From an uncultured Bacteroidota bacterium (GTDB lineage Bacteria; Bacteroidota; Bacteroidia; Bacteroidales; WCHB1-69), in contig CADADB010000002.1 in the NCBI GenBank assembly GCA_902786595.1, forward strand, positions 222,011 through 260,131: 38,121 nucleotides of DNA, written 5' to 3'. The notes beneath the pieces were generated by a model that saw only the letters and a program-made list of their open reading frames with translations, made no database searches and had not been told where the DNA came from. Shown here piece by piece: positions 1-38,121 of the stretch (its first letter is position 1; each line of letters opens with the position of its first letter). The position numbers were made by a program, and so were the translations under genes.

Positions 1-2057
1 TGAAACCGTTTGAAGTGGGCCGTGTCATCCATTCCCGCCCTTACTACAGATGCGCTGTGCATCCCTATCTGACTAATGACTTGGATACGGATATTACTGA
101 CACCGAGGAATTTAAGGCGAAGATGATTATGATTCGCGAAACCATGGGCAACATTATGCAGCTGACCCCCGGTACCCCTCGCGATGCCATGACGGCCGTC
201 AATAATATTGAAAGCAATACCTTCCTGCTCAATTTCATCGTTTCCAATCTGTCGCTCGGCGTGGCGGAAAAACAGGATGTGCTGGAAACCCCCGACATTA
301 TGATTCGTGCCGACAAAGTGCTGAATATGTTGTCACACGAGTTGCAGGTCGTGGAGATCAAACACCAGATCCACACCAAATCCCACCAGGAAATGGAGAA
401 GCAGCAGCGTGAGTATATCCTGAACCAGCAGATGAAGACCATTCAGGAAGAACTGGGCGGGCCTTCCTCGGAAAAGGATTTCGACGATCTGCGCGAGCGT
501 GCCGCCAAGAAAAAATGGAATCAGGAGACCGCCGACCTCTTCGACAAAGAGTTCAAAAAACTGCAGCGTACCAACTACATGTCTCCCGATTACTCCGTGC
601 AACTCAACTACTTGGAGCTGCTCGTTGACCTTCCCTGGAACGAATACAGCGAAGACAACTTCGACCTGAAGAAAACCCGCGAGGTGCTTGACAAGGACCA
701 TTATGGACTGGAAAAAGTGAAAGAGCGCATCCTTGAATATCTGGCTGTTTTGAAGCTGAAAGGCGATATGAAATCTCCGATTCTCTGTCTGGCAGGCCCT
801 CCAGGAGTCGGTAAGACTTCCCTTGGCCGCTCCATCGCAGAGGCCATCGGACGTAAATATGTGCGTATTTCCCTCGGCGGCGTGCACGACGAGGCCGAGA
901 TCCGCGGCCACCGCAAGACCTACATCGGCGCCATGCCTGGCCGCATCATCCAGAATATGCGCAAGGTGGGCTACGCCAACCCCGTGTTCGTGTTGGACGA
1001 AATCGACAAAGTGTCCGGCATGGGTGTCAACGGCGACCCGTCGGCGGCTCTTCTCGAGGTGATGGATCCCGAACAGAACAGCACCTTCAACGACAACTAC
1101 CTCGAAACCCCGTTCGACCTCTCCAAAGTGCTCTTCATCGCCACCGCCAACAATCTCAACAGCATTCATCCGGCACTCTTGGACCGTATGGAAATCATTG
1201 ACATTCCGGGCTATCTGGCAGAAGAAAAGCTGGCCATCGCAATAAGACACCTTATTCCAAAACAATTGAAAGACAATGGATTAACAGCAGAACAGCTGAC
1301 CATTTCTGAGGATACTGTCAAAGCGGTTATCAGCGATTATACCCGTGAGTCGGGTGTGCGCGGATTGGAACGCACGCTCGCGAAAATCATCCGCAAGCGC
1401 GCGGCACAACTTGTGCAGGAAGGCACCATGCAACCTGACGTGAAGCCCGAAGACTTGAAAGAGATTTTGGGCTCGCCTATCTTTCAGTTAGAGAAGGCGT
1501 TAGACAAGGACGTCTATGGCGTTGCCACTGGTTTGGCTTGGACGGCGGTGGGCGGCGAAATCCTTTTCGTGGAGGCACTTACAAGCGCAGGAAAAGGCGA
1601 GATGACGCTCACTGGAAACCTCGGCGACGTGATGAAAGAGTCGGCCACCATCGCCTACGAATTTTTGAAGGCGCACGCTGAAGAGTATGGTGTTAACCCC
1701 GAGGATTTCAACAACAAGAAAGTGCACATCCACGTGCCCGAAGGCGCGACCCCGAAAGACGGTCCTTCTGCGGGCATCACCATCCTCACCGCATTAGTCT
1801 CCGCATACACGAAAATACCTGTGCGTGAGAAAATTGCGATGACCGGAGAGATTACTTTGCGCGGAAAATTGCTCCCTGTGGGTGGCATCAAAGAGAAGAT
1901 ACTCGCAGCCAAGCGTTGCGGCATTTTCGACATTGTGATGTCCAAGGAGAACAAGAAAGATATTGACGACATCAAGGAGAATTTCATCGAAGGAATGCGT
2001 TTCCACTACTTCGAGGAGATGAAAGATGCCGTGAAGTTCAATTTTAACCAACAATAA
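1..2057 (+). CDS. lon: ATP-dependent Lon protease (5' end cut off)
   Basis: Lon is a cytoplasmic AAA+ serine protease that unfolds and degrades damaged and regulatory proteins. The reading frame is open from base 3, so the first roughly 130 residues of the substrate-binding N domain lie outside the window; the GTG at 15 is internal. What remains is the rest of the N domain and a coiled-coil stretch, then the AAA+ module with Walker A GPPGVGKT (795-818) and Walker B FVLDEID, then the C-terminal protease domain. The catalytic serine sits in PKDGPSAG (codon 1767) and the catalytic lysine in GGIKEK (codon 1890), giving the Ser-Lys dyad of the family. No disruption is visible. meaB starts 2 bp after the stop, so the two are probably co-transcribed. 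Confidence 0.97.
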
Positions 2058-2059
2058 TC

Positions 2060-3118
2060 ATGGCAAATCCCTATTACGAATCGGCATTGACGGAACGCGC
2101 GGGCGTGGAACAGCCCATGCAAGTGAATCCGCATTTCAAACGGCACAAGAAAGTCGAGCTGACCGTGGACGATTACGTGAAGGGGATTTTGGACGGCGAC
2201 CGTACTATCCTTAGCCGGGCCATCACCATGATAGAGAGCGAGAATCCCACACATATCGCGATGGCGCAGGACATCATTGAACGTTGTCTTCCCCATTCGG
2301 GCAATTCGTTGCGCATTGGCATCACGGGTGTGCCGGGGGTGGGCAAGAGCACGTTCATCGAGTCGTTCGGCGGGATGCTGACCGCACAAGGCCACAAGTT
2401 GGCGGTGCTGGCCATCGACCCGTCAAGCGAGCGCACCAAAGGCAGTATTTTGGGCGACAAAACCCGCATGGAAACGCTTTCCGTCGATCCGAACGCCTTC
2501 ATTCGCCCTTCGCCCTCCGGTTCCGCATTGGGCGGCGTGGCCCGCAAGACCCGAGAATCCATCATTCTTTGCGAGGCCGCTGGCTTCGACACCATCATCG
2601 TGGAGACCGTGGGTGTTGGACAGTCGGAAACCGTGGTCAAGTCCATGGTCGATTTCTTCCTGTTGTTGATGCTGGCCGGTGCCGGCGACGAACTGCAGGG
2701 CATCAAGCGCGGCATTATGGAAATGGCTGACGCATTGGTGATTAACAAGGCCGACGGCGACAACCTGCCCAAGGCAAAGGGTGCTGCATCGCAGTACCGT
2801 GCCGCCTTGAAACTCTTCCCCAAGAGCGACAACGGCTGGGACGTGCCCGTGGAGGTATGCTCCGCCCGGGAATGTTTCGCCTTGGACAAAGTGTGGCAGA
2901 TCATTCAGGATTTCGTCACGCTAACCAAAGGAAACGGTAGTTTTGAAAGAACCCGTAACGAGCAGTTGATCAATATTTTCTACCATTGGATAGAATACAC
3001 CTTACATAATCGTTTCTACAATAACGAAGCTACGCAAGCCAAAATTGACGAGCTGATACCGAGAATTCAGTCAAAGCAGATTTCGCCCTACATGGCCGCT
3101 GCGAAATTGACGGAATAA
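2060..3118 (+). CDS. meaB: MeaB/ArgK-family GTPase, methylmalonyl-CoA mutase chaperone
   Basis: This is a 352-residue P-loop GTPase of the MeaB family. Known members gate loading of adenosylcobalamin onto methylmalonyl-CoA mutase and protect the enzyme from inactivation. Visible are Walker A GVPGVGKST near residues 90-98, the family segment ERTKGSILGDKTRM after the first strand, a DTIIVETVGVGQSE switch region and the NKAD base-recognition motif. Length is normal for the family. The ATG lies 2 bp after the lon stop. The mutase subunits mutA/mutB, often next to meaB, are not in this window. Presence of the gene implies a succinate-propionate route in this organism, which is inference from family knowledge. 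Confidence 0.93.
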   Translation: MANPYYESALTERAGVEQPMQVNPHFKRHKKVELTVDDYVKGILDGDRTILSRAITMIESENPTHIAMAQDIIERCLPHSGNSLRIGITGVPGVGKSTFIESFGGMLTAQGHKLAVLAIDPSSERTKGSILGDKTRMETLSVDPNAFIRPSPSGSALGGVARKTRESIILCEAAGFDTIIVETVGVGQSETVVKSMVDFFLLLMLAGAGDELQGIKRGIMEMADALVINKADGDNLPKAKGAASQYRAALKLFPKSDNGWDVPVEVCSARECFALDKVWQIIQDFVTLTKGNGSFERTRNEQLINIFYHWIEYTLHNRFYNNEATQAKIDELIPRIQSKQISPYMAAAKLTE

Positions 3119-3141
3119 TTCGCTCACGTCCTAAAAAAATG

Positions 3142-3149
3142 TATCTTTG
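3142..3149 (+). promoter_or_regulatory. Bacteroidota -7 box, alkaline phosphatase promoter
   Basis: TATCTTTG matches the Bacteroidota -7 consensus TAnnTTTG and lies 23 bp before the ATG at 3172. A -33 TTTG is not clear; TTCG begins at 3119. It marks a new transcription unit after meaB. Confidence 0.6.
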
Positions 3150-3171
3150 CGCGTTTTAAAAAATAGGTGAG

Positions 3172-4818
3172 ATGAAACGCTTCGTTCTTTACAGTCTTCT
3201 GACTTTCACAATGTTATGCGCTATGGCGCAGCCCAAAGCCATCAAGAATGTTATTTTGATGATTCCTGATGGCACCTCCACCAGTCTGCTCTCCGCAGCT
3301 CGATGGTACCAAACCTACATGGATTCCAACAACACTACTTTGAATATTGACCCGTACATCTGTGGGCTTGTGCGTACGCACTCCTCTGATGCGCCCATCG
3401 GAGACTCGGCACCCACCACTTCCTGCTACGTTTCAGGACAGCCCTCTCAAACGGGATTTATCTCCACCTATCCCGTGGCAACTGACCACGATTTGGTGCC
3501 CGTGGATGCCACCCGCGCCTACCAACCTTTGGCCACCGTGCTGGAGGCCGCCAAGATGCTACAACACAAATCCACAGGTCTTGTCTTCACCTGTGAGTTC
3601 CCGCATGCCACTCCCGCCGACTGTTCCGCACACACCTATAGTCGTGGCAAATACGGCATGATTGCCCCGCAAATGGCCCACAACCATCTGGATGTGGTGA
3701 TGGGTGGAGGCGTCAAATATCTTTCCGACAAGCTGCAAAACGACCTGAAATCAGCCGGATATAATATTTATCTTGATGATATTCAAGGTTTTAGAAGTTG
3801 TACAACAGCTCCCGTGTGGGCTCTCTTCGGTGAAACGTCCATGCCTTACTGGTTGGAAGCTGACAAACAGAAAACTCCTTCCTTGGCCGAGATGACGCAA
3901 AAAGCCATTGAGATGCTTTCTAAAGACGAGGACGGTTTTTTCTTGATGGTGGAGGGAAGTAAAGTTGATTGGGCCGCCCACGACAATGATGCCAAAAATG
4001 CTGTTATAGAGTTTCTGGAGTTTGACAAGGCCTGTGGCGTGGCTCTCGATTTTGCCAAGAAAAACGGAGAAACAGTCGTGGTGATTTTACCCGACCACGG
4101 CACAGGTGCCGTCACTATCGGCAACCCCAAAGCCAGTCGCGATGGTTATGACAAATTATCGCTGAAACAACTCATGAGCCCCATCGACCACTACCAACTT
4201 TCCAACTGGTCGATGGGTGAGAAACTCAAAGCGGTTGATACCACCGAATGGCCTCAAATCTTCGAAACCTATTTCGGTTTTACCCCGCAACCCGCTGAAA
4301 TCACCTATCTTACTACTGCCAAGGATTACGACAAATCCTCGTTCTCCAAAGAGGAACGCAAAGGCAACCTGTCAATGTGCAAGATGCTCAGCCAAGTGCT
4401 GTATAACCGCACCTATTTCGGCTTCACCACCTTTGGGCACACCATAGAGAATGTCTTTTTGGCTGTATATCACCCCCAAAACGACATACTAAGGGGCGTT
4501 CCTACCAATATCGACGTTTTCAACTATCTGTGCCGCCAGATGGGTCTGACGGACAAAATGGATAGCTTGACCTCAGACATTTATGCCGACCATCATCAGG
4601 TTTTCGAAGGTTATGACATGAAAATCGACAGTTTGGACAAATACCATTATCGTTTGACGGTCAAAAACAGGCGTAATGTGCTGGTGGCTGATAGTTATGA
4701 AAACTATTTTACCATAAACAACAAAAAAGTTGACTTGGAATCGGTGATTGTCTATATGGACAAGAACAAAACATTTTATTTGCCAAAGGAGTTGAGATTT
4801 TTCATTGAGTTAAAATAA
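3172..4818 (+). CDS. Secreted alkaline phosphatase (PhoA family)
   Basis: A 548-residue metal-dependent phosphomonoesterase, probably periplasmic. The first 19 residues form a signal peptide ending AMA, followed by QPK. The PhoA-type active site is complete: metal ligand D33 in MIPDG, nucleophile S79 in GDSAPTTS, the glutamate in LMVEGSKVD followed by WAAHDND, the ligand pair in LPDHGTG, and a late histidine in GHTIENVF. The last roughly 90 residues form a beta-rich tail of unclear role. It stands alone between the lon-meaB unit and a coiled-coil gene, with its own -7 box. No Pho box can be called by eye, so phosphate regulation is not shown. The substrate is unknown; phosphomonoesters in general are likely. 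Confidence 0.88.
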   Translation: MKRFVLYSLLTFTMLCAMAQPKAIKNVILMIPDGTSTSLLSAARWYQTYMDSNNTTLNIDPYICGLVRTHSSDAPIGDSAPTTSCYVSGQPSQTGFISTYPVATDHDLVPVDATRAYQPLATVLEAAKMLQHKSTGLVFTCEFPHATPADCSAHTYSRGKYGMIAPQMAHNHLDVVMGGGVKYLSDKLQNDLKSAGYNIYLDDIQGFRSCTTAPVWALFGETSMPYWLEADKQKTPSLAEMTQKAIEMLSKDEDGFFLMVEGSKVDWAAHDNDAKNAVIEFLEFDKACGVALDFAKKNGETVVVILPDHGTGAVTIGNPKASRDGYDKLSLKQLMSPIDHYQLSNWSMGEKLKAVDTTEWPQIFETYFGFTPQPAEITYLTTAKDYDKSSFSKEERKGNLSMCKMLSQVLYNRTYFGFTTFGHTIENVFLAVYHPQNDILRGVPTNIDVFNYLCRQMGLTDKMDSLTSDIYADHHQVFEGYDMKIDSLDKYHYRLTVKNRRNVLVADSYENYFTINNKKVDLESVIVYMDKNKTFYLPKELRFFIELK

Positions 4819-4883
4819 TATAGAACGGTATAATTTTTTTCAGAAAAAAGCGTTAAACACGATTAAATAAGTAAAAAAAGAAT

Positions 4884-5831
4884 ATGGAAACGACAAGTTC
4901 AATGAATTACGGAGGACAGAATCAGAATGCTAATCAAGAGAATCCTCTGAAGAAATGGGTGATTATTTTGGGTGCGCTGGCAGGACTTTTCCTTTGCACC
5001 ACGATTTATTTTGCTCGCTTTGCGAAACCTACCATGAATAAGGTCTATACTCAGGTTGAGACGAAAAACTTGGAATTGCAAAACGAGTTGGACGCCCTTA
5101 TGGCTGAGCACAATCGCATAAAGGAACAATATGGCGATTTGTCGGACCAGCTGAGCGAAAAGGACAGCATCATCATGGCCAATGCCGCTGAGATTGAGAA
5201 GCTGATCAATTCCCAGGCCGACTATAACCGCATCAAGAAGCAACTGGCTCGTTTGCAGAATATTTCGCAGGAGTATGTTCAGGAGATGGACAAGCTCTAT
5301 CAGGAGAACCAGGCGCTGAAGGAAGAGAACCAACAGGTGCGTGCCACTTTGGAACAAGAGCGTGAGGTTACCCGTACTATCCAGAAATCCAACGAGGATT
5401 TGTCCCAGAAGATTAGCAATGCTGCCACGTTCAAGGCCTATAACATCAAAAGTGCCGGTTATTTGGTGCGCAATAAAGGCACAGAGGAGCCGACAGAAAA
5501 GGCCAGCAAGGTGAAACGTATCAAGACCACTTTGATGCTGGGTGAAAACTCCTTGATTGAGCCCGGTCCCGTGAACATTTACTGCCGCATCGCCATTCCC
5601 GAAACGGGCAAGGTGCTGACCATGGGCACAGGCGACACCTATTCGTTCGTGCATAATGGACAACGTCTGCAGTATTCTTGCAAAACAGTGGTGAATTATA
5701 ACAATAAAGCCGAAAACATCGCTTTGAATTGGGACTTGATGTCTGACGATAAGGCCATCAAGGGTCAATACAGTGTTCAGTTATATACTGACGACCAGTT
5801 CCTGGGCGAATGTTACTTTACCTTGAAGTAA
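4884..5831 (+). CDS. Unrecognised inner-membrane coiled-coil protein
   Basis: I do not recognise this 315-residue protein. It has a polar N-terminal stretch of about 25 residues rich in Asn and Gln, one hydrophobic segment (about residues 26-47), and a long heptad-patterned helical region (about 55-170, rich in E, Q, K, L) that should form a coiled coil. The last roughly 125 residues look like an all-beta domain. The topology suggests a short cytoplasmic tail, one membrane anchor, and a periplasmic stalk carrying a beta domain. It lies 30 bp before nusB and may be co-transcribed with it. No catalytic motif is visible; a structural or envelope role is possible but not supported further. Confidence 0.75.
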   Translation: METTSSMNYGGQNQNANQENPLKKWVIILGALAGLFLCTTIYFARFAKPTMNKVYTQVETKNLELQNELDALMAEHNRIKEQYGDLSDQLSEKDSIIMANAAEIEKLINSQADYNRIKKQLARLQNISQEYVQEMDKLYQENQALKEENQQVRATLEQEREVTRTIQKSNEDLSQKISNAATFKAYNIKSAGYLVRNKGTEEPTEKASKVKRIKTTLMLGENSLIEPGPVNIYCRIAIPETGKVLTMGTGDTYSFVHNGQRLQYSCKTVVNYNNKAENIALNWDLMSDDKAIKGQYSVQLYTDDQFLGECYFTLK

Positions 5832-5861
5832 TGTTTTCACACCTAAAATCAACCGGACGAT

Positions 5862-6809
5862 ATGGTAAGCAGGCACTATTTGAGAATCAAGACCATGCAG
5901 GCATTATATGCGTATAATGCCAATCCTAAGGCAAATGTAGCAACTGCCGAAGCGGATTTGTTGAAGTCTGTGCGCAGTTGTTACACGCTTTTCCTTTGGC
6001 TCTTTGCCCTGCTGCCTGAAATCGCCTTTTACAGGACCAAGAAGCTGGACAGTCTGAAGGAGAAATTCAACCCGACGGCGGAAGACTTGAACCCCAACAC
6101 CAAATTTGTGGACAACAAGGTGATCCGCCAGATCGAAAACAACCAAGAACTCCAGCATCTATGGCCGAAATACCATATCCTATGGGAGGATGAAACCGAT
6201 TTGATTGCCAAATTGTTCCGTGAGATCGAACAACTTCCAGAGTATGAAGTTTATATGTCGGGAGGCGAAAGCGATTATCAAGAGGACAAGAAGTTCGTGC
6301 TGACGGTAATCGAAAAAGTATTCGCCGACAATGATCTGTTACATTGGTATTTAGGTGAGAAAAACACGCATTGGATAGACGACTATGATGAAGCCATGAT
6401 GATGCTTTATCAGAATGTCAAAGAGTTCAAGGAAAACAAAGGCGATGCGTGTAAAGTCGACTCTTTGTACAAGAGCGAGGAGGATGAGCAATTCTGTAAG
6501 CAACTGTTCCGCAAGACGATAGAACATGCGGATGAATACACCCAAATGATTGAGGAGAAGCTTCAGAACTGGGAGTTGGAAAGAGTCATTAACCTTGACA
6601 TGCTGTTGATGCGCATGGCCCTATGCGAGCTGCTGGAATTCCCCTTGATTCCTATCAAAGTGACGTTGAACGAGTATATTGAAATGGCCAAGTGGTACAG
6701 TTCAGACAAGAGCAAGGTATTTATTAATGGTATCCTGGACCGCTTGATTGTGGATTTGCGCGACAACGGACGCATCGTGAAGACGGGAAGAGGGTTGTAT
6801 CAGAATTGA
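5862..6809 (+). CDS. nusB: Transcription antitermination factor NusB
   Basis: NusB binds boxA RNA with S10 (NusE) in the antitermination complex that supports rRNA transcription. The recognisable NusB fold is in the last roughly 130 residues, including the conserved helices around NLDMLLMRMALCEL, KVTLNEYIEMAKWYSS and KVFINGILDRL. At 315 residues it is more than twice the E. coli length; the extra N-terminal part (about 170 residues) is usual for Bacteroidota NusB. It heads the run nusB, DUF1573 lipoprotein, yajC, YbbR-like, coaE, an order I recall from other Bacteroidales. Its stop codon lies inside a heptamer repeat array. Confidence 0.93.
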   Translation: MVSRHYLRIKTMQALYAYNANPKANVATAEADLLKSVRSCYTLFLWLFALLPEIAFYRTKKLDSLKEKFNPTAEDLNPNTKFVDNKVIRQIENNQELQHLWPKYHILWEDETDLIAKLFREIEQLPEYEVYMSGGESDYQEDKKFVLTVIEKVFADNDLLHWYLGEKNTHWIDDYDEAMMMLYQNVKEFKENKGDACKVDSLYKSEEDEQFCKQLFRKTIEHADEYTQMIEEKLQNWELERVINLDMLLMRMALCELLEFPLIPIKVTLNEYIEMAKWYSSDKSKVFINGILDRLIVDLRDNGRIVKTGRGLYQN

Positions 6810-6833
6810 TAATGGATAATGGATAATTGATAA
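6806..6833 (+). repeat. Heptamer array, four TKGATAA units, nusB junction
   Basis: Four 7-bp units run without interruption: TTGATAA, TGGATAA, TGGATAA, TTGATAA. The nusB stop codon (6807-6809) lies in the first unit, and the start codon of the next gene (6833-6835) begins at the last base of the final unit. The array therefore is the whole intergenic spacer. Confidence 0.9.
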
Positions 6834-7300
6834 TGAGAAAGACGACAATATTGTTAATGTTAACCATCGGATTGGTGTTCGGTGGGTGTCATCGTAAAGC
6901 GGCTCCGGAGGGCGGTTTTACGGTGAAGGATGTGCACAATCCCCAGACTGCCGAAGGAATGTCCGCCAAGGATGCGGAAAAGTTGCCCGTCATTGAATTT
7001 GAGACGACAACGTATGATTTCGGGGATGTGGTGGAAGGCGAACGGCTCACGTATGCTTTCAAATTCAAGAATACTGGAAAGTCAAACCTGATCATTTACT
7101 CTTCCGAAGCAACTTGCGGTTGCACTACGTCACAGCCGCCAAAGGCCCCCATTCGTCCAGGTGAAAGTGGCGAAATTATTGTGACGTTTGATTCCCAAGG
7201 ACAAAAAGGTCAGGTGAATAAACGAGTCTTGGTAGGTGCAAATACCTATCCTGTCGAGACCATTCTGACCATCACCGCGAATGTGTCGTCGAATAAGTGA
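6833..7300 (+). CDS. DUF1573 lipoprotein
   Basis: A 155-residue exported lipoprotein. The N-terminus has a short basic-hydrophobic signal with lipobox VFGGC, so the cysteine near residue 19 would be acylated. The rest is one DUF1573 domain, an Ig-like beta sandwich related to ASPM-SPD-2-Hydin modules, with the family signature around FETTTYDFGDVVEGE, FKFKNTGKSNLII, ATCGCTTSQPP and GQVNKRVLV. I chose the ATG at 6833 over an in-frame TTG at 6827, because the upstream bases belong to a heptamer repeat. The biochemical role of DUF1573 proteins is unknown. Its position in the nusB-yajC-coaE run is typical for Bacteroidales. Confidence 0.88.
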   Translation: MRKTTILLMLTIGLVFGGCHRKAAPEGGFTVKDVHNPQTAEGMSAKDAEKLPVIEFETTTYDFGDVVEGERLTYAFKFKNTGKSNLIIYSSEATCGCTTSQPPKAPIRPGESGEIIVTFDSQGQKGQVNKRVLVGANTYPVETILTITANVSSNK

Positions 7301-7356
7301 ATAGTGAACAGTGATTAGTGATTAGTCTTGAATATCAAATCACAAATCACAAATAA
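7296..7356 (+). repeat. Two heptamer arrays (AGTGATT x4, CAAATCA x3)
   Basis: AGTGAAT, AGTGAAC, AGTGATT, AGTGATT occupy 7296-7323, then after 12 bp CAAATCA, CAAATCA, CAAATAA occupy 7336-7356. The lipoprotein stop TGA (7298-7300) is within the first unit. The A-rich remainder up to yajC at 7392 shows no other feature. Confidence 0.85.
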
Positions 7357-7391
7357 ACAATAAAACAAACAATTAATCAAACAACGAACGT

Positions 7392-7763
7392 ATGCTGAAC
7401 ATTTTATTTCCTTTATTAGATGCAGCTCCTGCTGCGGCACCCTCAGGTATGGGCGGCGGCTCTTCCATGCTCATTTTCATCCTGCTGATGATCCTCATTT
7501 TCTATTTCTTCATGATTCGTCCTCAGCAGAAGAAACAGAAAAAAATTGAAGAAGCCCGTAACAGTCTCCAAAGAGGCGACAAAGTGGTGACCATTGGTGG
7601 TATCCACGGCAAGATTACGGATATCAAAGACAACACGTTCACCATTGAAATCGCTCACGATGTCCGCATCGAAGTCGATAAGGCGGCCATTTCTTTCAAC
7701 GAAGCTACCCTGAACCAACCTAAACAGGAGCCCAAACAAGAAGAAAAGAAAGAAAACGAGTAG
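7392..7763 (+). CDS. yajC: Sec translocon accessory subunit YajC
   Basis: YajC is a small membrane partner of SecDF that supports Sec-dependent export. The 123-residue protein has a short Ala/Pro/Gly-rich N-terminus, one transmembrane helix (about residues 24-42, ending in FFMIRPQQKKQKK, the family hallmark), then the conserved cytoplasmic part LQRGDKVVTIGGIHGKI and a C-terminal Lys/Glu/Gln-rich tail. Length and layout are normal. The next gene begins 3 bp after its stop, so translation is probably coupled. Confidence 0.96.
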   Translation: MLNILFPLLDAAPAAAPSGMGGGSSMLIFILLMILIFYFFMIRPQQKKQKKIEEARNSLQRGDKVVTIGGIHGKITDIKDNTFTIEIAHDVRIEVDKAAISFNEATLNQPKQEPKQEEKKENE

Positions 7764-7766
7764 GCA

Positions 7767-8186
7767 ATGGCTGATAACAAGCAACATAGAATACCTGTGA
7801 AATTACCGTCATTGGCTTTTATAGTGTGCCTGTTGATTTCGGTCGCCTGCTGGGTGGTGGTTACCTTCTCCAAAGATTACAAGATGACGTACGAGTATAA
7901 ACTGGTATGCGACAATCTGCCTGAAGGTCGCAAATCAGTTACGGCTTCAGATACTGTCATCGCATTGACCTTCAACCAGAAAGGGCTTCGATATTTGACA
8001 AAGCCGTTTACGGGCAAAAACAAAGAGGTGACAGTGTCTGTCAGTGACCTGATAAAGCCGAAGAACAAGGTGAGTGTCTATACGTTCACGAACAAGGAGA
8101 TGTGCGACTTTTTGGTAGAGCACAATTTCGGTCCGGAATTGGTGGCGGTTTCATCCCCCGAGGTCATCACGTTCTATTTGCGTTAA
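7767..8186 (+). CDS. Short YbbR-like membrane protein
   Basis: A 139-residue protein with a cytoplasmic basic N-terminus, one transmembrane helix (about residues 14-34) and an extracytoplasmic domain resembling a single YbbR repeat. The resemblance covers the start (TYEYKLVCDNLPEGR) and the alternating strands ending in SSPEVITFYLR. Position between yajC and coaE supports this, since Bacteroidales often carry a YbbR-domain gene there. The usual homolog is, from memory, about twice as long, so this one seems reduced to one domain. YbbR proteins elsewhere (CdaR) regulate diadenylate cyclase, but nothing here shows that function. The assignment is tentative. Confidence 0.65.
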   Translation: MADNKQHRIPVKLPSLAFIVCLLISVACWVVVTFSKDYKMTYEYKLVCDNLPEGRKSVTASDTVIALTFNQKGLRYLTKPFTGKNKEVTVSVSDLIKPKNKVSVYTFTNKEMCDFLVEHNFGPELVAVSSPEVITFYLR

Positions 8187-8188
8187 TA

Positions 8189-8737
8189 ATGGTCAAAATC
8201 GGTCTTACCGGAGGGATAGGTACCGGGAAAACTTACCTTTCTTCCCATTTCCGTGACATGGGAATTCCTGTGTATTATGCCGACGAGGAGGCGAAAAAGC
8301 TCTATCGTAAGCCCGAGTTTCTGTCGGAGATGCGTAAGGTGTTTCCGGCAGAAAATCTTTGGTTTCCCGACGGGTCTCTTAACATGTCCGAACTGGCAAA
8401 GTCTTTTGCGGACGAGAATTTCCTGCAGCGGCTCAGCCGTTTCGTGCATCCGTTTGTGATGCGCGACTTCGAAAGTTGGGCTGCGCAGCAGAATACGCCT
8501 GCAGTGATGATGGAATCTGCCATTCTATTTGAGTATGATCTGGTTTCCTATTTCGACAAGATCATTGTCGCGGACGCGCCGGAGGCATTGCGTATCAAAC
8601 GCATCTTGGCGCGGAATCCCCATCTGACCGAAGCGGACATCCGTCAGCGCATGTCGCGGCAGATGTCGCAAGAGGAGAAATGCTCCCGCGCGGATTTGGT
8701 GGTCTGCACGGGGGAGACGTATCGGGAAGGATTGTAA
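8189..8737 (+). CDS. coaE: Dephospho-CoA kinase
   Basis: CoaE phosphorylates the 3'-hydroxyl of dephospho-CoA, the last step of coenzyme A synthesis. The 182-residue protein has the P-loop GLTGGIGTGKT at the N-terminus, the conserved YYADEEAKKLY segment, HPFVMRDFESW, ESAILFE, and the lid region RQMSQEEKCSRADLVV. The ATG at 8189, 2 bp after the YbbR-like stop, is preferred over an upstream in-frame start that would overlap that gene. The C-terminus is about 10-15 residues shorter than usual: the last helix after the ADLVV strand is nearly absent. The catalytic core looks intact. Confidence 0.93.
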   Translation: MVKIGLTGGIGTGKTYLSSHFRDMGIPVYYADEEAKKLYRKPEFLSEMRKVFPAENLWFPDGSLNMSELAKSFADENFLQRLSRFVHPFVMRDFESWAAQQNTPAVMMESAILFEYDLVSYFDKIIVADAPEALRIKRILARNPHLTEADIRQRMSRQMSQEEKCSRADLVVCTGETYREGL

Positions 8738-8761
8738 TTCATAATTATAGCATGTTCTAAA

Positions 8762-8791
8762 AAAAGAGACACCCGAAAAAGGTGTCTCTTT
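8762..8791. terminator. Bidirectional terminator, coaE / S46 peptidase
   Basis: A perfect stem AGAGACACC / GGTGTCTCT with a 7-nt loop CGAAAAA is flanked by an A-run on the left and TTTCT on the right. It can terminate both convergent units. Confidence 0.85.
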
Positions 8792-8813
8792 CTGTCTTAT
8801 AGCACAAAACGTA

Positions 8814-10973
8814 CTATTTCCGCACATCCATCTCTTTCAGCAGGTAGCCGGCGCCGCCGAACTTGTCGATGACAAAGAGGACGTAGCGCACATCCACGTT
8901 GATGCAGCGTTGCAGCTCGGTGTTGAACACGATGTCACTGCTCAAGGCCTCCCAGTTGCCGTCGAAGGCCAGGCCGATGAGCTCGCCGTTGGCATTCATG
9001 ATCGGGCTGCCGGAGTTACCGCCCGTGATGTCGTTGTTGGAGAGGAAGCAAACGTGCATGGTGCCGTCCTTGTCTAAATATTGACCGAAATCCTTCTTCA
9101 GGATGAGGTCTTTCAGCTTGGCAGGCACGTCGAACTCAAAATCACCGGGAACCTCTTTCTCCAAGATACCCTTTGTGGTGGTGTAGTAGTTGTAATGCAC
9201 ACCGTCGGCGGGATAGTAGTCGCAGATGGTACCGAAAGTGGTACGCATGGTGCTGTTGGCATCTGGATACATCGGCGTGGAGGCGTTCATCTCCTTCAAC
9301 GCGGCGATGTAGGTGCGGCGCGGAACCTCTAACTTCTCTTCCACATCCATAGCAGAGGATGCTGACATGATATATTGGAGCAGTGCCTGGAAATATTGGT
9401 ATGAAGGATCGCTCTCCAGAACCTTGTTGGACGGTTTTTTGACAAATTTCTCGAAATTATCCTTGCTGATGAAGATGGAGTTGAGCATGGCCTTCTCGAA
9501 AGCGTCGTAGTTGCCTTTGTAATTTTTGGTGAAGAAAGTGAGGTCGGGACGGTTGGCTTCGGAATGGCTCTGCCAAGTCTTGAGGCAAGCCACCACGATC
9601 TTGGCTTCAGTCGCCGGGTCGGTGTCGTTGTTGTACTTGTCAAACGATTTCAAAAGTTTCTCCACTTTGCTGTCGTCGAATTTTTTCACTCCTTTGTCGA
9701 GCTTCAGCTGTCCTTGCAGACGCAGGGTGGCGAGCAATGTCGGGGAGGCGGAGAACTGCAGGTTGCCGTTCAATGCGGATTTGTATTTCGCGCCATCGAC
9801 TTCCTTGCAGATTTTCTCGATTTCGGCCAGACAATTACCATATTTCTCTTTGCGCTTTTTGTCAGCATTGATCCATTTGGTCAGCTCGGCCTCTTGCTTT
9901 GCTTTGGATTCCACCACTTTGAGGGCTTTCAAGCTTGCCACTTCGCCGTGTTGGTTTTTCCAGTAGTTGGCCAGACCAGCGTGTTTGTCGGCATATTGCA
10001 GGTTCACCTTGTTGGAAGCTTCCATGGCGTCGTGCATCACGGGCAGGATGACATCCAGCGGCTCATAGATAGCCGGGGCGTTGATGTCGATCTCATTCTG
10101 CACCTCGTAGGAGGTCATAAAACGGTTGGTGGTGCCAGGATAACCCCAAATCATAGTGTAATCACCAGGTTTATAACCCTTTAAGCTGATGGGCAGATAA
10201 TGCTTCGGGTGCATCGGAACATTGTCCTTGGAGTATTTGGCAGGAGAGCCGTCGGGGGCGGTGTAGATGCGGAACACGGTGAAGTCGCCGGTGTGACGGG
10301 GCCACATCCAGTTGTCGGTGTCGCCGCCGAACTTGCCGATGGCACTCGGGGGAGCCACCACAAGGCGCACATCCTCATACATGGTATAGACGAACATGTA
10401 GTACTCGTTGCCTTCGTAGAAGGGTTTCACCACGACTTTGTAGCGGCCGTCGGCGGAGTTCTCCTTGCGCAGCTTCTTGATGGCCTCTTCCACATATTTT
10501 GCGCGGTCGGTTTCCGAGGTGTTGTTGTCAACCTTCTCCAGCACAATGCTCGTCACATCTTCCATTCTCTCAAGGAAATGCACGTGGAAATCAACGGGCA
10601 GCTCCTCTTCTTTGCTCATGGCGAAGAAACCATTGTTGAGGTAGTCGTGCTCCACGGAAGAGAGTTCCACCACAGAAGAGTAGCCGCAGTGGTGGTTGGT
10701 GAACATCAGACCGTCTCGGGAGACCATCTCGCCAGTGCAGAAGCCGTCGCCGAGTTGCACGATGGCGTCCTTCAGGGACGAATTGTTGATGTTGTAAAGT
10801 TGTTCGGCCGTCAGCTTCAAGCCCATCTTCTGCATTGTCGCATAATTGTAGTTCTTGATGAACATCGGCAGCCACATGCCTTCGTCGGGCGGATTCACGG
10901 CAAAAACAGGAGCCGTGATCGCCAAAACTGCCAATAACAGCAGTTGCTTTTTCAGAAATGTTAATAATTTCAT
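8814..10973 (-). CDS. dpp7: S46 dipeptidyl-peptidase, DPP7 type
   Basis: A 719-residue exported serine exopeptidase that releases dipeptides from the N-terminus of oligopeptides in the periplasm. A signal peptide of about 25 residues ends in APVFA. The chymotrypsin-like triad is visible: His in FTNHHCGY (H95), Asp in the GGDTDNWMWPRHTGDF region and Ser in GGNSGSP (S654). Between them lies the helical domain that covers the active site. The specificity position is Gly (G672, in FDGNWEAL), as in Porphyromonas DPP7. DPP11, specific for Asp/Glu, carries Arg there, so preference for hydrophobic P1 residues is expected. It follows lspA on the same strand with a 16-bp gap and ends at a bidirectional terminator. 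Confidence 0.93.
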   Translation of the reverse strand: MKLLTFLKKQLLLLAVLAITAPVFAVNPPDEGMWLPMFIKNYNYATMQKMGLKLTAEQLYNINNSSLKDAIVQLGDGFCTGEMVSRDGLMFTNHHCGYSSVVELSSVEHDYLNNGFFAMSKEEELPVDFHVHFLERMEDVTSIVLEKVDNNTSETDRAKYVEEAIKKLRKENSADGRYKVVVKPFYEGNEYYMFVYTMYEDVRLVVAPPSAIGKFGGDTDNWMWPRHTGDFTVFRIYTAPDGSPAKYSKDNVPMHPKHYLPISLKGYKPGDYTMIWGYPGTTNRFMTSYEVQNEIDINAPAIYEPLDVILPVMHDAMEASNKVNLQYADKHAGLANYWKNQHGEVASLKALKVVESKAKQEAELTKWINADKKRKEKYGNCLAEIEKICKEVDGAKYKSALNGNLQFSASPTLLATLRLQGQLKLDKGVKKFDDSKVEKLLKSFDKYNNDTDPATEAKIVVACLKTWQSHSEANRPDLTFFTKNYKGNYDAFEKAMLNSIFISKDNFEKFVKKPSNKVLESDPSYQYFQALLQYIMSASSAMDVEEKLEVPRRTYIAALKEMNASTPMYPDANSTMRTTFGTICDYYPADGVHYNYYTTTKGILEKEVPGDFEFDVPAKLKDLILKKDFGQYLDKDGTMHVCFLSNNDITGGNSGSPIMNANGELIGLAFDGNWEALSSDIVFNTELQRCINVDVRYVLFVIDKFGGAGYLLKEMDVRK

Positions 10974-10989
10974 AGTACTATTGATTAAA

Positions 10990-11724
10990 TTATTGATTGT
11001 TTGAATTATTATCTACAGCAGAAGTTTGTTCGTTCTGTAGAGACGTTTCATGAAACGTCTCTACATTTTCATCCATAGACGCTTCCACCCCTTCATTTGC
11101 TACATTATTTTCGGAGTTATCATCCAAGTCGTTGAAAATCCGTTTGTTGAAAATGATGGCCAACACGATTCCGATGGTGATGCAGGAGTCGGCGAAGTTG
11201 AAGATGGCGGGGAAAAAGTAGGAACCGCCCCAAAGCGGGAATTTATCGGGGATAGGGAAGAGTTTGAGGTAGAACATATCGACTACCTTGCCGAAGAAGA
11301 AAGGCGCGTAGCCGTGCCCTGGCGACCATTGCGCCACCTCCAGGAAGTTGCTTTCAGTGAAAAAGAGGCCGTAGAACATGCTGTCGATGATGTTCCCGAA
11401 TGCACCGGCAATCACCAGACAGAAGATAGCCAGCACCACTCCGTCCATTTTGTTGCGCTTAAGTCGGTACACGAAATACCAGCAAAGTTCGCCCACCAGG
11501 AGAATACGGACAATGGAGAGGACCAGTTTCCCGATTTGCTGTCCGAAACTGATGCCGAAAGCCATGCCCTCGTTCTCCACAAAATGGATGTTGAACCACT
11601 GCCCTATAAGCGGAAGGGTTTGTCCTATAGTCAAATGTGTTTTTACCCAGAATTTGATAATCTGATCAATTATGATGAGCAAAAGCACCACAATTGCAGC
11701 AATCCAAGCATATTTCTTTTTCAA
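10990..11724 (-). CDS. lspA: Lipoprotein signal peptidase (signal peptidase II)
   Basis: LspA cleaves the signal peptide of diacylated prolipoproteins in the inner membrane. Four hydrophobic segments are visible (about residues 7-24, 66-87, 95-113, 172-193), with both catalytic aspartates: D114 in GNIIDSMFYG and D179 in FNFADSCITIG. The NEGMAFGIS segment is also conserved. After residue 200 there is a hydrophilic tail of about 44 residues, rich in Asn, Glu and Ser, which E. coli LspA lacks. Part of it (about 220-230) is encoded by a perfect 30-bp palindrome. The S46 peptidase gene follows directly. Several lipoproteins in this window are potential substrates. Confidence 0.95.
   Translation of the reverse strand: MKKKYAWIAAIVVLLLIIIDQIIKFWVKTHLTIGQTLPLIGQWFNIHFVENEGMAFGISFGQQIGKLVLSIVRILLVGELCWYFVYRLKRNKMDGVVLAIFCLVIAGAFGNIIDSMFYGLFFTESNFLEVAQWSPGHGYAPFFFGKVVDMFYLKLFPIPDKFPLWGGSYFFPAIFNFADSCITIGIVLAIIFNKRIFNDLDDNSENNVANEGVEASMDENVETFHETSLQNEQTSAVDNNSNNQ
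11036..11065. repeat. 30-bp perfect palindrome inside the lspA 3' end
   Basis: Perfectly self-complementary over 30 bp. Each half is TGTAGAGACGTTTCA, centred on CATG. It encodes the tail segment around VETFHETS of LspA. Its GTAGAGACG/CGTCTCTAC ends match the layout of the palindrome at 14995-15022. Confidence 0.9.
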
Positions 11725-11765
11725 TTTGACCTTGATTTGAGTTAGACAAATTTTTTATTAGTCGG

Positions 11766-11773
11766 CAAAAATA
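11766..11773 (-). promoter_or_regulatory. -7 box for lspA
   Basis: On the minus strand this reads TATTTTTG, a match to TAnnTTTG, about 42 bp before the lspA ATG. It is divergent from the box at 11814. No clear -33 element. Confidence 0.55.
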
Positions 11774-11813
11774 CAAAATTATCAGAAAAAACCCTTTGTT
11801 CCGAAATATTTTA

Positions 11814-11821
11814 TATTTTTG
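11814..11821 (+). promoter_or_regulatory. -7 box for the small lipoprotein gene
   Basis: TATTTTTG matches TAnnTTTG, 26 bp before the ATG at 11848. A TTTG at 11795-11798 could be the -33 element, but the spacer is only 15 bp instead of about 19. Confidence 0.55.
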
Positions 11822-11847
11822 CCATTCGTTTTATAAAATGAAGAATT

Positions 11848-12321
11848 ATGAAAAAAATGAGAATTTTTCTGCCGATAGCCATCGCCATCTTGGGCGTCAT
11901 TTTCTTCTCCCAATGCAAGAAAGATCACACTTGCAATATGAAACTCACTTGCTATTACTCTTCTAACGGAATGGACGCTGATTCATTGATGCCTTTCACG
12001 GAGATCTATTTCGATCTATCAAAATACCAAAACGGAATAGTGGATTCTGCCATTTTCCCGAAATCGCACGATCCTCATCCGGCACATTTGGCTCCCATTC
12101 CTGCAGTGAACGACTCCAATACCGTTGTGGCAAACAGACTAGGAGAGTACAAGTACACGTTCTCTTACCCTGCCCTGTTGCTTGTCAATGCCTTTAAGAT
12201 TGACACGGTCGTGAAAGCACCAGGTGACACCGTGTATGTCAAATATACGGGAACTGCCCAAGTGCAGGTGAACGAAGGTGAGACGACAGAAAAGTCCATT
12301 CTGTTGGTTCAGACTAACTAA
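11848..12321 (+). CDS. Small putative lipoprotein, function unknown
   Basis: A 157-residue protein not recognised as a known family. The N-terminus is a lipoprotein signal with lipobox FFSQC (Cys near residue 23), followed by KKDHTCNM with a second cysteine and a third in LTCYYSSNG. The body reads as a beta-rich domain that might be Ig/carboxypeptidase-regulatory-like (predicted strands EYKYTFSYPALLLV and YVKYTGTAQVQVNEG), but this is only a guess from pattern. It has its own -7 box and stops 10 bp before the preferred start of the lytic transglycosylase, so the two are probably one unit. An envelope role linked to the transglycosylase is possible. Confidence 0.75.
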   Translation: MKKMRIFLPIAIAILGVIFFSQCKKDHTCNMKLTCYYSSNGMDADSLMPFTEIYFDLSKYQNGIVDSAIFPKSHDPHPAHLAPIPAVNDSNTVVANRLGEYKYTFSYPALLLVNAFKIDTVVKAPGDTVYVKYTGTAQVQVNEGETTEKSILLVQTN

Positions 12322-12331
12322 ATATCAGGTT

Positions 12332-13696
12332 TTGAGAAATAAAAAACATTTTAGTTATTTATTCCTAGCCGTTGCATCCCTCTTACTTGCCGTTGGCGTG
12401 TTTTCGCACGGACGGTTCATTCCTAAACTGCATATCCCTAGACTGGAAAAAAAGCACATTGAGCATAGCGATACGCTCTCTGTGTGCTTGTTTTATCATG
12501 CCGCCGACTATTTCGTTTACCAAGGTTCTGTCATCGGTTTCCAGTATGACATACTGAAACAGATGGAAAAGGATTTGAACCATCCGATTGATATCACTAT
12601 CGAGTCGGATCCGGACAAAATGTTTACGATTGCCTTGTCCAACCAATATGATATTGTTTGTTTCGACTTCGACAAGACCAATTATGTGCCAGATTATATC
12701 ACATTGTCCAATCCCGTGGCTTACACTTACCCGGTGTTGATCATGCGAAAGAAAGACAGCACGTACGATTCAGTGAAGCATATTGTCAATACGGCGGCAA
12801 AATATCAAAACGATCTGGATTTCAGTTCTTTGAGTGATCAAGGCGAATGGAAGGTAAAACATAATCCCGACTTGGCCATTGAGGATTTGATGGATATGCT
12901 GGTGGACAAGCAGATAGATTATGCGGTCTGCAATTACAACGAGGCGGTTACGTTGATGCCGTTTTATGGTCAGTTGACAATCGGTCCCCGTGTCGGGGAG
13001 AACTTTCCGAGGACTTGGATTCTGAACTCGCACAATAAATTGCTGAACGATACCATCAACCAATGGCTTGAACAATACAAGGAGTCGAACAAGTATCAGT
13101 CGTTGTGTGCAAAATACCTCTCGCCTCATTCGTATGTCATCTCCCGTTCCTTCGGCAAAAGTCGCAACAGCACCTCCCAATACGATGCGGTATTGAAAAA
13201 GGCGGCTGAGAAACACGGCTTTGACTGGCGCTTGATATCCGCCATCATCTATCAGGAGTCGCGTTTCATCCCTGATTTGGTCGGCTTCGGTGGCAGTTAC
13301 GGTATTATGCAGATGATGCCGGTCACTTGCGAGCGTTACGGCATCACCGATTCCTCCACCGTGGAAGAACAGATATGGGCTGGTGCCAAGTACATTTCGT
13401 TTTTGTGTAACATCTTCAAGGAAAAAGTGGATACCGGCGAGCTGTATTACTTTGTGGCCGGGGCCTATAACTCGGGTCCGGGGCATATTATTGATGCCAT
13501 GGAGTTGTGTAAGAAATATGGGAAAGACAGCACCAAATGGATGGATGTATCAGAATATCTCATCTTGAAATCCCATAAGGAGTATTATCGGGATCCTGTG
13601 GTGAAGTGTGGTTATTATCCTGGGAAACATACAGTTAATTATGTGGATGAGGTGATGACACGCTATAACGGATTTGCAATAACAAAAGAAGAATGA
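12332..13696 (+). CDS. MltF-like membrane-bound lytic transglycosylase
   Basis: A two-domain peptidoglycan enzyme of about 454 residues. An N-terminal hydrophobic anchor is followed by a periplasmic solute-binding-like domain (about residues 45-265; SBP_bac_3 type, regulatory in MltF). The SLT domain (about 280-450) has catalytic Glu309 in YQESRF, then GSYGIMQMMP and VAGAYNSGPGH. It cleaves glycan strands to 1,6-anhydroMurNAc products. The start is uncertain: no ATG precedes the anchor, so I use the TTG at 12332 after an AGG. A GTG at 12278 would add 18 residues and overlap the lipoprotein gene. purD overlaps its 3' end by 4 bp (ATGA). Confidence 0.88.
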   Translation: MRNKKHFSYLFLAVASLLLAVGVFSHGRFIPKLHIPRLEKKHIEHSDTLSVCLFYHAADYFVYQGSVIGFQYDILKQMEKDLNHPIDITIESDPDKMFTIALSNQYDIVCFDFDKTNYVPDYITLSNPVAYTYPVLIMRKKDSTYDSVKHIVNTAAKYQNDLDFSSLSDQGEWKVKHNPDLAIEDLMDMLVDKQIDYAVCNYNEAVTLMPFYGQLTIGPRVGENFPRTWILNSHNKLLNDTINQWLEQYKESNKYQSLCAKYLSPHSYVISRSFGKSRNSTSQYDAVLKKAAEKHGFDWRLISAIIYQESRFIPDLVGFGGSYGIMQMMPVTCERYGITDSSTVEEQIWAGAKYISFLCNIFKEKVDTGELYYFVAGAYNSGPGHIIDAMELCKKYGKDSTKWMDVSEYLILKSHKEYYRDPVVKCGYYPGKHTVNYVDEVMTRYNGFAITKEE

Positions 13697-14955
13697 AAAT
13701 ATTGGTAATTGGACGCGGTGGCCGTGAACATGCCATCGCTTGGAAAATGGCTCAGTCGGCTTTGAAGCCGGAACTTTTTATCGCCCCAGGGAATGCGGGC
13801 ATGAAGGATATTACTCGGCAAACGGGCGTATCTGTCACGTTGGTCAATTTGGACGAAAACGCGACGGAGGCGTTGCGCGATTTTGCCCTGCAGAATCATA
13901 TCGACTTGACGGTGGTGGGTCCCGAGGCCGCCCTTGCAAACGACATTGCCACGGTGTTTTCTGCTGCGGGTCTGCGAATATTCGCCCCCACTGCTGCCGC
14001 CGCCCAAATCGAGAGCAGCAAGGAGTTTGCCAAAGATCTGATGCGGAAATACAGTATCCCTACCGCTGCCTATAGCACTTTCGGACGATATGAGGATGCG
14101 AAGGCCTATTTGGACGAAAAGGGAGCCCCTATTGTCATCAAATACGACGGGCTGGCCGCTGGCAAGGGCGTGGTGGTCGCCATGACTATTGAAGAGGCCG
14201 ACAACGCCTTGAAAGACATGTTGCTGGACAACCATTTCGGCAAGGGAAAGGTGGTGATAGAGGAATTTCTGCAAGGCCCTGAGTTCTCCTTGCTTACGCT
14301 GGTAAACGGAGAACAAGTGGTGCCGCTGGTTATTGCCCAGGATCACAAGCGTGCCTACGATGGTGACAAAGGGCCCAACACGGGCGGCATGGGGGCCTAT
14401 TCTCCAGTGCCCGTCATCCCGCAAGCGCAAATCGACTGGGCGGTGGAGCATATTATGAAACCAACTGCAAAAGCTTTGATTTCAGAGGGTTGCCCGTTTT
14501 GCGGGGTGCTCTATGGCGGTCTTATGCTGACAAAGGACGGCCCGAAAGTGATTGAGTTCAACGCCCGTTTTGGCGACCCCGAAACCGAAGTGGTGCTGCC
14601 AAAACTCAAGAGCGACCTTGTGCAATTAATGCTGGATGTTCTTGACAATAAGGAGGTTAATCCGGAATTTCACGATGATGCTTTTTTGGGTGTGGTGTTG
14701 GCGGCCAAGGGCTATCCAGGCAGCTATACGAAAAACATACCGCTGAACAATCCCGCTCTCCTTTCACAGCAGGTTTTCTGCATGGGCGTAAAGGAGGATA
14801 ACGGCCAGTTACTCTCCAACGGCGGTCGTGTACTTTTTGTCGTAGGCAGAGGAAAATCACTCAAAGAAGCGCAACAAGATGCATATCAAGGGGTTGAAAA
14901 GATGGCGCAACCTGATCTGTTCTACCGCAAAGATATCGGTTGGCAGGCGCTGTAA
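13693..14955 (+). CDS. purD: Phosphoribosylamine--glycine ligase (GARS)
   Basis: PurD joins glycine to 5-phosphoribosylamine with ATP, the second step of purine synthesis. The 420-residue protein shows the N-terminal dinucleotide-like start ILVIGRGGREHAIAWK, the VGPEAALAND segment, the ATP-grasp region with KYDGLAAGKGVVVA, EEFLQGPEFSLL, the signature DHKRAYDGDKGPNTGGMGAY, and EFNARFGDPETEVVLP. Length is normal. Its ATG overlaps the transglycosylase stop by 4 bp, so translation is probably coupled although the functions are unrelated. A 28-bp palindrome lies 40 bp downstream, between purD and convergent pnuC. Confidence 0.97.
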   Translation: MKILVIGRGGREHAIAWKMAQSALKPELFIAPGNAGMKDITRQTGVSVTLVNLDENATEALRDFALQNHIDLTVVGPEAALANDIATVFSAAGLRIFAPTAAAAQIESSKEFAKDLMRKYSIPTAAYSTFGRYEDAKAYLDEKGAPIVIKYDGLAAGKGVVVAMTIEEADNALKDMLLDNHFGKGKVVIEEFLQGPEFSLLTLVNGEQVVPLVIAQDHKRAYDGDKGPNTGGMGAYSPVPVIPQAQIDWAVEHIMKPTAKALISEGCPFCGVLYGGLMLTKDGPKVIEFNARFGDPETEVVLPKLKSDLVQLMLDVLDNKEVNPEFHDDAFLGVVLAAKGYPGSYTKNIPLNNPALLSQQVFCMGVKEDNGQLLSNGGRVLFVVGRGKSLKEAQQDAYQGVEKMAQPDLFYRKDIGWQAL

Positions 14956-14994
14956 CGTAAACATCGTCAATATTAATGAAAAATGACGGACGTT

Positions 14995-15022
14995 GTAGGG
15001 GCGAATAATTATTCGCCCCTAC
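14995..15022. repeat. 28-bp perfect palindrome between purD and pnuC
   Basis: Perfectly self-complementary; each half is GTAGGGGCGAATAA. It starts 40 bp after the purD stop and ends 6 bp before the pnuC stop. As RNA it would form a 12-14 bp GC-rich hairpin. There is no following T-run on either side, so a classical terminator is not shown, though it may slow polymerase or protect 3' ends. Confidence 0.9.
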
Positions 15023-15027
15023 CATTG

Positions 15028-15627
15028 TCACATATTGTCGTCTTGCACCATCTCTTTCCTCCAACGGAAGTAACCGAGAATGGCTACAATGACATAGACA
15101 ATGAACAGCACGCCGGTAGGGTAGAGTCCTTTCCAAAAATAGAGTATGGTGGAGACGATGTTGACCACAATCCACAACATCCACTGCTCCAGGTACTTCT
15201 GCGCCAGCATCCACATGGCGACGATACTGACTGATGTGGTGAAAGCATCGCCAAGCGGGATCGGGCTGTCGGTAACGGCTTTCAGTATCCCGTATAAAAT
15301 CATCCATAAACCGATGGTTATCGCAGCCAGCGGAACTATGCGCTTTGCAGGCACATGCGTGATAGCCAATTCCTGTTTGGACTCGCTTCCCTCAATCGGC
15401 TGCCTGCGCGAGCGTGTCCATTGAATCAACCCGTATGTGTTCGCCCCGATATAATAAAGATACACCGCGGCATCTGCATAAAATTTCCCATGAAAGAATA
15501 TAGCCACGTAAAATATTGACATCAAGATACCTACTGGCCAAAGCCAAACGTTGGCCTTGTATTCTAAAAAAAGATAGGTCAACCCAATGACAGCCCCGAT
15601 AATCTCAAAGATAGTATCAATCGACAT
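15028..15627 (-). CDS. pnuC: PnuC-family vitamin transporter
   Basis: A 199-residue membrane protein of the PnuC family, facilitators that move nicotinamide riboside (or thiamine, in PnuT relatives) into the cell, where kinases trap it. About seven hydrophobic segments are visible. Family-typical segments are GLTYLFLEYKANVWLWPVGI near the start, the IGANTYGLIQW stretch, and W-rich IVVNIVSTILYFWKGLY in the second half. I chose the ATG at 15627 over an upstream TTG at 15648 because the -7 box at 15653-15660 puts the transcript start near 15646. No NAD or thiamine gene is adjacent and the leader is too short for a riboswitch, so the substrate stays open. Nicotinamide riboside is the default. Confidence 0.88.
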   Translation of the reverse strand: MSIDTIFEIIGAVIGLTYLFLEYKANVWLWPVGILMSIFYVAIFFHGKFYADAAVYLYYIGANTYGLIQWTRSRRQPIEGSESKQELAITHVPAKRIVPLAAITIGLWMILYGILKAVTDSPIPLGDAFTTSVSIVAMWMLAQKYLEQWMLWIVVNIVSTILYFWKGLYPTGVLFIVYVIVAILGYFRWRKEMVQDDNM

Positions 15628-15652
15628 AATGAGCCAGAATAAAAACAAAGCG

Positions 15653-15660
15653 CAAAAATA
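15653..15660 (-). promoter_or_regulatory. -7 box for pnuC
   Basis: Minus-strand TATTTTTG, matching TAnnTTTG, about 25 bp before the chosen ATG. It supports the downstream start codon. Confidence 0.6.
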
Positions 15661-15738
15661 GAAAAATATTCGAAAGCGATTAACGTTTGTATGTTCATAA
15701 AAATGCGGATTTTATTAAGAAAACACCTGAATAACTAT

Positions 15739-15746
15739 TATTTTTG
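15739..15746 (+). promoter_or_regulatory. -7 box for the EnvC-like gene
   Basis: TATTTTTG matching TAnnTTTG. The ATG at 15765 is 18 bp downstream; a TTG start at 15744 would lie in the box itself and is rejected. Confidence 0.65.
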
Positions 15747-15764
15747 CAGGTTACAATATTCTAT

Positions 15765-17072
15765 ATGAAGAATTTCCAATCCAGATATTATCAGAAGGCG
15801 GTCTGTTTGTTGTGCCTGTTTGGATTGTTCTTTTCGTCTGTTCAGGGATTTGCGCAAAACGGGAAGAGCAGCACTCAGCTCAAAAAGGACAAGCAGAAAA
15901 TCGAAAACGAAATCGCCAACACGCAAAAGCTGTTGAAGAAGACGGAGTCTAACCAGAAGGCAGCTGTGCAACAGGCGGCTTTGTTGCGGCAGCAGATCCA
16001 AAACAGGGAGAAAGTCATCACCAACCTCAATTCGCAGATCATCCAAATGGAGGATGAGCAAGAACAAAACCAACAAGAAATCAGTCAGTTGGAGAAGAGG
16101 TTGGCCTATATGAAGGCGGATTATGCACAAGTGGTCTATAACGCATACCGTAATCGCCGGCTCATGGATAAGGTGACGTTTATCTTGGCGGCGGATGATT
16201 TTTCCCAGATGTTTCGCCGATTACGGTATTATACCATCTTTTCCCGGAATGTCCGTGAACAATCTGAAAGAATTATCAAAACCACAGAGGAACTGACGAA
16301 AAAGAATGAGGAACTTGTGGTTCTGAGAAATGACAAGCTGAATACGCTTTCATCCAAAGAACAGGAAATCAAGCATTTGGAAAGCGACCGCCGGAAAAAG
16401 ACCCAAAATGCCGAAAAGCTGAAAAAAGAGTCGAAAAAATTGAACGAGGAGCTGAAAAAACAGCAGCAGCAACGTAAAAATATTGAAGCCGCCATCCAAA
16501 AGGCGGTGAAAGAGGAAATTGCCAGAGCCAATGCCGAACGTAAGAAAAATGCGAAAGCATCGTCAGGAAAGTCCTCTGGTTCATCCAGTTCAGGCAGCAC
16601 AAGCACTTCCCCCAAGAGCTCCACTACCATCTCATTGACTCCTGAGGAGAAAACCCTGAACGCCTCGTTCATTAACAACAAGGGCAAACTTCCATGGCCG
16701 GTCGCCAAGGGAGCCAAAGTGAGTGATTTCGGCAGTTATCCGCACCCGGATGTGCCTTCCGTGCAGATCGAAAACCATGGCATCGACATCATGGTGGAGG
16801 CCGGAACCCCCGCCCGCGCCGTGTTCGAAGGCGTTGTGACAGGGGTGATGAATATTATGGGCACTACTGTGGTTATGATTCGTCACGGAGAATATTTGAC
16901 TGTGTATCAGAATCTTTCTTCAGCCAATGTGAAAAAAGGCGATAAGGTTTCAACGAAACAAACTATCGGAACGGTGGCGAAGAGCACTTCCTCCAATACA
17001 TACGAACTTCATTTCGAGGTATGGAAAAACGATCGATATGTCAACCCGAATGAATGGTTAGCAAGAAAATAG
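15765..17072 (+). CDS. EnvC-like murein hydrolase activator (degenerate LytM)
   Basis: A 435-residue exported protein. A signal peptide of about 30 residues ends near VQGFAQ. Long coiled-coil helices (about 35-120 and 155-270) are followed by a Ser-rich linker (about 270-295) and a C-terminal LytM/M23 domain. In E. coli, EnvC has this layout and activates division amidases rather than cutting peptidoglycan itself. The metallopeptidase site is degenerate: the HxGxD histidine is N337 (NHGID), the YxHL histidine is N383 (YQNLS), and the first His of HxH is E414 (ELHFE). D341 and H416 remain. Loss of activity is therefore likely and an amidase-activator role fits. engB follows 7 bp after the stop. 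Confidence 0.88.
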   Translation: MKNFQSRYYQKAVCLLCLFGLFFSSVQGFAQNGKSSTQLKKDKQKIENEIANTQKLLKKTESNQKAAVQQAALLRQQIQNREKVITNLNSQIIQMEDEQEQNQQEISQLEKRLAYMKADYAQVVYNAYRNRRLMDKVTFILAADDFSQMFRRLRYYTIFSRNVREQSERIIKTTEELTKKNEELVVLRNDKLNTLSSKEQEIKHLESDRRKKTQNAEKLKKESKKLNEELKKQQQQRKNIEAAIQKAVKEEIARANAERKKNAKASSGKSSGSSSSGSTSTSPKSSTTISLTPEEKTLNASFINNKGKLPWPVAKGAKVSDFGSYPHPDVPSVQIENHGIDIMVEAGTPARAVFEGVVTGVMNIMGTTVVMIRHGEYLTVYQNLSSANVKKGDKVSTKQTIGTVAKSTSSNTYELHFEVWKNDRYVNPNEWLARK

Positions 17073-17079
17073 TGTGACA

Positions 17080-17694
17080 ATGGAAATAAAAACCGCCGAA
17101 TATTTGCAAAGTGAGGTTGACTGGAGAAAATGTCCGGCACCAGATAAGCCCGAATATGCGTTTATCGGAAGGTCCAACGTGGGAAAATCTTCCCTTATCA
17201 ACATGTTGACCAATAACAAGAATCTGGCCAAGACTTCCTCAAAACCTGGAAAAACACAGACTATCAACCATTTCCTGATGAACAAGACATGGTATCTTGT
17301 GGATTTGCCCGGTTACGGTTTCGCCAAGACTTCAAAAACCAACAGGGACAAATGGCGGAAGATGATTTCCGAATACCTTCTTCATCGTGAAAATCTGCAA
17401 GTGGTGTTCGAATTAGTGGATTCTCGTCTGGAACCGCAGCAAATTGATGTCGATTTTATCAACAATCTGGGCGAAAGCGGCATTCCTTTTGTCATTATTT
17501 ACACAAAAGCGGACAAGATTTCTGCCGGCAAGGCCATGAGCAATATCCAGAAAATGAAAAATACGCTTTGTGAAACGTGGGAGGAACTGCCTTTGATGAT
17601 CAAGTCCTCTTCACTTTCAGGTCTTGGCAAGGATCGTATTCTGGATTATATAGAAGAGATTAATCAACAGTTTTATAACACCAATCAACTATAA
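17080..17694 (+). CDS. engB: Ribosome biogenesis GTPase EngB/YsxC
   Basis: EngB (YihA/YsxC) is an essential small GTPase in assembly of the large ribosomal subunit. The 204-residue protein has Walker A GRSNVGKSS (residues 30-38), the switch-I segment KPGKTQTINHF, the DLPGYGFAK switch-II motif and TKAD as the base-recognition motif. The ATG at 17080 is preferred over a GTG two codons upstream. It ends 2 bp before the next lipoprotein gene. Length and motifs are fully typical. Confidence 0.96.
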   Translation: MEIKTAEYLQSEVDWRKCPAPDKPEYAFIGRSNVGKSSLINMLTNNKNLAKTSSKPGKTQTINHFLMNKTWYLVDLPGYGFAKTSKTNRDKWRKMISEYLLHRENLQVVFELVDSRLEPQQIDVDFINNLGESGIPFVIIYTKADKISAGKAMSNIQKMKNTLCETWEELPLMIKSSSLSGLGKDRILDYIEEINQQFYNTNQL

Positions 17695-17696
17695 TT

Positions 17697-18143
17697 ATGA
17701 GAAAAGCAGTGTATTGCCTGATGGCTGTTGTCCTCATTTTGACTTGCAGCTGCTGCAAGACATCCAAGAAGAATATGAAAACCGAAAAATACCCTCTTAT
17801 AGGAACGCAGTGGATGCTGGTGGCCTTACAAGGGGAGGAATTAAGCAAAGAGTTTGCTCTACACCCCTTTGTTGTGTTTGATACGGCAGGCAGTTTTCAG
17901 GGCAATCTCGGATGCAACACATTTTTTGGGGAATACGAGATTTCAAAGAAACAGAAAATGCATTTTGAGTTTCAAGGCGCAACCAAACGTCTCTGTTCCA
18001 AAATGGAAGTTGAGCGGCGTTTTATATCAACCCTGAAACGTGATGTCACTCGTTATGAATTACAGGGTGACGAGCTAATGTTGTTCTCTGAAGATGAGGA
18101 ACTTATGCGTTTTAAAGGGGTGAATTTGGAGGAAGTGGAGTAG
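17697..18143 (+). CDS. META-domain (HslJ-like) lipoprotein
   Basis: A 148-residue lipoprotein. The signal peptide ends at a cysteine-rich lipobox region (LTCSCCK), so lipidation is likely at one of C17-C20. The rest is one META/DUF306 domain, as in E. coli HslJ, with the typical LIGTQWMLVALQGEEL start, FQGNLGCNTFFGEYEI core and a C-terminal DELMLFSEDEELMRFKG strand pair. HslJ has been linked to heat-shock and novobiocin resistance; the biochemical role is unknown. It starts 2 bp after engB. The stop is only 6 bp from the stop of the convergent gene, and a likely terminator lies inside that gene. Confidence 0.85.
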   Translation: MRKAVYCLMAVVLILTCSCCKTSKKNMKTEKYPLIGTQWMLVALQGEELSKEFALHPFVVFDTAGSFQGNLGCNTFFGEYEISKKQKMHFEFQGATKRLCSKMEVERRFISTLKRDVTRYELQGDELMLFSEDEELMRFKGVNLEEVE

Positions 18144-18149
18144 GGGGGA

Positions 18150-19547
18150 CTATAACATAGGATAGCATTCCAGCGTTGCGGAAAGCTTTTCTATGCGAAA
18201 GGAATCATCTAAAGGCAGAACAATGATTCTGTCTTTTTTTGTGTCACCAGTCCCCAAATCCATGTCGCAATGGAAAAGCGCCCTCGTGTCGGTGGTTTGG
18301 TAGCCAAATCGCGAGTAGAAGTCGATGAGGCCAGTTTCGGCTGGGATGAGGAAGGAAAAAGCACAACCATTCTTTTTACACTTCTCTAATATTTTGTGAA
18401 TCAGTTTAGTGGATATTCCTTGGTGTTGATATTCGGGATCTGTGGCGACACCGTAGAGGTAAGCGCCTAACCCTAAATCGGTTTGACAGGGGACCATGAA
18501 AGCCATGGAAACCACCTTCCCGTCCTTTTTTTCATAAATGGAGCAGTGGTTGAAATAGTAGCGGGAAAGAAAAGGATAAATGGATAAGTCACTTTCACCA
18601 AAGCATTTACTCCAAATCTGCATCATGTCGTGCATCTCGGGGCTTAGCTTCAAGGCGGTGGTTTTATACGCCATGAACTCCGGTTCGTAGGAGAGTTTCG
18701 ATTTCCGCAGCCCAGGAATTCCTAAATCCTCTTCTCTGTTAATGTAGATGTATTTTTCTGGTAAATGTTGGGCAAAAAGTTGGTTGATCATTTGATAGAT
18801 GCCTTCATAGCGGATATCCCCTTTTTCAACGTGTGTGCAGAAGAGATGGTCGTTGATGGCGGAACCGTAAGTGAAAGCTACTATTTGCTGGTCAACATAA
18901 AGGGCGCCGCCTATGAGATCAAGTTCTTCAAAATGCTTGAATGCCAGTTGTATAGTGTCATATTCGGCGCTGGCGGATTCATCGTGACCGTGTTGGGCAA
19001 TCCAAGATTCCTCCAGTTGCAGGCAATCTGCGATGTTGTTGCATGTAATGGGTTCATAATGATACGAATAAAGCGAATTGAACTTATTGACATGGTTTCG
19101 CTTTTGAGCATATTTGCGACCTCTGAGCATGCGTAAATCGTCTGCCCGATAGATATAGTCCGCAAAATCACGATTGCGGTCGAATACAAAAGTGTCTGGG
19201 AATTGTTGTTGTAGCAAGGCGCACTCGTCATCGCTGAGTCCCATCAATGACAACGGTTGGTCGTTTTGAGCGGCATCCGCTTCCAATAAAGGGATAATTT
19301 TCGAATAGTCTGGGGTATCGTCCTGAGATATGGCGATGTATGCTGCTTTACGTTCCCCGTTGATGTGTGCGCGCACAACCAGCCAGCCATCTGTCTCTGC
19401 CCATTGGGTGCGGTAATAGCGTTGCCAGCAGAACAAGTTCGTGAATGTGCGGTCACATGTCTGCGATTTTTTTCTCAAATAGGGAAGGAGGATGGCTCGA
19501 TGTTGGATTTCAACGGGTTGAAACTGCAGTTCGGTTTGCATAATCAT
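18150..19547 (-). CDS. DUF2156 / GNAT two-domain acyltransferase-like fusion
   Basis: A 465-residue protein with two acyltransferase-fold parts. The first about 295 residues resemble DUF2156, the GNAT-like catalytic domain of phosphatidylglycerol lysyltransferases; landmarks are FCWQRYY near residue 35, the RKYAQKRNHVNKF segment, and REEDLGIPGLRKSKLSY. The last about 160 residues form a GNAT N-acetyltransferase, with the acetyl-CoA loop region YGVATDPEYQHQGISTKLI. There are no membrane helices, so it lacks the flippase part of MprF and its product is unknown. The start is ATG 19547 or 19541; longer starts would run into the upstream terminator at 19557-19581. As far as I recall, relatives in Bacteroides encode the two parts as separate neighbouring genes. 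Confidence 0.8.
   Translation of the reverse strand: MIMQTELQFQPVEIQHRAILLPYLRKKSQTCDRTFTNLFCWQRYYRTQWAETDGWLVVRAHINGERKAAYIAISQDDTPDYSKIIPLLEADAAQNDQPLSLMGLSDDECALLQQQFPDTFVFDRNRDFADYIYRADDLRMLRGRKYAQKRNHVNKFNSLYSYHYEPITCNNIADCLQLEESWIAQHGHDESASAEYDTIQLAFKHFEELDLIGGALYVDQQIVAFTYGSAINDHLFCTHVEKGDIRYEGIYQMINQLFAQHLPEKYIYINREEDLGIPGLRKSKLSYEPEFMAYKTTALKLSPEMHDMMQIWSKCFGESDLSIYPFLSRYYFNHCSIYEKKDGKVVSMAFMVPCQTDLGLGAYLYGVATDPEYQHQGISTKLIHKILEKCKKNGCAFSFLIPAETGLIDFYSRFGYQTTDTRALFHCDMDLGTGDTKKDRIIVLPLDDSFRIEKLSATLECYPML
18214..18240 (+). terminator. Probable terminator of the engB-META unit
   Basis: GGCAGAA (18214-18220), a 6-nt loop CAATGA, TTCTGTC (18227-18233) with one G-T pair, then seven Ts. 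It sits about 70 bp past the META-lipoprotein stop, within the 3' coding end of the convergent gene. Confidence 0.6.
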
Positions 19548-19548
19548 A

Positions 19549-19581
19549 AAAAAATTGACCTCTTTCATTGCGAAAGAGGTC
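19549..19581 (-). terminator. Rho-independent terminator after the gldJ-like gene
   Basis: GACCTCTTTC (19557-19566), loop ATTGC, GAAAGAGGTC (19572-19581). Read on the minus strand it is followed by a T-rich run (complement of 19549-19556). It ends the porP-gldJ transcript. Confidence 0.85.
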
Positions 19582-19608
19582 ATGTTATTATATTATCCGT
19601 ATTGGAAA

Positions 19609-21105
19609 CTATCTACGTTTGCCTTGGGTTTGTGAACCGACGCGAGACATTGCGCAGCGGAATCCGATATAGTCAGCGGCTTCGTCTTCATCCAAGTAGC
19701 GTCTGGTGCCAGGGGAGGACCAGTAAGGAATATCTTTCCAAGAACCGCCTTTATAGACGCGGGCATGGTCACCGACGAGGGAGAAGTCGTAGTTTGCGGT
19801 CGTCTTGGCATACATCTGATCGGTGGCCTCCTCATTGGTGGTGGCATTTTTCCAGTCGTCCATATTCTTGAGTGACTGCCAGTCGCCGTCCAAGTAGTTC
19901 TTGTTGTCGGCGGCGCGGTAGTTACGTCTTCTGTCGTTCTTGAAGTCCGAAACGGGAACCATGGGGATTCTACCCACGCTGTCACGTTCAGCAACTGTAC
20001 CGTCTTCCAGCAGTTTCTTTGTTTCAAAGTAGTTACCACGGAATGGGTTATATTCGGTCACGTCGTCGTGAGAGGTTTGACGGTAAACATCCATGACCCA
20101 TTCGGAGACATTACCGGCCATTTGATACAAACCGTAGTCGTTCGGCCAATCGGATTTAACCTCCTTGGTGTAGAAGCCGCCGTCATTAAGAGCGCTGGCG
20201 ACACCCATATAGTCACCACGGCCGCGGCGCATGTCGGTCATGAAGTCGCCATAGTATTTCTTGTCCTCGGTACGCAGCTGTTGACCGTTCCAAGGATACA
20301 CTTTGCGTTCGAGAACACGCTCGTTCAATGTGTTGCCGACGGTAGCGTAAGCGGCATATTCCCATTCGGCTTCAGTAGGCAGGCGGTATTTCGGCAAGAG
20401 GATACCGTCTTCCATCTTCACATTGCGGTATTCACCGCTGGAGATGTAGCGGAGACGTTTCTGGCCTTCTGCCTCGTAAGATTCGTAGGTCAGATAGGCG
20501 TCGGTGTTGAAGTATCCTTCTGCGGAAGGGGTTTCGGAGAATTCAATGTAACCGCGGTCAACGAGAATTTGTTCGTTGACACGGTCGGTACGCCAAGCGG
20601 CGTAGTTCGTGGCCTGCAGCCAGTTGACACCGACCACGGGGTAGTAGCGGAAGGCAGGGTGGCGGAAGTAGTTTTCCACTTGGGGCTCGTTGTAGCTCAA
20701 GCGGTCGCGCCAAACGGCCTCATCAGGGACGGCGTTGTCATAGACCACTTTCAAGTCCTGGGGAATGAAGACGCGTTCCAGCCAATAGAGGTACTCGAGA
20801 TAGTCAACGTTGGCGATTTCGCATTCATCCATATAGAAGGAGGCGACGGAAACGCGACGCGGGGTGTTGTTCCAGTCTTTCATGACATCCTCTTCCATCT
20901 GGCCCATCACAAAAGAGCCGCCTTCGATGAAGACGAGGCCGGGGCCGGTAGCTTGCTCCTCGAAGGGAGCCACCTCGAAACCGCCGTTCTTGGCATCATT
21001 GTAATTCCAACCCGTGGTGGCGGATTTTTCCTTTTTACATGAGGACATGCCTAACAGCAGCGCTGCTACGGTAAACAATCCAAATAATTTCTTTGCTGTA
21101 TTCAT
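19609..21105 (-). CDS. gldJ: GldJ-like T9SS/gliding lipoprotein (SUMF1 fold)
   Basis: A 498-residue outer-membrane lipoprotein with lipobox MSSC (Cys23), followed by a formylglycine-generating-enzyme (SUMF1) fold. Features include GPGLVFIEGGSFVMGQ near residues 54-69, DVMKDWNNTPRRVSV, FYMDECEIAN, VVGVNWLQATNYAAWR, MAGNVSEWVMDVYR and a C-terminal YKGGSWKD...GFRCAM. The WNYNDAKNGGFE opening and the DVMKDWNNTP segment are, from memory, typical of GldJ rather than GldK/PorK. In Flavobacterium johnsoniae GldJ is needed for gliding and for stable GldK, and, from memory, gldJ lies beside porU and porV, as here. Catalytic formylglycine synthesis is not expected. Gliding itself is not implied. The gene follows porP on the same transcript. 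Confidence 0.85.
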   Translation of the reverse strand: MNTAKKLFGLFTVAALLLGMSSCKKEKSATTGWNYNDAKNGGFEVAPFEEQATGPGLVFIEGGSFVMGQMEEDVMKDWNNTPRRVSVASFYMDECEIANVDYLEYLYWLERVFIPQDLKVVYDNAVPDEAVWRDRLSYNEPQVENYFRHPAFRYYPVVGVNWLQATNYAAWRTDRVNEQILVDRGYIEFSETPSAEGYFNTDAYLTYESYEAEGQKRLRYISSGEYRNVKMEDGILLPKYRLPTEAEWEYAAYATVGNTLNERVLERKVYPWNGQQLRTEDKKYYGDFMTDMRRGRGDYMGVASALNDGGFYTKEVKSDWPNDYGLYQMAGNVSEWVMDVYRQTSHDDVTEYNPFRGNYFETKKLLEDGTVAERDSVGRIPMVPVSDFKNDRRRNYRAADNKNYLDGDWQSLKNMDDWKNATTNEEATDQMYAKTTANYDFSLVGDHARVYKGGSWKDIPYWSSPGTRRYLDEDEAADYIGFRCAMSRVGSQTQGKRR

Positions 21106-21155
21106 TGTTTGAATGATTATTTCTGTTTGTTAATGAAAATGTTACATGATTAAAA

Positions 21156-22235
21156 TTAGTACGACGGGCAATTGAGGTCCTTGATTGCTTTGCGTTTGTT
21201 GGGACAAGGGAGCAGGAACTGCAGCGACACCTCGTGGGAACCGCCAGTGTAGTTGGCTAATTTGCTGATGGTGGCATCGTAGGAGTAGGCCACTTTGAAC
21301 CATTCGTATTCCACACCGAACATCACGATGAGCGCATCCATGTTGTGGTAGGAGATGGGTTGCGTGATAGCGATGCCGTTGGTGTCGGTGCCCACGTATG
21401 CCTGGCCTTTGTAGGTCAAGCCATGACGGAGCCACAAGCCGACGGTGAAAGGATAGAAGTTGAGATAGAAACCTTCGCTGAAGTAGTTGAAGTTCTGTTG
21501 ATGTTGGTATATGAAATTCGGGCTGATAGAGATGTCGCCGAAAGAAGTCTCTTTTTTACTTTTCCGTTTCAGATCGAAATAGGCGCCGACATGGGCAGTC
21601 CATTTCACAGGACGGTAATCGTATGCGCTCAAACCGTTGGAGATGAAACCTTTGGCACCGACCACGGGGATGATGTGGTGAGCTGCCATGCCGAAGTAAA
21701 GATGGGGTGTGTAACCCAAGAAACCGGCGGCCATGTCAAATGAATGTATGGCCAGACTGTTGGGTTGGATTTCGGAGGTTTGATAGATAAAACCGTATTT
21801 CGGGTCGATCATGTCGGGGAAGGTAAGTGCTTCCCAGTTGAGGCCGCGGTATTCGTATGATGCTTGCAAGGCAAAACGCATGTTGAAATTCTTCGCCACT
21901 TTCAATTTGAAAGAATACATGGCACTGGCCGTGTACGTGTTGATGATGCCGCCCTCGCCTGCGCGGTCACCGAACAGCAGCACACCGACACCACCGGAAA
22001 TCTTGTCAAAATGTTCATCGTAGGATGCCGTATAGGTCATGAATGTTCCCGGTGCGGAAGGCCATTGGTCGCGAAAATGAAACGCAAGCCGTGGACAAAC
22101 ATTAGTACCTGCAAAGGCAGGGTTCAAATATAGCGGGTTGGCATAATATTGCGAAAACATGGCATCTTGAGCTTGAAGACGCAAGCCCGACACGGCCAAC
22201 ACGATGGATATTATGATAGCGATTCGGTTTTTCAT
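21156..22235 (-). CDS. porP: T9SS outer-membrane protein, PorP/SprF family
   Basis: A 359-residue outer-membrane beta-barrel of the PorP/SprF family. A signal peptide of about 22 residues ends LRLQAQ, followed by the family hallmark DAMFSQYYANPLYLNPAFAGT. The rest shows the alternating hydrophobic pattern of barrel strands, with frequent aromatic residues. PorP is a T9SS component and SprF helps export specific adhesins such as SprB; many Bacteroidota carry several paralogs, so the exact role is open. It is the first gene of the leftward unit, transcribed divergently from porU, with gldJ 50 bp downstream. Confidence 0.9.
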   Translation of the reverse strand: MKNRIAIIISIVLAVSGLRLQAQDAMFSQYYANPLYLNPAFAGTNVCPRLAFHFRDQWPSAPGTFMTYTASYDEHFDKISGGVGVLLFGDRAGEGGIINTYTASAMYSFKLKVAKNFNMRFALQASYEYRGLNWEALTFPDMIDPKYGFIYQTSEIQPNSLAIHSFDMAAGFLGYTPHLYFGMAAHHIIPVVGAKGFISNGLSAYDYRPVKWTAHVGAYFDLKRKSKKETSFGDISISPNFIYQHQQNFNYFSEGFYLNFYPFTVGLWLRHGLTYKGQAYVGTDTNGIAITQPISYHNMDALIVMFGVEYEWFKVAYSYDATISKLANYTGGSHEVSLQFLLPCPNKRKAIKDLNCPSY

Positions 22236-22255
22236 ATCATTTCATTTATAGCGGG

Positions 22256-22263
22256 CAAAGATA
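22256..22263 (-). promoter_or_regulatory. -7 box for porP-gldJ
   Basis: Minus-strand TATCTTTG, a TAnnTTTG match, about 20 bp before the porP ATG, giving a very short leader. The remaining 108 bp to porU shows no comparable plus-strand box. Confidence 0.65.
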
Positions 22264-22371
22264 CAAATTTTTTTAACGCGTTTAAACCTTGATTTGTTAC
22301 ATTTTTTCTGCAATAATTTTAACGGCATTTCGTTAAGAAAATTGTAAGCTTTCTTATCAAATAAACGTAAA

Positions 22372-25300
22372 ATGAAACATTATTCTTGGGTACGACTTTT
22401 ATTTTTTATACTCTTTTTTATACAACTGATTGATAGTCAATCTCAAACGATTGAAAAAAAATATTCTTTCGACTGGCGGAACCCCCAAACGCATACCTTC
22501 GAAAATGGGTTTTCAGAGACTTTTCTCTATTTCGAGCACGCCGTTTTCGGTGGCGAATTTCAGGAATTGCCTTCTGTTTATGAGGCCATCCCTGTTGAAA
22601 ACTTTTTTTCCGAATACGACGTCAAGGTGGTCGCCCAGGAGTTTGCCGACATGAGTGCGGAGGAGTGCCGGCTGGTGCCTTCCGGATTTCAGCAGACCGA
22701 AGTCAATTACCGGGTCGTCTCCGCATACGACAGGAAGGAGATCTTTGCCCTGCTTACGTTTATCCCCATTGTAAAAGTCTCAGACGGCCATTATCAGAAA
22801 TTATTGTCTCTCACGCTGGAGATTGCCGGTAAGAAAGTGGCTGAGTCCAAAGGCGTGCGCGGACATGCCACGCAATCGGTGCTGGCATCGGGACAATGGT
22901 ACAACTTCTCGCTGACGGAAACGGGCATTTACAAGGTGACAGGGCAGGATTTGGCCGCGATGGGCATGTCCATTCCCGTTGTCTCTTCACAACTGGCGCT
23001 TTTCGGGAACAGCGGCAGGATGTTGCCCGAGTCGAACGATGTGGAGCGCATCGATGACCTGCGTGAGATTCCGATTCAGGTGTCCGATGGAGGAGACGGT
23101 TCTTTCGACAACGGGGACTATTTCCTGTTTTACGGGGAGTCGCCTCACGGTATCTCGTATGATACGGTGAATCACAAGTTTACCCACTCTTACAACATCT
23201 ATTCGGATGCTTCTTTTTATTTCATCACACCTACTCCCGGCATTGGCGAAAAAAAGCGGATTCAAACGGTTAACAACGAGCAGCTTGTGGAAAATGTGAC
23301 CGTGCAGGATTTTCAGTTTTTCGGTTTCTATGAAACAGATGCGGTAAACCTGTGTGAGACGGGAAAAACATGGTATGGAGATCGCTTTGACGCCACCTTG
23401 ACTCACGACTACACCTTGCGTTTGGCTGGCACCCCTATGGGAGTGGGCAGGATTTCCGTTCGCGGGGCATCTTCGGCGGCCACCTCCTCGTTTTTCCAGG
23501 TTTCCGTTAACCAGAACAATATCGGAAACATTGTCATCGGCCCCACAACGGGCAGCATTGTTTGCATTCATACGGATGAATTGACATTGAACACCTCGTC
23601 GAAGGATTTGAATGTGGCATTGACGTATAGCAAGCCGACTGTCTCCTCGGCGGGTTATCTGGACTGGATTGAGGTGGAGATTCCTTGTGCTCTGACTTTG
23701 AGGGACGGACAGACTTGTTTCCGAAATCCTTCGACGGTGGGCAGTGGTAATGTCGCCCGGTTTAACATATCGGGTGTGTCCGCCTCCGCTTCGTTGTGGG
23801 ATGTCACGGATCCGTCCCAGACGGTGCGTATCTCGCTGACTTCAGACGGGCAAGGGGCGCATTTCAAGTCCGCCACGGATGTCTTGCGCGAGTTTATTGT
23901 CTTTGACGGCACGAGCTACAAATCCGTGACGCCATTATCCTCCGTGGCCAACCAGAATTTGCATGCCACTGGCGCAGTGGATATGGTGATTGTCACGCAT
24001 CCCGATTTCATGGCACAAGCTAACCGATTGGCTAAATACCGTGTCGAAAATGACGGGCTGAATGTGAAAGTGGTGACTCCGCAGCAGATTTACAACGAGT
24101 TCTCCAGCGGCTCCCAAGATCCTATCGCAATCAGGGACTACATGAAGCTGATTTACGATAGAACCGGGAAGGAATATCCGAAATATCTTCTGCTTTTTGG
24201 CCGGCCGAGTTACGATTTTCGTGGAAGGGAACAGGGAACAAGCCTGTATGTCCCCAATTACCAGTATAATACGGCACAAAAGTCCCAGAACAGTCCGTAT
24301 TATCATCTGTATGAGACCCGTCAATACTCTAACGACGATGCGTTTGGCCTTCTGGATGACGGGGAAGGGGCGGAAGGTTATGGCTTGTTCGACTTGGCTG
24401 TCGGCCGATTCCCATGCACGACCAATTCCCAGGCTGTCACGGCGGTGGATAAAAGCATCCGTTACACGGAGAAACAGAATCTGGTGGAAGAAAATTCCGC
24501 ACAAATCTCCAATTTTGGGGACTGGCGTAATGTGATGGCGTTTGTGGCGGATGATGAGGAGAGCAACGACTTTGTGATTCATGCCGACAAGTTCACTAAA
24601 ATCGTGGATACCACCAACCCCACCATCAATTTCGATAAGATATACCTGGACGCTTACCAGCAGGTGTCCAACGCTGGCGGGCAACGCTATCCGGCGGCGG
24701 CAGCGGATATTAACAGCCGGATGAACAGAGGTGCGCTGTTCTATACGTATATCGGACATAGTGGAAAGGACGGCTGGGCGGCGGAGCGCGTGTTCGAAAA
24801 TGCCGATGTCAACCGGTGGACGAACAAATACAACCTCACGGCATTGCTGTCCCTTTCCTGTACGTTTGCCTTTTACGATCGGGCAACGTTGTCGCCTGCT
24901 GACCTGATTTTCTTTCATCCCAACGGAGGAGCATTCTCGGTCATCGCTGCCACCCGCGAGGCATGGTCGCTCCCGAACAACGATTTTGGCGAGTACATAT
25001 TCAAACTGATGTTTTCGAAAGACAATGCCGGCCAGAACTACTCTGTCAGCGACATCGAACGCAAAGCGAAGAATATGTTCTTCCCAAGAAAAAACTTGGA
25101 GATGTTTGTCTATTTTGGCGACCCGTCCATTAAATTGGCAATCCCGAAATACAAAGTTGTCACCGATTCCATCAACCATCATGCGGTGGCATCTTCCTCC
25201 GACACCGTCAGGGCTTTGTCGAAGGTGACGGTTAGCGGGCATCTGGCAGATGGTGACATGCAGCTTGTCAACAATTTCAACGGAACTGTTTTCCCTTTGG

Positions 25301-26232
25301 TTTTCGACAAAAAAGTGCGGACACAGACATTGCTCAATGATCCTAATCCCAATATGGATCCTTTTGAATTTGACATACAGAAGAGTGTGCTGTTCAAGGG
25401 AAATGTGACGGTCAAAGACGGGCGGTTCCAGTTCTCGTTTTATGTTCCCAAAGACATTGATTACAGTTTCGGTAACGGAAAAATAAGCTATTATGCCCGC
25501 AGCACGAATGAAGATGCGGCTGGAGTGTTCACGAACTTCACTATTGGTGGTATGGACACTGCAGGTGTTGAGGATCATGAAAGTCCTGTGATAGAGTTGT
25601 TTATGAATGATGAAAATTTCGTGAACGGGGGTGTCACGAATCAGAATCCCGTATTGATTGCCAAGATTTCAGACAATTTAGGGGTCAACACAACAGGAAA
25701 TGGCATCGGACACGATTTGACCGGGGTGCTGGACCGTGCCACTGGTTCCAAGATTGTTCTGAACGATTATTACCAAACCGAGAAAGACAGTTTCAACAGA
25801 GGGGTGGTGCGTTATCGTCTGCAGAATCTGGCGCCGGGTGAACATACTATTTCTGTCCGTGCATGGGATGTCAACAACAACAGTGCCGAGCAGGAACTCA
25901 CTTTCAAAGTGATGAGCGAAGACAAGTTTGAGCTGAGTCATGTGCTGAACTATCCGAATCCGTTCACCACCCACACCGATTTCTATTTTGAGCATAATCA
26001 GCCGGGAGGTACCTTTGACATTCAAGTCCAGATTTTCACCATTTCAGGAAAACTGGTGAAAACCATATTTGATAATCAATACATGGACGGAAACCGTTGT
26101 CGTGCCATTTCGTGGGACGGTCTGGATGATTATGGTGACAAGTTGGCTAAAGGCACCTATTTGTACCGTCTTCGTGTGAAGAATCAGGATAATCAAACGG
26201 CTGAGGTGATTGAAAAGCTTGTGATTCTCTGA
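22372..26232 (+). CDS. porU: Type IX secretion sortase PorU
   Basis: A 1286-residue cell-surface cysteine peptidase of the gingipain family (C25). PorU removes the C-terminal sorting signal of T9SS cargo and attaches the protein to A-LPS. A signal peptide of about 24 residues is followed by a beta-rich N-terminal part. The C25 domain has the catalytic His in YIGHSGKDGW (H796) and Cys in LSLSCTFAF (C830), with ATREAW downstream. Then come Ig-like modules and a C-terminal T9SS-like domain (last about 85 residues) containing LNYPNPF, FTISGKLVKT and the terminal KGTYLYRLRVK strand. It is somewhat longer than P. gingivalis PorU (about 1158). It is divergent from porP and followed by porV. Confidence 0.95.
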   Translation: MKHYSWVRLLFFILFFIQLIDSQSQTIEKKYSFDWRNPQTHTFENGFSETFLYFEHAVFGGEFQELPSVYEAIPVENFFSEYDVKVVAQEFADMSAEECRLVPSGFQQTEVNYRVVSAYDRKEIFALLTFIPIVKVSDGHYQKLLSLTLEIAGKKVAESKGVRGHATQSVLASGQWYNFSLTETGIYKVTGQDLAAMGMSIPVVSSQLALFGNSGRMLPESNDVERIDDLREIPIQVSDGGDGSFDNGDYFLFYGESPHGISYDTVNHKFTHSYNIYSDASFYFITPTPGIGEKKRIQTVNNEQLVENVTVQDFQFFGFYETDAVNLCETGKTWYGDRFDATLTHDYTLRLAGTPMGVGRISVRGASSAATSSFFQVSVNQNNIGNIVIGPTTGSIVCIHTDELTLNTSSKDLNVALTYSKPTVSSAGYLDWIEVEIPCALTLRDGQTCFRNPSTVGSGNVARFNISGVSASASLWDVTDPSQTVRISLTSDGQGAHFKSATDVLREFIVFDGTSYKSVTPLSSVANQNLHATGAVDMVIVTHPDFMAQANRLAKYRVENDGLNVKVVTPQQIYNEFSSGSQDPIAIRDYMKLIYDRTGKEYPKYLLLFGRPSYDFRGREQGTSLYVPNYQYNTAQKSQNSPYYHLYETRQYSNDDAFGLLDDGEGAEGYGLFDLAVGRFPCTTNSQAVTAVDKSIRYTEKQNLVEENSAQISNFGDWRNVMAFVADDEESNDFVIHADKFTKIVDTTNPTINFDKIYLDAYQQVSNAGGQRYPAAAADINSRMNRGALFYTYIGHSGKDGWAAERVFENADVNRWTNKYNLTALLSLSCTFAFYDRATLSPADLIFFHPNGGAFSVIAATREAWSLPNNDFGEYIFKLMFSKDNAGQNYSVSDIERKAKNMFFPRKNLEMFVYFGDPSIKLAIPKYKVVTDSINHHAVASSSDTVRALSKVTVSGHLADGDMQLVNNFNGTVFPLVFDKKVRTQTLLNDPNPNMDPFEFDIQKSVLFKGNVTVKDGRFQFSFYVPKDIDYSFGNGKISYYARSTNEDAAGVFTNFTIGGMDTAGVEDHESPVIELFMNDENFVNGGVTNQNPVLIAKISDNLGVNTTGNGIGHDLTGVLDRATGSKIVLNDYYQTEKDSFNRGVVRYRLQNLAPGEHTISVRAWDVNNNSAEQELTFKVMSEDKFELSHVLNYPNPFTTHTDFYFEHNQPGGTFDIQVQIFTISGKLVKTIFDNQYMDGNRCRAISWDGLDDYGDKLAKGTYLYRLRVKNQDNQTAEVIEKLVIL

Positions 26233-26282
26233 TGCAGAGGAAGTGATGATCCTGGTTTAACATATTGTCAAACAGTATGTTA

Positions 26283-26290
26283 TATTTTTG
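26283..26290 (+). promoter_or_regulatory. -7 box upstream of porV
   Basis: TATTTTTG matching TAnnTTTG, 119 bp before the porV ATG. An imperfect inverted repeat AACATA/TATGTT (26259-26264 and 26276-26281) lies just upstream and could be an operator. The leader of about 110 nt is AT-rich with no obvious structure. Confidence 0.5.
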
Positions 26291-26409
26291 CTTTTTTTTG
26301 AAACATTTTTTTTGGAATTTCGTAATAATAAAAATGCGAAAAGGTCGTTAATGGTTTTTTTGAAATAAATTATAGTTAAACATAAACCCCGTAAAACTAA
26401 TAACAAGTA

Positions 26410-27651
26410 ATGAAAAAAGCAGTATCTGTTTTGTCTTTAATCCTACTTTTGGCCACCGTGCAAATCAAAGCCCAAAACAGCGGAAATGGGCATACTCCTA
26501 TTGGCCAGACACTTAACGCCATTACCACGGCTGTTCCTTTTTTGAGCATTGCCCCAGACTCGCGTGCGGGTGCCATGGGTGATATCGGGTGCGCCACATC
26601 TGCGGATCCCAATTCGCAAAGCTATAACCCTGCCAAGTATGTGTTCAACGAGAACCAATTTGGATTCAGCATTTCCTATAGTCCATGGCTTAGAAGTTTG
26701 GTTACGGATGTTAATTTGGCTTATCTTGCTGGTTACTGGAGAATTACAGATATGGATGCCATTGGCGCGTCTTTGCGTTATTTTTCATTGGGAGATATTT
26801 CATTTATGGATGAGTTGGGCAATTTCATCATGAATCAGAATCCTAATGAGTTTGCCATCGACTTCACCTATTCCCGTAAATTGATTGATGAGTTGTCTCT
26901 TGCCATTACCCCGCGTTTCATCTATTCCAACCTGACGGCTGGTCAGTTTGTGAGTGGTGAAGAGACGAAGGCCGGTTTGGCAGGTGCCGCTGACATTTCC
27001 CTCTTTTACGAACAAGATTTTGATGCCAAAGGGCTGGAAAACAGTACTCTGCGTGCTGGTTTGTGCATCTCGAACATGGGTAACAAGATGTCCTATTCTT
27101 CCGGTACTTTGCGTCGTGACTTCCTGCCCACCAATCTGAAACTCGGTTTGGGTTATGAGATGGACTTTGATGGTTATAACAAGTTGACTATCAATGGAGA
27201 AATCAACAAATTGCTGGTTCCCACAAATCCTATTTATGCTACCGATTCCATGGGGAGAATCGTTTACAATGAGGCAGGCGATCCTGTGATTGAAGCAGGC
27301 AGAAATCCTGACGTTTCTGTGCCGATGGGTATGATACAGTCTTTCTATGATGCCCCTGGTGGTTTCAAAGAGGAAATGAGAGAGATTATCTGGGCATTGG
27401 GCGCTGAATACAGCTACCGCAACCTTTTCTTTGTGCGCCTCGGCTATTTCCATGAGAGCCAGTACAAAGGCAACCGCCAGTTCCTGTCTGTCGGTGCCGG
27501 CATCAAGTACAGCGTTTTCGGTATCGATGTCTCCTATTTGGTTGCCACCAAGCAATACCATCCGCTGGCCAACACGCTTCGTTTCACGCTGAATTTTGAT
27601 TTTGTATCTGCCAACAAGAACGAAATCAAACAACAGGGTCGTTTAAGATAA
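26410..27651 (+). CDS. porV: T9SS outer-membrane shuttle protein PorV (LptO)
   Basis: A 413-residue FadL-like outer-membrane barrel. PorV binds the C-terminal signal of cargo leaving the Sov/SprA translocon and carries it to the PorU-containing attachment complex. A signal peptide of about 21 residues ends IKAQ. The conserved PorV opening follows: TAVPFLSIAPDSRAGAMGDIG, then the DPNSQSYNPAKYVF segment typical of the family. The rest alternates as barrel strands and ends near FTLNFDFVSANK. P. gingivalis PorV is about 390 residues. It directly follows porU, and ispF comes 16 bp after it. Confidence 0.94.
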   Translation: MKKAVSVLSLILLLATVQIKAQNSGNGHTPIGQTLNAITTAVPFLSIAPDSRAGAMGDIGCATSADPNSQSYNPAKYVFNENQFGFSISYSPWLRSLVTDVNLAYLAGYWRITDMDAIGASLRYFSLGDISFMDELGNFIMNQNPNEFAIDFTYSRKLIDELSLAITPRFIYSNLTAGQFVSGEETKAGLAGAADISLFYEQDFDAKGLENSTLRAGLCISNMGNKMSYSSGTLRRDFLPTNLKLGLGYEMDFDGYNKLTINGEINKLLVPTNPIYATDSMGRIVYNEAGDPVIEAGRNPDVSVPMGMIQSFYDAPGGFKEEMREIIWALGAEYSYRNLFFVRLGYFHESQYKGNRQFLSVGAGIKYSVFGIDVSYLVATKQYHPLANTLRFTLNFDFVSANKNEIKQQGRLR

Positions 27652-27667
27652 CCCAAATGTGGACAAT

Positions 27668-28147
27668 ATGACGGATTTTCGCGTTGGCTTCGGCTACGAT
27701 TCCCATAGATTCGCCCCCGACAGACCTTTGGTCATTGGGGGCGTTGTCATTCCATACGAGCTCGGATTGGCCGCCCATTCCGACGGCGATGTGCTGATCC
27801 ACGCCGTTTGCGACGCGTTGTTGGGTGCTGCTGGCCTGAAAGATATCGGTACCTATTTTCCAGATACCGACAACACCTGGAAAAACGCGGACAGCACGGT
27901 ACTTTTGGCTAAAGTGGTGGATTTGATTTCCGACAAAGGTTGGAAAGTCAACAACTTGGATTGCACGCTCATTTTGGAGAAGCCCAAGATGAAACCGCAT
28001 GTGGATTCTATTATTGCCCGTTTGTCTGCGTTGCTTCGGGTGGATGCCGAGCGTGTGGCCGTGAAAGCCAAAACCAACGAGAAGATGGGATTCACTGGAG
28101 CTGGAGAAGGCATTGCCGCCACCGCTGCGGTGAGCATTGTTCGATAG
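27668..28147 (+). CDS. ispF: 2-C-methyl-D-erythritol 2,4-cyclodiphosphate synthase
   Basis: IspF closes CDP-methylerythritol 2-phosphate into the cyclic diphosphate in the MEP isoprenoid pathway. The 159-residue protein has the metal ligands in GFGYDSH (D11, H13) and AAHSDGD (H37), the DNTWKNADS segment and the C-terminal KAKTNEKMGFTGAGEGIAA signature. I chose the ATG at 27668; an in-frame GTG at 27659 would add three residues. Length is normal. The stop TAG (28145-28147) adjoins heptamer-period sequence. Confidence 0.96.
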   Translation: MTDFRVGFGYDSHRFAPDRPLVIGGVVIPYELGLAAHSDGDVLIHAVCDALLGAAGLKDIGTYFPDTDNTWKNADSTVLLAKVVDLISDKGWKVNNLDCTLILEKPKMKPHVDSIIARLSALLRVDAERVAVKAKTNEKMGFTGAGEGIAATAAVSIVR

Positions 28148-28190
28148 TTAGCCGTTAGTATCCGAAAGCCAATAGCCCACAGCCAACAAT
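28146..28190. repeat. Heptamer-period spacer between ispF and HAD gene
   Basis: GTTA recurs at 28147 and 28154 (period 7), then AGCCAAT, AGCCCAC, AGCCAAC at 28167-28187. It fills the space between the convergent stops of ispF and the HAD phosphatase. No hairpin terminator is obvious. Confidence 0.7.
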
Positions 28191-28840
28191 CAAAGATCAA
28201 CAATTTCCAACAACTCAAGGGGATGTTCAATGATGTATCGGGCACCGGCTTCCTGCAATTCTTCTAAAGGACGGTAGCCCCATAGTACGCCTACAGGGGT
28301 GACTTCTGCATTGTGCGCCAAGTGCATGTCCGTGGCGGTGTCGCCCACATGCAAGGCCTCCGATGGCGCGCAGCCGGTTTCTTTCAGAATGTCGTACATG
28401 ATTTGCGGGGCGGGCTTTACGGGGATACCCTCTCGCTGCCCGATCATCGAGTCAAAGCAGATGCCGGGGAAGTATTTCTCCATCAGCGGCTTTACCGCGA
28501 TATGCACTTTGTTCGTGGCCACGGCAATCTTCAGTCCGCGTTTTTTCAACTCGGTGAGTAAATCCGTAATTCCTTCATATACAGATGTTTTGTCCTCCAT
28601 GTGAACTTTATAATAAGCCACGAATTCTTGTCGGCACAGCTCGATTGTGGCCTCGTTTCGTTCTTCTGGCGGCAATATCCGTTCAATGAGCTTGCGCACC
28701 CCGTCGCCTACAAAATAGCGATAAGCATCCACCGGGTGGGTAGGAAAACCATGCTGTGTCAGCACATGGTTGGCTGAATCCGCCAGGTCTTCCAGCGAAT
28801 TGAGCAGCGTGCCGTCGAGGTCGAATACGATAAGGTTCAT
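28190..28840 (-). CDS. gph: HAD phosphatase, phosphoglycolate phosphatase-like
   Basis: A 216-residue HAD subfamily IA hydrolase. Motif I is FDLDGTLLNS with nucleophile D7 and acid D9; motif II is VATNK; the motif III/IV region is HVGDTATDMHLAHNA. The cap domain is helical (about residues 15-80). The closest named activity is 2-phosphoglycolate phosphatase (Gph), which salvages the product of DNA 3'-phosphoglycolate repair, but subfamily IA enzymes such as pyrophosphatases look alike, so the substrate is uncertain. It is the last gene of a minus-strand run after lplA, with a heptamer array in the 45-bp gap. Confidence 0.85.
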   Translation of the reverse strand: MNLIVFDLDGTLLNSLEDLADSANHVLTQHGFPTHPVDAYRYFVGDGVRKLIERILPPEERNEATIELCRQEFVAYYKVHMEDKTSVYEGITDLLTELKKRGLKIAVATNKVHIAVKPLMEKYFPGICFDSMIGQREGIPVKPAPQIMYDILKETGCAPSEALHVGDTATDMHLAHNAEVTPVGVLWGYRPLEELQEAGARYIIEHPLELLEIVDL

Positions 28841-28845
28841 TTAAT

Positions 28846-28906
28846 GGTTATTGGTTATAGGTTATTGGTTATTGAGGGTTATAGGTTAGAGGGTTAGAAG
28901 GTTAAC
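28846..28906. repeat. Heptamer array GGTTATT, lplA / HAD junction
   Basis: GGTTATT, GGTTATA, GGTTATT, GGTTATT run from 28846 to 28873, then GGTTATA and GGTTAGA at 28877-28890, with looser copies GGTTAGA and GGTTAAC up to 28906. The lplA stop (28886-28888 on minus) lies in the array, which also encodes the final residues NLLTL of LplA. Confidence 0.88.
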
Positions 28907-29881
28907 TATATCTTCGTGGGTTACGTTGTGGAAATAGTCGTTGATGTTGATGTTGGCGAGGGCGGTGGCGAGGGCGGTTTTATCGAGGCGGATGCCAATG
29001 AGTTGGTTGATAAGTTCTTGCGGGTCTTTTTCGCCAAAGAAATCGCCATAGAATTGGAGGTCGCGGAGGTGGCCGTCGCGGATGTCGGCAATCACCTGCA
29101 CGGTGCCGCCTTTCGTCCGTATTTTCTTGTTCATCGAATAATCCGGAGATTTGCCGTAGTTCCACTCCCAAGTTTCGTATTTCTGTTTGGCCAGTTGGTT
29201 GACAATCGCCTCTTCTTCATTGGTGAGATTTTGTAAATCAGACATTTGATTCTGTTTCATGATGAAATTCATCAGATACTCCCGAAACTCTGAAACCGTC
29301 ATAGGGTGGGGAAGGTGTTCTGAGATATTGGTGACGCGGCTGCGTACGGATTTCACGGCCTTGTCCTGGAATTTGGTCGGATCAACCTTCAGTGCGTTCG
29401 AAATGTCGGTCATTTGAGACGCAAACAGCAGTGTGCCGTGTTCCAAAACGCGGTTTTCGTAGAACATCATGGCGTTGCCTGAGATCTTCTTGCCGTCAAT
29501 GACCAAGTCGTTGCGTCCCGAAAACTCCGCTGGAACGCCTAAAGACCGCAGCGCGTCCACAATCGGTTGCAGGTATTTCAGGAAGTCGATTCCTTTGTTG
29601 CCTGGTTCGATATTTTGGATGAAGGAGAAGTTGAGGTTGCCGATGTCGTGGAAGACTGCCCCGCCGCCAGTCTGCCGTCGGATTACGTTAACATGGTGGC
29701 TTTCAACATATTCCTGGTTGATTTCGGCTGCCGTGTTCTGATGCCTGCCAATGACGATAGTGTTGGCGTTCTGCCACAACATGAAAACGTTGTCCTTCGT
29801 TTGCTGCAGAAGGTACTCCTCCGCCGCCAGGTTGTGGTATGGGGAGGTACTATTGAGGGATATGTAACGTATCTGTTCCAT
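28886..29881 (-). CDS. lplA: Lipoate--protein ligase
   Basis: LplA activates lipoate with ATP and attaches it to the lysine of lipoyl domains (2-oxoacid dehydrogenases, glycine cleavage H protein). The 331-residue protein has the NTIVIGRHQN start region, RRQTGGGAVFHD, the lysine motif DGKKISGNAMM, and a C-terminal accessory domain (about residues 250-331) as in E. coli LplA. The last five residues NLLTL are encoded by a heptamer repeat, and the stretch TALATALANININ just before comes from small tandem duplications. It follows the radical SAM gene on the same strand after a 176-bp spacer with inverted heptamer arrays. Confidence 0.93.
   Translation of the reverse strand: MEQIRYISLNSTSPYHNLAAEEYLLQQTKDNVFMLWQNANTIVIGRHQNTAAEINQEYVESHHVNVIRRQTGGGAVFHDIGNLNFSFIQNIEPGNKGIDFLKYLQPIVDALRSLGVPAEFSGRNDLVIDGKKISGNAMMFYENRVLEHGTLLFASQMTDISNALKVDPTKFQDKAVKSVRSRVTNISEHLPHPMTVSEFREYLMNFIMKQNQMSDLQNLTNEEEAIVNQLAKQKYETWEWNYGKSPDYSMNKKIRTKGGTVQVIADIRDGHLRDLQFYGDFFGEKDPQELINQLIGIRLDKTALATALANININDYFHNVTHEDIVNLLTL
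28943..28978. repeat. Adjacent 6-bp and 12-bp perfect tandem duplications
   Basis: GATGTT is repeated at 28943-28954 and GGCGAGGGCGGT at 28955-28978, both perfect and in frame within the lplA 3' region. They encode the repeats NI-NI and TALA-TALA, probably from replication slippage. Confidence 0.8.
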
Positions 29882-29887
29882 ACTTTA

Positions 29888-29915
29888 TTTAGACGTATGA
29901 CTTAAGACGTAAGAC
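29888..29915. repeat. Heptamer array upstream of lplA, inverted partner
   Basis: TTTAGAC, GTATGAC, TTAAGAC, GTAAGAC: four units with period 7. Its reverse complement matches 30034-30061 at 24 of 28 positions, so the two arrays are inverted repeats flanking about 118 bp of T-rich spacer. Confidence 0.8.
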
Positions 29916-30002
29916 TATTGGGGTTTTACGATGATATTTGTTGATTTATTCTTTTGTCCTTCGTATTTCATTTCTTTTTTTTAATGTTTTTATGTCCTAT
30001 CT

Positions 30003-30058
30003 CAAGTCTCAAGTCTTAAGTCTCAAGTCTTAAGTCTTAAGTCTTAAGTCTCACGTCT
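30003..30058. repeat. Eight-unit heptamer array (YAAGTCT)
   Basis: Eight uninterrupted 7-bp units: CAAGTCT twice, TAAGTCT, CAAGTCT, TAAGTCT three times, CACGTCT. The radical SAM stop codon (minus, 30058-30060) abuts the array. The rest of the 29916-30002 spacer is T-rich with no gene. Confidence 0.92.
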
Positions 30059-30954
30059 CAACCTCTCAAAGAAAGTCCTGCCATCAGCGTGTCAGGGCGG
30101 AAGTCCATGACGGAGCGCATCTCGCCGGCCATGCAGAATCCGCACTGGTCGCAGACGCCCGCGCTTTTGCCCACGCACTCGGGCAGGCGCGTGCCGTCGG
30201 GCAGGATGTAGTTGCACATCCAGCAGGCCTTCTCGAACGACAAATCCTTCATCCTTTTCAATCCCGAGACGGAGTTCATGATGGGCATCCGTTTCTTTTT
30301 CTGTTCTATCAGCTTGTCAATCACTTCAATACGTTTGTCCCAATCCAAAATCAGAGGGTCTTGGTCTTTGAAGAAAGCAGGCGTGTAGAAGTTGAAGGCG
30401 ATGCTCTTAAAAGTGGGGTGCTCTTTCACGAATTGCAGCGTATCCATCACGTTGACGTAGTTGTTGGCATCGATGACCATATTGGCACTTAATGCTTTAT
30501 GCCCGCAACTATCGACATTCTTCACTAGCTTGTCGAAAGTGCCCTGTCCGCGCACAGCATCATGAAATTCGTGAATACCGTCCATACTGACCCAAATCGA
30601 GTTGGCTTTGAGTCCGGCGAAGGGCTGCTGGGCGTTGGTGGTCACGGTGGTGGTGAAGAAGCCGATTTGGTGGGCGAGGTCGATGAGGTCGTTGATCCGA
30701 CGGTCGCCGTCGCGCCAGAGGGTCGGTTCGCCGCCTTCGAAATCCACAAAACGGGAGCCCAAATCGTAGGAATACTGCAGTTCCTCGCGGATTTGTTCGT
30801 AACTTTTGTCGGTAGGATGTTCGTGGTCATAGACACTGCAGTGCGAGCACGACAAGTTGCACCGATTGGTAATGAACAGCACCGTCTGTAGCGGTTTGCG
30901 CCGTTTCAGGAACTTCGTCTGGAAATACCAGCTGCCTAAGTAGAATATCATCAT
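30058..30954 (-). CDS. Radical SAM protein with six-Cys C-terminal cluster
   Basis: A 298-residue radical SAM enzyme of unassigned function. The 4Fe-4S motif CNLSCSHC (C32, C36, C39) follows the first strand TVLFITNR; EGGEPTLW is the SAM-binding GGE motif. The C-terminal region holds six more cysteines in the pattern C-x2-C-x12-C-x7-C-x2-C-x2-C (C244 to C274), which should bind at least one auxiliary Fe-S cluster in a SPASM/twitch-like way. The N-terminus, about 20 residues, has a hydrophobic-aromatic stretch (MIFYLGSWYF) then basic residues. No precursor peptide is seen beside it, and SPASM proteins range from peptide modification to sulfatase maturation. It has its own -7 box. Confidence 0.82.
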   Translation of the reverse strand: MMIFYLGSWYFQTKFLKRRKPLQTVLFITNRCNLSCSHCSVYDHEHPTDKSYEQIREELQYSYDLGSRFVDFEGGEPTLWRDGDRRINDLIDLAHQIGFFTTTVTTNAQQPFAGLKANSIWVSMDGIHEFHDAVRGQGTFDKLVKNVDSCGHKALSANMVIDANNYVNVMDTLQFVKEHPTFKSIAFNFYTPAFFKDQDPLILDWDKRIEVIDKLIEQKKKRMPIMNSVSGLKRMKDLSFEKACWMCNYILPDGTRLPECVGKSAGVCDQCGFCMAGEMRSVMDFRPDTLMAGLSLRG

Positions 30955-30976
30955 TGCGAATAGGTTTTTCGAGCGG

Positions 30977-30984
30977 CAAAGATA
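30977..30984 (-). promoter_or_regulatory. -7 box for the radical SAM gene
   Basis: Minus-strand TATCTTTG, a TAnnTTTG match, 22 bp before the ATG at 30954. Its -33 region coincides with the heptamer array at 30994-31028. Confidence 0.6.
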
Positions 30985-30993
30985 CTATTTTTA

Positions 30994-31028
30994 CAGTTGT
31001 AGTTAGCAGTTAGCAGGTAGAAGTTATG
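30994..31028. repeat. Heptamer array between divergent promoters (AGTTAGC)
   Basis: CAGTTGT, AGTTAGC, AGTTAGC, AGGTAGA, AGTTATG: five units of 7 bp. It lies between two outward-facing -7 boxes, occupying the upstream promoter region of both. Confidence 0.82.
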
Positions 31029-31039
31029 GGGAAAAAGTG

Positions 31040-31047
31040 TACTTTTG
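31040..31047 (+). promoter_or_regulatory. -7 box for the acyltransferase gene
   Basis: TACTTTTG, a TAnnTTTG match, 21 bp before the ATG at 31069. It argues against a TTG start at 31045, which would lie inside the box. Confidence 0.6.
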
Positions 31048-31068
31048 CGGACTAAAAACCTGTTCACT

Positions 31069-31737
31069 ATGACTGTATCCGATTTTTGGAACATACTTTG
31101 TTCGTTGCCGAAGACGTTGCGCTTTAATCTGCACTATTTTCCTTTGAAAACGGCCTTGAAACTGCCGGTTTTCGTGTCACACCGCACCTATTTGCGGGAG
31201 TTACACGGCGAGGTTATGCTGCCGGAAAAGGTGGAAACGGCGATGGTGAAGATCGGGTTCGGTGATGTGGGCCACTACGATCGCAAGCGCTCCCGCGGCA
31301 TCTGGCAGGTGAGTGGGAAAGTAACCTTCCTCGGAAAGGCCGGCATCGGGCACGGCTCGAAACTCTCGGTGCGCGGCAATTTGAACTTCGGCGTGGATTT
31401 CAATATGACGGCGGAGAGCACGATTGTTTGCGCCGACAGTATCACCTTCGGGAACGACTGTCTGTTGGGCTGGGACATCCTTGTGATGGACACCGATGAG
31501 CACCCGTTATACGACCAGGAAGGTAACCGACTGAACCCTAACCGTCCTATTGTAGTAGGCAACCATGTCTGGATCGGTTGTAAATGTGTGCTGCTGAAAG
31601 GTGCGAAAGTACCCGATAATACGGTGGTGGCGGCTGGCACGCTGCTGAAAAGTGCTTTTGAAGGCGAAGGCCAGGTGATCGGTGGTAATCCGCCTGCCGT
31701 TCTCAAGCGAGAGGTCCGTTGGGAGCATTGTTCATAA
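31069..31737 (+). CDS. Hexapeptide-repeat acyltransferase (LbH, WbbJ-like)
   Basis: A 222-residue left-handed beta-helix acyltransferase, of the kind that acetylates sugars in surface polysaccharides. Hexapeptide repeats are visible from about residue 85 on (FLGKAGIGHGSKLSVRGNLNFG, split across several coils) and again at PIVVGNHVWIGCKCVLLKGAKVP. The catalytic histidine is probably in MDTDEHPLYD. The family-typical end is GTLLKSAF...VIGGNPPAVLKR. The N-terminal 60 residues form a short helical/strand lead-in. No glycosyltransferase cluster is adjacent, so the acceptor is unknown. The S9 peptidase gene has its own promoter 13 bp downstream. Confidence 0.85.
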   Translation: MTVSDFWNILCSLPKTLRFNLHYFPLKTALKLPVFVSHRTYLRELHGEVMLPEKVETAMVKIGFGDVGHYDRKRSRGIWQVSGKVTFLGKAGIGHGSKLSVRGNLNFGVDFNMTAESTIVCADSITFGNDCLLGWDILVMDTDEHPLYDQEGNRLNPNRPIVVGNHVWIGCKCVLLKGAKVPDNTVVAAGTLLKSAFEGEGQVIGGNPPAVLKREVRWEHCS

Positions 31738-31749
31738 CCCAAAAAAGTG

Positions 31750-31757
31750 TATTTTTG
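31750..31757 (+). promoter_or_regulatory. Promoter of the DPP5-like gene
   Basis: TATTTTTG (-7 box), with ATTG ending at 31730 as a possible -33 element separated by the expected 19 bp. The ATG is at 31801. It is the best-spaced promoter in the window. Confidence 0.7.
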
Positions 31758-31800
31758 CCCTCCGTTTGTCGGAATTATCAAACAAGCATAAAAAATTATA

Positions 31801-33882
31801 ATGAAAAAAGTCCTTTTCGGTTTATCATTGATTATGATAATGGTAAGTGGTTGTAAACAAGCGAAGAACGAAAAACAAACATCGGTTATCGACAAGGGGA
31901 GCCGCGAGACGCCCGACTTCTCGAAGGGCGTGATGGATGAGAAAATCCTCTGGTATCTCGGCCGTTTGGGCGATGTGCAGGTGTCGCCGGACGGACAGAC
32001 ATTGCTCTACACGGTTACCTATTACGATTATCGCGCCAATAAGGGCAATACGGAGCTTTACACGATGCCCGCCACTGGTGGAGATCCTACCCGCATCACC
32101 GTGACGGAAGAGAGCGAGATGCAGCCCTTGTGGCGTCCAGATGGCAAGAAAATCGCCTTCCTCCGCGCCAACGACAAGGGCATGCAAATCTGGGAGGCCG
32201 ATCCTGACGGCTCGAACGCCAAAGCTATCAGCAATATAGATGGCGATATCAACGGTTTCGGCTATGCGCCCGACATGAAACACATTTGCTATTTCCGCAA
32301 TGTTCAGCTGGAGCAGACCGTCGCGGAACGCTACCCCGACTTGCCGGATGCTGACGCCATGATCTACGACGATCTGATGTACCGTCATTGGAATTACTGG
32401 GCCGATGGCACATACAGCCACCTTTTCGTGGCCGATTACCCGTCGATGGAAAACGAGGTTGACCTACTGGAAGGCCAGAAATTCCATTGCCCGAATCCGC
32501 CGTTCGGTGGTATGGAGGAGGTGGCTTGGCTTCCCGACGGTGATAAACTTGTTTATTGCTGTAAGAAGTTGACAGGTAAGGATTTCGCCGAAAGCACCAA
32601 CACAGATATTTACCTTTACAACCTCAAAACGAAAACCACGCAAAACCTGACTGAGTTCAACAAGGGTTATGATATGGATCCCGTAATTTCACCCGATGGC
32701 AAGAAAATGGTCTGGTGGAACATGAAAACCGACGGTTTCGAGTCCGAGAAGCACAGTTTGATGATTTACGATTTCGAGTCCGGCAATGCGGAAGACTACA
32801 GTACGGATTTCGATCAAGACGCTACTGGCTTTTCATGGGGTGAGGATAGTAAAACGGTCTATTTTATCAGCTGTATCGAGGCCACACATCATGTCTATAA
32901 AATGAACTTGGAATCTCGTGTCATTGAGAAATTGACGGAGGGCGATTATGATTATAATTCAGTGCAAGTAAATGGTAATCAGCTGATTGTCACACGAACC
33001 ACACACGCACAGCCGTCTGAGATTTATGCCGTAAAGCTGAGCGACCATTCTGTACAGCAGTTGAGCTTCATCAACAAGGACGTTTTGGATAAGATCACTC
33101 CGGCCACTTCGGTGAAACGCTGGGTGAAGACCACCGACGGCAAGCAGATGCTCGTGTGGGTGATTCTTCCCCCGAATTTTGATTCCACGAAGAAATACCC
33201 TGCCTTGCTCTATTGTCAGGGAGGTCCGCAATCGTCTGTGAGCCAGTTCTTTTCCTACCGTTGGAACTTCCAGATGATGGCGGCCCACGATTACATCATC
33301 GTGGCCCCGAACCGTCGGGGACTGCCCGGTTTCGGTCACGAGTGGAACGACCAGATCAGCGGCGACTACGGTGGACAGAACATGAAAGACTATCTCGCCG
33401 CCATTGATGACGTAGCGAAAGAACCGTACGTGGATGAGAATCGATTGGGCTGTGTGGGAGCCAGTTACGGTGGCTTCAGCGTCTATTGGCTTGCTGGCCA
33501 CCACCAGAAACGGTTCAAAGCGTTCATTGCGCACTGCGGCATGTTCAATCTTGAAAGCTGGTACGGTACCACCGAAGAGCTCTTCTTTGCCAACCACGAC
33601 ATCGAGGGACCGTATTGGGAAAAACCGGTGCCGAATAGTTATAATATATCGCCGCACAAGTTCGTGGGTCTTTGGGACACTCCGATTTTGGTTATTCATG
33701 GCGGCAAAGACTTCCGCATTCCTTACACTGAGGGTATGCAAGCTTTCGACGCCGCGCAGATGCAGGGAATCCCAAGCCGTTTTCTCTATTTCCCTGAGGA
33801 GTGCCACTTCGTGTCGAAGCCACAAAACTCCATGTTGTGGCAACGGGAGTTCTTTAGATGGTTGGATCAGTGGCTGAAATAA
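31801..33882 (+). CDS. S9 dipeptidyl-peptidase lipoprotein, DPP5-like
   Basis: A 693-residue prolyl-oligopeptidase-family exopeptidase. The signal peptide ends in lipobox MVSGC (Cys18), so it is membrane-anchored. The N-terminal about 400 residues form a beta-propeller of WD40-like PD40 repeats (VSPDGQTLLYTV, WRPDGKKIAFL, ISPDGKKMVWW). The alpha/beta-hydrolase domain carries S555 in GASYGGFS, D637 in GGKDFRIP and H669 in EECHFVS. The closest match I recall is P. gingivalis DPP5 (broad P1 preference for Ala and hydrophobic residues), including the GTTEELFFANHDIEGPYWEK segment. With the DPP7-type enzyme it would process exogenous peptides. Downstream lies a heptamer array, then an LptF/G gene. 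Confidence 0.9.
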   Translation: MKKVLFGLSLIMIMVSGCKQAKNEKQTSVIDKGSRETPDFSKGVMDEKILWYLGRLGDVQVSPDGQTLLYTVTYYDYRANKGNTELYTMPATGGDPTRITVTEESEMQPLWRPDGKKIAFLRANDKGMQIWEADPDGSNAKAISNIDGDINGFGYAPDMKHICYFRNVQLEQTVAERYPDLPDADAMIYDDLMYRHWNYWADGTYSHLFVADYPSMENEVDLLEGQKFHCPNPPFGGMEEVAWLPDGDKLVYCCKKLTGKDFAESTNTDIYLYNLKTKTTQNLTEFNKGYDMDPVISPDGKKMVWWNMKTDGFESEKHSLMIYDFESGNAEDYSTDFDQDATGFSWGEDSKTVYFISCIEATHHVYKMNLESRVIEKLTEGDYDYNSVQVNGNQLIVTRTTHAQPSEIYAVKLSDHSVQQLSFINKDVLDKITPATSVKRWVKTTDGKQMLVWVILPPNFDSTKKYPALLYCQGGPQSSVSQFFSYRWNFQMMAAHDYIIVAPNRRGLPGFGHEWNDQISGDYGGQNMKDYLAAIDDVAKEPYVDENRLGCVGASYGGFSVYWLAGHHQKRFKAFIAHCGMFNLESWYGTTEELFFANHDIEGPYWEKPVPNSYNISPHKFVGLWDTPILVIHGGKDFRIPYTEGMQAFDAAQMQGIPSRFLYFPEECHFVSKPQNSMLWQREFFRWLDQWLK

Positions 33883-33883
33883 T

Positions 33884-33928
33884 GGTTATGGGTTATGGGT
33901 TATTGGTGGTTAATGGTTAATGGTTAAT
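33884..33928. repeat. Heptamer arrays GGTTATG x3 and GGTTAAT x3
   Basis: GGTTATG, GGTTATG, GGTTATT (33884-33904), a 3-bp spacer GGT, then GGTTAAT three times (33908-33928). The array starts 2 bp after the peptidase stop, and the LptF/G start codon (33927-33929) overlaps its last unit. Confidence 0.9.
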
Positions 33929-35063
33929 GATGAAAGGGTTTGGCCGCATAAAGGAATTCAATGATCGTGTTCGAGAGAAGATTGGCTGGAAGATTATTGA
34001 CAGCTATCTGCTCAGGAAGATGCTGGGCACGATTGTGTTTGCCATCACTTTGTTGATGACCATTGTGGTGGTGTTCGATGTGTCGGAAAACATTCAACGG
34101 TTTATGAACCACAACATTCCGGCCAAAGAGGTGATTGTCGGTTACTATTTCAACTTCATCCCCTATTTCATCAATCTTTTTATCCCGTTGTTCACTTTTA
34201 TCAGTGTCATCTGGTTCACTTCCAAGCTCTCTTCACGCAACGAAATCATTTCTATCTTTGACAACGGCATCAGTTTCAACCGAATGCTGGTCCCCTATGT
34301 CGTGGGAGCCCTTCTCATTATGCTGTTGTCGTTAGTCTTGGCCAACTTCATTGTCCCCACGACAAACGGTAAATTGAATGATTTCAAATACCAATATTTC
34401 GGGCGCAGGAATGTGACCACTACCTATTTGCATATTAAAAACTCTAAAAACAGTTATGTCTTTGTCGAAAGGTGGGATAAGATGGAGGGAATAGGATATA
34501 ACTTCACCTACGAGGAGTTTGACAACAATGCCATCCGGTTGAAAATTTCGGCGCAAACCATTGATTATGACGAAGAAAAAAAGGTATGGCAGTTGCATCG
34601 TTTTACTCGTCGGGTCATCACTCCCGAACACGAAGAAATAATCACACAAGGGGAGCAGTTTGACACGGTGTTGAACATCTTGCCGAGAAATCTTTACCAG
34701 GATGCTTTTGTCAGTGAAACCATGTCGTACAAGGAATTGCGGCAGTTTATCAGAGAAGAGCGTATGCGTGGGTCGTCTTTATTAGCCAATTATCAGATAG
34801 AGCAGCATAAACGCTTGGCCAATCCGATGGGAATTTTGATTATGACCTTGTTAGGCGTGAGTGTGTCGTGCCGGAAATCCACAAGAGGAGTAGGAGTTCA
34901 TGTCTTTATCGGCATGGGTTTGGCTTTTTCGTTCATCTTCCTGCAGCAGATTTCCACAGTGTTTTCCGTTTCAGGTGGTTTGCCTCCTGTGCTGGGCACG
35001 TGGTTTCCAAATATTATCTTCCTTATAATCACGATTGTAATGCTTCGGTTAACACCGAAGTGA
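33927..35063 (+). CDS. LptF/LptG-family LPS export permease
   Basis: A 378-residue YjgP/YjgQ-family permease. LptF and LptG form the membrane part of the LptB2FG transporter that extracts lipopolysaccharide from the inner membrane. Six transmembrane helices are expected: helices near residues 35-50, 75-100 and 110-130, a periplasmic jellyroll (about 135-270), then three helices in the last 100 residues. Family landmarks are SYLLRKMLGT near the start, FTSKLSSRNEI, and the IEQHKRLANPMGILIMTLLGVSVS region (described here in part). Telling F from G by eye is unreliable; LptG is my guess. ATG 33927 or the next codon 33930 both work, and the first overlaps a heptamer repeat. Confidence 0.9.
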   Translation: MMKGFGRIKEFNDRVREKIGWKIIDSYLLRKMLGTIVFAITLLMTIVVVFDVSENIQRFMNHNIPAKEVIVGYYFNFIPYFINLFIPLFTFISVIWFTSKLSSRNEIISIFDNGISFNRMLVPYVVGALLIMLLSLVLANFIVPTTNGKLNDFKYQYFGRRNVTTTYLHIKNSKNSYVFVERWDKMEGIGYNFTYEEFDNNAIRLKISAQTIDYDEEKKVWQLHRFTRRVITPEHEEIITQGEQFDTVLNILPRNLYQDAFVSETMSYKELRQFIREERMRGSSLLANYQIEQHKRLANPMGILIMTLLGVSVSCRKSTRGVGVHVFIGMGLAFSFIFLQQISTVFSVSGGLPPVLGTWFPNIIFLIITIVMLRLTPK

Positions 35064-35099
35064 GGTTAGGAGCTTAGAAGGTTAATGATAAAATAGAAT

Positions 35100-35456
35100 A
35101 TGAAGAATACGACGATTTTTTTGAAGGGGATGCAGTTTTATGCTTATCACGGCTGTTTCGAGGAGGAACAGCAGATTGGCACGCATTTCATTGTGGATGT
35201 GACGCTTACGTATGATGCGCAAGCGGCCGTTGCAGGTGATGATGTGGAGAAGTCTGTGAATTACCAGCAGGTTTACAAAACCATTCAGCGGGTGATGAAT
35301 GTGCCGAGACATCTCATTGAGACTGTTGCGGATCATATCATAAGCAATATCAAGCATGATTTTCCTCAGGTAAGTATGATTACAGTGAAATTGTGCAAAC
35401 TAAACCCGCCGTTGGACGGAAAAACCGAATATGTGGCGGTGCAAATGGAAGGATAA
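35100..35456 (+). CDS. folB: Dihydroneopterin aldolase
   Basis: FolB splits dihydroneopterin into 6-hydroxymethyl-dihydropterin and glycolaldehyde in folate synthesis. The 118-residue protein has the usual FLKGMQFYAYHGCFEEEQQIG start with the active-site region, VNYQQVYKTIQ with the conserved Tyr, the LIETVADHI helix carrying the pterin-binding Glu, and the catalytic Lys in KLCKLNPPL. Length is normal. aroB begins within its stop codon (TAATG), which points to translational coupling. Confidence 0.95.
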   Translation: MKNTTIFLKGMQFYAYHGCFEEEQQIGTHFIVDVTLTYDAQAAVAGDDVEKSVNYQQVYKTIQRVMNVPRHLIETVADHIISNIKHDFPQVSMITVKLCKLNPPLDGKTEYVAVQMEG

Positions 35457-36463
35457 TGGCTAAAACGGACATCATACGGCAGCTTTCTGAGCATTTTCGG
35501 CGGCAAAATATCCGGAGAGTGGTGGTTTTGACGGATGAAAATGTGGAAAAGTATTATCCAGACTACTTTTCTGAACTGTCGGAAATGGTTTCCATGGACA
35601 AAATCGTGTTGCCGATCGGTGAACATACAAAATCCATTGATTCTGCCATTCAAATTTGGCAATATTTAGCTGAAAAACAATATGATAGAGATACTTTTCT
35701 GCTGAATTTCGGCGGCGGAATGGTGTGTGATCTCGGAGGATTTGTGGCTTCCACCTATAAACGCGGAATTCGATTCGCCAATGTCCCGACAACGTTGTTA
35801 GCCATGATAGACGCGGCAGTCGGCGGCAAGACAGGAGTGAATATGCAGAGGTTGAAGAATGTGGTTGGAACCTTTTATTTTCCTGACATTCAGCTTTCTG
35901 CAGACGTTTCATTACTGGATACACTTCCACAGGAAGAGATATATAGTGGTTTTGGTGAGTTAGTGAAATATGCGCTCATCGGGTCGGCGGAATTGTTTCA
36001 TGAATTGTGCCAGTCAGATGTTTTCCCTGTCATAAAGCCAGAATATGTCGATTTTTGCATAAAGTTTAAGCAAGAAGTGGTTGAAAAAGATCCAAAAGAC
36101 CAGGATTTTCGACATATTTTGAACTTTGGGCATACTTTCGGCCACGCAATTGAAAGTTACTGCGCAGAGAAGGGCTTTCCCATTGCACATGGTCTCGCAG
36201 TGGCGCAAGGCCTCTATTATGAATGCCTTCTCTCTGCGAAACTCGGCTACCTCTCACAAGAGGAATGGCATCAAATCGCCGAATTTCTCGCAAAACATTT
36301 CGAAATAATGCCGATTACTGATAAAATAATGCCAAAATTGCTCCATTATATGCAAAACGACAAGAAAAATCAACATGAGGAAATCAACTTCACCCTCCTT
36401 GACCGTATTGGCCATGCCACTTACAACCATCAGATTCAGGATTCGACACTCTTTAACCTATAA
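35456..36463 (+). CDS. aroB: 3-dehydroquinate synthase
   Basis: AroB converts DAHP to 3-dehydroquinate, step two of the shikimate pathway, using NAD and a divalent metal. The 335-residue protein shows the GEHTKSIDS segment, the NAD-binding GGGMVCDLGGFVAST, PTTLLAMIDAAVGGKTGVN, the metal-ligand region GELVKYALI and the histidines in LNFGHTFGHAIE. It is slightly shorter than E. coli AroB (362). The ATG at 35456 overlaps the folB stop by one base; a longer in-frame start would run deep into folB and is rejected. The final residues (FNL and the stop) are encoded inside an AACCTAT heptamer array. Confidence 0.96.
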   Translation: MAKTDIIRQLSEHFRRQNIRRVVVLTDENVEKYYPDYFSELSEMVSMDKIVLPIGEHTKSIDSAIQIWQYLAEKQYDRDTFLLNFGGGMVCDLGGFVASTYKRGIRFANVPTTLLAMIDAAVGGKTGVNMQRLKNVVGTFYFPDIQLSADVSLLDTLPQEEIYSGFGELVKYALIGSAELFHELCQSDVFPVIKPEYVDFCIKFKQEVVEKDPKDQDFRHILNFGHTFGHAIESYCAEKGFPIAHGLAVAQGLYYECLLSAKLGYLSQEEWHQIAEFLAKHFEIMPITDKIMPKLLHYMQNDKKNQHEEINFTLLDRIGHATYNHQIQDSTLFNL

Positions 36464-36482
36464 CCTATAACCCAAAACCCTT
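36455..36482. repeat. Heptamer array AACCTAT, aroB / AMP nucleosidase
   Basis: AACCTAT twice, AACCCAA, AACCCTT: four 7-bp units. The aroB stop TAA (36461-36463) spans the first two units. The array fills almost the whole 25-bp gap before the next gene. Confidence 0.88.
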
Positions 36483-36488
36483 ATAATA

Positions 36489-37280
36489 ATGTTAAAATCC
36501 AAAGACGATATTGTAAAAAACTGGCTTCCGCGCTACACAGGGATGCCGCTTGAAGAATTTGGACAGTACATTCTTCTGACGAATTTTCAGTCTTATGTGA
36601 ACAATTTTGCCGAACTTACAGGTGCAAAAGTTTATGGAATGGAAAAGTCTATGCAATGTGCCACGAGTGACAATATCACCATCATAAATTTCCAAATGGG
36701 AAGTCCGAATGCGGCCACTATTATGGATTTGCTGACGGCGGTGAAACCCAAAGCCGTGTTGTTCCTCGGCAAGTGCGGAAGTTTGAAGTCCTACATCGGA
36801 TTGGGGGCGATGCTGTTGCCAATCGCGGGTATTCGTGGTGAGGGTACATCATTGGACTACTTTCCCGAAGAGGTGCCTGCGTTGCCTGCCTTCAATCTCG
36901 AAAAGGCCATTTCAGCTACAATAAGTAGCTATGGGTTAGAATATTGGACAGGAACAGTCTATACCACTAACCGTCGCGTGTGGGAGCATGATGAAGATTT
37001 CAAGGAATATTTACGCAGTATTCGTGCTACGGCTGTCGATATGGAAACCGCCACACTCTTTTCTGTCGGGTTCTTTAATCGCATTCCAACAGGTGCGTTG
37101 TTGATGGTTTCTGACCAGCCGATGCTTCCTGACGGTATCAAAACAGAACAGTCGGACAAGAAGGTAACGGAGAATTTTGCACTGACGCATTTGAAAATAG
37201 GTATCCAGTCGTTGCAGGAACTGCAGAATAAGGGTATCTCGGTAAAACACCTGCGCTTCGACTATTACGACGTGCAGTAA
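36489..37280 (+). CDS. amn: AMP nucleosidase (short form)
   Basis: A 263-residue nucleoside-phosphorylase-fold enzyme that hydrolyses AMP to adenine and ribose 5-phosphate. It corresponds to the catalytic C-terminal part of E. coli Amn (about 480 residues), as is usual in Bacteroidota. Visible are FQMGSPNAATIMDLL, the phosphate-binding FLGKCGSLK, IRGEGTSLDYFP, AVDMETATLF with the purine-binding Met-Glu pair, and LLMVSDQPMLPDG with the catalytic Asp. It starts 25 bp after aroB and ends 14 bp before hydF. Other family-1 phosphorylases are possible, but the RGEGTS and SDQPM segments favour AMP nucleosidase. Confidence 0.9.
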   Translation: MLKSKDDIVKNWLPRYTGMPLEEFGQYILLTNFQSYVNNFAELTGAKVYGMEKSMQCATSDNITIINFQMGSPNAATIMDLLTAVKPKAVLFLGKCGSLKSYIGLGAMLLPIAGIRGEGTSLDYFPEEVPALPAFNLEKAISATISSYGLEYWTGTVYTTNRRVWEHDEDFKEYLRSIRATAVDMETATLFSVGFFNRIPTGALLMVSDQPMLPDGIKTEQSDKKVTENFALTHLKIGIQSLQELQNKGISVKHLRFDYYDVQ

Positions 37281-37294
37281 AGCAATTGTTCAAG

Positions 37295-38121
37295 ATGAAA
37301 GGACGTAACGACAAGCCGCACATCGGCATTTTTGGGCGGAGGAACAACGGCAAGAGTTCCCTTATTAACGCCATCACGGGACAGGAGGTCGCCATCGTGG
37401 ACGCCACGGCCGGCACCACCACCGACCCCGTGCGCAAATCCATCGAGATTTTCGGCATCGGTCCCTGCATCATCATCGACACCGCTGGCATCGACGACGA
37501 AGGCACCGTCGGGGCGAAACGCATTCAGAAGTCGCTGGAAGTACTGAAAACCATTGACTTGGCGATTCTCGTTATCACCGATTACGAGGTGGGCATTCCC
37601 GAACGGCAGCTGATAGAACAGTTCCACCAATTCGAACTTCCTTACCTCATCGTCAACAACAAATGCGATCTGCTCGAGAGATGGAATTTGATGATCGCAA
37701 GGTTCTGGATGTCAGCACGAAAACGCATTCCGGCATTGACGAAATGCTGCAGGAGGTGGTACACATCATGCCTGAATCGGCGTACCGCACCCGTTCACTG
37801 CTCGGCGACCTCATCGGTGAAGGCGATGAAGTGCTCTTGGTAACCCCTATTGACACGGAAGCCCCCGAAGGCCGGCTCATCCTCCCGCAAGTGCAAACCA
37901 TCCGCGACATCCTTGACAATGAGGCGGTTGCTATCGTGCTGAAGGAGGACAAGGTGGCGGATTACCTACAGAGCCACCGCGCCCCGAAATTGGTTGTCAC
38001 CGACAGCCAGGCGTTCCACAAGGTGGAGAAGTCCGTGCCGGAAAGCATCCCGCTGACGGGCTTCAGCGTGGTGTTGGCGCACCAGAAGGGCGAATTCGGT
38101 GCTTACCTGGAAGGGACCCCG
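37295..38121 (+). CDS. hydF: [FeFe]-hydrogenase maturation GTPase HydF (frameshifted, 3' cut)
   Basis: HydF is the GTPase scaffold on which HydE and HydG build the 2Fe subcluster of the [FeFe]-hydrogenase H-cluster. The first frame (37295 to about 37678) gives the G domain: GRRNNGKSS P-loop, TTTDPVRKS, DTAGIDDEG and NKCD. After CDLLE the match moves to the -1 frame, which is open from 37678 to the window end and continues with FDDRKVLDVSTKTHSGIDEML, then the dimerisation domain (VTPIDTEAPEGRLILPQVQ, TDSQAF). One missing base near 37676-37681 (GAGGAG read as GAGAG) would explain it. The Fe-S domain lies beyond the window. The start ATG 37295 is preferred over TTG 37286. It is either a true pseudogene or a sequencing error. 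Confidence 0.85.

Follow-up and report, generated by a model that had tools for sequence, protein, structure and literature searches.

Tandem arrays of seven-nucleotide units stand at many gene junctions in this DNA, raising the question of what makes such arrays and what keeps them at the edges of genes. The window, a stretch of 38,121 nucleotides, comes from a Bacteroidales bacterium, probably of a rumen. Scored uniformly at +1 per match and -2 per mismatch, with 11 as the lowest score counted as an array, it contains eight arrays of period 7 and none at periods 4-6 and 8-11. Two are scored at period 12, and those found at periods 14 and 21 are the period-7 arrays again. The mean number of period-7 arrays in 30 order-2 Markov simulations of the window was 0.07. 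In a sample of 838,121 bases from this 2.84-Mb genome, window included, periods 7, 14 and 21 dominate: period 7 has 167 arrays, and no period that is not a multiple of 7 has more than 17. The arrays are genuine and far exceed chance expectation.

Of these 167 arrays, 126 overlap no coding sequence, 40 lie over the end of one and a single array is fully inside, though 87% of the sample is coding according to our own simple hexamer-based gene caller, whose start positions are approximate. Arrays are dispersed between genes genome-wide, many at gene edges, and this bacterium, like its close relatives, has hundreds of short heptamer arrays set against gene ends. The preliminary description had singled out both period 7 and gene junctions, and on both counts it was borne out: period 7 is in excess over other periods in the window and in the 838-kb sample, and over simulated controls in the window, and a lack of this excess or of junction enrichment was sought and not found. 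Six of the nine intervals that it listed contain the eight scored arrays; the other three (beginning at 28167, 29888 and 30994) are weaker, being detected by Tandem Repeats Finder only, with scores of 30, 36 and 38 (Table 1).

Table 1. Heptamer arrays at gene junctions of the window
Feature	Position	Strand	Context
GATAATK-family array, 4.6 units	6804..6835	+	includes stop of ORF 5862-6809 (NusB-like); ends on ATG 6833-6835; outward from stop
GTGANYA-family array	7296..7326	+	includes stop of ORF ending 7300
Converging partner array, CAAATCA on +	7336..7364	-	between 7326 and next start 7392
Two weak AGTTAGN-like units	28146..28159	+	over stop of ORF 27659-28147; read from sequence
Weak AGCCAAN units (TTRGCTN on -)	28167..28188	-	just past stop of ORF 28190-28840 (-)
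Full GGTTAT element, TAAT(GGTTATN)3GGTTATTGAGG	28842..28877	+	start edge of ORF 28190-28840 (-); scored array 28841-28874
Weak RAGACKT-family array	29891..29915	+	start edge of lipoate-protein ligase ORF 28886-29881 (-)
RAGACKT-family array, ~8 units	30000..30061	-	includes stop of ORF 30058-30954 (-)
Weak AGTTAGC array	31001..31026	+	divergent junction; 46 nt from start at 30954; 18 or 42 nt to next start, by start codon chosen
GGTTATN x3 then GGTTAAT x3	33884..33929	+	between Dpp5 ORF stop (33882) and LptG ORF start (33927)
GGTTATN-family array, ATAACC on +	36454..36480	-	over stop 36461-36463; just upstream of start 36489

Each junction had been thought to carry a different heptamer. However, GGTTATT, GGTTAAT and AACCTAT (reverse complement ATAGGTT) belong to one family, and YAAGTCT and AGACGTA to a further one. 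Some eight families turn up repeatedly at junctions that are unlinked, and 81% of 752 units in the 838-kb sample fall in 40 of the 1172 possible heptamer classes; the families and their written strand were picked after inspection of the data, and one array may count in more than one family. The GGTTAT family is a dispersed element, TAAT(GGTTATN)3GGTTATTGAAG. A search of 40 genomes of the genus with the 36-nt pattern, allowing up to three mismatches, gave 83 matches in the genome of the window, 92 in G020, 100 in G006, 84 in G040 and none in 20 of the 40; the reversed control pattern had no match in the genome of the window. It is the only family with clear fixed ends: the left end reads TAAT in 28 of 47 cases, and the right end GAAG in 30 of 47. 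The earlier argument that a common period without a common sequence speaks against a spreading element is contradicted for this family by its dispersed copies and conserved ends. A longer mobile element enclosing the arrays in general was rejected: when the 40-nt flanks of two arrays were compared, the longest word in common was on average 6.17 nt long within a family and 5.55 nt between families, the short conserved ends of GGTTAT aside.

Unit number is also constrained. Four units are present in 41 of 51 GGTTATN arrays and more than four in none of these 51; five-unit arrays occur among the listed pattern matches outside that count. Arrays of four units make up 11/22 for RAGACKT and 8/23 for CGRTTTN, TTRGCTN peaks at five (22/60), and GAATNNN and GATAATK vary broadly, reaching 25 and 11 units, respectively.

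The strongest rule of the arrays, in this clade, is polarity. Where an array lies no more than 20 nt from a gene edge, its G-rich strand has the 5' end toward the gene in 158 of 169 cases, across eight families; at greater distances the count is 51 of 82. The rule applies equally at gene starts and stops. Counting all period-7 arrays, 128 conform and 30 are opposite (29 and 5 in G020), while other periods show no polarity (33 vs 31). General base composition of junctions was rejected as the source, array-free junctions having no outward G skew (0.02 and 0.05). In five other families of Bacteroidales, most stretches of which were chosen for GGTTAT matches so that their period counts are biased, polarity was weaker and not significant (26 vs 15, p=0.12); judged by G+T rather than G vs C, it was also not significant in other Bacteroidales loci (18 vs 12). 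Adjacent arrays converge more often than they diverge: of 32 pairs in the sample, 18 converge, 2 diverge and 12 point in the same direction. About one quarter of arrays could, from their sequence, pair inside their own junction, inverted pairing of at least 18/20 nt being available to 37 of 161 arrays and to 5% of 315 controls. In the window, a stem is predicted between 7311-7323 and 7338-7350 (inverted match 12/14; fold -11.6 kcal/mol, z -1.8), and the units at 28167..28188 converge with those at 28146-28159 (fold z -2.5).

Comparison between species suggests that the site may matter more than the heptamer. Congeners differ greatly in how many matches they have to the two families searched, and the two vary independently: G051 has 15 GGTTAT and 397 TTRGCT matches, G040 has 84 and 19. 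Where two congeners do not have the same array in common, an unrelated heptamer array is found at 8 of 11 occupied sites against 5 of 65 array-free sites (p=9e-6); the count is small, and the 11 include one doubtful orthology (a 590-nt junction) and one partly shared array, without which it is 6/9. Between two species, a site tends to remain occupied even where its heptamer is swapped. This retention with family swap between congeners is new here. For example, the Dpp5-LptG junction (33884..33929) carries other families in relatives, with six array types there. At 28146..28159, where the window has two weak units, L023, L024, L031 and L026 carry longer arrays. Elsewhere the array itself is retained. 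All 34 array positions of the element at 28842..28877 are identical in L023, L024 and L031, against an identity of 0.51-0.67 at fourfold sites in the genes on either side; the 11 non-array positions of this junction are identical as well, so its conservation is not specific to the array.

Taken together, we put at about even the chance that the arrays are gene-edge heptamer elements, often of four to five degenerate heptamers and of at least eight families, to be explained jointly by copying and by a role at gene boundaries. Arrays would be copied and exchanged ready-made more than made anew by slippage, through a non-autonomous process resembling transposition or recombination. Whether they are retained at a site would depend less on sequence than on architecture (period, polarity and contact with the gene edge). 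The most likely effect would be that of a transcribed boundary between genes: before a start, the array might leave a G-poor, A/C-rich leader, and after a stop, a G/U-rich RNA that could sometimes form a hairpin. A bolder version, which we propose tentatively, is a sequence-independent boundary element at the gene edges of this clade, in which the heptamer period, some four to five units and the outward G-rich strand are kept and the heptamer is freely swapped in the course of evolution. Given that a comparable architecture has been published for Xanthomonas and Nostoc, gene boundaries may be established or recognised by some widespread process or reader that moves in steps of seven nucleotides. 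The variables come apart in this clade, where many heptamers in one genome share one polarity and families swap at kept sites; this weighs against a general cause in G-tracts, in stop codons or in slippage alone. What it is that runs in sevens at the edges of genes thus becomes a testable question.

One alternative is that the arrays are convergent cis-elements that selection has built up in place, an unstructured A/C-rich leader aiding non-Shine-Dalgarno initiation and an array past a stop ending translation or transcription. The fixed sense in which arrays adjoin starts and stops is in keeping with this, as are the full identity of some orthologous arrays and the TAACTGA repeats directly upstream of starts reported, in the available part of the paper, for a Beggiatoaceae genome (PMC4679880). 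However, the period of seven, the conserved GGTTAT ends and the abundance of a family in some congeners only are left unexplained, and we consider this alternative improbable.

We give the same low standing to heptanucleotide microsatellites formed at each place by polymerase slippage, seven nucleotides being the DNA segment held by the polymerase. According to PMC4679880 and PMC4692102, as far as their available text goes, the idea is that of Mrazek (2007), who reported an excess of heptamers in bacterial genomes and offered slippage as the reason. Arrays would then persist solely between genes because a period of seven would shift the reading frame. The dominance of periods 7, 14 and 21, the near-freedom of coding sequence from arrays and the long GAATNNN and GATAATK arrays agree with it, and slippage may explain the long and variable arrays of these two families. 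Outside the arrays, runs of 7-10 matches at lag 7 are somewhat in excess, but mildly so (35, against 18, 14, 23 and 21 at lags 6, 8, 9 and 10), and a generic 7-bp duplication was rejected on these two-copy seeds. Local slippage at each place, as the preliminary description had it, is further opposed by the prevailing four units and conserved ends outside the repeat in GGTTAT, by its dozens of unlinked copies and the recurrence of the same families at many unlinked loci, and by the lack of polarity at other periods.

G-quadruplex formation, discussed for GGGNATC repeats in the available part of PMC4692102, is very unlikely as the basis of the arrays. (GGTTATN)4 does have four G-tracts, and the four-unit preference, the polarity and the convergent pairs match those described there. 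However, its tracts are GG, becoming GGG when N is G, and TTRGCTN, CGRTTTN, RAGACKT and GATAATK, mostly with four to five units, have no G-tracts of three and the same polarity. As a general cause it was rejected, the families without G-tracts being left unexplained.

The arrays had also been read as stops in all translation frames, a reading that is largely contradicted. In its favour, arrays with an edge -21 to 13 nt from the stop are rich in stops on the sense strand (0.83 vs 0.44 per 7 nt, n=72, p=6e-5), and those of the named relatives (0.84 vs 0.58, n=23, p=0.04) and G020 (0.72 vs 0.43, n=18, p=0.14) point in the same direction. All three sense frames are closed in 74 of 130 tandem-junction arrays, where 49 would be expected and the opposite strand gives 46, and the entire stop lies within the array in 34 of 154 array-stop comparisons. 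Where an array lies at a start codon, stops on its outward strand have no meaning; they reach 0.49 per 7 nt (n=62) against 0.54 on the sense strand of arrays wholly past the stop codon (n=54; p=0.46) and 0.53 in column-permuted units. Farther from the stop, the strands do not differ in stop content in the genome of the window. With the excess thus confined to arrays that overlap the gene end, and with polarity unchanged at stops (6/6) for CGRTTTN, which is stop-free in sense, an all-frame stop was rejected as the general function, and stop cassettes are the least credible reading of all.

The agent of the presumed copying was sought among known enzymes. Y1 transposases are encoded in 36 of the 40 genus genomes. 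Of the four genomes without one, three have neither the GGTTAT nor the TTRGCT pattern and G042 has 44 TTRGCT matches. No period-7 array lies within about 1.5 kb of 13 Y1 loci in six genomes; one period-14 array does (L245). A Y1 (RAYT-like) transposase is unproven as the agent. REP elements are short, dispersed intergenic repeats, often in inverted pairs, formed by a palindrome with a GTAG head and flanking the gene of a RAYT (Y1) transposase. The arrays are likewise dispersed, intergenic and often in inverted pairs, and their own genome has three Y1 matches; unlike REP elements, they have no GTAG head or single palindrome and no period-7 member beside the 13 Y1 loci. Polarity had also suggested telomerase-like end extension by a reverse transcriptase. 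PF00078 is found in 9 of the 40 genomes and has no match in G020, which is array-rich (92 element matches) and 99% complete, and this possibility was rejected. Neither a target-site duplication nor a clean empty site could be established for the arrays, which counts against copying.

Similar repeats are known from other bacteria. Rehm et al. (2015; PMC4692102) describe, in the part available, G-rich heptamers (GGGNATC / GGGGA(C/T)T) of Xanthomonas and Nostoc, for which G-quadruplexes were discussed. These are mostly intergenic, prefer four units, occupy well over a hundred loci in each Xanthomonas genome and almost always lie nearer to the ORF on their 5' side, whatever its direction. Two Xanthomonas have 70 and 75 cases of convergent inverted pairing. 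The polarity rule itself is thus already published, and here families without G-tracts obey it too. Period, intergenic position, four-unit preference (41/51 for GGTTATN), polarity (158/169) and convergent pairs are common to both systems. In contrast to the one G-rich unit type per genome studied there, at least eight families share a genome here (GGTTATN, TTRGCTN, CGRTTTN and others), most without G-tracts and with tracts of three or more not a family rule, and families replace one another at orthologous sites.

The TAACTGA repeats of Beggiatoaceae, Cyanobacteria and a few Bacteroidetes (MacGregor 2015; PMC4679880, available part) lie just upstream of starts in one orientation in a Beggiatoaceae genome, in which related heptamers are rare or absent as direct repeats, and a close relative can be without them. 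They resemble our arrays in fixed orientation upstream of starts, presence in Bacteroidetes and uneven spread between relatives, and differ in being a single heptamer for which that text describes no stop-covering polarity rule. TAACTGA is absent here from the 30 commonest of 60 dominant heptamer classes of the genome, which include the related TAACTGC. The suggestion that cyanobacterial heptamer repeats are among the nearest parallels was apt, in that the short tandemly repeated repetitive sequences of Calothrix, as a citing paper describes them (PMC4692102, available part), likewise comprise several tandem heptanucleotides, three in number, in one genome.

An order-wide search found GGTTATN in 20 of 295 genomes, little different from the reversed control, itself a heptamer array, in about 18 of 295, which counts against the element reading. 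C is nearly absent from the variable position of GGTTATN in this clade. This is clade-specific, since G060, G114, G175 and G196 use GGTTATC.

At a score of at least 11 (match +1, mismatch -2), the window contains eight arrays at lag 7 and none at lags 4-6 and 8-11, while order-2 Markov controls yield a mean of 0.07 lag-7 arrays (30 simulations). A first 400-kb sample of the own genome (G000; 2.84 Mb in 40 contigs, the 38-kb window being contig 2, 222011-260131) holds 85 period-7 arrays and at most 10 at other periods, period 14 (25) excepted; simulations give none at period 7. Over 838 kb in all, the counts are 167, 40 and 19 arrays for periods 7, 14 and 21 and at most 17 for any other. The preliminary description had placed such arrays at gene junctions. 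Both their reality and this location are borne out: with 87% of the sample coding, 126 of the 167 are intergenic, 40 run across a gene end and one is inside a gene. Tandem junctions carry arrays in 105 of 475 cases, convergent junctions in 12 of 75 and divergent junctions in 17 of 83. Window proteins recognised with NCBIfam are Lon, NusB-like, Dpp7-like, GldJ, PorU, lipoate-protein ligase, Dpp5 and LptG-like. We infer a rumen origin for G000, because the top public matches of its Dpp5, in a search that may omit G000's own records, are Bacteroidales MAGs (93% identity), some titled goat omasum or sheep rumen.

The units do not differ at each site, as had been supposed, but fall into families: 112 of 1172 possible heptamer classes are used, and 40 classes cover 81% of 752 units. 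The main families, read on the G-rich strand, are GGTTATN, TTRGCTN, CGRTTTN, AGTTAGN, RAGACKT, GTGANYN, GATAATK and GAATKNN. In stretches of the own genome and its congener G020, 41 of 51 GGTTATN arrays consist of four units, 7 of three and 3 of two; the peak is five units for TTRGCTN and four for CGRTTTN and RAGACKT, and the longest arrays are of GAATNNN (25 units) and GATAATK (11). Five-unit GGTTAT arrays are present elsewhere, seen as overlapping pattern matches. Beyond the repeat, this family ends in TAAT on the left (28/47) and GAAG on the right (30/47), the TAAT end being closer to the gene edge in 41 of 47 arrays and within 15 nt in 32. Among 60 complete copies, the inner three variable letters occur in 22 combinations, with C at 2 of 180 positions.

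The arrays are oriented with respect to genes. Eight families provide 251 arrays with three or more units, of which 169 are no farther than 20 nt from a gene edge (gene starts being approximate); the 5' end of the G-rich strand faces the gene, here termed outward, in 158 and is inward in 11. This holds at stops (106/114) and starts (52/55), whereas arrays farther than 20 nt (n=82) are outward in 51 cases and inward in 31. A family-free test takes the strand on which G outnumbers C and asks whether an ORF is nearer to its 5' side; it gives 128 vs 30 for period-7 arrays of G000, 29 vs 5 in G020, 26 vs 10 in named close relatives and 23 vs 6 in other Bacteroidales loci. Periods 14 and 21 give 51 vs 9 and other periods 33 vs 31. 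With the G+T-richer strand, the ratio is 114 vs 45 in the own genome and a non-significant 18 vs 12 in other Bacteroidales loci. Polarity is not established in five further families of the order, since their stretches give 26 vs 15 (p=0.12). In array-free junctions, G is not skewed outward (values 0.02 and 0.05).

Moreover, adjacent arrays tend to converge: of 32 pairs, 18 are convergent, 2 divergent and 12 co-directional. Convergence is seen in 5 of 8 pairs in G020 and 4 of 7 in named relatives, with no divergent pair in either. Inverted pairing with the own junction (at least 18 of 20 nt) is available to 37 of 161 arrays, about a quarter, against 5% of 315 controls. Predicted folds have z values of -6.1 and -4.4 for two examples chosen for their pairing, and -1.8 and -2.5 for the two window cases.

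It had also been suggested that the arrays act as all-frame translation stops. Three sense frames are indeed closed by 74 of 130 tandem-junction arrays (49 expected), and arrays with an edge -21 to 13 nt from a stop carry 0.83 stops per 7 nt in sense vs 0.44 on the other strand (n=72, p=6e-5); arrays farther from a stop in the own genome show no such difference. On the outward strand, stop-edge arrays have 0.78 stops per 7 nt (n=121) and start-edge arrays 0.49 (n=62). However, arrays entirely past the stop codon have 0.54 (n=54), like start edges (p=0.46) and column-permuted units (0.53). The excess is therefore confined to arrays overlapping the gene end and does not support a general all-frame stop function.

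Array sites tend to stay occupied while the heptamer family there can change. Between the Dpp5 and LptG genes, arrays of relatives are of the types GGTTATN, AGTTAGN, AGAGTTT, RAGACKT, CCCTAAA or CAGTTAT, the majority beginning at the Dpp5 stop; more distant members are often array-free. Orthologous junctions of G000 and G020 number 145, at a mean protein identity of 92%: 22 have the same array, 8 unrelated arrays, 3 an array in G000 only, 7 in G020 only and 105 none. With shared arrays excluded, G020 has an array at 8 of 11 occupied G000 sites vs 5 of 65 array-free ones that measure 20 nt or more (p=9e-6). In one of the eight pairs the junction is 590 nt long and its orthology doubtful, and in another an array is partly shared; without these two, 6 of 9 remain. 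By reading, the same gene edge is occupied in about five of the eight. A retained array can be fully conserved: upstream of ORF 28190-28840, three relatives match the window at 34 of 34 array positions and also at the 11 positions of the junction outside the array, against an identity of 0.51-0.67 at fourfold sites in the genes on either side. The remaining comparisons, which include some across families, have identities of 0.67 up to 1.00.

Families are dispersed through the genome, and the two that were searched differ in number among the 40 genomes of the genus. A 36-nt GGTTAT pattern (up to 3 mismatches) matches in 20 of 40, with 83 matches in G000, 92 in G020, 100 in G006 and 84 in G040; the reversed control matches nowhere in G000 and once in each of two others. 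TTRGCT, searched as four units with no more than 1 mismatch, is present in 36 of 40, with 233 matches in G000 vs 4 for the reversed control. The abundances of the two are independent: TTRGCT and GGTTAT matches number 397 and 15 in G051, 19 and 84 in G040, 13 and 53 in G013, and 294 and 9 in G009, from patterns unequal in length and tolerance and including overlapping matches within long arrays. Order-wide, four-unit GGTTATN (up to 1 mismatch) is found in 20 of 295 genomes and its reverse, also a heptamer array, in 18 (as read from the table), so this search tells little about GGTTAT itself beyond the genus.

Degenerate heptamers are present in the Nostoc tRNA-Leu intron. G-rich heptamers of Xanthomonas and Nostoc are described as potential quadruplexes whose function was not identified, with four-unit preference, polarity and convergent pairs as here (Rehm et al. 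2015, PMC4692102); TAACTGA repeats adjoin starts in a study that also mentions other heptamers, in three Bacteroidetes and in Microcystis, and cites Mrazek 2007 for the slippage proposal (MacGregor 2015, PMC4679880); heptanucleotide elements occur in Geobacter (PMC2700814). Searches of a literature collection with a few word combinations returned no report on heptamer families of rumen Bacteroidales or on heptamer-family replacement at orthologous sites.

Arrays may be copied or exchanged ready-made and would be retained at their sites for their architecture. Reverse transcriptase does not seem to be required: PF00078 matches in 9 of 40 genus genomes, and not in G020. Y1 transposases are found in 36 of 40, with three matches in the own genome; none of 13 Y1 loci is flanked by a period-7 array, and one has a period-14 array. 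Three of the four members without a Y1 match (G042, G015, G052 and G053) also lack matches to either heptamer pattern searched, the exception being G042 with 44 TTRGCT matches. No agent of spread was found among these proteins in the 40 genomes. Given array orientation and pairing, an effect at the RNA level could be proposed, with a G-poor leader ahead of starts and a hairpin-prone tail past stops.

Other repeats share these junctions. Relatives have dispersed palindromes of the types GTAGAGACGC...GCGTCTCTAC and GTAGGGGCGTAT...ATACGCCC in the same junctions as heptamer arrays; they resemble REP elements, which have a GTAG head. Near-period-6 arrays (CTATAA/CTATGA-like or GACATA-like; loci L023, L024, L030 at the lplA end, and L198) occupy the position of the window's RAGACKT array or adjoin other arrays. 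At G020 junction L165, opposite own L135:8573, and at the lplA end of L026, junctions are filled beside or in place of heptamer arrays by longer ones, whose units include GATGAGGCGATGAAAC, with a period of 8/16, and GATGAATGTTGGTC, with a period of 14.

Window features with further repeats, in the window or at the corresponding site of relatives
Feature	Window coordinates	Repeat	Loci
ORF, upstream junction of orthologue	28190-28840	Palindromic repeats	e.g. L024, L031
Within lipoate-protein ligase gene	28954-28978	12-bp tandem repeat TGGCGAGGGCGG, 2.1 copies	
ORF, facing lplA end	30058-30954	Palindromic repeats	e.g. L027, L029
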